From contig CP051232.1 in the NCBI GenBank assembly GCA_017792445.1, positions 4,438,001 through 4,502,000 on the forward strand: a DNA stretch of 64,000 nucleotides, given 5' to 3'. Positions 1 to 64,000 of this stretch are shown one piece after another. The notes beneath the pieces were generated by a model that did no database searches, was not told the DNA's origin, and saw only the letters and a program-made list of their open reading frames with translations. A program made the translations under genes and the position numbers. The number at the start of each line of letters is the position of its first letter. Within the stretch, counting starts at the first letter, position 1. This DNA comes from Maritimibacter sp. Its GTDB lineage: Bacteria > Pseudomonadota > Alphaproteobacteria > Rhodobacterales > Rhodobacteraceae.

Positions 1-2
1 CA

Positions 3-1592
3 TCGGACCCGGCAGCAGCGCGGGCCGCCTTCGTGGCCCGCTATGGCGCGGCGGAGACCGACCTGTTGCGGGCCCGTTTCCAGTCAGGTTGCGAGGATCC
101 GGTTCGCCCAACGCTCGGTGCGCTTGAAATCGCGCAATTGGAGAGGCTTGTCAGCCATTCTTCAGACACCACATCAAGCGAAATCCCCCCTGAAGAGCTT
201 CTGCACCTCGGCCTGTGCCTGCTTGGCGCCAAGGCGGTGAATGACCATCCCGGATGGCTGGAAGACGCCCTGTCTTTCGCTGCCACGGTCGGCGATCCGG
301 ACCGCCTGCAACCGACGCGGGCCGGCTGGCTGGGACGCGCGATCTGGCAGGCACACGATCCCCTAGCCGACGGCGCGGGCGCGCTTGCGGTCGGGCGGCG
401 CTTCATGCTCAGCGGGCTGGACCGCATCGACGACCTGAGCGTTCTGTATGTCGTCGCCTCGCAGCTGGCGGGCGACTGTTCTGTTCGCGCCGACACCCGC
501 CCCTGCATGCGGCGGGTGATGGAGATGGCCGAAACGACCGGCAAGCCGATGCTGGCCATCTACGCCGCCGAGTCCCTCGCCGCCTCGATCTTCCAGGACG
601 ACCGCGCGCGGGTGGCCGCGATGCTGGACCTGTTCGAGGCGACCTACGGACAGTCGCCCGACCTTGGCGCACAGGGCGACCCCGCGTGGTTTCAGGCTTA
701 TGTTTCGTACCTGCGCGGGCTGCTTGCCTTCGCGGGTGGAGAAGCCGGATCCCGCGAATGGCGCAACGCCCGAATCTATCTGACCGAGGCGATGGAACAC
801 CCCGCGTTCCGGATCTACCTTGTGCCGCTGCTGGCCAAGGTGGTCGACGCGCTGGACGGCCACGCGGCGGCGGAGAAGATCACCAATCTCGCCCTGCTCG
901 CCGCCCCGTTCAGCGGTGCGCCCCCAAGCGAACTGGCGAACCTCTACACCCAGCGCTTCTCGGTCTCGATTCAGGCCGGACACGGCGAGGACTTCCTGCC
1001 CGAGATGGAACGCCTGACCGAAGCCACCGGCTGCGCCGACGACTTCTCGCCCAACTGCGTGTCCCCGTGGATCTGGCGCGCGGTGGCGCAGGCGGTCTAT
1101 CGCTACAAGGACTGGGAAACCGTTGCGCGCCGCGTCACCGCCAATGTCGATCACCCCTATGCCGTGCTGGTGTCGCTGATCCTGAACGCACAGGGCGGCG
1201 AAAGCGCCGGCGCGCCCGCCCTGCTGCGGCGCAAGTGGGAGGACATCGACACCACCCAATGGCCGAAGCGGATCGAGTTGGAGGACGAGGCCGTCTGGCG
1301 CGAGATCCTGTTGGGCTACGCGGTCGGTGAATTCGTCGAAGGTCTGGAACCCGATGCGCTGTATGCCGCGCTTGAGGACCCGGAGGCCTTCGCCGCGCAT
1401 CCTTTGTCGCAACTCGGCCTGCCGCGCGGCGAGATGCTGACCGAAGCCCTGTTTTACAGCGCGATGCTGGCCTTCGCAGAGGGCGACCGGCAATCCGCCC
1501 TCGACCTTCTGACACGCGCCCGCGAAGCCGATTACTGGCTGGCGCTGGAACACGCGCTGGCGGTGCCGTTGCTGGACCAGTGGTCCGAGTAG
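3..1592 (+). CDS. Unidentified helical-repeat protein, 5' end outside window
   Basis: The reading frame is open to the left edge of the window, so this is probably the C-terminal 530 or so residues of a longer protein. The first possible in-frame start is a GTG at 33, but no ribosome binding site precedes it. The protein is rich in Ala and Leu and looks like a run of helical hairpins. The last segment (SAMLAFAEGDRQSALDLL) resembles a TPR-type helix pair. No catalytic motif or membrane segment is visible and I cannot name the family. It is separated from the following minus-strand TRAP operon by an inverted repeat. An alpha-solenoid scaffold is the most I can infer. Confidence 0.6.
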   Translation, partial: SDPAAARAAFVARYGAAETDLLRARFQSGCEDPVRPTLGALEIAQLERLVSHSSDTTSSEIPPEELLHLGLCLLGAKAVNDHPGWLEDALSFAATVGDPDRLQPTRAGWLGRAIWQAHDPLADGAGALAVGRRFMLSGLDRIDDLSVLYVVASQLAGDCSVRADTRPCMRRVMEMAETTGKPMLAIYAAESLAASIFQDDRARVAAMLDLFEATYGQSPDLGAQGDPAWFQAYVSYLRGLLAFAGGEAGSREWRNARIYLTEAMEHPAFRIYLVPLLAKVVDALDGHAAAEKITNLALLAAPFSGAPPSELANLYTQRFSVSIQAGHGEDFLPEMERLTEATGCADDFSPNCVSPWIWRAVAQAVYRYKDWETVARRVTANVDHPYAVLVSLILNAQGGESAGAPALLRRKWEDIDTTQWPKRIELEDEAVWREILLGYAVGEFVEGLEPDALYAALEDPEAFAAHPLSQLGLPRGEMLTEALFYSAMLAFAEGDRQSALDLLTRAREADYWLALEHALAVPLLDQWSE

Positions 1593-1642
1593 ATCCACGG
1601 TCGCCCGGCAAGGTCTGGCATCGGCGGTCATCTGGAAAAGGT

Positions 1643-1697
1643 GCGGGCAGGACTTGCGAGACACAGGAGACCTTGAGGTCGCGCAAGTCCCGCCCGC
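1643..1697. terminator. Bidirectional terminator-like inverted repeat
   Basis: Two 16-nt arms (1643-1658 and 1682-1697) pair with one mismatch around a 23-nt loop, between two genes that converge. On the minus strand the stem is followed by CCTTTTCC, so it best serves the TRAP operon. Confidence 0.6.
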
Positions 1698-1715
1698 GTC
1701 AGTCCGGCGGACGGA

Positions 1716-3005
1716 TCAGAGAAGATCCATCAGCCGCGGGAGAAACAGGATCGTTTCCGGCACGTAGGTGATCAGCAGCAGCACCGCGATGGCCGCCAGG
1801 AAGAACGGCAGCATGTGCTTCACCATCCGTTCGATGGGAATGCCCAGCACGATAGAGCCGGTGAACAGCGCCGTCCCGTAAGGCGGCGTGATCAGGCCGA
1901 TCACAAGGTTGAAGGTGGCGAAGACCCCGAAATGCACCGGGTCGATCCCAAGCTCGCCGGTCAGCGGCATCAGGATCGGCAGCACGATGAAGATCGCCGG
2001 CAGCATGTCCATGAACAGGCCCCAGATCAGCAGGAACACGTTGATGATCAGCAGCACGAGGATCGGGTTCTCGGTGATCGCGAAGATCGTCCGCGCCACC
2101 AGCGCCGGCACCTGTTCGGACGCCAGCACCCACGAGAACACGTTCGACGCGCCCGTCAGCATCAGCACCGCCGCCGACAGCGTGGCCGAGCGCAGGAAGA
2201 TCCGCCACAGCAGTTTGGGGTCCGGTTTGAACTTGGTCTCTGCCAGCAGCAGGACAAAGCCCCAGCCCACCGCCGCCGCCGACGCCTCGGTGGGCGTGAA
2301 GATGCCCGACAGGATGCCGCCAAGGATGATCCCCGGCATGGCGAGGAACGGCAGCGAGGCCAGAATGATCCGCACCGCCTCGCGGGCGGTCTTCTTGCCG
2401 CTGCGCTCGATGTTCTGGCGCCGGGTGGTGATGAAGACGGCGATGGCCATGGCGATGGCGACCAGCAGGCCGGGCACGAGGCCGCCGATCAGCATGCCGC
2501 CGATCGAGGTGCCGGTGACCGCGCCGACCAGCACGATGGGGATCGACGGCGGGATGATCGCGCCCTTGATCGAGGTCGACACCGTCAGCGCCGCCGAGAA
2601 CTCGCGGCTGAAGCCCGAGCGGGTCATCATCTCGGTCTGCATCCGGCCAAGCGCCGCGATGTCCGCGATGGACGAGCCCGAACAGCCGCCGAACAGCATC
2701 GAGGCAAGGATGTTCACATAACCGGTGCCGCCCCGCAGGCGCCCCACCAGAAGCTGCGCGAATTTCAGCAGCCGGTTGGCGGTGCCCGAGGCGACCATCA
2801 ACTCGCCCGCCAGCATGAAGAACGGGATCGCCATGATGGTGAAGAAGTCGATGCCGTTGAAGAATTGCTGCGCCACAAGGTACAGCGGCTCTCCGGCCAG
2901 CACGAAATACACGATGCAGGCGAGGATCATCGCGAAGGCCAGCGGGAAACCGGCGATGGTCAGGAAGCCGAAGGAAACCAGCATCCAGGCGAAGGCGGCG
3001 TTCAT
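1716..3005 (-). CDS. dctM: TRAP transporter large permease (DctM)
   Basis: 429 aa, the usual size of the 12-helix TRAP large permease. It couples sodium or proton flow to uptake of an organic acid delivered by the periplasmic binding protein. Hydrophobic segments fill the whole chain, with the typical N-terminal stretch containing FFTIMAIPFFMLAGELM and the Ser/Gly-rich GCSGSSIADIAALG region. The start overlaps the stop of the small permease gene by 4 nt (ATGA), indicating translational coupling. It is the last gene of a seven-gene minus-strand operon starting at the DapA-like gene at 8698. The neighbours (DhaK/DhaL, GlcD-like oxidase, DapA-like lyase) suggest a sugar acid or hydroxy acid substrate; this is inference. 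Confidence 0.93.
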   Translation of the reverse strand: MNAAFAWMLVSFGFLTIAGFPLAFAMILACIVYFVLAGEPLYLVAQQFFNGIDFFTIMAIPFFMLAGELMVASGTANRLLKFAQLLVGRLRGGTGYVNILASMLFGGCSGSSIADIAALGRMQTEMMTRSGFSREFSAALTVSTSIKGAIIPPSIPIVLVGAVTGTSIGGMLIGGLVPGLLVAIAMAIAVFITTRRQNIERSGKKTAREAVRIILASLPFLAMPGIILGGILSGIFTPTEASAAAVGWGFVLLLAETKFKPDPKLLWRIFLRSATLSAAVLMLTGASNVFSWVLASEQVPALVARTIFAITENPILVLLIINVFLLIWGLFMDMLPAIFIVLPILMPLTGELGIDPVHFGVFATFNLVIGLITPPYGTALFTGSIVLGIPIERMVKHMLPFFLAAIAVLLLITYVPETILFLPRLMDLL

Positions 3006-3520
3006 TCGGTGACCTCCTTGACGTCTTCCTGTTCGTCGACGCGGACGGCAGGGGGCAGGAACTGCTTGAACAGCAGCATGAGAAGCATCGCGCCCGCACC
3101 CAGCGGCACGGCGAGATAGATCCAGAAGTAAGAGATGCGCAGCGCGGGCGTCTTCATCCGACCGTCATGCACGGCGACGTCGATGCCCTGCCACAAAAGC
3201 ACCACCAGCGTGACCGCCATGCAGACCGACAGGAAGCGGCCCAGCCATTTCTGGACACTCTCCGGCATCATCGAGGTGAAAACCGTCAGACGCGGATGTT
3301 GGTCGGCGCGCAGGGCGACGGCGCCGCCGATGAACGCCATGTAGATCATGGTATAGCGCGCCAACTCTTCGCCCCAGAAGAACGCGACGCCGAAAACCGA
3401 GCGCCCGATCACCAGCGTCAGCACGACGATTACCATCAGCAGCAGCGCCAATACGACGAGATTGCTGAAAACAAGCTGGAAAAACCGGTCCAGCGCCCGG
3501 ATTGGCCCGTTCGGCCCCAT
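3002..3520 (-). CDS. dctQ: TRAP transporter small permease (DctQ)
   Basis: 172 aa with four predicted membrane segments (LVVLALLLMVIVVLTLVIG near the N-terminus, then about 55-75, 95-115 and 135-155), the normal architecture of DctQ. It forms the membrane unit with the adjacent DctM. The sequence ends in a charged tail rich in Glu, overlapping the dctM start by 4 nt. It lies about 70 nt downstream of the binding protein gene and forms a complete DctPQM set with its neighbours. Confidence 0.9.
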   Translation of the reverse strand: MGPNGPIRALDRFFQLVFSNLVVLALLLMVIVVLTLVIGRSVFGVAFFWGEELARYTMIYMAFIGGAVALRADQHPRLTVFTSMMPESVQKWLGRFLSVCMAVTLVVLLWQGIDVAVHDGRMKTPALRISYFWIYLAVPLGAGAMLLMLLFKQFLPPAVRVDEQEDVKEVTE

Positions 3521-3587
3521 GGTCTTGATCCCTTTTCCGGAACGAGGGGCGCCGCCCGCGCGATACGCGGACGGCGCGCGGACAGTC

Positions 3588-4610
3588 TCAGAACTGGGCT
3601 TCGTAGCTTGCCATGTGATCGAAGAAGCCGGTCACGAACTCTTCCCCGAACTGCTCGATCGCCCAAGCCTTTGTGGGCTCGATGGTGGCCGAGCGGAAGG
3701 CCTCCAGCTGGTCCGGCCCGAGGGTGTGAACCTCGACGCCCTCGTCGCGGATCGTCTGCACGCCCAGCAGGTCGTTGACCGCGCCGATGCCGTCATGGGC
3801 AAGGCTGGCCTCGGCGTCGGCGGCAATGATCGCGGTGCGGTCCTCGTCGCTGAGCGACTGCCACCACTCCTCGTTGGTGATCACGGCGCCGACGGTCATC
3901 ACGTGCTGCGTCTCGGTCATGTGGCCCTGCACCTGATAGAAACGTTGCAGGATGATGTTCGAGGGCGGGTTCTCCTGCCCGTCGACCACGCCGGTCTGAA
4001 GCGAGGTGTACAATTCCAGATACGGGATCGGCACCGGCGTCGCGCCAAGCGCTTCCATCATCTTCTGGTGCGGCACCACTTCCATCGTCCGCATCCGCAG
4101 ACCCGCCATGTCCTCGGGCGAGGTCACGGGGGTTTCCTTGGTCGTCATGTTGCGGAAGCCATAGGGGTGCAGCGAGATGATGCGGATGCCGGTCTCGGCC
4201 GCCACGTCGTCAAGCAGCTTGGCGATGAACGGGTTGTCACGGTGCATGGTCGCGTTGAAATGCGCGCGGCTCTTGAACAGGAACGGCATGTCCACGATGC
4301 CCAGCTGCGGATAGCCCAGCGAGGCCAGAACGCCCGAAGCGATATTGGCGAAGTGCAGCGACCCGCGCGACACCTGCTGCACCATCGCGCGCTGGTCGCC
4401 CAGCTGACCGTTCGGATACAGTTCGATGTCGTAGGCTTCGCCGGTGTTCCGCTCGACCTGCGATTCAAGCACATGCATGTAAGCGGTCACGGGCGCCGTC
4501 GTGGGATCGTCGGGATCGGTCCAGGTTGCCTTCAGCTTCTCCTGTGCGGCCAGCGGTGCGGCGACAAGCAGCGTCGAGGCCAGGAATGCAGCTTTCAGTC
4601 CGAGTTTCAT
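3588..4610 (-). CDS. dctP: TRAP transporter substrate-binding protein (DctP)
   Basis: 340 aa periplasmic binding protein. Residues 1-22 form a Sec signal peptide ending LAAQ. The DctP family signatures are present: the GLRMRTMEVVP segment, which carries the arginine that usually binds the substrate carboxylate, and VDGQENP. The ligand is therefore expected to be an organic acid. It is the first transporter gene after the oxidase, with about 100 nt of spacer upstream, which may hold an additional promoter because binding proteins are usually needed in excess. The exact substrate cannot be read from the sequence. Confidence 0.92.
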   Translation of the reverse strand: MKLGLKAAFLASTLLVAAPLAAQEKLKATWTDPDDPTTAPVTAYMHVLESQVERNTGEAYDIELYPNGQLGDQRAMVQQVSRGSLHFANIASGVLASLGYPQLGIVDMPFLFKSRAHFNATMHRDNPFIAKLLDDVAAETGIRIISLHPYGFRNMTTKETPVTSPEDMAGLRMRTMEVVPHQKMMEALGATPVPIPYLELYTSLQTGVVDGQENPPSNIILQRFYQVQGHMTETQHVMTVGAVITNEEWWQSLSDEDRTAIIAADAEASLAHDGIGAVNDLLGVQTIRDEGVEVHTLGPDQLEAFRSATIEPTKAWAIEQFGEEFVTGFFDHMASYEAQF

Positions 4611-4712
4611 GTCGATCGTCCTCCCTTTGTCCGGGTCTCTCCCCCGGACGGTGTGTGTCGGCGCCGGCCGGCTCCTCTCCGGAAAACGGCGCCAGTGGTT
4701 ATCCGCCGGGCC

Positions 4713-6113
4713 CTAGGCCCGGTCCGGAATGAGTTTGCCGGGGTTCATCAGTCCCAGCGGGTCAAGCGCCGCCTTGATGGCGCGCATGATCTCCAGCCCC
4801 TCGCCGTGCTCGTCGGCAAGGTAGCGTGTCTTGTGCAGGCCCACTCCGTGCTCGCCCGAACAGGTGCCGCCGAACCGCAGCGCCCGGCGGCTGACCCTGT
4901 CGGCCAGCGCGTCGGCACGGGCGCGTTCGTCGGCGTCGTCGGGGTCGAACACGATCCCAAGATGGAAATTCCCGTCGCCGACATGGCCCACGATGGGCGC
5001 GATCAGGCCGCTGGCCTTCACGTCGGCCTGCGTTTCCAAAATCACCTCGGCCAGATGCTCGATCGGCACGCAGGCGTCGGTGCCCATGTTGCGCGAGCCG
5101 GGTTTCAGGGCGATGCAGGCCTCGTAACAGCTATGCCGCGCGGTCCAGAGCGCGGTGCGCGCCTCGGGCGTCTCGGCCTCGTCCCACGACACCGCGCCGT
5201 TGTCCTCGGCCAGTTCCCGGAAAAGTCCCGCCTGCTCGCGCACCGCCTGCGGCGTGCCGTGGAATTCCACGAACAGCGTCGGCAGCGGCTGCATCTTGTC
5301 CAGCTTCGAGTATCGGATGCAGGCGTCGGCCTGCACCTCGTCCAGCAGCTCCAGCCGCACCACCCGAAGGTCCATCTGGCGCGACAGCGTTGCGGTCGAA
5401 ACCGCGGTCTCCAGCGACGGGAACTGCGCGACCGCGCAGACCACGCCCTCGGGCTGGCCCGCCAGCCGGATGCGCAGTTCGGTGATGAAACCGAGCGTGC
5501 CTTCAGACCCCACGTACAACCGCGTCAGGTCGTACCCCGTCGCCGATTTCCGCGCCCGCGTGCCTGTCCGCACGATCCGCCCGTCGGGCGTGACAACGGT
5601 CAGGCCCAGAACCACCTCGCGCATCGTGCCGTAGCCCACCGCGTTGGTGCCCGAAGCCCGCGTCGCGGCCATGCCGCCCAGCGTGGCGTCGGCGCCGGGA
5701 TCGAGCGGGAAGAACAACCCGCTGTCGCGCAGGTGCCGGTTCAACTGCATCCGGGTCACCCCGGCCTCGACATGGCAGTCAAGCGAGCCCGGCGACACGT
5801 CCAGAACCCGGTTCATCCGGGTGAGGTCAACGCTGACCCCGCCGCGCACCGCCGCGACCTGCCCCTCAAGCGAGGACCCAGCGCCGTAAGCCACCATCGG
5901 GATGCGGTGGGACGAACAGATCGCGGCCAGCGCGGCGACCTCTTCGGTGGTCTCGGGATAGGCCACGAAATCGGGCATCCCGGCGTCCGGCAGCCCCTCG
6001 CCGTGGCTGTGGTGCGTGCGGTCGCCGCTAGAGGTAACAAGGCGGTCGCCCAGCAGTTGGGTCAGCTCCGCTTCGGCCCGGTCGAGATCGGTATCCATCA
6101 GCGCCTCAGGCAT
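4713..6113 (-). CDS. FAD-linked oxidase, GlcD / D-lactate dehydrogenase type
   Basis: 466 aa, typical of the GlcD/DLD flavoprotein family, which oxidises D-2-hydroxy acids to 2-oxo acids. The PCMH-type FAD-binding half contains PMVAYGAGSSLEGQ and the C-terminal half ends with the family's CSGEHGVGLHKTRYL segment, where His residues bind substrate or metal. The start overlaps the end of dhaL by 8 nt, and a second Met lies five codons downstream. In this operon it probably produces a keto acid for the aldolase/lyase or the reverse step. The substrate could be glycolate, D-lactate or a sugar acid; the operon context favours a C4-C6 sugar acid. Confidence 0.88.
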   Translation of the reverse strand: MPEALMDTDLDRAEAELTQLLGDRLVTSSGDRTHHSHGEGLPDAGMPDFVAYPETTEEVAALAAICSSHRIPMVAYGAGSSLEGQVAAVRGGVSVDLTRMNRVLDVSPGSLDCHVEAGVTRMQLNRHLRDSGLFFPLDPGADATLGGMAATRASGTNAVGYGTMREVVLGLTVVTPDGRIVRTGTRARKSATGYDLTRLYVGSEGTLGFITELRIRLAGQPEGVVCAVAQFPSLETAVSTATLSRQMDLRVVRLELLDEVQADACIRYSKLDKMQPLPTLFVEFHGTPQAVREQAGLFRELAEDNGAVSWDEAETPEARTALWTARHSCYEACIALKPGSRNMGTDACVPIEHLAEVILETQADVKASGLIAPIVGHVGDGNFHLGIVFDPDDADERARADALADRVSRRALRFGGTCSGEHGVGLHKTRYLADEHGEGLEIMRAIKAALDPLGLMNPGKLIPDRA

Positions 6114-6726
6114 CGCTTGCCTCCGTCGCGACGGTGGCGGTCAGCAGCCGGTGCAGCGCCAGCATCCCCGGATCGTCCTGCCCGACCGTGCGGTCGGCGA
6201 ACATCCGGGCGCGGCCGATGCGGTTCGGGCGGTCGCGGAACGCGGCCAGCGTCTCGGACGCGGCGTCCATCGCCACCTGCCCCAGTCGCGCCGGATCGTC
6301 GATGCCGCGCGTTGCGGTGACGATGGCGTCCAGCATGTCGACCATCGTCTTGTCGCCCAACTCGGCCCCGCCCCGCGCAAGCATCCGGTCGCGCACGTCG
6401 GCAAGGTGGTCCGACAGTTCGGCCCACGGCAGTTCTTCCTTCCCCTTCAGAGGTTTTGCCAGCGTCATCATCGCGACGGTCACCAGCGTTCCAAGGCTTG
6501 AACCCGTCGCGCCGGAACAGGTGCGGGCAAGCGCGGCAAAGGCGTCGCCAAGGTCGCGGTCCTCAGGCTTCGCCCCGGCCAGCGCATCGAACAGGCGGCG
6601 CACGGTGACGCCGGTGTCGCCGTCGCCCATCCTGGCGTCGGCAGCGTTCAACTCGGCCTCGGCCTCCCGTGCGGCGGCGGCGGCGCGGTCGATGGCGGCG
6701 TTCAGTGCGGATACGGTCAGGCCCAT
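6106..6726 (-). CDS. dhaL: Dihydroxyacetone kinase-type L subunit (DhaL)
   Basis: 206 aa, the nucleotide-binding half of a dihydroxyacetone-kinase-type enzyme. The Mg/ADP site motif DGDTG is at about residue 34-38 (ARMGDGDTGVTV), followed by the GATGSSLGTLV loop. It lies 4 nt downstream of dhaK and overlaps the GlcD-like gene by 8 nt. No DhaM or other PTS phosphodonor gene is in the neighbourhood, so the pair may use ATP directly. Only PTS-linked DhaL keeps ADP permanently bound; which mode applies here cannot be decided from sequence. Confidence 0.9.
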   Translation of the reverse strand: MGLTVSALNAAIDRAAAAAREAEAELNAADARMGDGDTGVTVRRLFDALAGAKPEDRDLGDAFAALARTCSGATGSSLGTLVTVAMMTLAKPLKGKEELPWAELSDHLADVRDRMLARGGAELGDKTMVDMLDAIVTATRGIDDPARLGQVAMDAASETLAAFRDRPNRIGRARMFADRTVGQDDPGMLALHRLLTATVATEASDA

Positions 6727-6730
6727 CGGA

Positions 6731-7714
6731 TCACACCTTCCAATAGCGGCAGTCGGAGGGCGCGCGAAGCAGCGCCTCGCGGGCGTCGTCGAGATACATC
6801 ATCGACATCGACAGCCCGCCCATCTCCATCGAGGTGGCGAAGTGGCCGACAGCGGGAAGGACCACGTCGATGCCCTGCTCTTTCAGCTTCGCGGCGGCGC
6901 GGCGATAGAGGATCAGCAGTTCCTCCAACGGTGTCGCGCCCAGCGAGTTCAGCATCAGCGCCACCCGCTTCGTCGGCGCGGGCACCGGGTCGGCCAGCAG
7001 GCGCTGGATCATCTCGTCGGCAAGATCGTCGGCGCTGCGCAGCGTGTCGCGCCAGATGCCGGGCTCGCCATGGATGCCCATGCCCAGTTCCATCTCGCCC
7101 TTCCCCAGTTCAAAGGACGGACCGGCCGCGCCGGGAATGGTGCAGGCCGAGGTCGCCATGCCGATACTGCGGGTGTGCGCGGCGGCGTCTCGCGTCGTGG
7201 CGGCCACGGCGTCAAGGTCATCGCCCCGGTCGGCGGCGGCGCCCGCGATCTTGTACAGCAGCACAAGCCCGGCCACGCCCCGGCGCTTGGCGGCCTCTTC
7301 GGGCGAGCCGCTGGCGATGTCGTCGGTGCCCAGCACCGTCTCGCAGCGGATACCGTCAAGGTCGACCATCTCGGCGGCCATGTCGAAATTCATCCGGTCG
7401 CCGCCGTAGTTCCCGTACAGCAGCAAGACCCCCTGCCCCTTGTCGGCGGCGCGGATCGTTGCTTCGCACGATGCGACGGACGGGCCGGCGAACACATCGC
7501 CCACGGCGCAGCCGTCGATGAAGCCGGGCGCGGTGTAGCCGACGAACAGAGGGAAGTGCCCCGAGCCGCCGCCGGACACGATGGCCACGCCATCCCGTCC
7601 GCCCTTCGCCAAGGTCACCGCACGCCCGTCGCGTGTCAGCCGGGGGTCGGTCAAAATCAGGCCGTCCAGCAGCTCATCCACGTAGGCGTCTGCGGTGTTC
7701 ATCACTTTTGCCAT
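6731..7714 (-). CDS. dhaK: Dihydroxyacetone kinase-type K subunit (DhaK), probably for a larger ketose
   Basis: 327 aa from the ATG at 7714, chosen because GGGAGG precedes it at good spacing; a longer frame to 7759 has no such site. DhaK binds the ketose covalently through an active-site His, seen here in MELGMGIHGEPGI. The N-terminal loop reads GGGSGHFPLF where classical DhaK has GGGSGHEP, so the substrate pocket differs. DhaK-family kinases of that altered type act on other short ketoses such as erythrulose. The co-transcribed DapA-like lyase and GlcD-like oxidase support a sugar-acid or tetrulose route rather than simple dihydroxyacetone metabolism. Confidence 0.88.
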   Translation of the reverse strand: MAKVMNTADAYVDELLDGLILTDPRLTRDGRAVTLAKGGRDGVAIVSGGGSGHFPLFVGYTAPGFIDGCAVGDVFAGPSVASCEATIRAADKGQGVLLLYGNYGGDRMNFDMAAEMVDLDGIRCETVLGTDDIASGSPEEAAKRRGVAGLVLLYKIAGAAADRGDDLDAVAATTRDAAAHTRSIGMATSACTIPGAAGPSFELGKGEMELGMGIHGEPGIWRDTLRSADDLADEMIQRLLADPVPAPTKRVALMLNSLGATPLEELLILYRRAAAKLKEQGIDVVLPAVGHFATSMEMGGLSMSMMYLDDAREALLRAPSDCRYWKV

Positions 7715-7759
7715 TGCGTCCTCCCTTACGCGCAAGCGGGTCTTCCAGGGGTGGTACAA

Positions 7760-7783
7760 GGCGCGCCCTCCTCCGGGCGCGCC
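7760..7783 (-). terminator. Intercistronic hairpin
   Basis: Perfect 9-bp stem (7760-7768 with 7775-7783) around a 6-nt loop, between the DapA-like gene and dhaK. There is no T-run in either direction, so it is more likely a partial attenuator or an mRNA-stabilising hairpin that lowers expression after the first gene. Confidence 0.4.
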
Positions 7784-7792
7784 CCGTCCGGG

Positions 7793-8698
7793 TCAGGCCG
7801 GTTCGGCGACCTTTTCGTATTTCAGGACTTCCGGCAGAGCGGCCTTGATCTTGGCGGCCTGCGCCTCGCTGGTCTTCGGCATCGGCGCGCGCGGCAGGCC
7901 CGAGTCCACACCCTGCAGCGACAGCGCGTATTTCACGTTGGCCGGCAGGTTGTCGGCCGAGATCGTGTTCCAGAACCGCAAAAGCGCCTCGTGGATCTCG
8001 CGGCCCAGCTTGTGATTGCCCGCCTGCACCGCGTCCCACAGCGCCACGCAGGCACCGGGAACGGCAGCCGGGTTGGCGGCGATGGTGCCGTGCGAGCCCA
8101 TCGCGAACGACGGGTACAGCAGCGCGTCGACGGCCGAGAAGATCAGCGCATCGTCCGGCGCGGTGATCATCAGGTCGGCAAACAGCTTCAGGTCGCCCGC
8201 GCTTTGCTTGACGCCCTTCACGTTCGGGATCTCGTTCATGATCTTCACCAGAAGATCGGGGGCGAGATAGTTCCACGGCACCACGTTGTAGATCAGGATC
8301 GGCAGATCGGTGGTGTCGCTGAGCGTCTTGAAATGGTTGTAGGTCGCGGTCTCGTCCGGCTTGAACACATAGTGGACCGGCGTGATCTGCAGCGCGTCGA
8401 TGGCGTATTTCGTCATCAGCTTCGCCTTGTTTGCGGCGTCGCGGGTCGAGTTGGTGATGATGCCGGCAATCACCGGGACCTGACCCTTCGCCTCTTCGGC
8501 GCAGATCTCGGCCACGCGCTCCAGCTCGTCCGAGGTCAGGGTGTGGCCCTCGCCGGTGCTGCCGCCGAAACAGATGCCGTGGACGCCGCGCGTCAGCACG
8601 AACTGGACGTTCTGGCGCAGCGCCTTTTCGTCAATCTCGCCGCTTGCGTCGAAGGGCGTGACGATGGGCGGGATGATGCCGTAGATCTTCTTGCTCAT
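7793..8698 (-). CDS. Dihydrodipicolinate synthase/N-acetylneuraminate lyase family protein
   Basis: 301 aa TIM-barrel class I aldolase. The Schiff-base Lys is in VKGVKQSAGD and the catalytic Tyr is in LPILIYNVVP, so both key residues are kept. The GGSTGEG loop that binds the pyruvate carboxylate is also present (CFGGSTGEGHTL). It is the first gene of the seven-gene catabolic operon and lies opposite an IclR regulator, so a catabolic aldolase or dehydratase (for example on a 2-keto-3-deoxy sugar acid) is more likely than lysine biosynthesis. The start has a GGAG-like site just upstream. Confidence 0.9.
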   Translation of the reverse strand: MSKKIYGIIPPIVTPFDASGEIDEKALRQNVQFVLTRGVHGICFGGSTGEGHTLTSDELERVAEICAEEAKGQVPVIAGIITNSTRDAANKAKLMTKYAIDALQITPVHYVFKPDETATYNHFKTLSDTTDLPILIYNVVPWNYLAPDLLVKIMNEIPNVKGVKQSAGDLKLFADLMITAPDDALIFSAVDALLYPSFAMGSHGTIAANPAAVPGACVALWDAVQAGNHKLGREIHEALLRFWNTISADNLPANVKYALSLQGVDSGLPRAPMPKTSEAQAAKIKAALPEVLKYEKVAEPA

Positions 8699-8709
8699 GG
8701 GGTTCCTCC

Positions 8710-8963
8710 ATTCCCGTATTTCGGAATGAAGGCTAGGAGCGAACCACGAAAACGGTCAACGGCATATTTCCCTTGAATACCACAATGCGGGATAGGATAT
8801 CGTCAAATCAGCCTAATATATTGCTTTCCTTGGTTTTATTATTTCGCAGCGTTCGGTAGTTTTGCGAGGCGTACCGCAATATAGTAAATCCGCATCCCGC
8901 AATATGGAATAAACCGGGGATTGCTCACGCTGCACCTGCAGCATACTATCCCGAATTGTGGAA
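8710..8963. promoter_or_regulatory. Divergent promoter region with four or five IclR operator-like sites
   Basis: The region between the DapA-like gene and the IclR gene carries related elements. 8710-8727 is ATTCCCGTATTTCGGAAT, a palindrome. 8780-8793 on the minus strand reads ATCCCGCATTGTGG, 8894-8908 holds ATCCCGCAATATGG and 8948-8961 holds ATCCCGAATTGTGG. A weaker partial match, TACCGCAATATAGTA, is at 8872-8886. Consensus is roughly TTCCCGNAATNTGGAA. They bracket both start sites, as expected for autoregulation plus operon control by the IclR protein encoded next to them. Confidence 0.7.
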
Positions 8964-8974
8964 CGGAGGAGCCA

Positions 8975-9766
8975 ATGGAAACGAAAAGCGTGAAGACGCT
9001 GGGCAAGCTGGTCAGCGTGCTGGACTGTTTCTCGACCACAGAGCGCACGCTGACCGTGACAGAGATCGCGGACCGCACCGGCCTTCCCCGCTCGACGGCG
9101 CACCGCTCGATCCTCGCGCTGAAAGAGGTGGGCTTTCTGGAACAAGAGCGCGCGCGCGACGAATACCGGCTGGGCATCCGCCTGTTCCAGTTCGGCGCCA
9201 CCGTCCTCAGCAACATGGATCTGCAACGCATGGCGCGCCCCTATTGCGAGGCGCTGAGCAGTCTCACCAACGAGTCCGTGCACCTGTGCGTGTTCGACGG
9301 CGAACGCATGGTGTTCGTGGAACGCGCCACCGGCGGCCCGACCGGCGATCAGAACGACATGATCGTGATGGAGATTTCGCCCTGCTACTGCACCGGGGTC
9401 GGAAAGGCGGCGCTGGCGTTTCAGGACGAGGCGACGATCAACCGGGTGATCTCGGCCGGACAGGACCGCTTTACCCAACACACAATCGTCGACCCCGACG
9501 ACCTGCGCCGCGACCTCGCCGATATCCGGGAACGCGGCTATGCGCTGGACTGCGAAGAGCACAAGCTGAACGTCCGCTGCGTTTCGGCCCCGATCCGCAA
9601 CTCGGCGGGCCGCGTGTTCGCCGCGGTGTCGGCCAGCGGCCCGGCGCGGCGGATGACGGAAGAGAACCAGCACCGGCTGGCGCCCTACGTCGTCAGCCAC
9701 GCCGAGGCGATCTCGCGCAAGCTGGGATGGAACCCCGCAACCCCGGAGGACGGGGGCGCGGCCTGA
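8975..9766 (+). CDS. IclR family transcriptional regulator
   Basis: 263 aa from the ATG at 8975, chosen for the CGGAGGA site 4 nt upstream; the frame also extends to 8921. The N-terminal winged helix includes TVTEIADRTGLPRSTAHRSI, typical of IclR, followed by the effector domain with SPCYCTGVGKAALAF. It is transcribed away from the catabolic/TRAP operon, and repeated palindromic elements lie between the two. It most likely represses or activates that operon in response to the substrate or a pathway intermediate. It converges with the TAXI permease gene with only 10 nt between stops. Confidence 0.93.
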   Translation: METKSVKTLGKLVSVLDCFSTTERTLTVTEIADRTGLPRSTAHRSILALKEVGFLEQERARDEYRLGIRLFQFGATVLSNMDLQRMARPYCEALSSLTNESVHLCVFDGERMVFVERATGGPTGDQNDMIVMEISPCYCTGVGKAALAFQDEATINRVISAGQDRFTQHTIVDPDDLRRDLADIRERGYALDCEEHKLNVRCVSAPIRNSAGRVFAAVSASGPARRMTEENQHRLAPYVVSHAEAISRKLGWNPATPEDGGAA

Positions 9767-9776
9767 CCGCCGTGCC

Positions 9777-11696
9777 TCAGGCGGCGCGCGGCGACCGTCC
9801 GCCCGCCCACAGGCCGAACACCAGCACACCCAGCAGGACCAGCCCCGCCGCGCCCGCCAGCAGGCTCATCGAACTGCCGACCGGCCAGACCAGCGCTGCC
9901 GTTTCCAGAAGCGCCACCAGCAGGAAGCCCGCGCGGTGCACCACCGTCAGCGGCTGGATCATCCACCCGGTCAGCGCCGTCCCGGCCGCGAAGGTTCCCG
10001 CAAAGGCCGCGATCACCGCCAGCACGATGTTGACCGGCGTGCCGATCAGCAAAAGCTCGGGCGCGTAGACGAACAGGAACGGCGCAACCACCTTCACGAA
10101 CCCAAGACGGATCGATTCCATCGCCGTCTCGTTCGGCTCTGCCCCGGCGATCGAAGCGCCCGCATAGGCGGCCAGTGCGACCGGCGGCGTGATGGCGGAC
10201 AGAAGCCCGTAGTAGAAGATGAACATATGCGCCGCGATCACCGGCAGGCCGAAGGTCTCCAGCGCCGGGGCGATCAGGATGGCCAGCAGCAGGTAAGCCG
10301 CCGAGGTCGGCATCCCCAGCCCCAGCACGAAGCTGGCGACCATGGTCAGCAGAAGCGTCAGCAGCAGGCTGCCGCTGCCCACGTGGAGGATCAGCGAGGA
10401 CATTTTCAGCGCCATGCCCGTCAGGGTCAGGACGCCGATCAGCATCCCCGCGATGGCGACGGCGGCGACGACCGGAAGCACGTTCTTCACCGTCTCCATC
10501 ATTACCTCGACCATCCCGACCGGGCCGATTCGCGTCTTGGGCGAGAAGACCGAGACGATCAGCGTCGCGATCAGGCACAGCACGGCGGCGGCCGAGGGCG
10601 TGTAGCCCACGGCAAGGAACACGACGAGGCCCACCAGCGGGATCAGCAGGTGCCCGCGCTTCAGAAGGACCTCTTTCAGCTGCGGGATGTCGTCGGCCTC
10701 GGCGCGGCCGAGGTTGAATTTGCCCGCCTCCTCGCGCACGCCCACCAGCAGCGCAAAGACATACAGCAGCGCCGGGATCAGCGCGGCGGCGGCGATGGTG
10801 GCGTAGGGCGTCTGGGTGAGTTCTGCCATCAGGAACGCGGCGGCGCCCATCACCGGCGGCATGATCTGCCCGGCAGAGGACGCGGCGGCCTCGATGGCGC
10901 CCGCGACCTTGGGACGATAGCCGGTGCGCTTCATCAGGGGGATCGTGAAGGTGCCGGTGGTCACAACACCCGCCACCGCCGATCCGTTGATGGACGAGAA
11001 CATGGTCGACGAGATCACCGCGGTCAGGGCCGGACCGCCCTGCACCCGTCCCGTCAGCGCGTGGGCAAGGTCGACGAAGACCTGCCCCAGCCCGGTCCGC
11101 AGCAACAGCGAGCCCAGCAGCGAGAACAGAAGGATGTACTGCACCGCGACGCCCATCGGCAGGCCGAACAGCCCCTCGGTCCGCAGAAACAGGTTCGAGG
11201 TCACGCGGCCCAGCGAATAGCCTGCGTGCCCGTAGGTGCCGGGGATCAGGTAGCCGAAGAAGGCATAAGCCAGCGCGATGACGCCCAGACCAACCATGAC
11301 CCAGCCGATCAGGTAGCGCGCCAGCACCAGCACCGAGACGGTCGACACCACGAACAGGAAGATGTCCGTCGATCCGGCGATGCCGCCCGACCGGACGATA
11401 TTCAGGTAGTTGACCCAAAGATACGGCCCCGGCAGCAGCACCGCCGCCGCCAGCAAGTAGATCACCAGCCGCCACGGCCAGAAGGTCCGTTTCGCCGCGA
11501 CCACCACCAGCCCCGCCGACACCATCAGTGAGAAGAATGTCGACCGCAGGACCAGCGCCGTGATGTCGCCGAACCACGCGGACCAGATCACCAGCGCGCT
11601 TACGAGTATGGCCAGAATGGCAAGGACGCCGGTGGCGATCCGGTGCTCCCAACGCGGCAGATGCTCGTCCGGGAGAATGCTGGTGATATCGGTCAT
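9777..11696 (-). CDS. TRAP transporter fused permease (TAXI type)
   Basis: 639 aa, the size of TRAP permeases in which the small (4-helix) and large (12-helix) units are fused. Hydrophobic segments run through nearly the whole protein; conserved segments include GMPTSAAYLLLAILIAPAL near residue 440 and ITPPVALAAYAGA. It works with the TAXI binding protein encoded immediately upstream. The extra C-terminal region (about 560-639) is hydrophobic and continues with further membrane helices. The substrate is unknown; TAXI systems often take up glutamate or C4-C5 dicarboxylates. Confidence 0.92.
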   Translation of the reverse strand: MTDITSILPDEHLPRWEHRIATGVLAILAILVSALVIWSAWFGDITALVLRSTFFSLMVSAGLVVVAAKRTFWPWRLVIYLLAAAVLLPGPYLWVNYLNIVRSGGIAGSTDIFLFVVSTVSVLVLARYLIGWVMVGLGVIALAYAFFGYLIPGTYGHAGYSLGRVTSNLFLRTEGLFGLPMGVAVQYILLFSLLGSLLLRTGLGQVFVDLAHALTGRVQGGPALTAVISSTMFSSINGSAVAGVVTTGTFTIPLMKRTGYRPKVAGAIEAAASSAGQIMPPVMGAAAFLMAELTQTPYATIAAAALIPALLYVFALLVGVREEAGKFNLGRAEADDIPQLKEVLLKRGHLLIPLVGLVVFLAVGYTPSAAAVLCLIATLIVSVFSPKTRIGPVGMVEVMMETVKNVLPVVAAVAIAGMLIGVLTLTGMALKMSSLILHVGSGSLLLTLLLTMVASFVLGLGMPTSAAYLLLAILIAPALETFGLPVIAAHMFIFYYGLLSAITPPVALAAYAGASIAGAEPNETAMESIRLGFVKVVAPFLFVYAPELLLIGTPVNIVLAVIAAFAGTFAAGTALTGWMIQPLTVVHRAGFLLVALLETAALVWPVGSSMSLLAGAAGLVLLGVLVFGLWAGGRSPRAA

Positions 11697-11746
11697 GGGG
11701 GATCTCTTGGTTCGGTCTTACGTGCATTCCCTCGAACGCACGAGGA

Positions 11747-11766
11747 CGGGGCCGCTTCCGGCCCCG
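11747..11766 (-). terminator. Hairpin between TAXI binding protein and permease genes
   Basis: Seven-bp GC stem (11747-11753 with 11760-11766) with a 6-nt loop in the 93-nt spacer. It may stop part of the transcription after the binding protein gene, giving more binding protein than permease. Confidence 0.4.
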
Positions 11767-11789
11767 CCTTCAGTCAAGTCGGTCGGGGC

Positions 11790-12713
11790 TTACTTCGACG
11801 AGAAGTAGGCCTCGGCGCCCGGATGCAGCGCGATCGGCGTAGCGGTCGCGCGCTCCATCGAGATCTGCCCGGCGGCCGGGTGGACCTTGCCCAGCGTCTC
11901 GAGGTTGTCGAACAGCGTCTTGGTGATCGCCTCGATCAGTTCCGGGTCGGCATCGGCGCTGGTGAACAGGATCGCCGGGTCGCCAACCGCGGCCACGTCG
12001 CTTTCCTGCCCTTCGTAGGTGCCGGCAGCGATGTCGATGACCTCGTAATACGGATAATCCGCGATCAGCCCTTCCATGTTGGCCGCATCCACCGGGATCA
12101 GGTTCACGTCCTCGGTGGTGAACAGTTCGATAAACGCCGACGCGGGCGTACCCGCAAGGATGATCGAGCCGTCAAGCTGGCCGTTCTTGATGGCGCCCGT
12201 CGCCTCGCCATAGCTGAGGAACGACACGTTGCCGATGTTGAACGCGTCCTCGTGGGTCAGCAGCCGCTCGGCGAAGACCGACGAGTTGGACCCCGGAGGG
12301 CCGATAGAGATGTTGAGGTCGGCGAGATCCGCGATCGAAGTCGCGCCGCTTTCGGCGGTCGCCGCGATCTGCAGTACGGCGGGATAGAGATAGGCGATCG
12401 CCGCCACGTTTTGCGCATCGCCGTCAAAGGCGCCTTCGCCGGCCAGCGCTTCGTACAGCACCGATGCGGAGGAGAAGCCCATGGTCATCTCGCCCGCGGA
12501 CACGCGGCGGATGTTCTCGATGGACGCCCCGGTCACCTCGGCGTTCGCGGTGACGTTGTCGAGCATGGTGTTCAGCAGATCGGCCATGCCTGCGCCCACG
12601 GCGTAGAACACGCCGCCGGTGCCGCCGGTGCCGATCGACACGCGCTCTTGCGCGGTGGCCGGCGCGATGGCCGAGGCCATCAGGACGGCGGCGAGGGAAA
12701 GTTTCTTGAGCAT
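11790..12713 (-). CDS. TAXI family TRAP substrate-binding protein
   Basis: 307 aa. Residues 1-21 are a Sec signal peptide ending TAQ. The mature N-terminus carries the TAXI signature VSIGTGGTGGVFYAVGAGMADLL. The family binds small acids in the periplasm and hands them to the fused permease encoded 93 nt downstream. A strong GGGAGGAG site precedes the start. The 250-nt AT-richer stretch upstream (12714-12966) holds no gene and presumably carries the promoter. No regulator gene is attached to this pair. Confidence 0.92.
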   Translation of the reverse strand: MLKKLSLAAVLMASAIAPATAQERVSIGTGGTGGVFYAVGAGMADLLNTMLDNVTANAEVTGASIENIRRVSAGEMTMGFSSASVLYEALAGEGAFDGDAQNVAAIAYLYPAVLQIAATAESGATSIADLADLNISIGPPGSNSSVFAERLLTHEDAFNIGNVSFLSYGEATGAIKNGQLDGSIILAGTPASAFIELFTTEDVNLIPVDAANMEGLIADYPYYEVIDIAAGTYEGQESDVAAVGDPAILFTSADADPELIEAITKTLFDNLETLGKVHPAAGQISMERATATPIALHPGAEAYFSSK

Positions 12714-12966
12714 CGGGTGACTCCTCCCAAGTCGAGTTTCAAAAACTAGAAAGCTGTCGTATCAGAGCACAAGTAGCCCACCCTAAGCGAATGCCTGCAA
12801 ATTCATTTGCCGAACGAGAATTAAGTTTTGGCTATACCCCACGCCAAAAAAGCCGCCATCCCATTAGTTCTGCACATGAGAGCTATTGGTTTCTCGTATG
12901 AATACACCCCGCACGCGACGTGCCGCGACGGCAATCCACCGCGTCATTACGGGATCGGCATGCGCC

Positions 12967-13521
12967 TCAGACCGGCGGCCACATGCGGCTGAACACGCCG
13001 TCGCGCTTCACCAGCCCGTGCATCGCCGCCGCCCCGGCGTGCATCGCGATCAGCACGATCAGCACGGATTTCGCGGTGTCGTGAAACCCGCTGGCCGCGT
13101 CGGCAAGTTCTTTGTTGCGGCCGATGATGCCGCCGATCAGCGGATCCCAGAACTCCATCGGGAACCCGCCGGCCTGAACCCGCACGATGCCCGAGACGAC
13201 CAGCGCGACAAGCGCCGCGTATAGCAGCCAGTGGACCACGCTTGCGATCAGCGCCTGCCCGCGCGACACGCTGGCAGGCAGCGGCGGCGGCGGCGCGGCC
13301 AGCTTCACCGCCAGCCGAAGCACGACAAGCAGCAGAATGATCGGCCCGATGTTCTTGTGATACAGGAACAGCCCGTTCTGCACCGGTCGCGACAGCCCGT
13401 CCTGCACCATGATCAGCCCCGCCGGGATCGTCGTCAGCACAAGGACCACCGTCAGCCAGTGCAAGATGCGCGACGCACGCGAATAACGGGTCGGAAAAGA
13501 GGCAGATTGCACGTTGGCCAT
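12967..13521 (-). CDS. Cytochrome b561 family protein
   Basis: 184 aa from the ATG at 13521 (AGGAG upstream); in-frame Met codons further up at 13548 and 13587 lack a binding site. Four membrane helices carry the haem-ligand His residues of the YceJ/CybB type: SRILHWLTV, LYHKNIG, VVHWLLY and AMHAGAAAMHG. It is expected to carry electrons between quinol and a periplasmic acceptor at the inner membrane. It is divergent from the lipid-enzyme operon, with a shared 150-nt control region. No obvious redox partner is encoded here. Confidence 0.9.
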   Translation of the reverse strand: MANVQSASFPTRYSRASRILHWLTVVLVLTTIPAGLIMVQDGLSRPVQNGLFLYHKNIGPIILLLVVLRLAVKLAAPPPPLPASVSRGQALIASVVHWLLYAALVALVVSGIVRVQAGGFPMEFWDPLIGGIIGRNKELADAASGFHDTAKSVLIVLIAMHAGAAAMHGLVKRDGVFSRMWPPV

Positions 13522-13581
13522 GGCGCGGGGCTCCTGCTCGGCATTCATACTATTGTCACAGACGAGTGAGTTCGGGCCAAT

Positions 13582-13603
13582 AGTCAAGTCGGTTCGCTTG
13601 ACT
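13582..13603. promoter_or_regulatory. Palindrome with back-to-back TTGACT elements
   Basis: AGTCAAG at 13582-13588 and CTTGACT at 13597-13603 form a perfect 7-bp inverted repeat with 8-nt spacer. Each arm contains a TTGACT -35-like hexamer facing outward, between cytochrome b561 (minus) and the phosphatidyltransferase gene (plus). It may be an operator. The plus-strand hexamer is too close to the start at 13621 to be a simple -35 box for a leadered transcript. Confidence 0.4.
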
Positions 13604-13620
13604 GTAGGGTAGAGGGCGGC

Positions 13621-14373
13621 ATGTCGCTATTGATGAGTATCCTGTCACACCAGACGCCCGAGACGTCTCTGCCCGCCGGTGCGCGGACGCCCCTGGCCAA
13701 CATGTTCCTGCTGTCGGTCGCACTTTCTGTGCTGCTGTTCGGCCTGTCGTGGTGGCTGGCGGGCGCGCGAACGGTTCTGCCGGTCGTCTGCTTCGGGCTG
13801 GGCGCGGCGGTGTCCGGCGTGTTCCTGCTGCGCCACTGGCCCGCGCACCGGCTGGGCTACGCGAATGCGCTGACGCTGGGACGGCTGGCGCTGACCGCGC
13901 TGATGCTGGTGCCGCTGGCCGATCCCCGGCTGACCGAGGGCGCGACCGGCTGGCTGGTGTTCTGCCTCGCGCTGTTCACCCTGACGCTCGACGGGCTGGA
14001 CGGCCCCCTCGCCCGGCGCAGCGGCCTTGCGGGACCTTGGGGGGCGCGGTTCGACATGGAAGTCGACAGCATCTTCGCGCTGTTGCTGGCCGGTGTGGCG
14101 TGGCGCAGCGGCGCGGCGGGAAGCTGGGTCCTGCTGCTGGGCAGCCTGCGCTATCTCTTCGTCTTTGCGGGCTGGTTCTTTCCGTGGCTCGACGCGCCGC
14201 TGCCGCAACGGTTCCGGCGCAAGCTGGTCTGCGTCGTGCAGATCGGAACGCTGGTGGGCCTTTTGGCCCCCATCGTGCAGCCGCCCGTCTCGACCGCCGC
14301 CGCGCTGCTGGCGCTGGCGCTTCTCGCGTGGTCTTTCGCGGTCGACGTGATCTGGCTGGCGAGGCGGCGTTGA
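13621..14373 (+). CDS. CDP-alcohol phosphatidyltransferase family protein
   Basis: 250 aa integral membrane enzyme. The complete family motif DG(x2)AR(x8)G(x3)D(x3)D is present: D127, G128, A131, R132, G141, D145 and D149. These residues bind CDP and metal while a phosphoalcohol is transferred. About six hydrophobic helices are visible. The acceptor alcohol (glycerol phosphate, inositol, choline or another) cannot be told. It is the first gene of a tightly packed plus-strand block; the next gene starts inside its stop codon. Context suggests a specialised membrane lipid or lipid-anchored glycan rather than housekeeping phospholipid synthesis. Confidence 0.85.
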   Translation: MSLLMSILSHQTPETSLPAGARTPLANMFLLSVALSVLLFGLSWWLAGARTVLPVVCFGLGAAVSGVFLLRHWPAHRLGYANALTLGRLALTALMLVPLADPRLTEGATGWLVFCLALFTLTLDGLDGPLARRSGLAGPWGARFDMEVDSIFALLLAGVAWRSGAAGSWVLLLGSLRYLFVFAGWFFPWLDAPLPQRFRRKLVCVVQIGTLVGLLAPIVQPPVSTAAALLALALLAWSFAVDVIWLARRR

Positions 14374-16001
14374 CCGCAACGGCGCGCCGCTGGCTGGCGC
14401 TGATCCTGTCGCTGGCGCTGATCGACCTGCTGCTGATCCTGCCCAACCACCCTCGCGCGATGACGTGGGAGGCGCTGAAGCTGGTGCCATTGGAACTGCC
14501 GGTGCTGATCCTCGGCATGGTGGCCCTCGGGATGCGGTCGCGGGGGCTGGCGTGGATCGCGACCGGCTTTCTGATCTTCATGACGCTCTACAAACTGGCG
14601 GACCTTGCCATCTACATCGCCTATGGGCGCGGTTTCGATCCGCTGGCGGACATGCACCTTCTGCGCGCCGGTGCGATGCTGCTTGACGGCAGCACAGGGC
14701 TGCTTGGCACCGTGGCGCTTATCGGCGCGGCGCTGCTGCTGATCGCGGGCCTCGTCGTCCTGACCTATCGCGCGCTGCGTGTCTGGGGGCGTGCCGGGGC
14801 AAGTCTTCCGCGCGGCCTTCGGATCGCGGCGGGCGGCGTCGCGGTGGTGTTCGCCCTGCTCTGCGCGACCGAGATCCGCACCGCGCTGAACGGCTGGAAA
14901 GGCTGGCAGCCGCCCGGAAGCGCCTTCACCACGCGACTGGCCGCCGAGAACATCCGCGACTTCGGACGCTCCCGCGCCGCGCAGGCCGAGTACCGCCGCG
15001 CCGCGTCCGAGGATGCGTGGAGCGGGCGCGAGGACATCTTCTCGAAACTCGGCGGGCGGTCGGTGGTGATCGTCTTCATCGAAAGCTATGGCCGAACCGC
15101 CTTCGTGAACCCGCTGTATTCCGAACGCCACGCCGTGACGATGGCGGCCGGGGAAGAAGATCTCGCCGCCGCAGGGCTTGCGGCGCGCTCCGGCTGGCTT
15201 CGCTCGCCGGTGCAGGGCGGCCAAAGCTGGCTGGCCCACGCCACGCTCGCCACGGGCACCGAGGTCAGCGACCAGCGCCGCTATCGGGCGCTGCTGGCCA
15301 GCGCACGGCAGACGCTGTTCACCCTCGCCGCCCGCTCGGGATACGAGACGATGGCGGTGGCCCCGGCCATCGTGCTGGACTGGCCCGAAGGTCCGGCACT
15401 GGGCTTCCAGCAGATCCGCGCCGCCGCCGATCTCGGCTATGAAGGTCTGCCCTACAACTGGGTCACGATGCCGGACCAGTACACGCTTGCCGCCTTCGAC
15501 CGCGAGCCCCCGGCGGACAAGCCCCGGCTGGTGGAGATCGCGCTGATTTCCAGCCACGCGCCGTGGACGCCGGTCGCGGAACTGGTGCCGTGGGACGCGG
15601 TGGGCGACGGCAGCATCTTCAACGATCAGGCGACCGCCGGGCCGACCCCGAAAGAGGTCTGGTCGAACCGCGACAGTATCCGCGAATATTTCGGACTGAC
15701 GCTCGACTATTCGCTGAAGACGGTGCTGTCCTGGGCCGCGCTGCCACGAGACGATCCGCCCCTGATCATCGTGCTGGGCGATCACCAGCCGGTCGAGTTC
15801 GTGGCGCAGGGCGGCGGCAAGGACGTGCCGGTCCACCTGATCGGTCCGCCCGAGGCGCTGAGCCTGTTCGACGACTGGGGCTGGACCGAGGGACTGACCC
15901 CGTCGCCCGACCTCGAGACCTGGCCAATGCGCGCGTTCCGCGACAGATTTCTAAGCGCGACCAGTGCGTTGCCCGCCGACCTTCAGGCGGACGGCTCATG
16001 A
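14370..16001 (+). CDS. Membrane sulfatase/phosphoglycerol-transferase-like protein
   Basis: 543 aa if it starts at the TTG at 14370, which overlaps the upstream stop as TTGA. An ATG at 14460 would cut off the first helix (LALILSLALIDLLLIL), so the TTG is preferred. Four or five N-terminal helices (to about residue 175) precede an alkaline-phosphatase-fold domain. VVIVFIESYGRTAF matches the metal-Glu/nucleophile-Thr region of MdoB and LTA-synthase-like enzymes, and IIVLGDHQP matches the second metal site. It probably transfers or removes a phospho-alcohol group on the periplasmic side. The exact reaction is not known. Confidence 0.75.
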   Translation: MTATARRWLALILSLALIDLLLILPNHPRAMTWEALKLVPLELPVLILGMVALGMRSRGLAWIATGFLIFMTLYKLADLAIYIAYGRGFDPLADMHLLRAGAMLLDGSTGLLGTVALIGAALLLIAGLVVLTYRALRVWGRAGASLPRGLRIAAGGVAVVFALLCATEIRTALNGWKGWQPPGSAFTTRLAAENIRDFGRSRAAQAEYRRAASEDAWSGREDIFSKLGGRSVVIVFIESYGRTAFVNPLYSERHAVTMAAGEEDLAAAGLAARSGWLRSPVQGGQSWLAHATLATGTEVSDQRRYRALLASARQTLFTLAARSGYETMAVAPAIVLDWPEGPALGFQQIRAAADLGYEGLPYNWVTMPDQYTLAAFDREPPADKPRLVEIALISSHAPWTPVAELVPWDAVGDGSIFNDQATAGPTPKEVWSNRDSIREYFGLTLDYSLKTVLSWAALPRDDPPLIIVLGDHQPVEFVAQGGGKDVPVHLIGPPEALSLFDDWGWTEGLTPSPDLETWPMRAFRDRFLSATSALPADLQADGS

Positions 16002-16921
16002 GGTGGCTGCGCCTTCTGCTGCCGCTGGTCCTGATCGGCGCCTGCCTTTACCTCGCCGACGGTCAGGACGTTTGGCGGCGGCTGTCGGCGCTTTCCCCGG
16101 GCTGGATGCTGGTCACGCTGGTGCTGCTGAACGCAGTGACGCTGCTGTCGGCGATGCGTTGGCGGGTGACCGCCGCGTCGCTGGGGCTCGCGATGCCATG
16201 GTGGGACGCGGTGCGCGAATACTACCTCGCGCAGTTCGTGAACCAGACGCTTCCCGGCGGCGTCGTTGGCGATGCCGCCCGCGCCGCCCGCAACCGCAAG
16301 GGCGGTTCGCTGGGCCGCGCAGCGCAGGGGGTCGTGCTGGAACGCGCGGCGGGGCAAGCGGGGATGGCCGCCGTCCTGCTCGCGGGGCTCGCCGGACTGG
16401 TGCTGCGACCGTCAGACGACCTGACCATCTCGCGTCTGCCCGCCGGGGCGTTGCTGCCGCTGGGCGCCTTGGCCCTGATGCTCGCCGCCCTTGCCGCGCT
16501 GGTCTTCGCCCGCGCCGGTCGGCCAACCGGGTGGCGCGCCGCCGCCCGCGACGCGCTGCTGCGACGGCTTCCCGTGCAGGCGGCACTGTCGCTGGCCATC
16601 GCGGTGCTTATCGTCGGCGCCTTCGTCACCGCCGCCCGCGCCAGCGGCAGCGCCCTGCCCCTGGCAACCGCCGCCCTGATCGTTCCGCTGATCCTGACCG
16701 CGATGCTGCTGCCCGCGTCTGTCGCGGGCTGGGGCTGGCGCGAAGGCGCGGCGGCGGCGCTGTTCCCGCTTGCGGGTCTCGGGGCCGAGGCAGGTCTTGC
16801 GGCCAGCATCGCGTTTGGCATCGCCGCCCTGATCGCCGCCCTTCCGGGGGCCTTCTTCCTGCAACGGGGGCCACAACATGCCAAGCCGGCAGTGGCCGGC
16901 ATTGCCACCCCCCATGAATAG
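15998..16921 (+). CDS. UPF0104 / lysylphosphatidylglycerol synthase TM-region flippase-like protein
   Basis: 307 aa, with about eight hydrophobic helices and no soluble domain. It starts in an ATGA overlap with the previous stop. Conserved features of the UPF0104/GltT-like group include FVNQTLPGGVVGDAARA, resembling the NxxPGGxGGD-type segment of the family. Members are integral membrane proteins placed near lipid and glycan genes and thought to move lipid-linked substrates. The related TM half of MprF is a lipid flippase. With the two preceding genes it makes a plausible make-modify-flip set. Function is inferred from family and neighbours. Confidence 0.75.
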   Translation: MRWLRLLLPLVLIGACLYLADGQDVWRRLSALSPGWMLVTLVLLNAVTLLSAMRWRVTAASLGLAMPWWDAVREYYLAQFVNQTLPGGVVGDAARAARNRKGGSLGRAAQGVVLERAAGQAGMAAVLLAGLAGLVLRPSDDLTISRLPAGALLPLGALALMLAALAALVFARAGRPTGWRAAARDALLRRLPVQAALSLAIAVLIVGAFVTAARASGSALPLATAALIVPLILTAMLLPASVAGWGWREGAAAALFPLAGLGAEAGLAASIAFGIAALIAALPGAFFLQRGPQHAKPAVAGIATPHE

Positions 16922-16951
16922 CCTAGTCTTCTTTGAAACAGTGAGGTTCAC

Positions 16952-17941
16952 ATGCCAGTTCTAGCCCCTTCCCGCCGCCTTTTCATCGGCGGCTCTCTCG
17001 CCACCGCAGGCGCCGCCCTGCTTTCGCCCCGACGCGCCATGGCCCAAAGCGCCGCGACGCTTCAGCTGTCGTGGCTGCACTCTGTCCAGTTCGGCGGCAG
17101 CTACATCGCGCAGTCGAAAGGCTACTGGACCGACGCGGGGCTGGACGTCTCGCTGCTTCCCGGCGGGCCCAACGCGCCCGTCGAACCGCCGGTCGTCGCG
17201 GGGACGGCGCTGGTCGGCATCTCTGCCGCCGACTACACCGCCGCCGCGGTGAACCAGGGCGCGCCGTTCAAGATCATCGGCGTCGCGATGCAGAAGAACC
17301 CCTTCGCCATCGCGTCGCTTCCCGACAACCCGGTCAACAGTCCCGCCGATCTGGTCGGCAAGAAGATCGGCATGGCGCTGGCCAATACTCCGGTGCTTGA
17401 AGCGCTTTGCACGGTCAACGACGTGGACATTTCGCAGATCGAGGTGGTGCCGACCCAATACGACGCCGCCCCGCTGGTGCAGGGTCAGGTCGACTGCCTG
17501 CTGTGCTGGGCCACCGACCTTCCCGTCGCGATGGAAACGCAGGGCGTCGAAAGCGTGACCATGCTGCTGGCGGACCACGGCTATTCCGTGCACTCGCAAA
17601 CCTACATCGCCACCGAAGACAGTCTTGCCAACCGCCGCGAAGACCTGGTCGCGCTGATGACCGGCGAGGTGCGCGGCTGGGAGGACTATCAGGCCGACCC
17701 AGCGGCCGCCGCCGCGCTGACCGTCGAGATGTTCCCCGACGCCGGTCTCGACCTGCCGACGCAAGAGCTTCAGGCCGACCGGCAGGTGCCGCTGATGTTC
17801 TCGGACCTGACCGACGCCGAGGGTTTCGGCTGGTTCACCGACGAGACGGTCGCCGCCAATGTCGAGACGCTGGACCTGCTGGGCACTCCTGTCTCGCCGG
17901 ACCTCTGGGACCGCTCCATTCTGGAAGAGGTTCATGGATAA
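16952..17941 (+). CDS. ABC transporter substrate-binding protein, NMT1/SsuA type, Tat signal
   Basis: 329 aa. The N-terminus has a twin-arginine signal (SRRLFIGGSLATAGAALL, ending AMAQS), unlike the Sec signals on the other NMT1-type binding proteins of this window. The mature part has the NMT1/THI5-like pattern LQLSWLHSVQFGGSYIAQSKGYW, seen in binding proteins for pyrimidines, riboflavin, nitrate or taurine. Thirty nt after the flippase gene and 36 nt before the ATPase gene, so probably one operon. The ligand is unknown. Confidence 0.88.
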   Translation: MPVLAPSRRLFIGGSLATAGAALLSPRRAMAQSAATLQLSWLHSVQFGGSYIAQSKGYWTDAGLDVSLLPGGPNAPVEPPVVAGTALVGISAADYTAAAVNQGAPFKIIGVAMQKNPFAIASLPDNPVNSPADLVGKKIGMALANTPVLEALCTVNDVDISQIEVVPTQYDAAPLVQGQVDCLLCWATDLPVAMETQGVESVTMLLADHGYSVHSQTYIATEDSLANRREDLVALMTGEVRGWEDYQADPAAAAALTVEMFPDAGLDLPTQELQADRQVPLMFSDLTDAEGFGWFTDETVAANVETLDLLGTPVSPDLWDRSILEEVHG

Positions 17942-17977
17942 CCACCCGGTCACGGCGCGGCTGGCCGCAAGCCCGGC

Positions 17978-18769
17978 ATGAGCGCCCGGCCCGACATACG
18001 ACTGACCGGGGTGTCCAAAAGCTTCGGCGCGGCCCAGCGCAGTGTCGAGGCGGTCGCCTCGGTCGATCTGACGCTCGCGGGCGGGCAGATGACCGCCCTT
18101 GTCGGCCCGTCGGGCTGTGGCAAGTCCACCTTGCTGCGGCTGATCGCGGGGCTGGACACGCCGTCCACCGGCACGATCACCATCGGCGACGAGACCCCCG
18201 ACACGCTGCGCCAGCGTGCCGGGCTGGCAGTTGCGTTTCAGGACCCGGCCCTGCTGCCGTGGCGCACCGTGGAAAGCAACGTCGCGCTTGGCCGGGCGCT
18301 GGCCCGGCGGCCACGCGATCCGGATCTGGTGCGCGACCTGATTGCCCGCGTCGGGCTGTCGGGCTTCGAACAGCGCCGCCCGGCCGAACTGTCTGGCGGG
18401 ATGCGCCAAAGGGCTGCCATCGCCCGTGCACTGGCCGGAGAGCCGGACCTGCTGTTGCTGGACGAACCCTTCGCCGCCGTGGACGCGCTGACCCGCGACC
18501 GGCTGAATGCCGAACTGCCGCCCCTGTGGGAAGCACGCGGCGCGACCTCGGTGCTTGTCACCCACTCGGTCGCCGAGGCGGTGCGCCTGTCGGACCGCAT
18601 CCTTGTTCTGACCCCGCGCCCGGCCAGTGTCGCCGCCGACATCCCGGTGCCGCTGCCGCATCCGCGCGACGCCGCCGTGCTGGCCTCTGACGCCTATCGC
18701 GACCTGTGCGCCAAGGTGACCGACGCGCTGCGCGACCACCAGTTCCCCGAAAACCTCGCCGCTCAATGA
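17978..18769 (+). CDS. ABC transporter ATP-binding protein, SsuB/TauB type
   Basis: 263 aa ATPase. Walker A is GPSGCGKST (about residue 46-54), the signature is LSGGMRQR, and Walker B is LLLLDEPF. Sequence style matches the nitrate/sulfonate/taurine importer class. Its last codons overlap the permease start as ATGA. It energises import of the ligand captured by the preceding binding protein. Confidence 0.92.
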   Translation: MSARPDIRLTGVSKSFGAAQRSVEAVASVDLTLAGGQMTALVGPSGCGKSTLLRLIAGLDTPSTGTITIGDETPDTLRQRAGLAVAFQDPALLPWRTVESNVALGRALARRPRDPDLVRDLIARVGLSGFEQRRPAELSGGMRQRAAIARALAGEPDLLLLDEPFAAVDALTRDRLNAELPPLWEARGATSVLVTHSVAEAVRLSDRILVLTPRPASVAADIPVPLPHPRDAAVLASDAYRDLCAKVTDALRDHQFPENLAAQ

Positions 18770-20361
18770 CCATGGGCGACGCAACCGCGCCCGAGGGCCC
18801 GGCCGCGCAGGCGCGGGCGAAGCTGCTGCCGAAAGGCGTCGGGCTGCTGCTGGCGCTTGCCGCGTGGGAGGCCGTCGCCCGCATCACCGCAGGCGGGTTC
18901 GTCATCGCGGCGCCCAGCGAAATCGCCTTCTATATCGGCGCCAACACGGGCCTGCTGCTGCGCGCGCTGGGAACGACGCTGTGGTCCGCTGCTCAGGGCT
19001 TCGTCTGGGGCAATCTTGCCGGGGTGCTGCTGGCGCTGGTGGCCGTGCTGGCCCCGCGCAGCGAAAGGCTGCTGTCGACCCTCGCCCTGCTGATCTTCTG
19101 CCTGCCGCTGGTCGCCACCGGGCCGATCCTGCGGGTACTGTACGGTCCCGGAACCGGCCCGCAGGTCACGCTGGCGGCGCTGGCCGTCTACTACACCACC
19201 TTCCTGCCGGTCCTCGTAGGCCTGCGCGCCGCCCCGCGCGGCTGGTTCGACCTTGTGCGCAGCTACGGCCGCAGCCGGTGGACCGAGATGTTTCAGGTCA
19301 GACTGCCCGCGGCCCTGCCCTATGTCGTCGCGGGCTTGCAGATCGCCGCCCCCGCCGCCTTCCTTGGCGCAATGGTGGGCGAGTTCACCGGCGCAGAGCG
19401 CGGGCTGGGCGTGCTGACGGTCCGGGCGCTGCGGGCGCTGGACCTGCCCGCGACGTGGAGCATCGCCGCCATCGCCGCGGGCGTGTCCATGCTGGCCTTC
19501 GCGGGGGTCGGCGCGCTTGGGCGGCGGCTGGACCTTGCCCCGCCCGAGGTGCTTCTGGCGCCCCCCACCGACACCCGGCGGCGCGCGTGGAGCGGGATTG
19601 CCGAGGCGCTGCTGGCCGCCGCCGTGACGCTGACCGTCTGGAAAGGCAGCATGGAGCTGTTCGCCCTGCCCCGCTTCTTCGCGAAACGGCCCGAGGATGT
19701 CTGGGCCTATCTCGTGACCTCTCCGGGGGCCGAGGCGCAACGCGCGCGCCTGTTCGGCGCGTTGGGCGAGACGCTGGCGCTGGCCGGTCCCGGCTATCTT
19801 GCCGGGCTGGTTCTGGGCGCGGGGCTTGCGATGGGGCTGACGCTGCGCCCACGGCTTGCCGGGGCCGTGATCCCCGTGTCGATCGCGCTGCGCTCGATCC
19901 CCATCGTCGCCACCGCGCCGCTGATCGTCTGGGCGCTGGGACGCGGCGCGACCGGCACCATCGCCGTCGTCGCCACCATGATCTTCTTCCCCACCCTGAT
20001 CGCCTGTCAGCACGGGCTGGCCCGCACACCGCGCGCCGTGCTCGACCTGTTCGACGTCTACGCCACCGGATCGCTGCGCCGGCTGGCAAGCGCGCAACTG
20101 CCCGCCATGCTGCCCGCCTTCTTCGCCTCGGCGCGGATGGCCATTCCCGCCGCGATCCTAGCCGTCACCACAGCCGAGTGGCTGGCCACCGGGCGCGGCA
20201 TCGGGGCGCTGATGGCGACCGTCGCCTCGACCTCGGACTATGGCATGCTGTGGAGCGCCATCGCCCTGATCGGCCTTGCCGCCGTGCTGGCCCATGCGCT
20301 GGTGGTCGCGCTGGAACGGATCGTGCTGTCGCGCACCAGCGCCGAGCAACTCGCCCGATGA
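18766..20361 (+). CDS. Double-length ABC permease, two fused permease domains
   Basis: 531 aa, about twice the 250-280 aa of the other permeases of this class in the window. Two binding-protein-dependent permease domains are joined: the first at about residues 60-260 (EAA-like loop near RSYGRSRWTEMFQVRLPAALP) and the second at about 310-525 (LIVWALGRGATG and DVYATGSLRRLASAQLPAMLP). The usual homodimer is thus a single chain, which permits an asymmetric channel. Start chosen at the ATGA overlap; a second Met follows two codons later. It overlaps the glycosyltransferase gene by 4 nt. Confidence 0.88.
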   Translation: MTMGDATAPEGPAAQARAKLLPKGVGLLLALAAWEAVARITAGGFVIAAPSEIAFYIGANTGLLLRALGTTLWSAAQGFVWGNLAGVLLALVAVLAPRSERLLSTLALLIFCLPLVATGPILRVLYGPGTGPQVTLAALAVYYTTFLPVLVGLRAAPRGWFDLVRSYGRSRWTEMFQVRLPAALPYVVAGLQIAAPAAFLGAMVGEFTGAERGLGVLTVRALRALDLPATWSIAAIAAGVSMLAFAGVGALGRRLDLAPPEVLLAPPTDTRRRAWSGIAEALLAAAVTLTVWKGSMELFALPRFFAKRPEDVWAYLVTSPGAEAQRARLFGALGETLALAGPGYLAGLVLGAGLAMGLTLRPRLAGAVIPVSIALRSIPIVATAPLIVWALGRGATGTIAVVATMIFFPTLIACQHGLARTPRAVLDLFDVYATGSLRRLASAQLPAMLPAFFASARMAIPAAILAVTTAEWLATGRGIGALMATVASTSDYGMLWSAIALIGLAAVLAHALVVALERIVLSRTSAEQLAR

Positions 20362-21395
20362 AAGCCTGCGCCTTCGCGATCCCCGGCGACCATCGCCAGA
20401 AAACCGGCGGGTATATCTACGAACGCCGCTTGTTGGAGGAATTGCAGGCCGCGGGCCGCACGGTGGACCATATCGCCCTGCCCGCCGCATCCGCCGCCGC
20501 GGGGCAATCGGCCGACCTGCGTGCTTCGGTGACGGACAGGCTGCGCGACCTGCCCGCCGACGTGCCGCTGATCCTCGACGGGCTGGTGTTCGGCGCGATG
20601 CGAACCGGCGACCTTGCCCGCCTGCGCTGCCCCGTGATCGCGATGCTGCATCACCCGATGGGGCTGGAGGACGGGCTGCCGCCCGACACCGCGCGGCATC
20701 TGCTGGCGCAGGAGACCGCAAACCTCGCCCTCGCCACGCGGATCGTCGTCACCAGCCCGCATACCCGCGACACCTATATCGGGCTGGGCGCCGATCCCCA
20801 ACGCATCACCGTGGCGCCTCCCGGCTATGACGGGCCGCGCGACCTTCAGCGCGTCGACGCCGGGCCGCGTATCCTGTCGGTCGGGCTGCTCGCCCAGCGC
20901 AAGGGGCACGACGTGTTGATCAGCGCGCTGGCGCAGGTCTCCGATCTCGACTGGACCGCCCGCATCGTCGGCAAGACCCATGACCCGGCCATCGCGGACG
21001 CGCTTGCGGCGCTGATCGGCGAACTGGGCCTGACCGGGCGGGTGGTGCTGACCGGCGAACTGTCGGACGCGGCCTTGGCCGACGCCTATCGCAGCGCCCT
21101 CGTCTTCGCGCTCGCCACCCGATACGAGGGTTATGGCATGGCGCTGGCAGAAGCGCTGACCTACGGCCTGCCCATCGTCACCTGCGCGACCGGCGCGGTG
21201 CCGGGAACCGTGGGCGACGCCGCGTTGATGGCCCCCGCAGACGACCCCGACGCCTTCGCCGCCCACCTGCGCCACGTGCTGAGCTCTAAGGACGTGCAAG
21301 ACGACCTCTCGGCCCGGTCCCGCGCCCTTGGCCGCGCCCTGCCGCGCTGGCAGGACACCGCGGCGGTGATGGGCGCCGTTCTGGACGGGCTTTGA
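20358..21395 (+). CDS. Glycosyltransferase family 4 protein
   Basis: 345 aa. The C-terminal half carries the GT4 donor site: RILSVGLLAQRKGHDVLISAL and the E-x7-E element in YEGYGMALAEALTYGLP. The N-terminal half contains an acceptor-side Gly-rich loop (KTGGYIYERRLLEEL). It is soluble and likely peripheral to the membrane, moving a sugar from a nucleotide-sugar donor. It starts in the stop of the double permease gene and ends the plus-strand block at a strong hairpin. Its lipid-enzyme neighbours suggest a glycolipid product. Confidence 0.87.
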   Translation: MKACAFAIPGDHRQKTGGYIYERRLLEELQAAGRTVDHIALPAASAAAGQSADLRASVTDRLRDLPADVPLILDGLVFGAMRTGDLARLRCPVIAMLHHPMGLEDGLPPDTARHLLAQETANLALATRIVVTSPHTRDTYIGLGADPQRITVAPPGYDGPRDLQRVDAGPRILSVGLLAQRKGHDVLISALAQVSDLDWTARIVGKTHDPAIADALAALIGELGLTGRVVLTGELSDAALADAYRSALVFALATRYEGYGMALAEALTYGLPIVTCATGAVPGTVGDAALMAPADDPDAFAAHLRHVLSSKDVQDDLSARSRALGRALPRWQDTAAVMGAVLDGL

Positions 21396-21399
21396 CGCC

Positions 21400-21420
21400 G
21401 GGGCGGACACGGTCCGCCCC
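21400..21420. terminator. Bidirectional terminator
   Basis: Perfect 9-bp GC-rich stem (21400-21408 with 21412-21420) with a 3-nt loop between convergent genes. A TTTTT run follows about 10 nt later on the plus strand. Confidence 0.7.
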
Positions 21421-21434
21421 AAGCCAGACCGTTT

Positions 21435-22937
21435 TTACTTGAACGAGATCTGCGACAACTGAAGCTCGCTGTTCGTTCGGATCGTCGGCGTGAAGTCCAG
21501 ACGCGGGCTGACGCGGCTGAAGCCCACCATGTCGAACAGAAGCACGTCATAGGCCTTGTCATAGACATACCCCATCACGTCGCTCCACAGCCCCTCGCGC
21601 TCGGCGCCCGTCGCAGCCGTGGCGGCGGCGATCATGTCGTCGAGTTCGGGCACCTTGATGATCGATTGCAGACCCTCGCTGGCGTATTTGAAGAACATCG
21701 AGAACACCGGATCCCCGTTCGCGTTGTCATGCATCGCGGCGACGATGAAGGGCCCGACTTCCTCGGGATAGGGCGCGGTGTAGTACTGGTTCCACTCGCC
21801 GACCTCCATCATGTTGAGATCCACGTTCAGGCCCACGTCTTCCCACATCGCGGTCAAAGCCTCGAGCGTCTCGACTACGTTGCCCCAGTTGTTGTTGCGG
21901 CCGATGAAGGTGATCTCGGCGCCGACGTCGACACCATCGGCCTTCGCCTCTTCGATCAGCGCGCGGGCCTTGTCCGGGTCGTAGGGATAGGGTTCCAGAT
22001 CCTTGTTGTAGCCCAGCGTGGACGGCGGGACGATCGACGTCGCCAGCAGCGTGCCGTCGGCGAGGATCGTGCCGATGAAGGCCTCTCGGTCCACCGCGTA
22101 GTTCATTGCCTGCCGCACCCGGATATCATCCAGCGGCGCGCGTTCGGCGGACAGGCGGATGTAGACGGTTTCCGAATTCGGGTACGAGAAATCCATCTCC
22201 GGGTTCACCGCGTCCTGCAGCGCGATGTTCGGCGCGATGTCGGCCTCGCCCTGTTCGACCATCGCGGCGCGCACCGCCGAGTCGGGGCGGAAGACATAAG
22301 TCGCGCCGGTAACCGCCGGTGTGTCGCCCCAGTAGTTCTCGTTCAGCGTCAGCTTGATGTTCTGACCCCGGTTATACTCGGAGAAGATATAGGGACCGGT
22401 GCCCACAGGCATGTCGACATGCGTGGTCAGGTCGGTCTCGGACGGCATCACGGTCAGGGTCGACATCAGCAGCGGCAGGATCGGTTGTGCCGGGTCCACG
22501 GTGATGTCGATGGTCGTGTCGTCGACGACGGTCGTGGTGAACTCCATCCCGCCATAGAACTTGGCGCCGGTCTGGCAGACGATGTCCTTGGACTTGTTGC
22601 GCTCGATCGAAAAGGCCACGTCGGCGGCGTCGAACGGCGTGCCGTCGGTAAAGCTGACGCCCTCGCGCAGCTTGAACCGCCAGGTGCCGTCGCCCATGTC
22701 CTCCCAGCTTTCGGCAAGGCGCGGTTCGAGCCCGACACCGGGGACAAGCTCGGTCAGGGTTTCCGACACGTTGCCCAGCAACACGCGGCCGATGTTCGAC
22801 TGCGCCGCGTTGCACGGGTCGACGTTTTCAAGCTCTTCGGACAGTACGATGGTGACTTCGCTGTCCTGCGCCTGCGCGGCGACCGCCGCCGTCGACGCCA
22901 GCAAGGCGGCTGCGATTAACTGATATCTTTGGGTCAC
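21435..22937 (-). CDS. ABC transporter substrate-binding protein, family 5 (peptide/opine type)
   Basis: 500 aa from the GTG at 22937, chosen for its GGGAGG site 7 nt upstream. A Sec signal (QRYQLIAAALLASTAAVAAQAQ) follows. The body has family-5 (DppA/OppA) features: WRFKLREGVSFTDGTPFDAADVAFSIER and AMNYAVDREAFI. These proteins bind peptides, opines, glycosides or similar solutes. No permease or ATPase gene of the Dpp type lies nearby, so it is an orphan here. It is divergent from an enolase-superfamily dehydratase, suggesting a sugar-acid-type ligand. Two cysteines near the N-terminus (DPCNAAQ and DIVCQTG) may form a disulfide. Confidence 0.9.
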   Translation of the reverse strand: MTQRYQLIAAALLASTAAVAAQAQDSEVTIVLSEELENVDPCNAAQSNIGRVLLGNVSETLTELVPGVGLEPRLAESWEDMGDGTWRFKLREGVSFTDGTPFDAADVAFSIERNKSKDIVCQTGAKFYGGMEFTTTVVDDTTIDITVDPAQPILPLLMSTLTVMPSETDLTTHVDMPVGTGPYIFSEYNRGQNIKLTLNENYWGDTPAVTGATYVFRPDSAVRAAMVEQGEADIAPNIALQDAVNPEMDFSYPNSETVYIRLSAERAPLDDIRVRQAMNYAVDREAFIGTILADGTLLATSIVPPSTLGYNKDLEPYPYDPDKARALIEEAKADGVDVGAEITFIGRNNNWGNVVETLEALTAMWEDVGLNVDLNMMEVGEWNQYYTAPYPEEVGPFIVAAMHDNANGDPVFSMFFKYASEGLQSIIKVPELDDMIAAATAATGAEREGLWSDVMGYVYDKAYDVLLFDMVGFSRVSPRLDFTPTIRTNSELQLSQISFK

Positions 22938-23304
22938 TTGGATCCTCCCTTTACCCAGGTCTTCCGGATGCTCCGCCGCCTGCCCCTGGCGCATGGCCGG
23001 ACAGGCGGCGGGTTCTGCCGGCCATGGAAACCGGGGACAGGGTCGCGCCCGTCGCGGCCCCGGCACTCACCCGCCGACCGCTCCGCACATGCGACCCGCT
23101 CCTCCAGCGAACCGCCCCCTTCCCGATTGGCCCGGCCGGCCCGAAGGCACGACCGCAGACAGAATCTACAATCTGGTTTACACCATCTTAATCTTGTTTA
23201 TTTCTGTCAACCTGAATTGCGCAATGCAGAAATCTGTCACAAACTCCGCCCATCGATCCGCGGGCGGAGGGGGCTGGCGGACGCAGGGGAGGAAAAGGCA
23301 AGCG
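22938..23304. promoter_or_regulatory. 367-nt divergent control region
   Basis: No gene is seen. The half nearer the dehydratase gene is AT-rich. It holds the perfect palindrome ATTGCGCAAT (23216-23225) nested inside TTTCTG (23201-23206) and CAGAAA (23227-23232), a candidate operator. Promoters for both the orphan binding protein and the dehydratase gene should lie here. Confidence 0.45.
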
Positions 23305-24522
23305 ATGAAAGTGACGGCGATCGAGACGATCTGGAACCCTGCGTGGTCCAACTTCCTGTGGGTGCGCGTCGAGACCGACGAAGGCATCACCGGGCTTGGC
23401 GAGACCTTCCGCCACGCCCAGCCCATCGCGTCCTACCTGCACAGCCAGATCGCGGGCTACCTGCTGGGACGCGACCCGCGCGCGACGAATGCCCATGCCG
23501 ACGCGCTGCTGAACCACGGCGGCAACCGGTTTTCCGGCTACCCGACCCGGTCGGTCGAGATCCGCGCCAACTCGGCGGTCGACATCGCGTTGTGGGACAT
23601 CCGGGCGCGTGCCCTGAACGTGTCGGTCTGCGAGCTGATGGGTGGCCCGGTGCGCGACAGCATCCCGATCTACAACACCTGCGCCGGTCCCGGCTATAAC
23701 TGGGCCGCAGGTCAGGCCCGCGCCCGGATGGCGGGCGACGGTCAGGCGGCGGCGGGGAACGTCACCGACGATCTGGACTGGCAGGAACGCGACCCGGCCG
23801 GGCTGGCGGAATCGCTGCTGGACGAAGGCATCACCGCAATGAAGATCTGGCCTTTCGACAAGGCCGCAGAGGCCACGCGCGGGCATCGGATCAGCGGCGC
23901 GGATCTGCGCGACGGGCTGCAAAAGCTCGACGCCATCCGCACGGCGGTCGACGACCGGATGGACGTCATGCTGGAATATCACGGCCTGTGGCGCCCTGCC
24001 CCCGCGCGGCGCATCCTTCAGGAAACAGACCGCTTCAAGCCGTTCTGGCACGAGGACATCGTGTCGATGACCGAGATCCCGGCGCTCGCCGAGTTGCGCG
24101 CGCAGTCCACCACGCCCTTCGCAGGCAGCGAGAACCACGGAACCGCCGTCTGGGTCCGCGATGCACTGGCGGCCAAGGCGCTCGACTACGTCCACTACGA
24201 CATCGGCTGGATCGGCGGCCTGTCCGAGGCGCTGCGGGTGGCCTACCTGACCTCGGCCCACGACGTGATGATCGCCCCCCACGACTGCACCGGACCGGTC
24301 GTCTGGATCGCGAACCTGCACTTGTCCTTGGCGATGCCGAATGCGCTGATCCTTGAAAGCGTCCGCGCCTTCTACAAGGGGATCTACCCCGAACTGGTCA
24401 CCCACCTGCCGCAGATCGCGAATGGCACGGCCACGGCGATGGACGGCCCCGGACTTGGCACCGAGCTTTCCGACTTCGTGCTGAGCCATCCCGACACGCA
24501 AATCCAGCGCAGCGCCCTGTGA
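23305..24522 (+). CDS. Mandelate racemase/muconate lactonizing enzyme family protein (sugar-acid dehydratase-like)
   Basis: 405 aa, starting at the ATG after GGGGAGGAAAAGG; the frame extends further upstream without a binding site. It is an enolase-superfamily TIM barrel: an N-terminal capping domain, Lys in ITAMKIWPFD, probable metal ligands in VMLEYHG, WHEDIV and GSENHG, and a late acid/base His in IAPHDCTGP. The pattern resembles the sugar-acid dehydratase and racemase branches rather than muconate enzymes. It is followed by a D-2-hydroxyacid dehydrogenase and a GntR regulator, so it probably dehydrates a sugar acid to a 2-keto-3-deoxy acid. The substrate is not determined. Confidence 0.88.
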   Translation: MKVTAIETIWNPAWSNFLWVRVETDEGITGLGETFRHAQPIASYLHSQIAGYLLGRDPRATNAHADALLNHGGNRFSGYPTRSVEIRANSAVDIALWDIRARALNVSVCELMGGPVRDSIPIYNTCAGPGYNWAAGQARARMAGDGQAAAGNVTDDLDWQERDPAGLAESLLDEGITAMKIWPFDKAAEATRGHRISGADLRDGLQKLDAIRTAVDDRMDVMLEYHGLWRPAPARRILQETDRFKPFWHEDIVSMTEIPALAELRAQSTTPFAGSENHGTAVWVRDALAAKALDYVHYDIGWIGGLSEALRVAYLTSAHDVMIAPHDCTGPVVWIANLHLSLAMPNALILESVRAFYKGIYPELVTHLPQIANGTATAMDGPGLGTELSDFVLSHPDTQIQRSAL

Positions 24523-24550
24523 CCGCCACACCCCACCGAGGAGCAACCCG

Positions 24551-25528
24551 ATGAAGATCCATTTCGAGTGCAGCCCGAAGACCCGCCCCTCCATGCAGTT
24601 CGACGCCAAGGCCGTGGATGCGATGCTGGCGAAGACGCCGGGGCTGGCCGATGGGCTGGAATTCACCTTCAACAGCGACCCGGCGCAGTCGGACGCCTAC
24701 CTTGCCGACGCTGACGTGCTGGTCGTGTCGAACCCGGTCGACCTGTCCGGCCTGGACCACCGCGCGCCCAAGCTGCGGTGGGCGCAGGTCATGAGCGCCG
24801 GGGTCGAGAAGGTGATCGCCCATATCCCCGACACCGTCCAGTTCACCAACGCCCGTGGCGCCCACACCGCCCGTGCGGGCGAGTTCGGCATCACCACGCT
24901 TCTGATGCTGAACAACCGCATCCCGGCCTTCGCCACCCAGCAGCGCGAGCGGGTCTGGAAGCAGTCGCCGCAGGCCATCGTGGCGGGCAAGACCGTGACG
25001 ATCCTTGGCCTTGGCGCCCTGGGGTCGGCCTCGGCCAAATGGGCGAAGCTGTTCGGCATGCGCGTGGTCGGCGTCACCCGCTCTGGCAGGCCGCATGAAC
25101 ATGCGGACGAGGTTCACGGGATGGACGGCATGGCCGCCGCTTTCGAGAAAAGCGACTTCGTGCTGATCACGCTGCCGCTGACGCCCGAAACCAAAGGGCT
25201 GGTCAGCCGCGAGATGCTGGACCACCTGCCCGCCCATGCCGGGGTGATCAACATCGGCCGGGCCGAGGTGATGGACTACGACGCTTTGGCCGACAAGCTG
25301 CGGGACGGCTCGTTGTCGGGCGCGGTGCTGGACGTGTTCCCCGAGGAACCGCTGCCCGAAAGCTCGCCTCTGTGGTCGGTGCCGAACCTGTTCCTGACAC
25401 CGCATTCGGGTCTCGACGACCCGGAAAGCTTCGCGATCAACTGCCTCAAGATCTTCGCGGAGAACCTCGAAGCCTTCAAGGCCGGCGCCCCGCTGAAGAC
25501 GCCGGTGGACAAGGCCGCGGGGTATTGA
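24551..25528 (+). CDS. D-2-hydroxyacid dehydrogenase
   Basis: 325 aa NAD(P)-dependent reductase. The Rossmann motif is ILGLGALGSASAKWAK (about residue 153). The catalytic Arg, Glu and His are in NIGRAEV, DVFPEEPLPESSPLW and LTPHSG. The domains are ordered as in GhrA-type glyoxylate/hydroxypyruvate reductases. It lies 28 nt after the dehydratase gene with its own GAGGAG site, so the two are likely one operon acting on the same sugar-acid route, by reducing or oxidising a keto/hydroxy acid. Cofactor preference is not resolved. Confidence 0.92.
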   Translation: MKIHFECSPKTRPSMQFDAKAVDAMLAKTPGLADGLEFTFNSDPAQSDAYLADADVLVVSNPVDLSGLDHRAPKLRWAQVMSAGVEKVIAHIPDTVQFTNARGAHTARAGEFGITTLLMLNNRIPAFATQQRERVWKQSPQAIVAGKTVTILGLGALGSASAKWAKLFGMRVVGVTRSGRPHEHADEVHGMDGMAAAFEKSDFVLITLPLTPETKGLVSREMLDHLPAHAGVINIGRAEVMDYDALADKLRDGSLSGAVLDVFPEEPLPESSPLWSVPNLFLTPHSGLDDPESFAINCLKIFAENLEAFKAGAPLKTPVDKAAGY

Positions 25529-25619
25529 GCGTACCCTACGCACCGGTTGCGCGTGGTGACCGGTGCGACACGCGACTTGGCGACGCGGTTGTTGTCCCAA
25601 GCGGCAACTTCCTGCATAT

Positions 25620-25636
25620 CTGTAAGCCAAGTACAG
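25620..25636. promoter_or_regulatory. GntR-type operator candidate
   Basis: CTGTA at 25620-25624 and TACAG at 25632-25636 form a perfect 5-bp inverted repeat with a 7-nt spacer, ending 11 nt before the GntR start. A position overlapping the ribosome binding site suits autorepression. It differs from the TGGYATRCCA sites further on. Confidence 0.55.
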
Positions 25637-25647
25637 GGAATTGCCTT

Positions 25648-26334
25648 ATGACCGCGCCGACCACTTCGCTGAGCCAGGACATCTATCAACGGGTTTCCAA
25701 AGCGATTTCCGACGGCGAATGGCTGCCCGGTGAACGCCTGCCCAGCGAGGAAGCGCTGTCCAAGCGCTATGGCGTCTCGCGCCCGGTGCTGCGTCAGGCG
25801 CTGGCGCAGTTGCGTGCCGAAAGCAGGCTGATGTCGCGCAAGGGCGCCGGGCACTACGTCTGCGAGGTGAACGACGGACATGCCTATGATTTCGGGGCGT
25901 TACGGAATGTTCCCGATGTTCGCCACTTTCTGAATTTCCGCGCGATCGTCGAATCCGAGATCGCCGCCGACGTGGCCGAACAGGCCAACCCGCAGGTGTT
26001 GAAGGATCTGCGCGAAAAGATGGCCGCGCTGGAAGCCTCGATGGCACGGGGCGGCCCGTCGATCACCGAGGACATCGCCTTTCACCTTGCGCTGGCGCGG
26101 GGCTGCCGGAACCGGTTCCTGCGCAGCGCGCTGGAAAGCCTGACCGACCAGATGGACGTCGCGACACGGATGAACCGCGACCTTGCCCCCAGCCCGCTTC
26201 CCGAACGGTTCCGCCAGATCGCGTCCGAACACCGTGCCGTGGTCGACGCGATCGAGGCGGGCGACCCGCAGGCGGCCCGGCAGGCGATGCATGCTCACCT
26301 CACCGCCGGCATCCAGCGGCTGTTCGGCAGCTAG
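25648..26334 (+). CDS. GntR family transcriptional regulator, FadR/FCD subfamily
   Basis: 228 aa from the ATG at 25648. The N-terminal winged helix is typical (GEWLPGERLPSEEALSKRYGVSRPVLRQALAQL), and the C-terminal all-helical FCD domain has likely metal or effector residues in EDIAFHLALARG, SEHRAVVDAI and MHAHLTAG. The recognition helix (SRPVLRQALAQL) differs from the two other GntR proteins of the window. It follows the dehydratase and dehydrogenase genes by 119 nt and probably controls them and itself. Its stop overlaps the convergent IMPase stop. Confidence 0.92.
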   Translation: MTAPTTSLSQDIYQRVSKAISDGEWLPGERLPSEEALSKRYGVSRPVLRQALAQLRAESRLMSRKGAGHYVCEVNDGHAYDFGALRNVPDVRHFLNFRAIVESEIAADVAEQANPQVLKDLREKMAALEASMARGGPSITEDIAFHLALARGCRNRFLRSALESLTDQMDVATRMNRDLAPSPLPERFRQIASEHRAVVDAIEAGDPQAARQAMHAHLTAGIQRLFGS

Positions 26335-27182
26335 GACCCGCTTTCGGGCCAGTCCAGCGCCCGCAGGTCGGCGGCAAGCGCCTGCGATCCGGCGGCAAAG
26401 ATCCACCCGCCGCGCCGGGTCGGCGCATAGGGACTGCCGTCCGCCAGCTCCACATGTCCGCCCGCCTCTTGCAGCAACAAAACCCCGGCGGCGTGGTCCC
26501 ACACCTTGACCGAGGCGTTCACGCTGAAATCGGCCTGCCCCATCGCCAGCATGCGGTACTCGTGGCACGAACAGCGCAGCGAGCGGGCGGCGCGGACGTC
26601 CGCCACGGCGCGCAGCGTTTCGATGCGTCGCGGTCCGGTGGCAAGGTCCAGCGGCACGGTGCCCTCGGCCTCTGCCAGCCCGGCGCAGGACCGCGTCGCC
26701 AGACGCCTGCGCCGGCCTTGGGCGTCGACGAACTCTGCCCCCTGCCCGCGCCGTGCGATGGCCCAGTCGTCCATCACCGGATCGTACAGCAGGCCGAACA
26801 CGGTCTGCCCCTTGTGGACCACGGCGAGGATGATGCCGAAGACGGCCACGCCACGCGCGAAATTGAACGTGCCGTCGACCGGGTCGATCACCACGCAGGT
26901 CTCTGCCGTGGCGACATTCGACAGCAGGTCGGGATCGTCGGCGACCGCCTCTTCGCCCACCACCGCGCAGCCCGGCAGGATCGAACGGGCGCCCTCTGCC
27001 AAAGCCACCTCGGCTTCGCGGTCCGCGATGGTGACAAGGTCGGGCGCGTCAGCCTTTGTGTCGATCTCTGACGCGTCGAGGTTGCGGAAGCGCGGCATCA
27101 CGATCTCGCGTCCCACCCGCCGCACCAGCGAGACGAAGGCCTCTGCCGTCACCTCTGACTGAAGCTCGTCCAATGTCGTCAT
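26331..27182 (-). CDS. Inositol monophosphatase family protein
   Basis: 283 aa Li-sensitive-type phosphatase fold. Metal-site motifs are CVVIDPVDGTFNFARG and VWDHAAGVLLLQEAGG, with the upstream Glu pair in VVGEEAVADD. The family includes inositol-1-phosphatase, histidinol phosphatase and 3'-phosphoadenosine-5'-phosphate phosphatase, so the substrate is open. It lies 12 nt after the DUF1868 gene and is probably co-transcribed with it. Its stop overlaps the convergent GntR stop by 4 nt. Confidence 0.9.
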   Translation of the reverse strand: MTTLDELQSEVTAEAFVSLVRRVGREIVMPRFRNLDASEIDTKADAPDLVTIADREAEVALAEGARSILPGCAVVGEEAVADDPDLLSNVATAETCVVIDPVDGTFNFARGVAVFGIILAVVHKGQTVFGLLYDPVMDDWAIARRGQGAEFVDAQGRRRRLATRSCAGLAEAEGTVPLDLATGPRRIETLRAVADVRAARSLRCSCHEYRMLAMGQADFSVNASVKVWDHAAGVLLLQEAGGHVELADGSPYAPTRRGGWIFAAGSQALAADLRALDWPESGS

Positions 27183-27194
27183 CTCGATCTCCGA

Positions 27195-27920
27195 TCAAAG
27201 CAGCCGCAGGGGTTCGAAGTGGTGCATATGCTCGAAATTGCAAAACTCGACCCGGCCAAGGCGGATGTCCTGCAACCGGCCACCCTGCCGCGCGAAGACA
27301 TCTTCGGACAGCGCGCAGACGTCTCGGGCCTCGTCCTCGGTCAGCCAGCGCAGCAGATAAGCCAGCGTGATGTGGAAGGTATAGGTATCGAACCCGCGCG
27401 AGGTCAGCCCTGTCGCCTTGCGCAGAAGCGTGCGGGTCTCGCGCAGACCCGTCTCGTCCGGCCCCACGCCGTCCACGGTCATCGAGTGCCCGGCGAAGAC
27501 GTTCAGCGCGCGGATGCGGCGGCTGCCCGGCAGATCGACACCCTCTAGCCGGTCCAGCAGGATCCGGGACACCTCATCGCGTGGCGTGGCCGTGTCGACG
27601 CCTTCCGGCCAGTCGAACAGATGCGCGGACGGACCGGAAATGCCCTGAAACACCGTCATGTGCAGCGAGGACGGCGGCAGGAACGTGAACGCCCCGGCAT
27701 GCGCTCCGGCGGCGAGTTCGGTCTGGATGTCAACCAGCGCGGCATGGGCGTCGCTGTCGGGGTCGATGTGGCAGATCATCGTGTTGCCCGGCCAGAGGTG
27801 CAGAGTGCCGTCCGGCATAAACTTGCGGCCCTCCTTGGCGTCGGACACCCCCGGCGGCAGCGGGTCGTCGGACAGTGTACCGGTGAGGTAAGCGATGGGC
27901 TCGGGACGGAACTGCGTCAT
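27195..27920 (-). CDS. DUF1868-type protein, 2H phosphoesterase-like
   Basis: 241 aa. Two H-x-T motifs about 100 residues apart (SLHMTVFQG and FHITLAYL) are the hallmark of the 2H phosphoesterase superfamily, whose members open cyclic nucleotides or act on 2'-5' bonds. The N-terminus (YLTGTLSDDPLPPGVSDAKEGRKFMPDGT) resembles DUF1868 proteins, a family of unknown substrate. It probably shares an operon with the IMPase-like gene, hinting at a two-step phosphate-ester clean-up, for instance on cyclic phosphates. That link is inference. Confidence 0.75.
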   Translation of the reverse strand: MTQFRPEPIAYLTGTLSDDPLPPGVSDAKEGRKFMPDGTLHLWPGNTMICHIDPDSDAHAALVDIQTELAAGAHAGAFTFLPPSSLHMTVFQGISGPSAHLFDWPEGVDTATPRDEVSRILLDRLEGVDLPGSRRIRALNVFAGHSMTVDGVGPDETGLRETRTLLRKATGLTSRGFDTYTFHITLAYLLRWLTEDEARDVCALSEDVFARQGGRLQDIRLGRVEFCNFEHMHHFEPLRLL

Positions 27921-28046
27921 GTCGGTCTTTCTTCAGGCAGGTATCGGTGCCGGGGGCGCAGAACGCCTTTGTCGGCGGCAAACGTCGGTTAAACGCGATA
28001 CGTGTCAGGCGCGTGTCGCATTCGGCGCGGCAAGGGCGTCGCTTCA

Positions 28047-28060
28047 TTGACGTGCATCAA
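28047..28060. promoter_or_regulatory. FNR/FnrL-like box
   Basis: TTGACGTGCATCAA matches the TTGAT-N4-ATCAA consensus with one mismatch. It is 80 nt upstream of the cation ATPase start. A comparable box lies upstream of ppsA, its convergent neighbour. Confidence 0.65.
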
Positions 28061-28140
28061 TCCGCTGCGCCGCCCGGTGCGCGACACTGGGCGCACACTC
28101 AGGGGCCGCGCCCCTTGCCGGTTTGAAGGAACAGCCGCCC

Positions 28141-30777
28141 GTGGCATCGAAGCTGCCCGCCATCGCGACGCCCCATGCCGTGCCGCCAGAGGCGGTGCTT
28201 GCGGAACTGTCGGTATCTCCCGAAACCGGGTTGACCCCGGCGGAAGTCGCCCTCCGCCTGACGATCCATGGCCCGAACCGCCTGCTGCGCCAGAAACCCC
28301 GTAGCCCTTGGGCGATCCTGCTGCATCAGGTCCGCAGCATCATCGTCTGGTTGCTGTTCGCCGCCGCGCTGTTCTCGTTCATCGTGGGCGATCTTGTCGA
28401 GGCGGCGGCGATCATGGTCGTCCTTGCCCTGAACACCGGCATCGGCTTCGTCACCGAGTTCCGCGCGGCGCGGTCGATGGAAGCCCTGCTTCGGTTCGCA
28501 GAGGTGCAGACCCGCGTGCGCCGCGACGGCGGGGCGCGGATGGTCGATGCGCGCGACCTCGTGCCGGGCGACATCGTGATCCTCGACGCGGGCGACATGG
28601 TGACGGCGGACCTGCGGCTGGTCGAGGCGTCGAACCTGCAATGCGACGAGTCCGTGCTGACCGGCGAGTCCGTGCCTGTCGACAAGTCTCCCGACCCGGT
28701 CCCGGCGGACGCGGCGCTTGGGGACCGCGCGGGCATGATGTTCAAGGGCACCGCGATCACCCGCGGCTCTGGCGAGGCAGTCGTCGTAGCCACCGGCATG
28801 GCGACAGAACTGGGCCGGATCAGCAGGCTGGTTCAGGACGCCGACGCCGAGGTGCCGCCCTTGGAAAAGCGGCTGGAACACCTTGGGCAGTGGCTGGTCT
28901 GGCTGACCCTCGTGCTGGCCGCGGCCACCACCGCCGCGGGCATCCTGCGCGGGCACGAACTGACCGAGATGATCCAGACCGGCATCGCGCTGGCCGTCGC
29001 CGCCATCCCCGAGGGGCTTCCGGTTGTCGCGACGCTTTCGCTTGCACGCGGGATGTGGCTGATGGCGCAGCGCAACGCGATCGTGCGGCGGCTGTCGTCG
29101 GTCGAGACGCTGGGGGCGACCACCCTGATCCTGACCGACAAGACCGGCACGCTGACCGAGAACCGGATGAGCGTGGTCGGCTACCTTCTGGAAGGCGAGG
29201 ACATGGACGCCGCGCTGGTCCCGTCCGACCGCGTGGCGGACGCGGCGCGCTGCGCGATGACCATCGGTGCGCTGTGCACGACCTCCGAACTGGGCGACGG
29301 CGACCATGTGACGGGCGATCCGATGGAGATCGCGTTGCTTCGCGCGGCGCGGTCATCCGGTCTTGCAGACAGCCGTTTCGGCCCGGAGACCGAGGTCGCG
29401 CAGCATGCCTTCGACCCGGACCGGCGGATGATGGGGTCGGTCCACGCGGACGGCGGCGGCTTCTTGGTTGCCGTGAAGGGCGCGCCAGAGGCCGTCATCG
29501 CCGCCTCGGCGCAGGTTCTGGGCGCCGAGGGCCCGCGCGCGCTGACCCCCGGGGACCGCGCCGAGTGGACCCGCCGCAACGATGCGGCGGCGGCCTCTGG
29601 CCTGCGCTGTCTTGGGCTTGCGATGAAACGCACCGAAAGTGCCAAGGCCGAGCCCTACGAGGGTCTCGTGCTCGTGGGGCTCGTCTGCCTTGAGGATCCG
29701 TTGCGCGCTGACGTGCCCCCGGCCATCGCCGCTTGCCGCGACGCGGGTATCCGGGTGGTGATGATCACGGGTGACCACGCCGCGACGGCGACGCGGATCG
29801 CGCAGGACGCGAAGATCTGCCGTGACGGGGCCGAGACGATACAGGGCCACGACCTTGCCGGGTTCGACCCGGCGACAGCCGACCCCGCAACGCTGGCGCG
29901 CGTGCTGGGGGCCGATGTCTTCGCCCGTGTCGCCCCCGAGACCAAGCTGGCCATCGTCGCGGCGCACCAGAAGGACGGCCAGATCGTCGCTATGACCGGC
30001 GACGGGGTGAACGACGCGCCCGCACTGAAGAAGGCCGACATCGGCATCGCCATGGGCCAGCGCGGCACGCAGGTGGCGCACGAGGCGGCGCACATGATCC
30101 TGCGCGACGACAACTTCGCCACCATCGTCGAGGCGGTGCGGCAGGGCCGCGTGATCTTCGGCAACATCCGCAAGTTCGTCGTCTACCTGATGTCGTGCAA
30201 CCTGTCCGAGGTTCTGGTGGTGGGTCTTGCCGTCGCCTCGGGCCTTCCGGCCCCGCTGCTGCCGCTTCAGATCCTGTTCCTGAACCTCGTCACCGACGTG
30301 TTCCCCGCCTTCGCGCTGGGGATGGGGCGCGGCGATGGCCGCGACATGCACCGCCCGCCCCGCAACCCGTCAGAGCCCATCGCAGGTCGCGTCCAGTGGC
30401 GGCAGATCGCCGTGCTGGGCCTGTTGCTGACCGCCTTCACGCTGGGCGCCTTCGGGCTGGCGCTGTACCGGCTGGGGCTGGACCCTGCACCCGCCGTCAC
30501 CGTGGCTTTCCTGACCCTTGCGCTGGGGCAGTTGTGGAACGTGTTCAACGTGCGGGCGTCCGACACCCGGCTGCTGGCGAACGATATCGTGCGGAACCCC
30601 TATGTCTGGGGCGCACTGGCGCTGTGCGCCGTCCTGATCGCCGCCGCCGTGGGGCTGCCCCGGCTGGCCGAGGTGTTGCAACTGCCCTTCCCGGGGGCCG
30701 CGGGTGTGCTGCTGGCGCTTGGCATGAGCGTCGGGCATTTGCTGGCGGGTCAGGTCTGGCTGCGTTTCACCCGATGA
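28141..30777 (+). CDS. Cation-transporting P-type ATPase (P2 type)
   Basis: 878 aa from the GTG at 28141 (AAGGA upstream); a TTG at 28123 is also in frame. Order of parts: N-terminal cation-ATPase domain (about 20-90), first helix pair, actuator domain with TGES (LTGESVPVDK), M4 with PEGLP, phosphorylation site DKTGTLTEN at D333, nucleotide domain with KGAPE, hinge TGDGVNDAP (about 619-627), and a six-helix C-terminal part. This is the layout of SERCA/PMCA-like P2 pumps for Ca2+ or other cations. Ion choice is not certain. An FNR-like box upstream suggests expression at low oxygen. Confidence 0.93.
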   Translation: MASKLPAIATPHAVPPEAVLAELSVSPETGLTPAEVALRLTIHGPNRLLRQKPRSPWAILLHQVRSIIVWLLFAAALFSFIVGDLVEAAAIMVVLALNTGIGFVTEFRAARSMEALLRFAEVQTRVRRDGGARMVDARDLVPGDIVILDAGDMVTADLRLVEASNLQCDESVLTGESVPVDKSPDPVPADAALGDRAGMMFKGTAITRGSGEAVVVATGMATELGRISRLVQDADAEVPPLEKRLEHLGQWLVWLTLVLAAATTAAGILRGHELTEMIQTGIALAVAAIPEGLPVVATLSLARGMWLMAQRNAIVRRLSSVETLGATTLILTDKTGTLTENRMSVVGYLLEGEDMDAALVPSDRVADAARCAMTIGALCTTSELGDGDHVTGDPMEIALLRAARSSGLADSRFGPETEVAQHAFDPDRRMMGSVHADGGGFLVAVKGAPEAVIAASAQVLGAEGPRALTPGDRAEWTRRNDAAAASGLRCLGLAMKRTESAKAEPYEGLVLVGLVCLEDPLRADVPPAIAACRDAGIRVVMITGDHAATATRIAQDAKICRDGAETIQGHDLAGFDPATADPATLARVLGADVFARVAPETKLAIVAAHQKDGQIVAMTGDGVNDAPALKKADIGIAMGQRGTQVAHEAAHMILRDDNFATIVEAVRQGRVIFGNIRKFVVYLMSCNLSEVLVVGLAVASGLPAPLLPLQILFLNLVTDVFPAFALGMGRGDGRDMHRPPRNPSEPIAGRVQWRQIAVLGLLLTAFTLGAFGLALYRLGLDPAPAVTVAFLTLALGQLWNVFNVRASDTRLLANDIVRNPYVWGALALCAVLIAAAVGLPRLAEVLQLPFPGAAGVLLALGMSVGHLLAGQVWLRFTR

Positions 30778-30791
30778 TCCGCAAGACAAAA

Positions 30792-30820
30792 CGGGCGGGC
30801 CCAATCGGAGGGCCCGCCCG
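30792..30820. terminator. Rho-independent terminator, mainly for ppsA
   Basis: Perfect 11-bp stem (30792-30802 with 30810-30820) with a 7-nt loop between convergent genes. Read on the minus strand the stem is followed by TTTTG, a proper T-run for ppsA. Confidence 0.85.
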
Positions 30821-30843
30821 GTTCCGCCAAGGCGGCGCGGGGG

Positions 30844-33240
30844 TTACCCAGCCGTGCGTTCGGCCTCGGCGACGTTCATCTTCACCGCGAAGAAGCTGTC
30901 CGGCGTGCAAGAGATCGAGTCGATCCCCGCATCCACCAGCACCTTCGCGAACTCGGGATAGTTCGAGGGCGCCTGTCCACACAGCCCGACCTTCGCACCC
31001 GCGTCATGCGCCTTGGAGATCACGGTCGAGATCATCCAAGTCACCGCAGGGCTGCGCTCGTCGAACAGATCGGCAAGCTGTTCGTTGTCGCGGTCGATCC
31101 CGAGGGTCAACTGCGTCAGGTCGTTCGACCCGATCGAGAAGCCGTCGAACCGCTTGGCGAACTCTTCGGCTAGGATCACGTTGGCCGGGATCTCGCACAT
31201 CACGTAGACCTGCATCCCGTCCTTGCCGCGTTCCAGCCCCTCGGCCTTCATGACGTCCAGCACCTTGTCGGCCTCTTCCGGCGTACGGCAGAACGGGATC
31301 ATCACGATGATGTTGTCGAAGCCCAGTTCCTCGCGCGCGCGGCGGATCGCCTTGCACTCCAGCTTGAAGCCGTCGGTATAGCCCGGATCGTAGTAACGCG
31401 ACGCGCCGCGCCAGCCGATCATCGGGTTGTCCTCGTGCGGCTCGAACTGGCGGCCGCCCAGAAGGTCGGCGTACTCGTTCGTCTTGAAGTCGCTCATCCG
31501 GACGATGACCGGGTGCGGGTGGCACACGGCGGCGATGCGCGATAGCCCCATCGCAAGGTGGTCGACGAAGTAATCGGACCGCTCGGCATAGCCTGCCGTC
31601 AATTGCGCGATCTCTTCCTTCGCGGCCTTGTCCTCCAGTTCGTCGTACCGCAACAGTGCCAGCGGGTGGACCTTGATCGAATTGGCGATGACGAACTCCA
31701 TCCGCGCCAGACCGACGCCGTCGTTCGGCAACCGCCACCAACGGGCCGCGGACGAGGGGTTGGCCATGTTCAGCATGACCTTCGTCTTCGTCTCGGGGAT
31801 CGTGGCGAGGCTGGTCGTCGTCTCTTCGAAATCGGCGATGCCCGCGTAGACATACCCCTGATCGCCCTCGGCGCAGCTGACGGTGATCTCCTGCTCGTCA
31901 TGCAGGAAATGGGTCGCGGTCCCTGCCCCGACGATGGCGGGAAGCCCGAGTTCGCGGCTGACGATGGCGGCGTGGCTGGTGCGCCCGCCGTGGTCGGTGA
32001 TGATCGCAGAGGCGCGCTTCATCACCGGCAGCCAGTCGGGGTCGGTGGTGCCGGTCACAAGGATGCCGCCATCGACGAAACGGTCGGCGTCGGCGATATC
32101 CTCGATCAGGCAGACCCTGCCGGTGGCGACAGAGGTGCCAACCGACAGGCCGGTCAGCAGCTTCTCGCCCTTGGACGTGATCATATAGCTTTTCAGCGCG
32201 CCGGTGTCGGCGCGGGACTGCACCGTCTCGGGCCGGGCCTGCACGATGTAAAGCTTGCCGGTGACCCCGTCGCGCGCCCATTCCATGTCCATCGGCGTGC
32301 CGTAGTGCCTTTCGATCTCGACCGCCTGCCGCGCCAGTTCCAGCACCTCGGCGTCGCCCAGCACGAACCGCCCGCGCTCGTCGCGCGAGGTGGGCACGTT
32401 CCGCACCGGCTGGCCGGGCACGTCGGAATAGATCATCTTCTTTTCCTTCGCGCCGAGCGTCCGCTCGATGATCGGCGTCAGCCCCTTGCGGTCGATGAAG
32501 GGTTTGTAGACCTGGTATTCGTCCGGCGTCACCGTGCCCTGCACGATGTTCTCGCCCAGCCCCCACACGGCGTTGATCAGCACGACGCGGTCAAACCCGG
32601 TCTCGGTGTCGATCGAGAACATCACGCCGGATCCACCGATGTCCGAGCGCACCATCTGCTGCACGCCGATCGACAGCGCGACCTGCGAATGGTCGTAGCC
32701 GTGGATCATCCGGTAGGTGATCGCCCGGTCGGTGAACAGCGAGGCATAGCAGCGGCGGCAGGCGTCCAGCAATGCACCCTCGCCCGAGACGTTCAGGAAG
32801 GTCTCTTGCTGGCCCGCGAAACTGGCGTCCGGCAGGTCTTCGGCGGTGGCGGACGAGCGCACGGCGACGGAAAGGTCGTCGGTGCCGCCCCGCCGCGACA
32901 ATTCACGGTAGGCCTCGACGATGGCCGCGCGGACCGCGTCGGGCCACTTGCCCGCGACGAAGGCCTTGCGGATGGTGTCGCCGGCCACCTGCAGGGTGAT
33001 CCGGTTCTCCGACAGCGCCGCGACGGTGTCGGCGATGACCTCGCCCAGCCCGTTGTGTTTCACATAGGTCCGATAGGCGTCGGCGGTGGTCGCGAAGCCC
33101 GGCGGCACGTCGACGCCCAGACCTCCGAGCGTCTGCACCATCTCGCCCAGCGACGAGTTCTTGCCGCCCACCAAGGCCACGTCCTCGCGCCGCAGTTCCT
33201 CGAAGAAGATGGCGTGTTGAAGTGTTTGCTGACTGTCCAT
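30844..33240 (-). CDS. ppsA: Phosphoenolpyruvate synthase
   Basis: 798 aa, the usual length of PpsA. It makes PEP, AMP and phosphate from pyruvate and ATP. The N-terminal ATP-binding domain has VALVGGKNSSLGEM, the swivelling phosphohistidine domain has GGRTSHAAIVSRELGLPAIVG with the catalytic His near residue 423, and the C-terminal PEP/pyruvate barrel has the CGQAPSNYPEFAKVL segment with the catalytic Cys. The ATG at 33240 is chosen because GGGAGG lies 7 nt upstream. It is converging with the cation ATPase and shares with it an FNR-type box upstream. It likely serves gluconeogenesis under low oxygen or on organic acids. Confidence 0.96.
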   Translation of the reverse strand: MDSQQTLQHAIFFEELRREDVALVGGKNSSLGEMVQTLGGLGVDVPPGFATTADAYRTYVKHNGLGEVIADTVAALSENRITLQVAGDTIRKAFVAGKWPDAVRAAIVEAYRELSRRGGTDDLSVAVRSSATAEDLPDASFAGQQETFLNVSGEGALLDACRRCYASLFTDRAITYRMIHGYDHSQVALSIGVQQMVRSDIGGSGVMFSIDTETGFDRVVLINAVWGLGENIVQGTVTPDEYQVYKPFIDRKGLTPIIERTLGAKEKKMIYSDVPGQPVRNVPTSRDERGRFVLGDAEVLELARQAVEIERHYGTPMDMEWARDGVTGKLYIVQARPETVQSRADTGALKSYMITSKGEKLLTGLSVGTSVATGRVCLIEDIADADRFVDGGILVTGTTDPDWLPVMKRASAIITDHGGRTSHAAIVSRELGLPAIVGAGTATHFLHDEQEITVSCAEGDQGYVYAGIADFEETTTSLATIPETKTKVMLNMANPSSAARWWRLPNDGVGLARMEFVIANSIKVHPLALLRYDELEDKAAKEEIAQLTAGYAERSDYFVDHLAMGLSRIAAVCHPHPVIVRMSDFKTNEYADLLGGRQFEPHEDNPMIGWRGASRYYDPGYTDGFKLECKAIRRAREELGFDNIIVMIPFCRTPEEADKVLDVMKAEGLERGKDGMQVYVMCEIPANVILAEEFAKRFDGFSIGSNDLTQLTLGIDRDNEQLADLFDERSPAVTWMISTVISKAHDAGAKVGLCGQAPSNYPEFAKVLVDAGIDSISCTPDSFFAVKMNVAEAERTAG

Positions 33241-33298
33241 GATCAATCCTCCCGATTTCTCATCGCGCGGAGTCTCTCACAAACAGCGAGGCCGGGCC

Positions 33299-33312
33299 TT
33301 GATCGGCGTCAA
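33299..33312. promoter_or_regulatory. FNR/FnrL-like box upstream of ppsA
   Basis: TTGATCGGCGTCAA matches TTGAT-N4-ATCAA except for one base and lies about 60 nt upstream of the ppsA start. Together with the box at 28047 it suggests joint control of the two convergent genes by an FNR/CRP family regulator. Confidence 0.65.
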
Positions 33313-33378
33313 TCCGAAGCGCGTTTGCGTCGGAACGGTTCAACCGGGCGGAGTTTTAGTGCGCGCAGCGGCTGACAC

Positions 33379-33399
33379 ACTTAATGCGACACTTTAAGT
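33379..33399. promoter_or_regulatory. AT-rich inverted repeat upstream of ppsA
   Basis: ACTTAA (33379-33384) and TTAAGT (33394-33399) are separated by 9 nt in an AT-rich stretch between ppsA and cobF. A run of TTTAAATAAATATATTT follows at 33419-33435. It may be an operator or upstream activating element of ppsA; nothing more is known. Confidence 0.35.
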
Positions 33400-33452
33400 A
33401 TCCCATTTAGGTATTGGCTTTAAATAAATATATTTGTGACGCGCAGCAAGGA

Positions 33453-34223
33453 TCACGTCTTGCCGGCATCCTTGGGTGGCGCAAGAAGATAGGTGTCCAT
33501 GATCCAGCCGTTTTCGTCTTTTGACGCCACCCGCTGCCGTTCGATGTCGTCGCAGACGTCGCGCAGCTTGCCGGAGATCAGGATCTCGTCCTCGGTGCCG
33601 ACATAGGCCCCCCAGTGGATCTCGATATCGCCGTCGAGCGCCCGAAGCCCTGCCTGCGTGTCCAGCATCACCACGACATTGCCGCCGGTGTCCGGCATGC
33701 CCTTGGTCAGCAATCGGCCCGTGGTAACGGTCAGCGGCTCGCCGATCCGGTTCAACGCGACCTTGTGGCGCGCGGCAAGCGCAGAGACGCTGCTGATCCC
33801 CGGAATGACCTCGTAATCCAGATCGAAGGCGTCGGTGGCGGCGATGCTTTCGAGGATGCCCATCGTCCCATCATACAGAGACGGGTCGCCCCAGACGAGG
33901 AAAGCCCCCGTCTCGTCCTCTCCGATCTCCTCCGCCAGAAGCCGTTCGTAGATGCGGCGGACCTCGTCGCGCCACGCTTTCACGTCCGACTTGTACACGC
34001 CCGCCTTCGACCGCTCGGGGATGTCGAATTCCACGAAGCGATAGTCGTCGCCCTCGATGTAGCGCCCGCAGATCTCCTGCCGCAGATGCAGCAGACCGGC
34101 CTTGTCGGCCCCCTTGTTGGGCAGGAAGAACACCGACGCCCGGTTCAACGCCTTGACCGCCTGCACCGTGATGTACTCGGGATTACCGGCCCCGATCCCG
34201 ATTACCAAGATGCGCCGTCTCAT
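33453..34223 (-). CDS. cobF: Precorrin-6A synthase (deacetylating), CobF
   Basis: 256 aa from the ATG at 34223 (MRRRILVIGIGAGNPEYIT). It is a SAM-dependent C1-methyltransferase and deacetylase that converts precorrin-5 to precorrin-6A in the aerobic vitamin B12 route. The SAM-binding tetrapyrrole methylase pattern is clear (GIGAGNPEY, VWGDPSLYDG, YEVIPGISSVSALAA, LTVTTGRL), and CobF-specific stretches such as PNKGADKAGLLHLR are present. No other cobalamin gene is in the window, so it is detached from the main cob cluster. Confidence 0.92.
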   Translation of the reverse strand: MRRRILVIGIGAGNPEYITVQAVKALNRASVFFLPNKGADKAGLLHLRQEICGRYIEGDDYRFVEFDIPERSKAGVYKSDVKAWRDEVRRIYERLLAEEIGEDETGAFLVWGDPSLYDGTMGILESIAATDAFDLDYEVIPGISSVSALAARHKVALNRIGEPLTVTTGRLLTKGMPDTGGNVVVMLDTQAGLRALDGDIEIHWGAYVGTEDEILISGKLRDVCDDIERQRVASKDENGWIMDTYLLAPPKDAGKT

Positions 34224-34358
34224 CGCCACTCCCCGTCCGCTCCACCGCCCGGTCATTCCCTGTCGGGGTGGAAGCGTCAAGCGGCAAGGCGGAGTTACGT
34301 GCACACAGCACAGGACGCGCAGGCAGCGTCAATCGCCCCCCCTACGCCCCGCGCGCCT

Positions 34359-35042
34359 TCACCACGGGACTGTCGCCCCGTCGTAGTTGATGTGCATGCC
34401 GCTTTGTTCGGGCGTTGCGTTGGCGATGACCTGGCGCATCTGGCTTACGGACTCTTCGGGCAGCAACTCTCCCGCGTAGTCCGACATGCGCGTCTGCACG
34501 CGGCCCGGGCGGAGGGCGAGGCAGATGCAGCCCCATGGCTTCCACTCTGCCGCCAGCGAGCGCCACAGCTGGTTCAGCGCGGCTTTCGAAGCGCGGTAAA
34601 CGAACTGGCGTTTGCCGGTGTAAGTGCCGTTCGACGCCGCGAGGCTGGAGATCTCGACCAGCGTCTTCTTCTCGCCGGCCTTCAGGTTCTCTTCAATCAG
34701 CGTGGCAAGCCGGAACGGCGCCCAGGTGTTGGTCAGCATCATCCGCTGCCAGTGCGCCTCGTCGATCTCTTCCGGCGCAAGCTGCTGGTCGTCGCCATAG
34801 CCCGCGTTCATTATCGCCACGTCGATGGCATGGCCCTTCAGCCGGGCGGCGACGTCGGCGACCGAGGCTTCGTTCAGCCCGTCATAGCGCAGCTCGCGGG
34901 TGCCGGGGCCAAGGTCGACGATGTCCATCGGCTTGAACGGTGTGCGGTTGGCGGCAAGGACTTCCCAGCCCTCGGCGGCGTATTGGCGAGCGAATTCCAG
35001 CCCGATGCCACGGTTGGCGCCGGTGATCAGAACGGTAGGCAT
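34359..35042 (-). CDS. SDR family oxidoreductase (first of a tandem pair)
   Basis: 227 aa from the ATG at 35042. NAD(P)-binding TGANRGIG near residue 8-15; catalytic Ser in ISSLAASNG and YxxxK in FVYRASKAALN. Resembles the C-factor/sniffer-like carbonyl reductase branch. It lies 25 nt downstream of a clearly related SDR gene, so the pair looks like a tandem duplication. The operon faces the ABC importer at 36 kb across a control region with TGGYATRCCA-type sites, which suggests a role in the same catabolic regulon. Substrate unknown. Confidence 0.9.
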   Translation of the reverse strand: MPTVLITGANRGIGLEFARQYAAEGWEVLAANRTPFKPMDIVDLGPGTRELRYDGLNEASVADVAARLKGHAIDVAIMNAGYGDDQQLAPEEIDEAHWQRMMLTNTWAPFRLATLIEENLKAGEKKTLVEISSLAASNGTYTGKRQFVYRASKAALNQLWRSLAAEWKPWGCICLALRPGRVQTRMSDYAGELLPEESVSQMRQVIANATPEQSGMHINYDGATVPW

Positions 35043-35067
35043 CACTTCATTCCTTTCGCGAGGGCGA

Positions 35068-35742
35068 TCACCACGGGACATCCAGCCCGTCGTAGCCGAT
35101 GATCCGGCCGGCATCCGCCGGCGTCAGCCCTTCGACCACGCGTTTCATTCCGGCGACGCTTTCCTCGACCGCAAGCCCCTGCCCGCCGGTCATGTCGGTC
35201 GCCACGAAGCCGGGGCGCAGCAGCACGCAGGTCAGGCCCTCGGGCTCCCACTCCAGCGTCAGAGCGCGCCAGACGGCGTTCAGCCCGGTCTTCGAGGCGC
35301 GGTAACTGTACTGGGTGCCCCAATCGTTTGCCTCGATGGAACTCATCAGGCTCGACATCGCGGTGACGATGCGTTTTTCGCCCGCCAGCAGGTTGGGCTT
35401 CAGCGCGGTGGCCAGCGCGAGCGGGCCGAAGGTATTGGTGCCGACGACCTTGAGGAACTCGTCCTTCGTGACCTCGGCGGGCTTTGCCTCAAGGTTGATG
35501 GCGATGCCCGCGTTGGCGATCAGCACGTCGATGGGCCGCCCGTTCAGCGCCTGAACCAGCGCCGCGATCGAGGCGGGGTCGGTCACTTCCAGCGGCAGAA
35601 CCTCTGCCCCGGTGGCGCGCAGCGCATCAGCGGCTTCGGGGCGGCGTGCGGTGCCGATGACGTCCCAGCCGTCGGCGGCGAATTGTCGGGCGAGCTCCAG
35701 ACCGATGCCCCGGTTCGCGCCCGATATAAGGATGGTGGCCAT
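35068..35742 (-). CDS. SDR family oxidoreductase (second of a tandem pair)
   Basis: 224 aa. It begins ATILISGANRGIGLELARQFAADGWDVIG, a classical Rossmann start; catalytic residues are in SSLMSS and YSYRASKTGLN (Tyr and Lys spaced YxxxK). It shares many segments with the downstream SDR (GANRGIG, YRASK, LALRPG/VLLRPG), supporting duplication. It is the first gene of the minus-strand pair and its start lies about 75 nt from the first TGGYATRCCA-like element of the divergent region. Possibly a carbonyl or imine reductase for an intermediate of the linked pathway. Confidence 0.9.
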   Translation of the reverse strand: MATILISGANRGIGLELARQFAADGWDVIGTARRPEAADALRATGAEVLPLEVTDPASIAALVQALNGRPIDVLIANAGIAINLEAKPAEVTKDEFLKVVGTNTFGPLALATALKPNLLAGEKRIVTAMSSLMSSIEANDWGTQYSYRASKTGLNAVWRALTLEWEPEGLTCVLLRPGFVATDMTGGQGLAVEESVAGMKRVVEGLTPADAGRIIGYDGLDVPW

Positions 35743-36043
35743 CCGGTGCCTTTCGTCCTGTTGCGTCGTTCCGCGCGGACGTGTCTGATTCGACGGCTCC
35801 GCGACTTTGGTGTGTCATCGGTATTCCGATGTCATACCAAACGACAAGGAAAGCCGTCGGACACCGGCCTTGCACATCGCCCAAGCGCACAATCGCAAGG
35901 CAGTTTGGCACGGCTCTGGCCGGTTGTGCAGCGAAAACAGGCACAAGACCGGGATCACGCGGTGTGCAGCTGGTATGCCAAATCTTTTCAGCGCACCTTT
36001 CCGAACACACGCCCCTTTGAACGACATTAATCCGGACAAGTGA
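35743..36043. promoter_or_regulatory. Divergent control region with shared-regulon sites
   Basis: No gene in these 301 nt. It contains TGGTATGCCA (35971-35980), a half-matching GTCATACCAA (35831-35840) and the near-palindrome TCGGTATTCCGA (35818-35829). The first matches the palindrome found upstream of five other operons between 39 and 57 kb. It should hold promoters for the SDR pair and the ABC importer. Confidence 0.7.
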
Positions 36044-36874
36044 ATGGCAATGGTACCCCATCTGCGCCCCGTGGACCCCGCTCCGTCGGGCGCTCCGCAG
36101 ACCCTGATCGAACTCGCCCACGCCGGGGTGACATTCCGCACCCGGACCGGCGAGGACCTGACGGCGGTCGAGGACTTCAACCTGCGTATTCAGGACGGCG
36201 AGATCGTGTCGCTTGTCGGCCCTTCGGGCTGCGGCAAATCGACGGTGCTGCGGATGCTGGCCGGGCTGCAAGAGCCGACCAACGGCGACATCTGGATCGG
36301 CGGCGGCAAGCGGCGGCGCGGGTTCTCGGAGGTCGCCATCGTGTTCCAGCGCCCGACGCTGCTGCCTTGGCTGTCGGTACTGAAGAACGTGCTGTACCCC
36401 GTCCGCGCCCTGCGCCGGACCACCGCTGCCGACCGCGCCCGCGCGCAGGAATTGCTCGAGATGGTCGGGCTGGGCGACATGGGTGGCCGGATGCCGCACG
36501 AACTGTCGGGCGGCATGCAGCAGCGCGCGTCCATCGCGCGGTCGCTGATCCTCGATCCGAAAATCCTGTTGATGGACGAACCGTTCGGCGCGCTTGATGC
36601 GCTGACCCGCGAAGACATGCAACTGGACCTGCTCGACATCCATGCCTCCACCGGCAAGACGATATTGCTGGTCACCCATTCGATCAACGAGGCGGTGCTG
36701 TTGTCGGACCGCGTCGCGGTGATGTCGGCCCGCCCCGGACGCCTGCAAGAACTAATCGACATCGACATCCCGACACCCCGGACGCACGAAACCTCGGCGC
36801 ATCCCGCCTTTCACGACTACACCCGCCGGATCCGCGACAACATCTTCGGACCGAACGCAAGGAGCCACGCATGA
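36044..36874 (+). CDS. ABC transporter ATP-binding protein, SsuB/TauB type
   Basis: 276 aa. Walker A GPSGCGKST, signature LSGGMQQR and Walker B ILLMDEPFGALD are intact. About 30 extra residues precede the domain. It is the first gene of a two-gene unit with the permease (4-nt ATGA overlap). The binding protein of this importer is probably the NMT1-type protein at 39.1 kb, beyond the M20 gene. Expression is likely controlled through the TGGTATGCCA site 64 nt upstream. Confidence 0.92.
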   Translation: MAMVPHLRPVDPAPSGAPQTLIELAHAGVTFRTRTGEDLTAVEDFNLRIQDGEIVSLVGPSGCGKSTVLRMLAGLQEPTNGDIWIGGGKRRRGFSEVAIVFQRPTLLPWLSVLKNVLYPVRALRRTTAADRARAQELLEMVGLGDMGGRMPHELSGGMQQRASIARSLILDPKILLMDEPFGALDALTREDMQLDLLDIHASTGKTILLVTHSINEAVLLSDRVAVMSARPGRLQELIDIDIPTPRTHETSAHPAFHDYTRRIRDNIFGPNARSHA

Positions 36875-37638
36875 GCCCCGCCGCCCGCAAGATCGTCCTG
36901 CCGATCCTCGCCTTCGCCCTGTTCATCGGCCTGTGGGAACTGATCAGCGTGTCGCTGGAGATCCCGGTCTACCTGCTGCCTTCGCCCAGTGCGATCTGGG
37001 AGGGCGGCGCGAAACTTGGCACGTCGCTGTTCACCAACACCGCCGTGACGCTGAAGACGATCCTTCTGGGCTTTGCCCTGTCCTGTGCCGTGGGCATCCC
37101 GCTGGGGGTGCTGGTGTCGGTCAACCGCCTGACGTCCGAGGCGATCTATCCGCTGATCGTGTTCCTGAACGCGATCCCGATCATCTCGATCGCGCCGATC
37201 CTCGTGGTGATCTTCGGCACGGACGAGACGACGCGGCTGATCATCGTGACGCTGACCGCCTTCTTCCCGATCATGGTGGCGACGGCGACGGGGATCATGG
37301 ACACGCCGCAAGAGATGCTGGACCTGTCCCGCGTCGCGGGCGCCGGTCCGCTGACCGAGATCCTGACGATCCGCCTGCCCCACGCGGTGCCTTTCATTTT
37401 CGGCGGCCTGCGCATCGGCGTGACGGTGGCGGTGATCGGCGCTGTGGTGGCAGAGTTCGTCAACGCCAACCGGGGGCTGGGTTATCTCGTCACCTCCTCC
37501 ACCGCGCAATTCGCGATCCCGACGGCGATGGCCTGCGTGGTGATGCTCGCGGTGGTATCGGTGATCCTCTACGAGGCGGTGAACTGGACCCACCGGCTGC
37601 TGTTCGGCTGGTCGCTGCGGAACGATCCGGGGAAATAG
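36871..37638 (+). CDS. ABC transporter permease, SsuC/TauC type
   Basis: 255 aa, with about six membrane helices. The EAA-type cytoplasmic loop is at DLSRVAGAGPLTEILTIRLPHAVPFIFGGL. The start overlaps the ATPase stop. Single-domain permease that presumably works as a homodimer, in contrast to the double-length permease at 18.8 kb. Import substrate is unknown, but the regulon context suggests an N-containing organic compound. Confidence 0.92.
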   Translation: MSPAARKIVLPILAFALFIGLWELISVSLEIPVYLLPSPSAIWEGGAKLGTSLFTNTAVTLKTILLGFALSCAVGIPLGVLVSVNRLTSEAIYPLIVFLNAIPIISIAPILVVIFGTDETTRLIIVTLTAFFPIMVATATGIMDTPQEMLDLSRVAGAGPLTEILTIRLPHAVPFIFGGLRIGVTVAVIGAVVAEFVNANRGLGYLVTSSTAQFAIPTAMACVVMLAVVSVILYEAVNWTHRLLFGWSLRNDPGK

Positions 37639-37660
37639 TCCGGCGCCGCTCTACAAAGAA

Positions 37661-37686
37661 CGCCGGGCCGTGGGGGCGGCCCGGCG
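37661..37686. terminator. Bidirectional terminator
   Basis: Perfect 10-bp GC stem (37661-37670 with 37677-37686), 6-nt loop, between the convergent permease and M20 hydrolase genes. Confidence 0.7.
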
Positions 37687-37738
37687 ATGCGCGGCGGCCT
37701 TTGGCCCTGATGCCGCGCGGGTGTCTGGTCGTCCCGGC

Positions 37739-38944
37739 TCAGGCCGCGTCCCGGTCCAGGTCCGCCTCGGGGTTCAGCTCTTTGTCCGTCAGCGAGATCC
37801 AGTACGCCGCGCCATGACACAGCGCCTCGTCGTTGAAGTCGTAATCGGGCCGGTGATTGCTCGTCCATTTCGGGTCGTCGCCGTTGCCCATCATCACGTT
37901 GCACCCCGGCCGTTGCAGCAGCATGAAGGCAAAGTCATCGGCTGCGTTGATCGGCGGATTGTCGGGGTCGACGTTCTCTGCCCCCACCAGCGCCGAGGCG
38001 GCGGCAACGGCCTTGTCACGTTCGGCCAGCGTGTTCACCAGCGCCGGATAGCCCCGCTGATAGTCGATGGTGGCCGTGCAGCCCGACATCGCCGCCGCGC
38101 CCTCGGCCACATCTTTAAGCCGCTTTTCGATCGTGTCCTGCACCGCCGGATCGTGGATGCGCGAGGTGCCGTGGATGCGGATGTCAGAAGGGATCACGTT
38201 GTTCGCCGTCCCCGCCTCGATCATGCCGATCGACAGCACCGCCGAATCCTGTGCCGAGACATTGCGCGAGATGATCCCGTGAATGCCAAGGATGGTGTGC
38301 GCCAGCGGCACGGTCGGGTCGGTCCCCTTCTCGGGCGAGCCACCATGCCCGCCGGTGCCGTGCAGACCGATCACCCAGTGATCCACGGCGGCCAGTTGCG
38401 GACCGACGCGGGTGACGAACTTGCCCACCGGGATGCCCGGCTTGTTGTGCAGCGAATAGACGGCGTCACAGGGGAAGCGCTCGAACAGGCCGTCGTCGAT
38501 CATTGCCTGCGCCCCGGCGCCGCCCTCTTCGGCGGGCTGGAAGATACAGTGCACCGTGCCCCCGAAATCCGGGTTCTCGGCAAGGTAGCGGGCGGCGTAG
38601 AGCAGCATCACAGTGTGCCCGTCATGGCCGCAACCGTGCATCTTGCCCGGTATGGTCGAGGCATGGGCGAAGGTATTGCCCTCTGTCATGTTCAGCGCGT
38701 CCATGTCGCCCCGGAACCCGATGGACCGGTTCCCCGGACGCTTGCCACGGATCGAGGCGACGACCCCGGTGACACCCAGTCCCGCCTCGAACGGGATTCC
38801 CCACTCGGTCAGCTTGTCCTGCACCAGTTGCGAGGTGCGGAATTCCTCGTAGCTGGTCTCGGGGTGCATGTGGATGTCATGGCGCAGGGCCGTCATCTCG
38901 GCCTCCTGACTGCGCAGGGTTTTCATCACCTTGTCCAAATCCAT
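37739..38944 (-). CDS. M20 family amidohydrolase (hippurate hydrolase/aminoacylase type)
   Basis: 401 aa from the ATG at 38944 (AAAGGAG upstream). Metal ligands of the M20D group are seen: GCGHDGHT (Cys and His), EEGGAGA (catalytic Glu) and the later His in SLHNKPG. Members cut N-acyl or N-carbamoyl amino acids and similar amides in the cytoplasm. It is divergent from an NMT1-type binding protein gene across a region with TGGTATGCCA, so it probably releases an amino acid from the imported compound or from a ring-opened intermediate. Confidence 0.93.
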   Translation of the reverse strand: MDLDKVMKTLRSQEAEMTALRHDIHMHPETSYEEFRTSQLVQDKLTEWGIPFEAGLGVTGVVASIRGKRPGNRSIGFRGDMDALNMTEGNTFAHASTIPGKMHGCGHDGHTVMLLYAARYLAENPDFGGTVHCIFQPAEEGGAGAQAMIDDGLFERFPCDAVYSLHNKPGIPVGKFVTRVGPQLAAVDHWVIGLHGTGGHGGSPEKGTDPTVPLAHTILGIHGIISRNVSAQDSAVLSIGMIEAGTANNVIPSDIRIHGTSRIHDPAVQDTIEKRLKDVAEGAAAMSGCTATIDYQRGYPALVNTLAERDKAVAAASALVGAENVDPDNPPINAADDFAFMLLQRPGCNVMMGNGDDPKWTSNHRPDYDFNDEALCHGAAYWISLTDKELNPEADLDRDAA

Positions 38945-39037
38945 ACCGTTCTCCTTTCGGGACTGTCGCGGGTGCACGTTTTTTGTGCCGTTCGACCGGA
39001 ACGCACCGCGCGGGGGCGCCTTTCAGTGGACGATACA

Positions 39038-39062
39038 CCATCGGTACTCTACTGGTATGCCA
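39038..39062. promoter_or_regulatory. Shared-regulon operator between M20 and binding-protein genes
   Basis: TGGTATGCCA at 39053-39062 and CCATCGGTA at 39038-39046. The first is one base from the perfect palindrome TGGTATACCA. The second recurs, in full or in part, at 43323 and 35816. Confidence 0.7.
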
Positions 39063-39114
39063 ACGCCACACAAGACCCGGCGACGCGAAATCCGACAACA
39101 GGAGAAATGAATTG

Positions 39115-40092
39115 ATGAGACTTCCCACGACGATCGCTTTGTGCGGCCTCGCGATTGGTGCGTCGGCCCAGACGGCCGCTGCCGCCGACCAGGTCGACTT
39201 TCAGCTCGACTGGACTCCGGGTGGCATTTCGGCGGCCTATTACCTTGGCGTCGAGAAGGGCTGCTTCACGGATCAGGACATCGACGTCACCATCTCGCGC
39301 GGCTACGGCGCTGCGGACGCGGTGACCAAGGTCGCGACCGGCGTCGCGGATTTCTCCGTCACCGACCTTGGCGTGATCATCGGCACGATTGCCGAAAGCG
39401 GAGCGCCCGTGAAGGCGATCATGCCCATCGTGGCGCAGTCGCCGATGGCCATCGCCGTCATGGCCGACAGCGAGATCACCGAGTTGAAAGACCTCGAAGG
39501 CCACTCCATCGCCTCGTCCGTGGGCAACGCCGCGATGGAATTCCTGCCGCTGGGCATGGACGCCGTCGGCGGCGATATGTCCAAGGTCGAGATCATCACC
39601 GCCGAAAGCTCGGCCCTGACCGGCCTGCTGCTGCAAAAGCGGGTCGACGCGCTGGCCAGCTACATCACCTCGGTCAAGCGGATCGAGGCCATCGCAGCCC
39701 AGTCGGGGCTGGAGGTGCGCGGCATCCACTATGGCGACGCGCTGGACATCTACAACGCGTCGATCTTCACCTCTGACGCGATGATCGCCGAGAACCCGGA
39801 CCTTGTGAAACGGTTCATGGCAGCCGTCGAGTGCACCTATGACGCCGCCCGCGCCGACCCGGCGGCGGCGGTCGACGCCATCGTTGCGGGCGTCGAGGGA
39901 ATGCAGCGCGAGACACAGACCGACATGGTGCCCTTCTCGTTCGGCTTCGCCTTCGACAACCCGGTGTTCGAGGCCAACGGATATGCCTTCGACATCGAAC
40001 GCGTCGCGCATAACATCGCGATGGTCGACAAGGTCACGCCGCTGTCGCGCGACCTGACCCCCGAGGACGTGGTCTACGTCCCCGCCGAGTAA
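39115..40092 (+). CDS. ABC transporter substrate-binding protein, NMT1/THI5-like
   Basis: 325 aa from the ATG at 39115 (AGGAG upstream). Sec signal peptide MRLPTTIALCGLAIGASAQTAAA, then the NMT1 pattern VDFQLDWTPGGISAAYYLGVEKGCF. Binding proteins of this type capture pyrimidines, riboflavin or related heterocycles, or sulfonates. It is followed by a DapA-like gene. The matching ATPase and permease are most likely those at 36.0-37.6 kb, from which it is separated by the oppositely oriented M20 gene. The operator TGGTATGCCA is 53 nt upstream. Confidence 0.9.
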   Translation: MRLPTTIALCGLAIGASAQTAAAADQVDFQLDWTPGGISAAYYLGVEKGCFTDQDIDVTISRGYGAADAVTKVATGVADFSVTDLGVIIGTIAESGAPVKAIMPIVAQSPMAIAVMADSEITELKDLEGHSIASSVGNAAMEFLPLGMDAVGGDMSKVEIITAESSALTGLLLQKRVDALASYITSVKRIEAIAAQSGLEVRGIHYGDALDIYNASIFTSDAMIAENPDLVKRFMAAVECTYDAARADPAAAVDAIVAGVEGMQRETQTDMVPFSFGFAFDNPVFEANGYAFDIERVAHNIAMVDKVTPLSRDLTPEDVVYVPAE

Positions 40093-40158
40093 GCCCCCCG
40101 CCGGCGGCGCGCGGTTTTCCCGTTCGTGCGCCGCTGGCCCTGACGATACGGAGTTTCC

Positions 40159-41088
40159 ATGCCGCTCATCACTGCCCGGTCCAACGGTGTCTTCACCATC
40201 TCGGCCACCCCCTTCGCCGAGGACGGATCGCTTGACCTCGACAGCACCGACCGCCTGACCGACTTCTATGTGCAGGAGGGCGCAAGCGGGCTGACGATCC
40301 TTGGCATGATGGGCGAAGCGCCCAAGCTGACCCAGCCCGAGGCGCGGGCCTTCGTGGAACGGGTGATCGCCCGCGTGCCGGACCTGCCCGTCGTGGTCGG
40401 CGTTTCCGCCTCGGGCCTTGCCGCGATCTCGGAACTGACCAAGGCCGCGATGGACGCGGGCGCCGCCGGCGTCATGGTCGCGCCGCCGCCATCGCTGACC
40501 ACCAACGAGACGATCGAGGCGTATTACGCCAATGTCGTCGATGCCATCGGAACCGACGTTCCGCTGGTTCTGCAGGACTTTCCGCTGTCGACCACCGTCC
40601 CGATCTCGACCGCCACCCTTGGCCGCATTTTCGAGGCACATCCGTCCATCGTGATGCTCAAGCACGAGGACTGGCCGGGGCTTGCGAAGATCTCGGCGCT
40701 GCGCAAGGCCGAGGCCGAAGGACGCCGCCGCACCGCCATTCTGTGCGGCAACGGCGGCATGTTCCTGCCCGAGGAAATGGCCCGTGGCGCCGACGGCGCG
40801 ATGACCGGCTTCTGCTTCCCGCGCATGATGGCCGAGGTCTGCAAGCTGATGACCGCGGGCAAGACCGAACACGCGCGCGATATCTTCGACGCCTACCTGC
40901 CGCTGGTGCGGTATGAACAACAGCCGGGCGTCGGGCTGGCAGTGCGCAAGTACGTGTTCCACTCGCGCGGGGTCATCGCCTCGTCGAAGATCCGCGCGCC
41001 CGGCGCGCCGCTCGCCCCCGCCGCGGTGGCAGAGGTCGAGACTCTCATCAAGCGGCAGGAAGCACGGCTCGCCGAACTTTGCGGCTGA
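40159..41088 (+). CDS. Dihydrodipicolinate synthase family protein lacking the catalytic Tyr
   Basis: 309 aa TIM barrel of the DapA/NAL class. The Schiff-base Lys is present (IVMLKHEDWPG, K168). At the position of the usual Tyr (canonical YNVP) the sequence reads LQDFP, so Tyr is replaced by Gln139. The carboxylate loop also deviates: LGMMGEAPKL where GxTGE is usual. It therefore probably catalyses a different Schiff-base reaction, such as a retro-aldol, decarboxylation or dehydration of a keto acid. It is co-transcribed with the NMT1-type binding protein and ends 7 nt before the convergent MFS gene. Confidence 0.85.
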   Translation: MPLITARSNGVFTISATPFAEDGSLDLDSTDRLTDFYVQEGASGLTILGMMGEAPKLTQPEARAFVERVIARVPDLPVVVGVSASGLAAISELTKAAMDAGAAGVMVAPPPSLTTNETIEAYYANVVDAIGTDVPLVLQDFPLSTTVPISTATLGRIFEAHPSIVMLKHEDWPGLAKISALRKAEAEGRRRTAILCGNGGMFLPEEMARGADGAMTGFCFPRMMAEVCKLMTAGKTEHARDIFDAYLPLVRYEQQPGVGLAVRKYVFHSRGVIASSKIRAPGAPLAPAAVAEVETLIKRQEARLAELCG

Positions 41089-41095
41089 CCAGGGA

Positions 41096-42514
41096 TCAGG
41101 CCCGGCTGGAATAGCCTTCAAGCTCGCGGTCGGGCATCCGCAGGCAGGCCGCCAGCGCCACCGCCATCATCAGGATCGCCGGCACCACCAGCGTCCAGGC
41201 CGGCCAGCCCGCCCCGCCGTCGCCATCAAGTCCCCCATCAAGCCCCGAAGCCACGGCGGCAAGCCCGGCGGCGGACGCGCCGACGGTCGCGCCCATCGCC
41301 CGCATGAAGCCCATCACCCCCAGCGCCGCGCCCATGTTCTCGGGCCGCGCCGCGTTCTGCACCGCCAGCAGGAAGATCGGGTACATGATGCCGACACCGA
41401 TCCCCAGCGAGAACGACCCGACCTCGACCATCGCAAAGCTTCCGCCCGCGCCGATGACGACGGCCAGCAGAACGCCTCCGACGACCGCGATGCTTGCCCC
41501 CGCCATCATGATCGGGCGATAGCGCGGGTCGCGCAGCAGCAGGCGCGGCGGCAGGTACGGGCCCAGCATCACGCCGCTGAGGAAACCAAGGATCGCCACC
41601 CCCGCCTCGGTCGCCGTCATCCCGAAGGCCGAACGCCAGTACAGCGGCAGGTAGATCGCCAGTCCGATGTTGGTCCCCTGCGCGCAGAACAGCGCGACCG
41701 CGTTCAGAAGGATCGTCCGCTCGGTCAGCACGTGAACCGGAACCAGCGGGTCGGCGGCTCGGGTCATGCGATAGCCGAAGCCGACCCAGAACACCGCCGC
41801 CGCGGCAAGGAACCCCAACGCCATGGCCGCATTCGCCGCCGTGCCGGTCGCGTTGTCCAGCGCGAGGATTGTCGCGAACGTCGCCAGCGACAAAAGTCCC
41901 GCGCCCAGAACGTCGATCTTCCGCGTCCGCCGCGCCGCGCCGGTGCGGTCGGCCGTCAGGATCATCACGGCGACCAGCGCGCCCAGCGGCAGGTTCAGCC
42001 AGAAAACCGCGCTCCAGTGCAGGTTGTCGGCAAGGATGCCGCCCGCGACCGGCCCGAACACCGAGGACACCGCATAGATGGTCGAGATCCCGGCGGCGAA
42101 CAGCGCCCGCTTGCGCATCGGCACGAGGTCGGCGACGACCACGAAGGGCAACGCGATCAGCCCCCCTGCCCCCGCGCCCTGCAACGCCCGCGCGGCGACC
42201 AGCAGCGCAAGGTCGCGGGCCAGTGCCGCGGCGACCGAGCCGATGACGAACAGCCCCACCGCGATGAGCAGCGCGCGGCGGCGCCCGTGGATGTCGGCGA
42301 AGGCGCCAAGAATCGGCGCCGTCGCGGTCGCGGCCATCAGATAGCCCGTGGCGACCCAGGGCAGCAGACGCCCGCCGCCCAGTTCGGCGGCGATGTCTCC
42401 CATCACCGGGCCGATGATCGTCTGTTCCAGCGCGGCAAGGAACAACGCCAGCAACGCCGCGACAAGCATCAGGCGGCGGCGCTGGGGAAGCTCCGTTGAA
42501 AGGTCGTCCGTCAA
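41096..42514 (-). CDS. MFS transporter, DHA2 (EmrB/QacA) family
   Basis: About 472 aa if it starts at the TTG at 42514; no ATG lies between the upstream GntR stop and the first helix. A GTG at 42592 (inside the GntR gene) and an ATG at 42469 are alternatives. Fourteen hydrophobic helices fit the DHA2 family; motif A-like FADIHGRRRALLI and the first helix with ALEQTIIGPVMGDIAAELGG are clear. Members export drugs or metabolites by proton antiport. It lies 16 nt after the GntR gene, so it is probably controlled with the amide/ring catabolic regulon, perhaps to expel toxic intermediates. Confidence 0.88.
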   Translation of the reverse strand: MTDDLSTELPQRRRLMLVAALLALFLAALEQTIIGPVMGDIAAELGGGRLLPWVATGYLMAATATAPILGAFADIHGRRRALLIAVGLFVIGSVAAALARDLALLVAARALQGAGAGGLIALPFVVVADLVPMRKRALFAAGISTIYAVSSVFGPVAGGILADNLHWSAVFWLNLPLGALVAVMILTADRTGAARRTRKIDVLGAGLLSLATFATILALDNATGTAANAAMALGFLAAAAVFWVGFGYRMTRAADPLVPVHVLTERTILLNAVALFCAQGTNIGLAIYLPLYWRSAFGMTATEAGVAILGFLSGVMLGPYLPPRLLLRDPRYRPIMMAGASIAVVGGVLLAVVIGAGGSFAMVEVGSFSLGIGVGIMYPIFLLAVQNAARPENMGAALGVMGFMRAMGATVGASAAGLAAVASGLDGGLDGDGGAGWPAWTLVVPAILMMAVALAACLRMPDRELEGYSSRA

Positions 42515-42530
42515 GGCGTCTGGTATCCGG

Positions 42531-43217
42531 TCAGGTTCTGCGGCCGAGGATATAGTCGATGATCGCGTCGCGCACGTGGTCAAGATGCGCACCCATCAGG
42601 TCGCGCGACCGCTCGGGGTCGTCGCCCGCCACGGCCCGGATCAGCGCAAGGTGCTCTTCGGCGCCGGGCTTGCGGCGGTGCGAGATGCGCGCGGTGTTGA
42701 ACAGGTGCGTCCGGCGGCGCAGGTCGCGGATCGCGGCCACGATCATCGGATTGCCCGCCGCTTCTGCGATGGTGTTGTGAACAAGGTCGTCGACGTCCCA
42801 GTGCTCTGAGGTGCTGACCTCGGCCGCGTCGCGCAGCGCGATGATCGCCGCCTCGACCTTCAGCAGCGTCTCGGGCGTGATGCGCCCGGTGGCGCGGCCC
42901 GAAACCTCGACCTCGAGGATGCGGCGCATGTCCAGAAGGCTGACGTAGCTTTCGACGCTGAGTTCGGCCACGACCAGCATGCGACCTTGCCGGCGCGACA
43001 CAAGCTGTTCCGCCTCCAGCCGTCCCAGCGCCTCGCGGACCGGGGTGCGCGAAATGCCCAGCACCTCGGCCAGCCGCCGCTCTTGCAGGACCTGCCCCGG
43101 CTTCAGTTCGCCCGACAACATCCGGTCGAGGATGCGCCCGTAGGCGAAGTCGGCAAGGCTGACGCCCGCCTCTTCCACCGGCAGTTCTCGGACTGCGCTT
43201 GCGTTCAGATCCTCCAT
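42531..43217 (-). CDS. GntR family regulator, FCD subfamily (regulator 1 of the palindrome regulon)
   Basis: 228 aa from the ATG at 43217. Winged helix with LAEVLGISRTPVREALGRLEAEQL; the FCD domain has metal-type residues in DDLVHNTIAEAAGN, EEHLALI and GAHLDHV. The stretch SRTPVREALGRLEAE is identical to that of the GntR protein at 54.8 kb, so the two should read the same DNA. The divergent spacer to nitrilase 1 contains CGGTATGCCA. It is likely a repressor released by a pathway compound, acting on several operons here; that scope is inference. Confidence 0.92.
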   Translation of the reverse strand: MEDLNASAVRELPVEEAGVSLADFAYGRILDRMLSGELKPGQVLQERRLAEVLGISRTPVREALGRLEAEQLVSRRQGRMLVVAELSVESYVSLLDMRRILEVEVSGRATGRITPETLLKVEAAIIALRDAAEVSTSEHWDVDDLVHNTIAEAAGNPMIVAAIRDLRRRTHLFNTARISHRRKPGAEEHLALIRAVAGDDPERSRDLMGAHLDHVRDAIIDYILGRRT

Positions 43218-43322
43218 TCGTCGTCCTTCCTTTCCCGGCCAGCGGCCCTTGCCGCTCAAAAAAGCGGCAGGTGCCCACAAGAACCAAATTCGTACTCGCA
43301 CCGCGCCTTGACGCCTCGCGTA

Positions 43323-43336
43323 CCATCGGTATGCCA
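43323..43336. promoter_or_regulatory. Shared-regulon operator between GntR 1 and nitrilase 1
   Basis: CGGTATGCCA at 43327-43336 overlaps CCATCGGTA at 43323-43331. It lies about 110 nt from both divergent starts and is the only one of the six sites with C rather than T at its first position. Confidence 0.65.
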
Positions 43337-43444
43337 TTGGAGCACCTAATGGAAGATGTTTCGCGCGCGAAACGCTGCGCGCCCACTTCCCCGCTTCCCA
43401 CCGGCCGCCCGAACCCGCGGCCTTCCAACGACCGGAGCCTTCAC

Positions 43445-44467
43445 ATGGCCATCACGCCCTGGCGCGCAACCTGTATCCAAGTCGACAGCAAGCTCGCCTT
43501 CCCCGCCGAGACCAAAGAGGCCGCCTGGGCCGTCATCAACGGCAATATCGACGTCGCCCTCGCCGCCATCGAGGCCGCCTGCGACAGCGACACGCCGCCG
43601 AAACTGGTGGTTCTGCCCGAGTTCGTCTTTCAGGGCCCGCAACGCAGCCTGCCCGCAAGCGTCTGGATCGAACGCGCCTGCACCACGATCCCGGGCGCGA
43701 TCACCGACCGTCTGGCCGAGGTCGCGATCAAGCGCGGCATCTATATTGCCGGCAACCATTTCGAGGTCGATCCGAAGTGGCCCGACCGCTATTTCAACTC
43801 GTCCTTCCTTCTGGACCCTAAAGGCGAAGTGATCCTGCGCTACCGCCGGATCAACACCGGCAGCTGGACGTCGCCGCACGATATCCTTGACGAGTACCGC
43901 GAGGCCTATGGCGAGGAAGGCATCTTCCCGGTGGCCGACACCGAACTCGGCCGTCTGGCGATCTTCCCCTGCGGCGAGGTCTCGGTGCCCGAGATCACCC
44001 GCTCGTTCATGCTGCGCGGCGCCGAGGTCATCCTGCACCCCGACAACGCGCCGGTCAGCACGCTGGCGGATTGCGCGAAACGCTGCCGCGCGGCAGAGAA
44101 CATGGTCTATCTGATCTCGTGCAACCTGTCGGGCACCGCGGGCTTCTCGGATACGCTGACCGGCGGGCACTCGATGATCGTCGATTATCGCGGCGACCTG
44201 ATCGCCTTCGAGGAAAGCGACAAGGCGTCGAATGCCTGTTCCGCGATGATCGACGTCGAGGCGCTTCAGGCGGCGCGGCACGACACCGGGATGGCGAACG
44301 GCCTGATGCGGTCGCGGTTCGAGATGTACCGCGACTATTACGGCAGCGCCGATTTCTACCCGGCGAACGGTCTGGCCGAGGCCGCCGTCGAGACCAACGA
44401 CGATTTCGCAGCGGTACATCAGAAGGCGCTGGCCAACATGTCGGCCGCCGGCGTCCTGCGCGACTGA
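43445..44467 (+). CDS. Carbon-nitrogen hydrolase (nitrilase superfamily), copy 1
   Basis: 340 aa. Catalytic Glu is E59 (VVLPEF) and the nucleophile is C176 in FPCGEVSVPE. The usual catalytic Lys of the YRK segment is replaced: RYRRINTG gives R135. The other copy at 53.4 kb has exactly the same three positions. Members hydrolyse amides, nitriles or N-carbamoyl groups. The start at 43445 was chosen because homology with copy 2 begins there (ITPWRATCIQ against IPSWRATCIQ). It is followed by a strong terminator and regulated from the GntR 1 divergent region. Confidence 0.9.
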   Translation: MAITPWRATCIQVDSKLAFPAETKEAAWAVINGNIDVALAAIEAACDSDTPPKLVVLPEFVFQGPQRSLPASVWIERACTTIPGAITDRLAEVAIKRGIYIAGNHFEVDPKWPDRYFNSSFLLDPKGEVILRYRRINTGSWTSPHDILDEYREAYGEEGIFPVADTELGRLAIFPCGEVSVPEITRSFMLRGAEVILHPDNAPVSTLADCAKRCRAAENMVYLISCNLSGTAGFSDTLTGGHSMIVDYRGDLIAFEESDKASNACSAMIDVEALQAARHDTGMANGLMRSRFEMYRDYYGSADFYPANGLAEAAVETNDDFAAVHQKALANMSAAGVLRD

Positions 44468-44487
44468 CCGCGCTGGTCAAACCCATT

Positions 44488-44520
44488 TCGCGGGCGCCCG
44501 CCACGACGCGGCGCCCGCGA
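44488..44520 (+). terminator. Hairpin terminator after nitrilase 1
   Basis: Perfect 11-bp GC-rich stem (44488-44498 with 44510-44520) with an 11-nt loop, 20 nt after the stop. No T-run follows. Confidence 0.65.
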
Positions 44521-44842
44521 CGCCGGCCAATCGGACGGCCCCAACTCCCCCACTACTCTCTGAACGAAACAGCCGCGCGGCGGGAATGCTGCACGGCAGC
44601 ATCGGGTGCGTCGAGATCCGCGATTACGGCTGGACCGACCGCCGGCTTCACCGCAAGATCGGCCGATAGTTCAAATCCCGCGGCTGTCCAGTTCAGCCGC
44701 ACCCGCGCAGCCCCGATTCCTTTCCCGCTGCGAGCGATTTTAGACATTGGCCGTCTGGCAACGCCGAAATTTAAGGCAAAACGCGCATCGCTCCCGTCCC
44801 TGCGCGCACCGGTCCCGGTTTCCTTTGTGACGTGTTTATCGC

Positions 44843-44852
44843 TGGCATACCA
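44843..44852. promoter_or_regulatory. Shared-regulon operator upstream of the second NMT1 importer operon
   Basis: TGGCATACCA lies 66 nt before the binding protein start; one base from the perfect palindrome TGGTATACCA. Confidence 0.7.
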
Positions 44853-44918
44853 TGTGAATGCCAACTCAACACCGATGAGAAACCGCCTGCATCCGGGCGC
44901 CAACGAGAGGCCAGCCAA

Positions 44919-45920
44919 ATGAAACACTTTCTGCTCCGCACACTTTCCGGCGTCGCTCTTGCCGGGGGGCTGGGCCTGACGCCCGCCTTCGCTCAAGACC
45001 TTACAGATGTCAGCCTGCGCCTTGCATGGGTGACCGGCGGGGTCGACGCCCCGTTCTTCGTCGCCAAGGAAAGCGGCTATTTCGCCGAGGAAGGTCTCGA
45101 CGTCGAGATCGTCGACGGCAACGGCTCGACCGGCACGATCCAAGCCGTCGGCAACGGCGACTTCGACATCGGCATCGCCGGTCTCGGCGCGCTGGCGCAG
45201 GCCCAGAAAGCGGCCGGTGCGGATACCATCATCGCCGTCGCGGGCCTGATCCAGAAAGACCCGACCTCGATCATCTCGCTGGAAGGCTCGGGCATCGCCT
45301 CGCCGAAGGATATCGAGGGCAAGCGCCTTGGCACCGACGCGGGCAACTTCGAGGACGGCATGATCAAGGCCTTCGCCGAAGCGAACGGCATCGACCTGGA
45401 GAAGGTCGAAGTGATCATCATCAACGGCGGCAACGACCGGGTCGCGCTGCTGAAAGGCGACGTCGACTTCATCAACGGCTGGGCCAACCCGGACGGCGAC
45501 AAGGTCGCCGCGATGCACCCGATCGAACCGCCGCTGCTGTTCGCCGACTACGGCGTGAACATCCTTGGCTCGTCGGTCATCGTGCGGAAGGACTTCCTTG
45601 CCGAGAACCCCGACGTGGTCTCAGGCTTCCTGGAAGCGATCATCAAGGCGAAAGCCGATGTCGAGGCCGACCCGGAAGCCGCCCGTGACGCGATCATGGC
45701 GAACCGCCCGGACTCGGACCCGGAAGCGATCCTCGAGCAGATCATCGTGATGAAGAAGTACGAGCACACCGCCGCGACCGAAGACATGCCCTATGGCACC
45801 GTCGCGCTGGAAGACATCGAACTGACCATCGACCTGCTTGAGAAATACTCGGGCATGGAGCCGGGCCTGACCCCGGGCGACATCTACACCGACGCCTATC
45901 TCCCCGCGGCGATGAACTGA
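44919..45920 (+). CDS. ABC transporter substrate-binding protein, NMT1/SsuA type
   Basis: 333 aa with a Sec signal peptide (MKHFLLRTLSGVALAGGLGLTPAFA, cut before QDLTD). The mature start VSLRLAWVTGGVDAPFFVAKESGYF is typical of the NMT1/taurine group. First gene of an operon with an SDR, an ATPase and a permease, so a full second importer is encoded. It differs clearly in sequence from the binding proteins at 17.0 and 39.1 kb, so another ligand is likely. A strong hairpin after the gene probably keeps its expression above that of the downstream genes. Confidence 0.92.
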   Translation: MKHFLLRTLSGVALAGGLGLTPAFAQDLTDVSLRLAWVTGGVDAPFFVAKESGYFAEEGLDVEIVDGNGSTGTIQAVGNGDFDIGIAGLGALAQAQKAAGADTIIAVAGLIQKDPTSIISLEGSGIASPKDIEGKRLGTDAGNFEDGMIKAFAEANGIDLEKVEVIIINGGNDRVALLKGDVDFINGWANPDGDKVAAMHPIEPPLLFADYGVNILGSSVIVRKDFLAENPDVVSGFLEAIIKAKADVEADPEAARDAIMANRPDSDPEAILEQIIVMKKYEHTAATEDMPYGTVALEDIELTIDLLEKYSGMEPGLTPGDIYTDAYLPAAMN

Positions 45921-45942
45921 TCGGTTCATCTCCGAACTCGAA

Positions 45943-45969
45943 CCGTGGGGTGGTGCGTCCACCCCACGG
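45943..45969 (+). terminator. Intercistronic hairpin after the binding-protein gene
   Basis: Perfect 11-bp stem (45943-45953 with 45959-45969) with a 5-nt loop and a short CTTTG after it. It probably terminates or protects part of the transcripts between the binding protein and SDR genes. Confidence 0.6.
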
Positions 45970-45999
45970 CCCTTTGTGCAAGTAACGACAGAGGCCACC

Positions 46000-46788
46000 T
46001 TGGATCTCGGACTGAAAGACCGCCACGCGCTTGTTCTCGGCGCCACCGGAGGGCTTGGCAAAGCCACCGCCCTCGCTCTTCTGGCCGAAGGCGCCAGCGT
46101 CACCTTCGCGGGCCGCGACGAAGCAAAGCTTGCCGCGCTGCTGGGCGAATTGCCCGCCGATCAGGCGGAGCGTGCCAATATCGCGGTGGCCGACCTTGGC
46201 GACACGACGGCGCCTGCGACATTGGCGGCGGCGGCGCGCGAACCTACGGGGCATGTCGATATCCTCGTCAACAACTCCGGTGGCCCGCCGCCCGGCCTGC
46301 CCACCTCGGTCGATCCGCTGGTGATGCAGGAACACTATGCAAAGATGGTCACCCCGCTGGTGACGCTGACGCTGGACCTGCTTGGACCCATGCGCGCGAA
46401 GGGCTGGGGCCGCATCCTCACCATCGCCTCGTCCGGTGTCGTCCAGCCGATCCCGCATCTGCCGGTGTCGAACGCGCTCCGGTCGTCGCTGGTGGGCTTC
46501 ATGAAAAGCCTCGCCGGTGAAGTGGCGGGAGACGGCGTGACGGTGAACATCCTCGCCCCCGGCCGCATCCTGACCGACCGCGTGATCTCGATCGACACAG
46601 GCGCGGCGGCGAAGACCGGCAAACCGCTGGCGGACGTACAGGCGGCATCCGCCGCGACGATCCCGGCGGGGCGCTATGGCAGCCCGGAGGAATTCGGCGC
46701 GGTCGCGGCCTTTCTGGCTTCGGCGCCCGCCTCATACGTCACCGGCAGCACGATCCGCATCGACGGAGGCATGATCCGCGCGGTCTGA
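46000..46788 (+). CDS. SDR family protein with altered active site
   Basis: 262 aa from the TTG at 46000, preceded by GAGG; a GTG at 45976 is also in frame. The Rossmann part is normal (LVLGATGGLGKATA, VNNSGGPPPG). The classical YxxxK is missing: the segment after the catalytic Ser reads SSGVVQPIPHLPVSNALRSS, with Asn and Arg where Tyr and Lys belong. This variant marks a known divergent branch of SDRs, whose reaction is poorly defined. It sits between the binding protein and ATPase of an ABC importer, so it should act on the imported compound. Confidence 0.85.
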   Translation: MDLGLKDRHALVLGATGGLGKATALALLAEGASVTFAGRDEAKLAALLGELPADQAERANIAVADLGDTTAPATLAAAAREPTGHVDILVNNSGGPPPGLPTSVDPLVMQEHYAKMVTPLVTLTLDLLGPMRAKGWGRILTIASSGVVQPIPHLPVSNALRSSLVGFMKSLAGEVAGDGVTVNILAPGRILTDRVISIDTGAAAKTGKPLADVQAASAATIPAGRYGSPEEFGAVAAFLASAPASYVTGSTIRIDGGMIRAV

Positions 46789-46872
46789 CCGCGCCCGTAC
46801 AAGAATGGCGCCCGCCCGCCGGACGCCACCACTCACACCAAGGAGCGGTCCAATGGACCCGGACAACCAGCA

Positions 46873-47712
46873 ATGAACGCACTCCCATCGCCAGACAGCC
46901 TGTCCACTCCCGCCACCGACACCCTGACGTCCACGGGCGCTGCGCACGTCTCGATCAAGGGCGTCACCAAGGTGTTCAACGGCCGCAAGGGCCGGGTTCA
47001 GGCGCTTGAGCCGGTCGACCTCGACATCCGCCGGGGCGAGTTCGTCTCGATCCTCGGCCCGTCCGGGTGCGGCAAGTCCACCCTGATGATGCTGCTGTCC
47101 GGTCTGCTTCCGGCCAGTTCCGGCCAGATCACCGTGGACGGCAAGGAGATCAACGCCCCCAACCCAGAGGCGGGGATCGTGTTCCAGAAGGACGTGCTGC
47201 TGGACTGGCGGTCGGCGCTGGAGAACGTGATGATCCAGGCCGAGATCCGCAAATCGGACAAGGCCGAGGCGAAGGCCCGCGCGATGGAACTGCTGTCGAT
47301 GGTGTCGCTGGACGACTTCCACGACGCCTATCCCAGCGAGCTTTCGGGCGGTATGCGACAGCGGGTCTCGATCTGCCGGGCGCTGCTGCACAAGCCGCCG
47401 CTGATGCTGATGGACGAGCCCTTCGGCGCGCTGGACGCGATGACGCGGGACCAGTTACAGCTTGATCTGCTGAAGCTGTGCCGCGACGACGACATGACGG
47501 TCTTCTTCATCACCCACTCGATCCCCGAGGCGATCTTCCTCAGCGACCGCGTCGTGGTGATGACGCCGCGCCCGGGCCGGGTCGAGCGCATCGTGAACAT
47601 CGACCTGCCCCGACCTCGCCGTCTCGCCATGCGCGAGGATCCGAAATTCATCCAATACGTCCACGAGCTGACCGGCATCTTCAAAAGCCTCGGCGTCTTC
47701 CGGGAGGAATAA
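46873..47712 (+). CDS. ABC transporter ATP-binding protein, SsuB/TauB type
   Basis: 279 aa. Walker A GPSGCGKST, signature LSGGMRQR and Walker B LMLMDEPFGALD are intact; a Q-loop is in GIVFQKDVLLDWR. The gene ends one base before the permease start, indicating coupling. Works with the NMT1-type binding protein at 44.9 kb. Confidence 0.93.
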   Translation: MNALPSPDSLSTPATDTLTSTGAAHVSIKGVTKVFNGRKGRVQALEPVDLDIRRGEFVSILGPSGCGKSTLMMLLSGLLPASSGQITVDGKEINAPNPEAGIVFQKDVLLDWRSALENVMIQAEIRKSDKAEAKARAMELLSMVSLDDFHDAYPSELSGGMRQRVSICRALLHKPPLMLMDEPFGALDAMTRDQLQLDLLKLCRDDDMTVFFITHSIPEAIFLSDRVVVMTPRPGRVERIVNIDLPRPRRLAMREDPKFIQYVHELTGIFKSLGVFREE

Positions 47713-48543
47713 ATGGCTATGGCATCCGCAACCGAACCGCAGCAGGACGGGACACGCGCCCTCGCCCCCGTCCTGAAAGTGCTGAATGGCGTGCCGCTGG
47801 CCGTCTGGACGCTGATCGGGCTTCTTCTGTTCTGGGAGGCCTATGTGCGGCTGGCGAACGTCCCGCCCTTCATCCTGCCCGCGCCCTCGGCCATCGCGCA
47901 GGAATTCCGAGCTTATGGGCACCGGCTGTTCCCGAACGCGCTGGTGACGATGTTCGAGGTCGTTTTCGGGTTCACCTGCGCCGTACTGATCGGCGTGCCG
48001 CTGGCGGTGGCCATCGTCTATTCCAAGTTCATCCAGAAGGGTGTCTATCCGCTGATCGTCGCCAGCCAGACGATCCCCAAGGTCGCCATCGCGCCGCTGC
48101 TGCTGACCTGGTTCGGCTATGGCATGACGCCGAAGATCGTGATCGTGATCCTGCTGTCGTTCTTCCCCATCGTCATCAATTCGGTGATGGGCCTGCGGTC
48201 TGCGTCTGACGAGATGATCCACCTTGCCCGCTCGATGGGCGCGAGCGCCTGGCAGACGTTCTGGAAGTTCCGCCTGCCCCACGCGCTGCCGTCGATCTTC
48301 GCGGGGCTGAAGCTGGCCACGGCGCTGTCGGTGATCGGCGCGATCGTCGCCGAGTTCATCGGGGCGGACAAGGGTCTGGGCTATCTGATCCTGATCGCCG
48401 GATCCAACTTCGACGTCGCCCGCCAGTTCGCCGCGATCATCTGTATCGCGCTGATCGGGATGTGCTTCTTCTTCACCCTCGAGATGGTGGAACGCTTCGC
48501 GATCCCGTGGCGGAACAAGTCGGACGTCTCTGGCGAGGCGTAA
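47713..48543 (+). CDS. ABC transporter permease, SsuC/TauC type
   Basis: 276 aa with about six helices; the EAA-type loop is HLARSMGASAWQTFWKFRLPHALPSIFAGL. It begins directly after the ATPase stop. It is the last gene of the second importer operon and is followed by a rho-independent terminator. Confidence 0.93.
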   Translation: MAMASATEPQQDGTRALAPVLKVLNGVPLAVWTLIGLLLFWEAYVRLANVPPFILPAPSAIAQEFRAYGHRLFPNALVTMFEVVFGFTCAVLIGVPLAVAIVYSKFIQKGVYPLIVASQTIPKVAIAPLLLTWFGYGMTPKIVIVILLSFFPIVINSVMGLRSASDEMIHLARSMGASAWQTFWKFRLPHALPSIFAGLKLATALSVIGAIVAEFIGADKGLGYLILIAGSNFDVARQFAAIICIALIGMCFFFTLEMVERFAIPWRNKSDVSGEA

Positions 48544-48845
48544 GCCGTTCTGCCTGGAGTGAAGCCGATACGACAGGCCGGGCGATCACCGCCCGGCCTT
48601 TTTCGTGCGGCACCGGATTGGGGATTGCTGACCCCGCCCGCGCGAATGCCGTGCTCGGAAACGGGGGCAATTGCCAACCCCGAACGCAGGCTCGAAATCC
48701 CTCGGGCCGGGTGTCGCGAAATGGCGGATCATTGCAATCCAGCCTTCGCCCCATGGCGCAGCGCGGCTTCGGCGAAGTCCTGAATTTCTTTTACACACGG
48801 GCGGGGCTTTCCTAGTGTTCTTGGCATCCAACCAAGGAGACCCGC
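48544..48845. other. 302-nt intergenic stretch with terminator and palindromes
   Basis: After the terminator the spacer holds GGGG-N8-CCCC (48620-48635) and the perfect palindrome GGCAATTGCC (48666-48675). Both contain ATTGC and are candidate operators for the secreted-protein pair that follows. No gene is seen. Confidence 0.4.
48575..48603 (+). terminator. Rho-independent terminator of the importer operon
   Basis: Ten-bp stem (48575-48584 with 48590-48599), loop ATCAC, followed directly by TTTTTC. Confidence 0.9.
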
Positions 48846-49481
48846 ATGAATTCCGTCCGGAGCCTGCCTGCAATCGTCTCTCTGATCGTCACGCTGCCCG
48901 CCATGGGCCATGCGCAGGACAGTTCTGCGCCACGTGTTTTCAATGACTTCCTGAACGTCTCGGTGGACGCGAACATCACCCATCTGGAAACCACGGTCGG
49001 GGCGGTTTCGATCAAGTGCGAAGTGGATTCGTTTTTCAGTTCCAACGGCGGTTCAGGCAGCCACGAGGTCGTGGGCGAGGCGATGTTGATCCTGCACGGC
49101 GGCATGTTCGACGTGGGCGGACGTTCGATCGAAGAGGCCATGCTCCAGAAGATCCCCTATACGGAATTTCGGCGTCTCGACTTGGTTTTCGGGAACGGCG
49201 GTACGCGGCAAATTGTCGAAACCTTCGACCTGACGCTTGGCCCCGTTCACTCGCCCTCGCGGATCGAGGAATGGAGCAACGGCGGCTGCTTTCTGGAGCT
49301 GTTTCACGAATCCGAGACCTCGGGCATGTCCGAGGCCGAAATGATCGAAATGGTCTCGGACGAGTTCTACGGCACTTTGCCCGCAAAATGCGATGCCGCC
49401 ACGCCGACGCGATTGTTCAACTGCCTGCGGCCCGGCACCAGCCTTGAAAGCGCCGTGTTCTCTTTCGCACGTGAATTCTAG
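48846..49481 (+). CDS. Secreted protein of unknown function
   Basis: 211 aa. A Sec signal peptide (MNSVRSLPAIVSLIVTLPAMGHAQ) leads to an acidic mature protein with no motif I recognise. Three Cys in the mature part (SIKCEV, GGCFLE and LPAKCDAA), plus one near the end (LFNCLRPG), could form two disulfides in the periplasm. AAGGAG lies 7 nt upstream of the start. It is 25 nt from the repeat protein gene, so both are probably made and exported together. It does not share the 10-bp operator of its surroundings and may be an insertion into the catabolic region. Confidence 0.65.
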   Translation: MNSVRSLPAIVSLIVTLPAMGHAQDSSAPRVFNDFLNVSVDANITHLETTVGAVSIKCEVDSFFSSNGGSGSHEVVGEAMLILHGGMFDVGGRSIEEAMLQKIPYTEFRRLDLVFGNGGTRQIVETFDLTLGPVHSPSRIEEWSNGGCFLELFHESETSGMSEAEMIEMVSDEFYGTLPAKCDAATPTRLFNCLRPGTSLESAVFSFAREF

Positions 49482-49506
49482 CGCGGCGATATCAAGGCTT
49501 GGCGGC

Positions 49507-50907
49507 GTGACGCAGGCGCGCGCCGGGTTTTGTCTTTTGCTGGCGTCTCTGGCCGGGTCCGTGGGCATCTCGCATGCGGACGAAGAGACCCGTGTCAGCG
49601 CGACACTCGGCTTTTCCGGTTGGGGCAGCGACGCGGGCACGACGAGACGCGGGGCGATCGGCTTTGAGGGCTGGGGCGCCGAGACGGCGGCACGGCAGGC
49701 CGCCCTTGCCTTCACGGGGTTCGGAGGTCCGGACCCGGCGGTCGATGGTGGTCTGACGTTTGCGGGTTGGGCCCTGACCAAGGACGGCCCCAAAGCGGAC
49801 CTGACCTTTTCGGGCTGGGGCATGACCCAAGAGGCCCCCAAGGCAAAGCTGGCGTTTTCGGGCTGGGCCAAGGATGGGCCGACAATCGAAACCTCGCTGG
49901 CTTTCGCGGGCTGGGGAGCAGACACGGCGCGCGTTCAGGGCCCGCTGTCCTTCTCGGGGTTCGGCGACCCTTCGGACGCGCCGGCCATGGCGCTTGCCTT
50001 TGCGGGCTGGGCGATGGACCAGACGGAGCTTTCGGGTGCCGTGAGCTTCGCAGGCTGCATCCGGGACGAGACCATCGCCCCCCATCCCCCGCTGCCACCA
50101 GAGGTCGTGCGGGCGCATTTCGCCAGCACCGACAAAGATCCAAATCTGGATCTCGAGGGGAACTGGCGCATCACGTGGGACGACGCGCCGATATCCTCGG
50201 CCTTCGTGACACTGACCAAGGGCGGCAGCTGGTCCTGCGTGCCGGGCGGGGACGGCTGTTGGTACGCGTTCTCCAGAGACCCGAGCGCGCCATGGCTTAT
50301 CGATATGTATATTCCCGAGCTCACGCTGTTCGAAAGCGAAGCCACGATCGGGCCGGGCCGCCAGTTCAGCGCGCAGTATTACTACCAAGTGCTTGGCCAC
50401 TGGGGCGGCACCTCGAAGGGCGTAGCCACGGAAAACACCATCGTCGGTCAATGGAGCTATGGCGACGAAGGCGGTCGCGAGGTCTGGACGCGCGTGCCCG
50501 GCACCATCACGGCGGCTGCCGGCAGCGACGGGCGCGTGGCGCCCCTTGGGCAGGCGGTTTCGGTTGTCACCGAATACGTCGACGCGACCTACACGATGCG
50601 CGGAAACCGCCCGGAAGCGTCGCTTCGCGTGCTGGGCGATCAGCTTTGGGGTGTTCAGCGGTACTGGATTCCTGCCGATAGCGATATCGAGATCGGCAGG
50701 GTCTGGTACATGTGCGCGGACTGGGCCGAAACGGGTGAAGTCTACGACGGCCACGAAGGCTGCTTTTCCAGCGGCGGCGCGGTCGGGCTGCGATTTGACC
50801 TCAACATCTGGCCCGACGCCAAGCCGGGATGGCATTACCTTTATGTGAACGACGTCGCGATCCCGTTCGAACTGGAAATCCAGGGTTATCCCGAGTGCGG
50901 CACCTAA
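49507..50907 (+). CDS. Secreted protein with ten 16-residue FSGWG repeats
   Basis: 466 aa from the GTG at 49507; another GTG at 49468 is in frame. Signal peptide to about residue 24 (GISHA). Residues 31-186 consist of ten repeats with the core xLxF(S/A/T)G(W/F)(G/A): the core Phe is at 36, 53, 69, 85, 101, 117, 133, 149, 165 and 181, a period of 16 (17 once). The C-terminal 270 residues are non-repetitive, rich in Trp, Gly and Tyr, with Cys pairs (WSCVPGGDGCW, YMCAD, EGCFSS), and look like a beta-rich domain. I recognise neither part. Function unknown; binding to a surface or glycan is a guess. Confidence 0.7.
   Translation: MTQARAGFCLLLASLAGSVGISHADEETRVSATLGFSGWGSDAGTTRRGAIGFEGWGAETAARQAALAFTGFGGPDPAVDGGLTFAGWALTKDGPKADLTFSGWGMTQEAPKAKLAFSGWAKDGPTIETSLAFAGWGADTARVQGPLSFSGFGDPSDAPAMALAFAGWAMDQTELSGAVSFAGCIRDETIAPHPPLPPEVVRAHFASTDKDPNLDLEGNWRITWDDAPISSAFVTLTKGGSWSCVPGGDGCWYAFSRDPSAPWLIDMYIPELTLFESEATIGPGRQFSAQYYYQVLGHWGGTSKGVATENTIVGQWSYGDEGGREVWTRVPGTITAAAGSDGRVAPLGQAVSVVTEYVDATYTMRGNRPEASLRVLGDQLWGVQRYWIPADSDIEIGRVWYMCADWAETGEVYDGHEGCFSSGGAVGLRFDLNIWPDAKPGWHYLYVNDVAIPFELEIQGYPECGT
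49597..50064 (+). repeat. Coding tandem repeat, ten units of about 48 bp
   Basis: Ten protein repeats with 16-residue spacing (first interval 17). The DNA copies have diverged, though short blocks coding for F-S/A-G-W-G recur, so the repeat is kept by protein selection rather than recent expansion. Confidence 0.75.
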
Positions 50908-50953
50908 GGGCCTAGGCTTGCTCGGAGAGATCCGGGAGCACCACCAAGGAAAA

Positions 50954-51000
50954 GCCCCGCCCCTGCCCGATGACGTCGAAACATCGGACGGGGACGGGGC
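50954..51000. terminator. Bidirectional terminator
   Basis: Nineteen-bp stem (50954-50972 with 50982-51000) with three G-U or A-C type mismatches and a 9-nt loop, between convergent genes. On the minus strand it is followed by TTTTCC, so it ends the Rieske operon. Confidence 0.75.
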
Positions 51001-51054
51001 GTCCCGGAACCATGGGGCTTCAAACGGGCGAGCGTGTGGAACCCGGCCCCAGGT

Positions 51055-52053
51055 TCAGAGATCGAGGACGAGGCGTCCGGACTTGCTGCCGGAACAGCAG
51101 ATCAGCATGACCTTGTTCGAGGCGCGCTCGCGGTCGCTGAGGATGTTGTCCTTGTGGTCAGGTTCGCCTTCGATGACCCGCGTCTCGCAGGTGCCGCAGA
51201 CACCGGAGCGGCAGGAATAGGCGACGCGGATGCCATTCTCGGTGAGGACTTCCATGATCGTGCGCCCGGCCGGAACCTCGAACTCCTGCCCTCGGCGCTT
51301 GAGCACCACGGTGAAGCTCTCGGTCGAGGCTTCGAACTCGTTCTTGAAGTGCTCGACGTGGACGGCATCGGGGTCCCTGCCCTTGGATGCGTCGGTGAAA
51401 GCCGCGATCATCGGTTCCGGGCCGCAGCAATAGATATGCGCGTCGGGCGCGGCGGCGGCCACGCGGGGGGCGATGTCCATGACCGTGCCGGTCAGCGCAT
51501 CGTCATGCAGGTGCAGCACCCCGTTCGAGGCGGCGGCCAGCGCGCGAAGCTCTGGCAGGTAGGCGGCCAGCGCCTCGGCCCGGAAGGCATAGTGCAGTTC
51601 CCACGGGGTTCCTCGCGCGGCGCAGGCGCGGATCATCGACAGGATCGGCGTGATGCCGATGCCGCCCGCGAAGAAGGCGAAGCGCGGGGCGTCGGCCAGC
51701 GGGAAGGTGTTCAGCGGAGCCGAGACCTGAAGCGTCGCCCCGACGCGAAGGTCCTCGACAAGGAACGCCGACCCGCCACGGCTGGCGGGATCGCGATTGA
51801 CCGCCACAAGGAAGCGGTCGTCGTCGCCGGGCGCGTTGACCAGCGAGTAGCTGTTCGACAGGTCCCCCGGCAGCGCGAGGTCGATATGGGCCCCGGCCTC
51901 GATCCCGTCGAGCCGGCCACCGTCCAAGCGGCGAAGTTCGATCTCGCGGATGGTCTCGGCGAGGTAGCGGATCGCCGTGACGCGCAGCGTCAGGGGGCCG
52001 GTGTCCTGTGCCGGCGCTGTCGCGCCGGCACGGATGGTTTCCTGCATGGTCAT
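51055..52053 (-). CDS. Ring-hydroxylating oxygenase reductase (PDR/VanB type)
   Basis: 332 aa in the order flavin domain, NAD domain, C-terminal plant-type [2Fe-2S]. Iron-sulfur ligands are C281, C286 and C289 (YSCRSGVCGTC) and C319 or C320 near the end. The nucleotide domain starts at FAFFAGGIGITPILSMIR. It passes electrons from NAD(P)H to the Rieske oxygenase encoded 3 nt upstream. It is the last gene of the nitrilase 2-oxygenase-reductase operon. Confidence 0.94.
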   Translation of the reverse strand: MTMQETIRAGATAPAQDTGPLTLRVTAIRYLAETIREIELRRLDGGRLDGIEAGAHIDLALPGDLSNSYSLVNAPGDDDRFLVAVNRDPASRGGSAFLVEDLRVGATLQVSAPLNTFPLADAPRFAFFAGGIGITPILSMIRACAARGTPWELHYAFRAEALAAYLPELRALAAASNGVLHLHDDALTGTVMDIAPRVAAAAPDAHIYCCGPEPMIAAFTDASKGRDPDAVHVEHFKNEFEASTESFTVVLKRRGQEFEVPAGRTIMEVLTENGIRVAYSCRSGVCGTCETRVIEGEPDHKDNILSDRERASNKVMLICCSGSKSGRLVLDL

Positions 52054-52056
52054 GCC

Positions 52057-53391
52057 TTACTCGGCCGCCGAGAGGTTCGGCTTGTAGCCCTTGGCTTCGG
52101 CCATCTTCTCTTCGTAGCCGTCCAGCCAGTCGGTGCCCTTCGGCACGATGATGTCGCCGCCACGGGCATTCTGGGCGTATTCCGGGTGATCCACGAAGTC
52201 GGGCAGCTTCTTGCTGTCGCGCCATTCCAGCGCGGCGTCGAGCATCACGCGACGGGTGAGGATGACCATGCGGTCCGACGCGGCGAGGTGCTCCATCGTG
52301 CGGTCGACCACATGGCCCATGCTTTCCTGGATCGCCTGATCCTGAAGCGGAACGCCGACGATGCCGGTGTAGCTGTCGCCGTTGCGCTGCCACTCGCGGT
52401 CGATGCCGTAGTCGTTGGTGGCATCCTTGACCGGACGCCAGCGGCCTTTCCAGTCGGTCGTGGTGGGCAGGTATTCCAGCGGGCGTTCCAGACCGCCGAC
52501 CGGGGTGCCGTCAGCGTATTTCAGCTTTTTCTTGCCGCCGCCCTCGGCCCGCGACAGGTCGATGTTGAAGATCATCGTCGAGTCGTCGTCGATGGGCACC
52601 CACGCGTTGACGGTCTTGCTGGCCGCAAGGCCGCCGCCACCGGGATAGGTGACCCAGAACGGGTACAGATAGCAGGCGTAACGCTGGTGCTCGTGGCCTT
52701 CCATCGCGTCACGCTGCGCCGAGTACATGGTGCCGAAGTTGGTCGTGGTGACGTTGATCTTGGGCGACTTCTCGGTGACCGTGAACACTTCGGGGTCGGA
52801 CAGGTCGAGCTTTTCGCCGTCGATGCCGCCCACGTGCAGGAAGCCAAGGTGCGAGGTGTCGATGTCGCCTTCCAGCGCCTGCATGTAGTTGCAGTCGCGG
52901 TGGGTCAGCGCGATGTTGCGGTCGTCGCCCTCGCCCATGATGGCGTCGATCTCGGGCAGCGGCGGCGGGTTGTCTTGACGCTCGCCGAAGTAGGCGAAGA
53001 CGATGCCGCCGGATTCACAGGTCTTGTAGGCATAGGCCGGGGTGCCCGCCGGGTACTTGTTCTTGTCCTCGAGGTTCGGCTGGTCGAGGCACTTGCCGGT
53101 CACGTCGAACTTCCAGCCGTGATAGGCGCAGCGGATGCCGCCTTTCTCGTTGCGTCCGAAGAACAGCGACGCGCAGCGGTGCGGGCAGCGGTGGTCCATG
53201 ACGCCCACCCGGCCCTCGGTGTCCCGGAAGCCGATCAGCTTTTCGCCGAGGATCATCAGGCGCACCGGGTCGCCGTCGGCGACAAGCTCGGACGACAGGC
53301 AGACCGGGGTCCAGAACTGGCGGAAGAATTCTCCCATCAGGGTTCCTTTGCCCACGGCGCAGAGGTCGACGTTTTCTTCAGCTGTGATCAT
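52057..53391 (-). CDS. Rieske non-haem iron oxygenase, alpha subunit
   Basis: 444 aa from the ATG at 53391 (AGGAG upstream). Rieske [2Fe-2S] ligands are C69, H71, C88 and H91. Mononuclear iron ligands are D178, H181 and H186 in DIDTSHLGFLH. No beta subunit is encoded, so it is the alpha-only type (phthalate/vanillate/carbazole-like), which often carries out mono- or dioxygenation or N/O-demethylation of aromatic or heterocyclic acids. Together with amidases and a hydantoinase-like enzyme in the same regulon, a nitrogen heterocycle or N-methyl compound is a reasonable substrate class. Confidence 0.94.
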   Translation of the reverse strand: MITAEENVDLCAVGKGTLMGEFFRQFWTPVCLSSELVADGDPVRLMILGEKLIGFRDTEGRVGVMDHRCPHRCASLFFGRNEKGGIRCAYHGWKFDVTGKCLDQPNLEDKNKYPAGTPAYAYKTCESGGIVFAYFGERQDNPPPLPEIDAIMGEGDDRNIALTHRDCNYMQALEGDIDTSHLGFLHVGGIDGEKLDLSDPEVFTVTEKSPKINVTTTNFGTMYSAQRDAMEGHEHQRYACYLYPFWVTYPGGGGLAASKTVNAWVPIDDDSTMIFNIDLSRAEGGGKKKLKYADGTPVGGLERPLEYLPTTTDWKGRWRPVKDATNDYGIDREWQRNGDSYTGIVGVPLQDQAIQESMGHVVDRTMEHLAASDRMVILTRRVMLDAALEWRDSKKLPDFVDHPEYAQNARGGDIIVPKGTDWLDGYEEKMAEAKGYKPNLSAAE

Positions 53392-53401
53392 CTTGGTTCT
53401 C

Positions 53402-54475
53402 CTAGAGTTCGACGGTCGAGGCCGGATCCTCGGTTCCGGCGGAAAGGGGCACGAGCACACCGGCCCGTTCGAGATTGGCCCGCGCCTGCGCGATGGCGGC
53501 GTGGGTTTCGCTTGCGTGTTTCATCGGGGCGTCGCGGAAGCGGTCGGGCGGGTAGAAATGCGCGTCGGCGTAAAACGGGACGTACATCTCGTAGCGGGCG
53601 CGCAGGTGCGGGTTGGACAGGCCGGTGTCGTTTCGGCGGTCAGCCCGCAGGCGCTCGATGTCGATCATGGCCGAGACAGAGGTCCCCTCGGCGTCCCCTT
53701 CCTCGAAGGCCAGCGTTTCGCCCCAGTGGTCGAGGATATGGGACCGGCCGCCGGTGAAGGTGCCGTCCGGCGAGAAGCCGATGGGCCCGGCGACATTGGC
53801 CGAAACCATGTAGGTCATGTTCTCGGCGCAGCGGGCCAGCTTGGCCGCCTCTTGCGCCGCGGAATAACGCGAATTCGTCGGATGCAGGATCACCTCGGCC
53901 CCGTTGAACATCATGCAGCGCGCGACCTCGGGCACCGTGATCTCGCCACAGGCGATGACGCCGATCTTGCCCAGAGGCGTGTCGGCGACCGGAAAGACCT
54001 GATCCTTCGGCGTGGCTTTCATGTAGTCGGTCATGAAGTCGTGGACCGACGGGAAGGCCGCTACGTTCACGCGGCGATAGCGATAGATGATGTCGCCGTC
54101 GGGGCCGATGATGATGCAGGTGTTGAAGTAGCGGCCCGGCCATTCCTCGGGCGCTTCGAACACGTTGCCGGCGATGTAGATGCCTTCGCGTTTGGCCAGC
54201 GCCTGAAGCGGTTCGGTCAGAGGACCGGGCACCGTCGAACAGGCGCGGCGGATCCAGTCCTCGACCGCCATGCCCAACGGCGGCCCCTGCATGCCGAACT
54301 CTGGGAAGACGACAAGATCGGGACGGTCGGGCCCGGCAAGCGCGGCTTCGATCAGTCCGATCATACGCGCCTGATTGCGGGCGATCGCCGCCCAGCCGCC
54401 CGCGTCGTCGGCAGCCTGACAGGCCCGTTCGCTCTGCATCTGGATGCAGGTCGCGCGCCAGGACGGTATCGTCAT
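53402..54475 (-). CDS. Carbon-nitrogen hydrolase (nitrilase superfamily), copy 2
   Basis: 357 aa. It aligns without gaps to copy 1 over the first 180 residues: E59 (VVFPEF), R135 in YRYRRVN at the usual Lys position, and C176 in IACGEITVPE. It is the first gene of the operon with the Rieske oxygenase, 10 nt upstream of it. AAGGAG precedes the start. It probably cleaves an amide formed before or after the oxygenase step. The perfect operator TGGTATACCA lies about 50 nt upstream, between this gene and GntR 2. Confidence 0.9.
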   Translation of the reverse strand: MTIPSWRATCIQMQSERACQAADDAGGWAAIARNQARMIGLIEAALAGPDRPDLVVFPEFGMQGPPLGMAVEDWIRRACSTVPGPLTEPLQALAKREGIYIAGNVFEAPEEWPGRYFNTCIIIGPDGDIIYRYRRVNVAAFPSVHDFMTDYMKATPKDQVFPVADTPLGKIGVIACGEITVPEVARCMMFNGAEVILHPTNSRYSAAQEAAKLARCAENMTYMVSANVAGPIGFSPDGTFTGGRSHILDHWGETLAFEEGDAEGTSVSAMIDIERLRADRRNDTGLSNPHLRARYEMYVPFYADAHFYPPDRFRDAPMKHASETHAAIAQARANLERAGVLVPLSAGTEDPASTVEL

Positions 54476-54527
54476 CGGGTCTCCTTCCGGCGTCTTAGCC
54501 GTGTATCAGGTGCCAGCTGCGCACCAC

Positions 54528-54537
54528 TGGTATACCA
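54528..54537. promoter_or_regulatory. Perfect shared-regulon operator TGGTATACCA
   Basis: The only fully symmetric copy of the regulon palindrome, in the 291-nt gene-free region between nitrilase 2 (minus) and GntR 2 (plus). It lies 53 nt from the nitrilase start, a position suited to repression. Confidence 0.75.
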
Positions 54538-54766
54538 TTAGTCTGCCGCCCTCGGAACCCGAAATCAAGCGCCTCCCGATGCCGACCGCTGCCGGGGGCC
54601 GGAATGCGATGCGTTGCCTAAAAAATCCGCAGTTCAACGCGTCTGCCGTCAAACGCGGGGCAGAAGGAATCCCGCGACGGGATACCAAGGGCATTCCGGC
54701 GGTTCCAAAACAGGCAAAGGGTTGCTAGAACGTTCGGCACGAGGAGAGGCTAAGGACTACAGGCAG

Positions 54767-55444
54767 ATGGAAACCAATGCGGCGCTGGACGTAACTGCGC
54801 TCCACGACAAACCGACTCGGACCAACGAGGTTTACGAGCAGATCATCGACATCCTGATCCGTGGCGAGTTGCGCCCGGGCGATGTCATCGTCGAACGCCG
54901 CATGGCCGAACGCCTGAATGCCTCGCGCACCCCGGTCCGCGAAGCGCTAGGCCGGCTCGAAGCCGAGCGGATGGTGCTGCGCCAGCCCGGTCGCGGCGTG
55001 ACGGTTGCGCCCTTCTCGACCGAAGCCTTCGTCGAGGTGCTGAACATCCGCCAGCTTCTTGAATCCGAAGCCGCCCGCCTTGCCGCCGGACAGATCCCGC
55101 CCGAAACGATCTCAGAGATCCGCGACGCGATGAAGGCGCTGTCGGAAAAACCCGAACCGACCCCCGCCGAGGTCTGGGAGACCGACAACCTGCTGCACGG
55201 CGCGATTGCCGAGGCGTCGGGGAACGAACTGATGGCCGCGATGATCCGCGACCTGCGGCGCCGGACCCATGTGTTCAACGCCTTCCGCAACCCGAACAAG
55301 CACGTCTACCAGTATGACGAGAACGCCAAGTTGCTGGACGCGATCGAGACCGGCGACGGCGAGACCGCGCGCGCGGCGATGACGCAGCATATCGAGACGG
55401 TGAAGGTCGCGATCGTCAGCCGTCTGGCGGGGCTGACGCGCTGA
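54767..55444 (+). CDS. GntR family regulator, FCD subfamily (regulator 2 of the palindrome regulon)
   Basis: 225 aa from the ATG at 54767; the open frame extends to 54614 but without a start signal. Winged helix with MAERLNASRTPVREALGRLEAERM. In the FCD domain DNLLHGAIAEASGN and TQHIETV keep two expected ligands, while the His of the middle motif is replaced by Asn (YDENAKLL, against EEHLALI in regulator 1). The DNA-reading stretch SRTPVREALGRLEAE is identical to regulator 1. It therefore probably binds the same palindrome but senses a different effector. Confidence 0.92.
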   Translation: METNAALDVTALHDKPTRTNEVYEQIIDILIRGELRPGDVIVERRMAERLNASRTPVREALGRLEAERMVLRQPGRGVTVAPFSTEAFVEVLNIRQLLESEAARLAAGQIPPETISEIRDAMKALSEKPEPTPAEVWETDNLLHGAIAEASGNELMAAMIRDLRRRTHVFNAFRNPNKHVYQYDENAKLLDAIETGDGETARAAMTQHIETVKVAIVSRLAGLTR

Positions 55445-55446
55445 TG

Positions 55447-55469
55447 CTGGCGGGCGCCCTGCCCGCCAG
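55447..55469. terminator. Bidirectional terminator
   Basis: Perfect 9-bp stem (55447-55455 with 55461-55469), 5-nt loop, between convergent GntR 2 and hydantoinase-like genes. Confidence 0.7.
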
Positions 55470-55492
55470 ACCCTTGTTCCACATCTCTTTGC

Positions 55493-56842
55493 TCAGGCCG
55501 TCCGGCGGGCATAGGTGCCGGGCGTTTCCGCGCTGACGCTGGTGCCGTCCCAAACCCGCACGCCATTCACATAGGTCGCCGAAGGGATCGCCGCGAAGGT
55601 CATTCCGTCATAGGCGCTCCAGGCCGAGCCTTCGGGCGTGCGCGCGGAATCATAGACGATCTCGCCCGGCGTCAGCACCGCGATGTCGGCGTCGCAGCCC
55701 GGCTCCAGTCGGCCCTTGGTTTCCAGTCCGAAGAAGTCCGCAGGCCCCTCGGCCAGCAGCGCGGCGGTCAGCGAAGCGGCGGCCTCGACCGATCCGGTGC
55801 GGCGCAGCGCCTCGGTGTAGAAGCCCGGCAGCAGCGTTTCGAGCCCCGGCATGCCCGCCGCCACTTCAAAGATGTTTTCGGACGCCTTCCGCTCAAGACC
55901 CCAAGCCGAGTGGTCCGAAGAGACGAAAGCCGCGCCGCCGTCCTCGATCACCTGCCACAGCGCATCGCGGACGCCCGACCGGATCGGCGGGTTCACCTTC
56001 AGCTTCGGGCCAAGCGTCGGCATATGCTCTTCCGCGTCGAACAGCAGGTAATGCAGGCACATTTCGGCGCTCGCCTTCTCGCCCCGCGCGGCATGTTCCG
56101 CAACAAGGTCGAAGCCCTCGGGGATCGAGATGTGGACGATATGCGCGTGGCCGCCCAGCGATGCGCCGAGTTCGAGGAAGGTCGCCGTCGCCGACATCTC
56201 GGCCACCGGCGGACGCGAAGGAGAGTGATCGAGCGGCGTGGTGCGCCCCTCGGCTCGGAACTTCGCCTCGGTCGCGCGGACGACCTCTTGATCCTCGTTG
56301 TGCAGGCCGACGGGAAGGCCGGTGCCGTCGAGCGTTTCGAAAAGGGTCAACACCGCGCCGGACCCGATCCGGGGGAAGCGGTGGGGATGCGCCTCGAAAG
56401 ACGAGATCTTGAAGGCCGCCACGCCCGCTTCGACCAGCCCGCTGATGTCCGCAGTGTCGGGGTCGGTCGGGATGGTGGCGTACAGCGCGACGTTGGTGTG
56501 GGCCAGCTCTTCTATCGCGGCGACCTTCTGGTTCAGCAGGTCGACGGTCGTGATCGGATCGGGATGGTCATAGGGCATGTCGACGATGGTGGTGACCCCG
56601 CCGATGGCCGCCGCCCGGGTGGTCGGCGCGATGCCGGGAAAGCCCCATTGGCTGCCCGCATGGGTCTGACCGTCGATGGCGCCGGGCAGGATCAGCGCGT
56701 CACCGTGGTCGGTGGCTTCGGCGGCGTCGGGCGCCTCGCCCTCGCCAAGCGACACGATACGGCCACCGGCAATGCCCAGCCAGCCCTTCGTGACGCTGCC
56801 ACCGGGCAGCACTAGCCGCCCCTTCAAGACGAGATCGAGCAT
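55493..56842 (-). CDS. Hydantoinase/allantoinase/dihydroorotase-like cyclic amidohydrolase
   Basis: 449 aa from the ATG at 56842 (AAGGAGGG upstream). TIM-barrel metal hydrolase of the cyclic amidase group. Carboxylated Lys K145 (AAFKISSFE), H181 (GLHNED), H237 (IVHIS) and D310 (SSDHSAW) are kept. The first metal motif is altered: DGQTH instead of DxHxH, so Gln59 replaces a metal-binding His. Members open hydantoin, dihydropyrimidine, allantoin or dihydroorotate rings. The operon opposite encodes an Asp/Glu/hydantoin-type racemase, which supports a ring with an imide or amide bond as substrate. Confidence 0.88.
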   Translation of the reverse strand: MLDLVLKGRLVLPGGSVTKGWLGIAGGRIVSLGEGEAPDAAEATDHGDALILPGAIDGQTHAGSQWGFPGIAPTTRAAAIGGVTTIVDMPYDHPDPITTVDLLNQKVAAIEELAHTNVALYATIPTDPDTADISGLVEAGVAAFKISSFEAHPHRFPRIGSGAVLTLFETLDGTGLPVGLHNEDQEVVRATEAKFRAEGRTTPLDHSPSRPPVAEMSATATFLELGASLGGHAHIVHISIPEGFDLVAEHAARGEKASAEMCLHYLLFDAEEHMPTLGPKLKVNPPIRSGVRDALWQVIEDGGAAFVSSDHSAWGLERKASENIFEVAAGMPGLETLLPGFYTEALRRTGSVEAAASLTAALLAEGPADFFGLETKGRLEPGCDADIAVLTPGEIVYDSARTPEGSAWSAYDGMTFAAIPSATYVNGVRVWDGTSVSAETPGTYARRTA

Positions 56843-56937
56843 CCCTGCCCTCCTTGGTTTCCATCCGGCACATGCCGCGGTGCGCCTGCATCCCCGCCCA
56901 AGGGGCTTGCGTTGCTGCGGCAAACGTGGAATCCCTT

Positions 56938-56947
56938 TGGCATACCA
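56938..56947. promoter_or_regulatory. Shared-regulon operator between cyclic amidase and NIPSNAP operons
   Basis: TGGCATACCA in the 166-nt divergent spacer, about 62 nt from the NIPSNAP start and 96 nt from the amidase start. One base from the perfect palindrome. Confidence 0.7.
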
Positions 56948-57008
56948 GATGTGTGCATAGTCGATGCCACCCCGTCAACCCGTCCCGGACCACTTCCAGC
57001 GAGACCCC

Positions 57009-57623
57009 ATGATCTACGATCTCACAACACTTGCGCTGCTGCCAAACACCCTTGGCGCGGTCATGCCGCTGCTGCCTGAAACCTATGCCGGTTTTTCCAG
57101 CACCGGCCGCGTCCTTGGCGCGTTTTCCTGCGACTTCGGCGTGCTGAACCGGTTCCACTTTCTGACCGCCTACGAAAGCACCGAGGCGCTGGCCGCCGAG
57201 CGCGCGCGGCTGATGGAGACCGAGAACCCCTATGGCATCGGCGAATACCTCGGCGGCGTGAACAGCACGGCCTACAAGCCGTTCTCGTTCTGCGCGGATA
57301 TCGAGCCGGGCGCCTACGGCCCGTTCTACGAGTTCCGGACCTACAGCATGTCGCCCGGCGGCGTGCCGCAGACCGAAGAAGCCTGGGGCAAGATCATCGA
57401 GCGCCGCAACGAGATGTCGAAGCTGCTGATGGTGATGGCCTCGATCGAGGAAGGCCCGCAGAAGATGGTGCATATCTGGCCCTACAAAGCGCTGGAGGAC
57501 CGCGTCGCGGCGCGGGCGCAGGCCGGCAAGGAAGGCATCTGGCCGCCCCCCGGCGGGTCGGACTATCTGACCGGCCTGCAGTCGGAACTGTTCCTCGCCA
57601 CCGGGTTCTCGGATCTGAAATGA
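57009..57623 (+). CDS. NIPSNAP family protein
   Basis: 204 aa from the ATG at 57009. Two ferredoxin-like repeats typical of NIPSNAP: MIYDLTTLALLPN at the start and FYEFRTYSMSPGGV at residue 100 or so, with MVHIWPYKALEDRVAARAQA matching the conserved HxWxYxxxxeR segment. The family's biochemical role is not established; bacterial members often lie in catabolic operons. It overlaps the RidA gene by 4 nt (ATGA), so the three genes of this operon are translationally coupled. Confidence 0.88.
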   Translation: MIYDLTTLALLPNTLGAVMPLLPETYAGFSSTGRVLGAFSCDFGVLNRFHFLTAYESTEALAAERARLMETENPYGIGEYLGGVNSTAYKPFSFCADIEPGAYGPFYEFRTYSMSPGGVPQTEEAWGKIIERRNEMSKLLMVMASIEEGPQKMVHIWPYKALEDRVAARAQAGKEGIWPPPGGSDYLTGLQSELFLATGFSDLK

Positions 57624-58099
57624 CGCCCGGCGACCTAGCCGTTCTGGCGCGGGCGGGGGTCACCCTGCCGCCCGCCCAGCCGCCGGTCGGAACCTTCGTC
57701 GCGGCGGCCGAGATCGGTGGGCTGCTGCATGTCTCGGGTCAGGCGCCGCTTGACCCCGATGGCGTGCCGCTGCGGGGCCGGGTTGGCGAAGAGGTGGACG
57801 CAGCCGAGGCCCGCGCCCGCGCGCGGCGCACCGGGCTTGCCCTGCTGGCGGCCATCGCCACCGAGCCGGGGCGGCTGGCCCGCGTCACCCGCGTCATCCG
57901 ACTGCTGGGCATGGTCAACGCGGCGCCCGAATTCACGGCGATCCCCGAGGTTCTGGACGGCTGTTCAGAGCTTTTCGACAGCATTTTTCCGGACAGCCAT
58001 GCCCGCACCGACGTGGGCTTGCCAGCGCTGCCGAACAACATCACGGTCGAGATCGAGGCGGTCTTCGCCCTCGCGCCCAGGACACCGGACCCGCAATGA
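57620..58099 (+). CDS. RidA family protein (YjgF/UK114)
   Basis: 159 aa, slightly longer than the 125-130 aa core. GLLHVSGQAPLDPDGVPL and HARTDVGLPALPNNITVEIEAVF match the family, including the Arg that holds the substrate carboxylate in enamine/imine deaminases. It would hydrolyse reactive enamines or imines, or an aminoacrylate-type product as in the Rut pyrimidine pathway. It overlaps both neighbours by 4 nt. The context suggests removal of an N-containing intermediate. Confidence 0.88.
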   Translation: MTPGDLAVLARAGVTLPPAQPPVGTFVAAAEIGGLLHVSGQAPLDPDGVPLRGRVGEEVDAAEARARARRTGLALLAAIATEPGRLARVTRVIRLLGMVNAAPEFTAIPEVLDGCSELFDSIFPDSHARTDVGLPALPNNITVEIEAVFALAPRTPDPQ

Positions 58100-58728
58100 C
58101 CCGCGACATCGTCGTCATCAACCCCAACAGTTCCGGCACCGTGACGCAGGCCATCCGCGACACGCTTGCGCCGCTGGACCCCCGGTTCCGCTGCCTCGAC
58201 ATTGCCGAGGGACCGGCGACGATTGTCACGCAGGAGGACGTGGACCGCGCGGGCCCGCGCGTCGCAGCCCTCGCCGCGCGCCAATCCGAGCCAGGCGTCG
58301 TCGTGATCGCCTGCTTCTCGGACCCCGGCCTTGCCGAAACACGCGCGCGGCTGGACTGCCCGGTGATCGGGATACAGGAAGCTTCGGTCGCCGCCGCGCT
58401 GGCGCTGGCGCCCCGGTTCGGGATCATCGCGCTGTCGGAAGCTCCCATCGAGCGCCACCGCCGGCGGCTTGACGCGATGGGCGTCCTGCCGCGTCTGGCG
58501 CTGGAGGTCGGGCTGGGCGGCGTGTCCGCCCACGACGCCGGCCATGACCCTGCTCTGTACCCCGAGATCCTTGCGGCGGGCGAGCGCCTGAAGGCCGCCG
58601 GGGCCGGCGCCATCATCCTTGGCTGCGGCGGCTTCGGCCCCCGCCGCGCGACCCTGCAAGGCGACCTTGGCGTCCCGGTCATAGACCCGGTGCTGGCCGC
58701 GGGCGCGGTGGCCGTGTCGGTGGTGTAG
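58096..58728 (+). CDS. Asp/Glu/hydantoin racemase family protein
   Basis: 210 aa. Two catalytic cysteines are placed as in the family: C73 (VVIACFSDPG) and C177 (IILGCGGFG). The N-terminus VVINPNSSGTVTQAI is characteristic of hydantoin racemase and related maleate isomerase-like enzymes. It would interconvert the stereoisomers of a hydantoin-type or amino acid intermediate so that a stereospecific hydrolase can use all of it. Last gene of the NIPSNAP-RidA-racemase operon, opposite the cyclic amidase. Confidence 0.9.
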   Translation: MTRDIVVINPNSSGTVTQAIRDTLAPLDPRFRCLDIAEGPATIVTQEDVDRAGPRVAALAARQSEPGVVVIACFSDPGLAETRARLDCPVIGIQEASVAAALALAPRFGIIALSEAPIERHRRRLDAMGVLPRLALEVGLGGVSAHDAGHDPALYPEILAAGERLKAAGAGAIILGCGGFGPRRATLQGDLGVPVIDPVLAAGAVAVSVV

Positions 58729-58743
58729 GAGACGGTCTTTCGC

Positions 58744-60477
58744 CTAGTCTGGCTGCGCCTCTGTCGCAGCCGAGAAACGGACGATCGTGTCCGCGGACTT
58801 TAGCGTAGTAGGACGGTGCGCGATCAGCACCACGGTACATCCCACCGGGCGCGCGGCCAGGGTCTCCTGGACCAGCGTTTCAGACAGCGGATCGAGCGCG
58901 CTGGTCACTTCGTCGAGGATAAGCAGGTCCGGATTGCGCAGCAGGGCCCGCGCCAGTGCGATGCGCTGCCGTTGTCCGCCCGACAGTTCTGACCCATTGT
59001 CGGTGATGACGGTTTCATAGCCGTCTCGGGTGTTCATGATGAAGCCATCCGCATTCGCACGCGTCGCGGCTTGCCGGACCGCCTCCTTCGATGCGTCACG
59101 CTTTCCGTAGGCAATGTTCTCGCCGATGGTTCCGTTGAAAAGGTAGATGTCCTGCGTCACGACCCCGATCTGACCAAGCCAATCCCCAAGTCTGTACGCG
59201 CCTATGTCTCTGCCATTGGCGGTGATGCGCCCATCCGTCGGCACCGACATGCGACACAGCAGGTCCACGAAGGTCGACTTGCCGGAACCCGACGGCCCGG
59301 CAATCCCTGTGACTTCTCCCCTCGGGATACGAAAGCTTAGGTCTTCGAGCACCGGACCGTCCGTGCCGTCGTAGCGGAACGATAGCCCATCGACGGCGAT
59401 ATCGGTTTCCAGACCGGTGAAGGGCGTGGTTCCCGCAGGACGTTTGGCCCCGTCGGCCAACCACGGAACAATCGCATGAATTGCAGCAACTTCGGCCAAA
59501 AAGTTCACGCGGATTCCGACTAGTTCGCTGGCGCGTGGCATCAGGCGGCGCAGGATGATGATGAAACTCACGAATGCAGGGATCGCCACAATCGACATGC
59601 CCAGCCCCACCAAGGCAAGCAACGTGATCAACAGCAAGATCAGCAGTTCCGTAACCGGCTGCACCGCGACAGAGATCGTCTCTTGCCGGACATTTGCGCG
59701 CTGAAGCCGGTCGAAGGCCTCGGAAAACCTTTGGTGCTCGTATCGCTCGCGTCCGAACAGCCTGATCGTCTTGAGCCCTGCGATTGTGTCCCAGATCCGC
59801 ACCGTCAGTTGCTGCTGGCTATCGACGACGACATGGCCCAGCCGCTCGATCCGGGTGACCAAAAGGTGCACGACAGCCGCGATCACCGCCGCGCAGACAA
59901 GAACCAGCACCGTCAGTTGCCAGGACAACGCCAGCAGCAGGAACAGGAAGAAGCTTGCCGCCAGTAGTTCGCTGAAGGACGTAAGCAGCGACAGCATCGC
60001 GTCCACTGCCCGCCACGCCTGGTTTTCAAACGCATTCATGATCTCGCCGGAGGTCTTGCCAAGCTCCCGCCCGCCCCCGTTCAGCAGGCGGGCGAACATC
60101 CTGCCCTGCACCCGGTCGTTGACCGTGGCGTCGTATCGTATCCAGAAATAATCGCAGCAGAACTGGGTGACGTTCTTCGCGATGATGGCAGCGACGATGC
60201 AAAACAGGAGGACGCGGACTTGCCAGTCGTCTGGAAATCTCTGCAGCAGGACGTCGAGGTGATCCGAAAACGGGTACTCGGCCCAAGAGACATCCTGCCC
60301 GGCAATGATCGTGTCGATCAGCGGCACAAGCAGATATAGTCCCACGCCCTCGAAGACGGCGGCCACGACGCTGAGGGCAAGAAGAACCAGAACGAACCAG
60401 CGCAATCCACCCAATGAGTTGAACAGGATCAGGACGGCTTGAAGGTTCGACAGGCGCCCGTCTTTCATACCCGACAC
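58744..60477 (-). CDS. ABC exporter, fused membrane and ATPase domains (MsbA-like)
   Basis: 577 aa from the GTG at 60477, or 574 from the ATG at 60468; neither has a clear binding site. Six N-terminal helices (to about residue 310) are followed by an ATPase with GPSGSGKST, LSGGQRQR and LLILDEVTSAL. This is the half-transporter type that works as a dimer and flips lipids, lipid-linked glycans or peptides. The following glycosyltransferases on the other strand suggest a polysaccharide or lipid-linked oligosaccharide cargo. It converges with the racemase gene with 15 nt between stops. Confidence 0.9.
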   Translation of the reverse strand: MSGMKDGRLSNLQAVLILFNSLGGLRWFVLVLLALSVVAAVFEGVGLYLLVPLIDTIIAGQDVSWAEYPFSDHLDVLLQRFPDDWQVRVLLFCIVAAIIAKNVTQFCCDYFWIRYDATVNDRVQGRMFARLLNGGGRELGKTSGEIMNAFENQAWRAVDAMLSLLTSFSELLAASFFLFLLLALSWQLTVLVLVCAAVIAAVVHLLVTRIERLGHVVVDSQQQLTVRIWDTIAGLKTIRLFGRERYEHQRFSEAFDRLQRANVRQETISVAVQPVTELLILLLITLLALVGLGMSIVAIPAFVSFIIILRRLMPRASELVGIRVNFLAEVAAIHAIVPWLADGAKRPAGTTPFTGLETDIAVDGLSFRYDGTDGPVLEDLSFRIPRGEVTGIAGPSGSGKSTFVDLLCRMSVPTDGRITANGRDIGAYRLGDWLGQIGVVTQDIYLFNGTIGENIAYGKRDASKEAVRQAATRANADGFIMNTRDGYETVITDNGSELSGGQRQRIALARALLRNPDLLILDEVTSALDPLSETLVQETLAARPVGCTVVLIAHRPTTLKSADTIVRFSAATEAQPD

Positions 60478-60921
60478 AGCATCGCAAAATCAAGAGACGC
60501 AAGGCAAATGGAAGCGGCCACAGCGCAAGTCTTTATGTTCGGGGAAGAGAGAGCGACCAAGGTAATTCCGCAGCCTGAATATCGTTCAGATCAACCGTAT
60601 CAGCTTGGCTGCCCCTGACAAGAGCGCCGCGCAGCGATTGCGTCGTGGCCTCTGATGTATTGGCTCGCCGGCGCACATTCACAGGTTTGGATCGGTTTTC
60701 ACAGGCTAGGGTTGCCTATTCCCGCCTCCACCTTCGTCCGGCGTGTCGGCGCGCCAGACCGCGCCCTTGTCGCCAGAGGAAGTAATTGCCCTTCGGTTAC
60801 GTCGCAGTATATCTTCCTAAGACGTAGGCTGTAACCACGTCATTATGGTGCGCCTTCGCTTGAGTGCTGCCATCTCCGGTGACGTGAGAATTATGCGATA
60901 CTTTAGGCCCTGAGTAACGAA
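60478..60921. other. 444-nt gene-free region at the start of a glycan island
   Basis: Less GC-rich than the surroundings. It separates the divergent ABC exporter and GT2 genes and should contain their promoters. No palindrome, RNA gene or coding frame stands out; it does not contain the TGGYATRCCA site. Confidence 0.5.
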
Positions 60922-62049
60922 TTGAAGCCTCTTGTTTCCATCGTGGTCCCTGTTTTTAATGCGGACCCCTTCCTTACGGCCTCGATCAAATCCGCCTGCG
61001 ACCAAACCTATAGAAACATTGAAGTTATTGCGGTTGACGATGGGTCTTCGGACGCTAGCGCAAGTACCCTCGCCTTACTCGCAAGTACTTATCCACAAGT
61101 CCGATGGATACCAAGCCAGCATCTTGGTGTTTCCAGCGCACGGAACATCGGCATGAACGCGGCGAAAGGTGACTATGTCGCTTTTCTCGACGCCGACGAT
61201 CTTTGGCATCCAACGAAGATTGAAAAACAGGTCGCTGCGATGGCGAAACATCGCAATCAGCCGGATTGGGCCGCCTGCTATTCGCTGTTCAGGATCACCG
61301 ACCGTAGCGGAAAGGTACTCAAGAACGGCCCCACCCGATACTCACGGGGCTATCTGTATGGCAGCCATCTGGTCATCAACCACATAGGAAATGGCAGCAA
61401 CCTACTGGTCCGGCGCGACGCGGCACTTGCTGTCGGAGGGTTCGATACGGCCCTGAGCCATTGTGAGGACAGGGATTTTCACCTTCGGCTGCTCAAGCAT
61501 TTCCGGATCGATGTCGTGCCGGAGTTCCTGACGGGCTATCGAAGACACTCGGATTGCGCGACGCTGCACCACAGCGAGATGGCAAGGTCGCTGATCTTGG
61601 TGATCGGCACCTCCGCGAACGAGCCTGGCATCCCGCCCGGCCTTAGACGCGCCGCGCTCGCCGCTGCTCACAATTACGCGTGGCTCAAGTTCCTGAAAGA
61701 CGGAGCGATCAAGGAGTGTTCGGCGTCGCTTTCAAGCTTCCTGCGAAGCGACCCCCGTGGTGCCGCACAAGAGATCGTGTACCGCCTAAAGAACCGTTTC
61801 AAGGCAGTCAGGGATGGGTTCGGTGCCAAGGCGCTTGATCCGAAGCGCGAGACTGCGCCGGAGTTCTTCGACCTCGATCCCTGTGACGGAGTTCTGGCCG
61901 AGGAGACCGTCAAAAACACTCGCAAATTCGAACGCCTTCAGGATTTCGATGCGCAACTGGAGCGCCTGTTTGCTCACGAAATCGGCGAACCGGCCCAAGC
62001 CTCTCGGGTCGACACCGAACAGAAATATGCCTTACAGGGCCGGAATTGA
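60922..62049 (+). CDS. Glycosyltransferase family 2 protein
   Basis: 375 aa, starting at a TTG at 60922 (LKPLVSIVVPVFN) without an obvious ribosome binding site; no ATG lies near the conserved start. GT-A fold motifs are VVPVFNADPFL, VDDGSSD and FLDADDLW (the DxD-type metal site). The last 100 residues are not recognised. It should transfer a sugar from a nucleotide donor onto a growing glycan in the cytoplasm. It is followed 80 nt later by another GT2 gene, so it belongs to a surface-polysaccharide locus extending beyond the window. Confidence 0.87.
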   Translation: MKPLVSIVVPVFNADPFLTASIKSACDQTYRNIEVIAVDDGSSDASASTLALLASTYPQVRWIPSQHLGVSSARNIGMNAAKGDYVAFLDADDLWHPTKIEKQVAAMAKHRNQPDWAACYSLFRITDRSGKVLKNGPTRYSRGYLYGSHLVINHIGNGSNLLVRRDAALAVGGFDTALSHCEDRDFHLRLLKHFRIDVVPEFLTGYRRHSDCATLHHSEMARSLILVIGTSANEPGIPPGLRRAALAAAHNYAWLKFLKDGAIKECSASLSSFLRSDPRGAAQEIVYRLKNRFKAVRDGFGAKALDPKRETAPEFFDLDPCDGVLAEETVKNTRKFERLQDFDAQLERLFAHEIGEPAQASRVDTEQKYALQGRN

Positions 62050-62060
62050 TCAGGTGTTGA

Positions 62061-62083
62061 CCGGGCGGGCTTGTTCGGCCCGG
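62061..62083 (+). terminator. Short hairpin between glycosyltransferase genes
   Basis: CCGGGC (62061-62066) pairs with GCCCGG (62078-62083) around an 11-nt loop, no T-run. Weak, possibly an attenuator. Confidence 0.25.
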
Positions 62084-62129
62084 CCTCCCCTCTAAAACTC
62101 TTTGATATCAGACCAAGAGGACCGAAAAA

Positions 62130-64000
62130 ATCGCCGAAGTCGCCTTTATCATCCCGGCCTACAACGCCGCTCTGCATCTGAGCGAGACCATTGAAAGTGT
62201 TCGGGCGCAGTCCGTCGAAGATTGGGAAATCGTGATCGTCGACGACGGCTCGGCGGATGCAACCGCTGACTTGGCGCGGGACTGGGCGGGGCGCGACAGC
62301 CGGATCAATCTTGTTCAGCAAGAGAACGCCGGCGCCAGCGCCGCACGGAACAGCGGGATGAAGGCGACAACCGCCACGTATGTCGTTTTCCTGGACAGCG
62401 ACGATTGGGTTTCGCCGGACTTCCTGAAGAAATTGCTGCCGCGTGTCACGCGACGGAAGCTGGACGGCGCCTTCTGCGCTGCGGTTGATGTCGACGAGCA
62501 TGGAGAGCGGGGCAAATACTGGCAACCGGTCCCGCGGCAGGAGTTTTTCAACACCACGGCGCACGACTGCCCGATCGCCGTCCATTGCGGCCTCCTTCGC
62601 CGGTCGCTTGTCCTCGAAGTCGGCGGCTGGGATGCCACGTTGAAGACCTGCGAGGATTGGGACCTTTGGCAAAGGCTTGCGCGCTCCAAGGGCAAGTTCG
62701 CGAACACGTCCGAAGTTCTTGCGTTCATTCGCCTTCGCCCCGGTTCGTTGTCCCGATCCGCCGCTCACAACCTTGCCGCCGACGGGGCCAAGGTCATTCG
62801 CCGCGGCCACCAGCCCGACGCCCGCGTTCCGGATCCCGATCCTCAATGGGCCAAGGGCGCACCGCCGGAAGCCATGGCCCACACGCTTGCCATGCATCTG
62901 ACATGGGCGGCCATCCTCGACATCGCGACAGGAGGCACCGGCAAAGAGATCCTTGACGACGATTGTGATTTTGCAAATGCCGACATCACGCCCTATGGGC
63001 TGGGCGCGACGATCCACGATGCGATATCGCACGGGACCGGAGAGCTTCAAAGCGATTGGTCGGACTATTGGCCCCGCATCACGGATCTTCTCGAAACCAT
63101 CGAAGACCGCTGCGGCGACCCGAAATTGAAGCAACGCACGCTTCGCTTGCTGGAGACGCTTGTGTTCCGCCACGCGCATCTGAGCGAACCGACGGCGATC
63201 GGCGGCACGTACTGGACGTCGATCGACGTGATCGATCCGATATCATCGCTGGACGTGCCGCCCGGCCACGATCAGGCGGCCATTAACGTGTACCGCAAGG
63301 ATAAGCGGTTCGGGACGGTAACGCTCGACGTGCGGGACGGCCATGTCGCGGCGCAGCGGATTTTCGACGCCGTGGCCGAGCGGATGGGCGGACGCATCGC
63401 GGCGCACGTTCTGCGGAAGAGAGGCCGGGACGCGTTGCCACTGATGGGGCCCATGGCAAAGACGGTGTTCCGGCGGTCGTTCGTCCGGTTTGCCGGCTAC
63501 CTGAGCCAGCTCGAACCTGCCTCGCGGCGGGCTGCGCTGCGCCAATTCGCGATCCTGCACGGCGAGGAATTGGTAAAGGCATCAGGCATCCTGCGAACCG
63601 CCGAGGAACCGGATGCGGACACCTCCACCCTCTCGCCAGCTAACGTAATGGCAAAGAACCGCCAGCATACGGTCACGGTGACGTCCGATTACGGAACGGA
63701 CTACTGGGAGGGGATCTTTTCCACGCAGGATCCGTGGGACTACACCAACGCGTACGAGCAGACGAAGTACCAGCAAACCATTGACGCGCTTCCCAATCGC
63801 CGTTTCGGGCGCGCGCTGGAACTTGCCTGCGCCGAGGGCCACTTCACGCAGCTTATCGCACCGCTGGTCGACGAACTGGTCGCAACCGATATCTCAGAGA
63901 CGGCGGTGCAGCGGGCGGCAGAGGCGTGTTCCGCGCATACGAACATCCAGTACCAGACGCTCGACCTCATTCGCGACCCGGTCCCCGGGAAATTCGACCT
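62130..64000 (+). CDS. GT2 glycosyltransferase fused to SAM-dependent methyltransferase, 3' end outside window
   Basis: The frame is open from after a stop at 62103 to the end of the window. The GT2 domain starts at once (VAFIIPAYNA, VDDGSAD, FLDSDDW), so the start must lie just before it. No ATG, GTG or TTG is available there; an ATC at 62130, 9 nt after AGAGG, is the only well-placed codon. After about 250 residues of unclassified middle region a second domain begins near residue 507: SDYGTDYWEGIFSTQDPWDY and ALELACAEGHFTQLIAPLVD resemble NodS-like SAM methyltransferases. At least 623 residues. It probably adds and methylates a sugar on a surface glycan. Confidence 0.8.
   Translation, partial: MAEVAFIIPAYNAALHLSETIESVRAQSVEDWEIVIVDDGSADATADLARDWAGRDSRINLVQQENAGASAARNSGMKATTATYVVFLDSDDWVSPDFLKKLLPRVTRRKLDGAFCAAVDVDEHGERGKYWQPVPRQEFFNTTAHDCPIAVHCGLLRRSLVLEVGGWDATLKTCEDWDLWQRLARSKGKFANTSEVLAFIRLRPGSLSRSAAHNLAADGAKVIRRGHQPDARVPDPDPQWAKGAPPEAMAHTLAMHLTWAAILDIATGGTGKEILDDDCDFANADITPYGLGATIHDAISHGTGELQSDWSDYWPRITDLLETIEDRCGDPKLKQRTLRLLETLVFRHAHLSEPTAIGGTYWTSIDVIDPISSLDVPPGHDQAAINVYRKDKRFGTVTLDVRDGHVAAQRIFDAVAERMGGRIAAHVLRKRGRDALPLMGPMAKTVFRRSFVRFAGYLSQLEPASRRAALRQFAILHGEELVKASGILRTAEEPDADTSTLSPANVMAKNRQHTVTVTSDYGTDYWEGIFSTQDPWDYTNAYEQTKYQQTIDALPNRRFGRALELACAEGHFTQLIAPLVDELVATDISETAVQRAAEACSAHTNIQYQTLDLIRDPVPGKFD

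Follow-up and report, generated by a model that had tools for sequence, protein, structure and literature searches.

The window, a 64,000-nt stretch of the Maritimibacter sp. contig CP051232.1 whose positions are used throughout, harbors an island of approximately 24 kb and 22 genes. TGGYATRCCA-type palindromes are found there at seven sites in front of operons, which we group into 11 putative transcription units; the sequence-only reading that first pointed to the palindrome had counted six operon groups. Our window pattern scan returns exact matches at all five positions listed in that reading as 35971, 39053, 44843, 54528 and 56938, and a copy with one mismatch, CGGTATGCCA, at 43327. The weaker match also reported is present as TGTCATACCA, again with one mismatch, but starts at 35830 and not 35831.

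At the left end, two short-chain dehydrogenases (SDRb-SDRa, 34359–35742, − strand) and the ABC ATPase 1 and permease 1 genes (36044–37638, +) each have a predicted operator upstream: A1 (35819–35839, +), which reads CGGTATTCCG-a-TGTCATACCA, for the dehydrogenases and A2 (35960–35980, +), which reads CGGTGTGCAG-c-TGGTATGCCA, for the transporter. Operator B (39042–39073, +) lies between the divergent genes for an M20 amidohydrolase (37739–38977, −) and for NMT1-type binding protein 1 (39115–40092, +), the latter followed by a DapA-like enzyme (40159–41088, +). Operator C (43316–43347, +) separates GntR1 (42531–43217, −) and a DHA2-type MFS exporter (41096–42592, −; its best NCBIfam models score below their cut-offs) from nitrilase-superfamily hydrolase 1 (43445–44467, +). 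Operator D (44843–44863, −) precedes NMT1-type binding protein 2 (44919–45920, +) with SDRc, ABC ATPase 2 and permease 2 (45976–48543, +). Operator E (54517–54548, +), with a perfect TGGTATACCA at 54528, is shared by nitrilase-superfamily hydrolase 2 (53402–54475, −) with the Rieske oxygenase and ferredoxin-NAD reductase (51055–53460, −) and, divergently, by GntR2 (54767–55444, +). Operator F (56927–56958, +) lies between a cyclic amidase of the amidohydrolase family (55493–56842, −, putative start) and the NIPSNAP (putative start), RidA-like and Asp/Glu/hydantoin racemase genes (57009–58728, +). Two ORFs without assignment at 48846–50907 lack a site of their own.

The operons previously linked through the motif are confirmed, with the correction that importer 1 is split over two of them. 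A location of each site in a promoter region, also proposed earlier, is conditional at 43327 and 56938, which are intergenic solely under late starts of GntR1, the cyclic amidase and NIPSNAP. Alignments with more distant relatives mostly, not always, begin later than the longest ORFs of these three genes, the cyclic amidase of Devosia aurantiaca being an exception that aligns from residue 3.

Frequency and conservation of the motif

The exact motif occurs five times in the window against 0.17 expected, a count of at least five being reached in none of 100 dinucleotide shuffles. At one mismatch there are eight matches in the window (shuffle mean 4.2; matched in 9 of 100 shuffles) and 165 in the genome, where a reversed control gives 236, so the 10-bp pattern with one mismatch is by itself nonspecific; the sole further one-mismatch site of the window, at 62628, is outside the island. 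The exact motif totals seven sites in the 4.68-Mb genome, hardly above the five of the reversed control. With regard to a chance frequency genome-wide, named in the sequence-only reading as an outcome that would speak against a regulon, the exact motif is concentrated here instead of being dispersed over the genome, even with a total so near the control: five of the seven sites fall in this window and the remaining two are TGGCATGCCA. Simple arithmetic puts the chance of five in seven exact sites falling in 0.45% of the genome at ~4e-11, for a motif chosen post hoc.

The scan proposed with a weight matrix was carried out in the window with an extended pattern covering the array described below, which matches 12 times at up to 2 mismatches against 0.29 expected, always on the seven sites, including one match at 44843–44862 (− strand, 0 mismatches). 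Genome-wide, the extended pattern is found with at most one mismatch at no fewer than four places, all in the island among the matches listed and in addition to the one at 44843–44862, and at 3 mismatches it is background (151 and 156 matches versus 132 and 147 for the control). Counting over the whole 23-kb stretch, coding DNA included, fails to single out the motif because a second palindrome family likewise reaches 5 there and one family reaches 7 in a control stretch (5001–28000). Promoter-only counting does single it out: TGGYATRCCA ranks first among 2,560 palindrome families in window promoters (5 versus at most 1). It also comes first (12) in the pooled Devosia and Pseudooceanicola promoter regions, where TGGTATACCA is also part of the second and third families (counts of 11 and 10); taken one by one, the islands of Devosia RYN_494, D. 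aurantiaca and P. sediminis give it no more than a tie with overlapping families containing TGGTATACCA.

Islands of this type are found in Maritimibacter, Tropicimonas, two Pseudooceanicola and two Devosia, a genus of another order, the named strains being Tropicimonas marinistellae SF-16, Pseudooceanicola sediminis CY03 and Devosia aurantiaca H239. The motif is kept upstream of orthologous operons down to Devosia, contrary to the loss that the earlier reading had given as its second ground for rejection. Promoter regions, which make up 6–13% of each of six islands, hold all 21 exact sites and 44 of the 46 with one mismatch; they were drawn post hoc after seeing the sites, some reach into over-long ORF starts, and region D of Devosia RYN_494 measures 1.8 kb.

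Part of these observations would also fit chance or simple inheritance, that is, unconstrained sequence common to close relatives: the choice of motif was post hoc, the exact genome total is near the control's, and the Tropicimonas flanks beyond the array are still 65–69% identical. The Devosia and Pseudooceanicola flanks, however, are 26–42% identical across genera (ungapped; core identity in this comparison is high partly by construction) and the sites persist. All 22 promoter regions of these four islands contain the motif at up to one mismatch, against a mean of 1.2 and a maximum of 4 over 60 shuffles, and it is absent from all 41 operon-internal or convergent gaps listed across the six islands, a selection of our own from the gaps present in which one entry (window 48541–51057) holds the two ORFs without assignment. 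We consider this explanation practically negligible. Since the motif fronts each recognised operon and stays with the island in two orders, it is very probably a common operator of the island's own GntR-type regulators.

Elsewhere in the relatives, exact sites occur as a pair by an FCD-GntR gene of Tropicimonas (locus L052), once by glycosyltransferases and, at five further loci, inside ORFs; chance or other regulators therefore account for part of the exact copies beyond the island.

Phased arrays and known GntR operators

The 10-bp palindrome as first described stands, but the site is larger. In a set of 44 sites, from which one near-duplicate genome was excluded, the strong decamer is accompanied by weaker copies 11 bp away, that is, one helical turn, in 40 cases, an array that the earlier reading had missed. 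Neighbour decamers with at least a 7/10 match peak at −11 (33 of 44) and at +11 (22 of 44), against a mean of 1.05 and a largest value of 6 in control shuffles; the 44 sites are not independent because the genomes form close pairs and two Tropicimonas sites neighbour each other. A repeat search inside single promoter regions detected no array. Details vary by region: the neighbours are GGTRT-type in A and B and GCRC-type in E. Upstream of each of the 11 putative units is a set of TGGYRYRCCA decamers whose centres are 11 bp apart, a single strong one plus either one or two weaker ones.

Among the matches listed in the open-access PMC literature, none describes this regulon or island. The FadR subfamily consensus given in the excerpt of PMC4494728 consists of TKGT..ACMA boxes with 2–3 nt between them, and the island core, TGGTATRCCA over the 44 sites, likewise leaves 2 nt between GT and AC. 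Many family groups in that excerpt carry weaker half-sites 7–12 nt from the site centre; the island differs in the regular 11-bp spacing of its neighbours, which often flank the core on either side, and such arrays offer a clean case for the role of "additional half-sites" across the GntR family. Of those groups, UxuR alone was scored against the island proteins, and UxuR/ExuR identity was rejected: GntR2 reaches 52.8 of 442 bits for NF007588 and 44.9 of 396 for NF008571, and GntR1 36.1 and 26.4, all below the cut-offs.

Escherichia coli NanR, as excerpted from PMC8012715, is a GntR-type repressor with a (GGTATA)3 operator on which several dimers sit side by side approximately half a turn apart, and it needs a 32-residue N-terminal extension. 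The island shares the GGTAT repeats, but its units are palindromic and its neighbour peak at 11 bp corresponds to one turn, so a NanR-type operator was discarded. With its start at 54767, itself uncertain, GntR2 would have only ~18 residues before the HTH domain. The excerpt of PMC7797058 describes Atu1419 of Agrobacterium fabrum, an FCD-GntR protein repressing part of a catabolic region, with a 10-bp palindrome, ATGTATACAT, that overlaps −10 boxes at two promoters. In contrast to the 11-bp arrays of the island, the spacing there is 190 bp between palindromes, or 109 bp where the partner is a degenerate copy, and looping was seen; looping may occur here as well, since two arrays 141 bp from each other lie in region A.

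Candidate regulators, polarity and substrate

GntR1 and GntR2, in which the N-terminal GntR winged helix and the C-terminal FCD domain both score above the gathering thresholds of their Pfam models, belong to the FCD (FadR) subfamily of the GntR superfamily. For GntR1, ATG 43217 is a guessed start (longest ORF from 43337); the putative GntR2 start at ATG 54767 (longest ORF from 54614) is 229 nt from its site, and of four distant relatives two align from residues 51–53 of the long ORF and the others from 15 and 20, a split under which GntR2 might carry a NanR-like N-terminal extension. Every island GntR gene adjoins a site, and GntR1 and GntR2 are the candidate binders of the arrays. Although short palindromes are used by other families too, occupation by a non-GntR regulator is very unlikely: the motif fits the FadR-subfamily class, among the 22 genes no regulators other than FCD-GntR proteins were recognised, and beyond the island the motif is again found ahead of GntR-type genes. 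Among homologues outside it, an ERR-type recognition helix goes with an upstream motif in four of six cases (the other two have no site at up to one mismatch) and a non-ERR helix in none of five. This rule is not strict, since L052, a non-ERR regulator found by its site, has an exact copy 49 nt upstream of the ORF. A PhnR-type identity (TIGR03338) was rejected at 95.5 bits for GntR2 and 88.1 for GntR1 against 271.5, even if it is the best-scoring NCBIfam model for both; models named HpxS, HypR, MdcY, PrpR and GntR are not among the matches listed for the two proteins.

Our main reading, to which we assign a probability of roughly 0.8, is a local regulon whose predicted operators would be bound by one or, more likely, both FCD-GntR paralogues, likely as repressors; it would have spread horizontally. 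That a single GntR reads the motif, the other having drifted to another operator or co-regulating a subset, overlaps with this reading and is a serious contender at somewhat less than even odds. The paralogues are just 41% identical and the neighbour decamers differ between A, B and E, as this contender would have it; against it, both proteins adjoin a site and have near-identical recognition helices (ERR[LM]AE.L..SRTPVREALGRLEAE), and the promoter regions hold no second conserved palindromic decamer family. Both paralogues may instead share the phased arrays, side by side or mixed, as a two-input switch that moved as a unit between orders. We regard this extension as rather doubtful; if true, the island would integrate two metabolite signals per promoter, using a single operator code and a duplicated regulator.

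Under the main reading, GntR dimers would lie on one face of the DNA, occupying the decamers of an array, possibly cooperatively. In front of nitrilase 1 and binding protein 2 a TTGAC −35 box is visible and the strong decamer sits at the −10 region, which makes repression by blocking of RNA polymerase likely there. Of 17 TTGAC occurrences, 11 start 18–21 nt upstream of the core, all in regions C and D; the other six are elsewhere, and with no such box equally spaced in A, B, E and F, occlusion of the −10 region cannot be called general. An array acting as an activator site, with bound GntR aiding transcription when the substrate is present, would be compatible with a polarity that is itself a prediction and with suitably spaced −35 boxes in C and D only. 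With the core on the −10 region at C and D, an arrangement that PMC7797058 describes for two promoters under the repressor Atu1419, activation is unlikely, and repression is probably the polarity. Repression would be lifted once the FCD domain binds a metabolite of the pathway, a carboxylic acid being the probable ligand.

The enzymes suggest import, Rieske oxidation, opening of a cyclic amide and amide or carbamoyl hydrolysis of what may be a nitrogen-containing, cyclic-ureide- or pyrimidine-like compound. Regulators, operators and 22 genes would form a self-contained, testable regulon for a catabolic pathway without assignment, and promoter induction would be a direct screen for the substrate since regulator, operator and enzymes travel together. 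Ergothioneine utilisation was discarded because the cyclic amidase reaches 468.6 of 600 bits for ErtD (NF058538), below the cut-off, and homarine is unsupported in the literature among the matches listed. Sulfonate import is a further option raised by the models for the binding proteins, in which the SsuA family scores below its cut-off. In Pseudooceanicola HF7, a dihydropyrimidinase (720.2 bits, cut-off 647) lies behind a site.

Sites at the island promoters

Between SDRa at 34359 and the racemase at 58728, both included, the island has 22 genes that could be recognised: three SDRs, two ABC ATPases and two permeases, two NMT1-type binding proteins, an M20 amidohydrolase, a DapA-like enzyme, a DHA2-type exporter, two nitrilase-superfamily hydrolases (45% identical to each other), two FCD-GntR regulators (41% identical to each other), a Rieske oxygenase with its reductase, a cyclic amidase, a NIPSNAP protein, a RidA-like protein and a racemase. 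Judging from orientation, these probably form 11 transcription units, and the distance from site to inferred start is 52-109 nt for 10 of the 11 first genes and 229 nt for GntR2. Two more ORFs (48846-50907; 211 and 504 aa), in the gap that separates permease 2 from the Rieske reductase, have no Pfam match and no site of their own; in the second, GWG/GWA residues recur and a 48-bp unit is repeated 2.5 times at 49753-49870. The same gap spans 2.4 kb in G001, a near-duplicate from the window's own genus, versus 215 nt in Tropicimonas.

The sequence-only reading had proposed that one palindrome links these operons. Its sites at 35971, 39053, 44843, 54528 and 56938 are indeed exact TGGYATRCCA, and those at 43327 and 35830 (placed at 35831 originally and described as weaker) each carry one mismatch. 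Window shuffles gave 0.17 exact sites on expectation and none of 100 reached five. Among 2,560 palindromic decamer families with one Y/R position, TGGYATRCCA ranked top in the window promoter regions (5 versus at most 1) and also in the pooled Devosia and Pseudooceanicola promoter regions, with 12 occurrences against 11 and 10 for runners-up that both contain TGGTATACCA. The whole genome (4,675,334 bases, one contig) has seven exact places, compared with five for a reversed control; five of the seven are the window sites, the remaining two being TGGCATGCCA elsewhere. With one mismatch allowed the 165 matches fall below the control's 236, which leaves the short pattern informative in its exact or extended form only.

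Named genomes were queried with GntR2, a search that detects only close relatives. Of the nine loci obtained, six contain relatives that are 58-95% identical: Maritimibacter NAT7, Tropicimonas marinistellae, Pseudooceanicola sp. HF7, P. sediminis, Devosia sp. RYN_494 and D. aurantiaca. Devosia belongs to Hyphomicrobiales and all other carriers to Rhodobacterales. Gene order is common to the carriers over the parts compared (P. sediminis from GntR1 on), with exceptions; the cyclic amidase is absent between GntR2 and NIPSNAP in both Pseudooceanicola islands, and no racemase was found beside the Devosia NIPSNAP-RidA pair. In D. aurantiaca (loci L062-L063), frameshifts appear to split GntR2, nitrilase 2, the Rieske protein and its reductase, and likewise M20, SDRc, binding protein 2 and the cyclic amidase, which reflects either decay or errors in the sequencing.

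In seven islands, the window's included, every one of the 40 promoter regions has a site that is exact or one mismatch away. Conservation upstream of orthologous operons holds in the four Devosia and Pseudooceanicola islands, whose 22 promoter regions all have such a site, exact in 12; 60 shuffles of the same regions gave means of 1.18 (largest 4) and 0.07 (largest 1), respectively. Across six islands, promoter regions contain 21/21 exact and 44/46 one-mismatch sites, and no site lies in 41 listed gaps outside promoters (7,543 nt in total). Outside the arrays, the ungapped identity of the flanks between genera is 26-42%.

Array architecture and proposed mode of action

TGGYRYRCCA was scored at each offset from 44 sites (copies with at most one mismatch in six islands, G001 left out). 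Neighbours peak at -11 (mean 7.0 of 10; 33/44 scoring at least 7) and +11 (mean 5.9; 22/44), with a smaller peak at -22 (mean 4.9; 12/44); means at other offsets are 2.2-4.6, and shuffles gave a mean of 3.5 with 1.05/44 (largest 6) scoring at least 7. At least one neighbour scoring at least 7/10 stands beside 40 of the 44. GGYRTNCNNNTGGYATRCCA with at most two mismatches has 12 window matches, all on the seven sites, where 0.29 were expected. Since weaker half-sites of unknown function 7-12 nt from the centre were reported before in 23 GntR-family groups (PMC4494728), the 11-bp arrays are a strong instance of an already known family feature. The spacing between NanR dimers is about half a turn (PMC8012715), whereas the island units are one turn apart, which would set dimers on one DNA face.

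The promoter was located at two regions only, C (GntR1-MFS / nitrilase 1) and D (binding protein 2 operon). Of 17 TTGAC occurrences near sites, 11 begin 18-21 nt upstream of the core; all 11 are at C and D, and ten of them point to nitrilase 1 or to binding protein 2. Such spacing would drop the decamer onto the -10 region, an overlap that would fit repression by occlusion; C and D resemble the two Atu1419 promoters whose palindromes overlap -10 boxes (PMC7797058).

Candidate regulators

The core GT-AT-AC is a two-base version of the FadR-subfamily operator (cf. PMC4494728), and the only recognised island regulators are the two FCD-GntR proteins, each adjoining an array and with near-identical recognition helices. 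Similarity searches beyond the island yielded 11 GntR homologues, and we examined the 400 nt upstream of each, allowing one mismatch. Four of six with the ERR-type helix have a site (L018, L020, L068 and L069, the last two with 11-bp neighbours scoring 8/10); L017 and L019 have none within that distance, nor do any of the five non-ERR homologues. The helix rule is not strict, because an FCD-GntR in Tropicimonas locus L052, reached via its sites, has DERSLAQ instead of ERR, and its ORF is preceded by an exact site at a distance of 49 nt. Two exact TGGYATRCCA sites (L052:7588-8708) adjoin that gene and a TPP enzyme. Elsewhere (L067, G266:C92), a GntR homologue with TGGTATACCA on both sides adjoins a creatinase/prolidase-type M24 gene.

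The earlier finding is real and its interpretation right in substance: the regulon is new and well supported, with binding putative, but it belongs to a known regulator family and is no new type of system. The Atu1419 metal site consists of Asn and three His (PMC7797058); Asp and three His at the corresponding positions appear kept in GntR1 and GntR2 (alignment read by eye), residues that would suit a carboxylate effector.

Spread and possible substrate

GntR2 matches at 1e-40 occurred in 4/394 sampled genomes of the family and 3/385 of the class, own genome included in each and the others being 40-43% relatives; a Rieske relative at 1e-150 occurred in 1/390 of the order, the window's own. These samples recovered no known carrier besides that genome and hence speak to rarity, not absence. 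All GntR2 relatives on plasmids (36 records) fall below 60% identity, and G+C is uniform along the island. That Devosia and a few Rhodobacterales have the island suggests that it spread horizontally together with its regulators and operators.

Binding protein 2 is nearest to structure 4nmy (ligand not named), followed by the pyrimidine-precursor binders 3ix1 and THI5; in NCBIfam the sulfonate (SsuA) family scores best for both binding proteins but stays below cut-off. For the Rieske protein the closest match is a putative phthalate 4,5-dioxygenase; nitrilase 2 most resembles Nit2, formamidases and amidases, and the racemase most resembles hydantoin racemases. The best match of the cyclic amidase, hydantoin-5-propionate amidohydrolase, falls below cut-off. 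Such enzymes would import, oxidise and then hydrolytically open a compound, and taken together the importer, Rieske, nitrilase, racemase and amidase likenesses make a cyclic-ureide- or pyrimidine-like substrate a tentative reading, at somewhat less than even odds. In Pseudooceanicola HF7, a dihydropyrimidinase (above cut-off) and a racemase follow a TGGTATACCA site at a contig end (L060:6692-8712), and this end may join up with the beginning of the island's contig.
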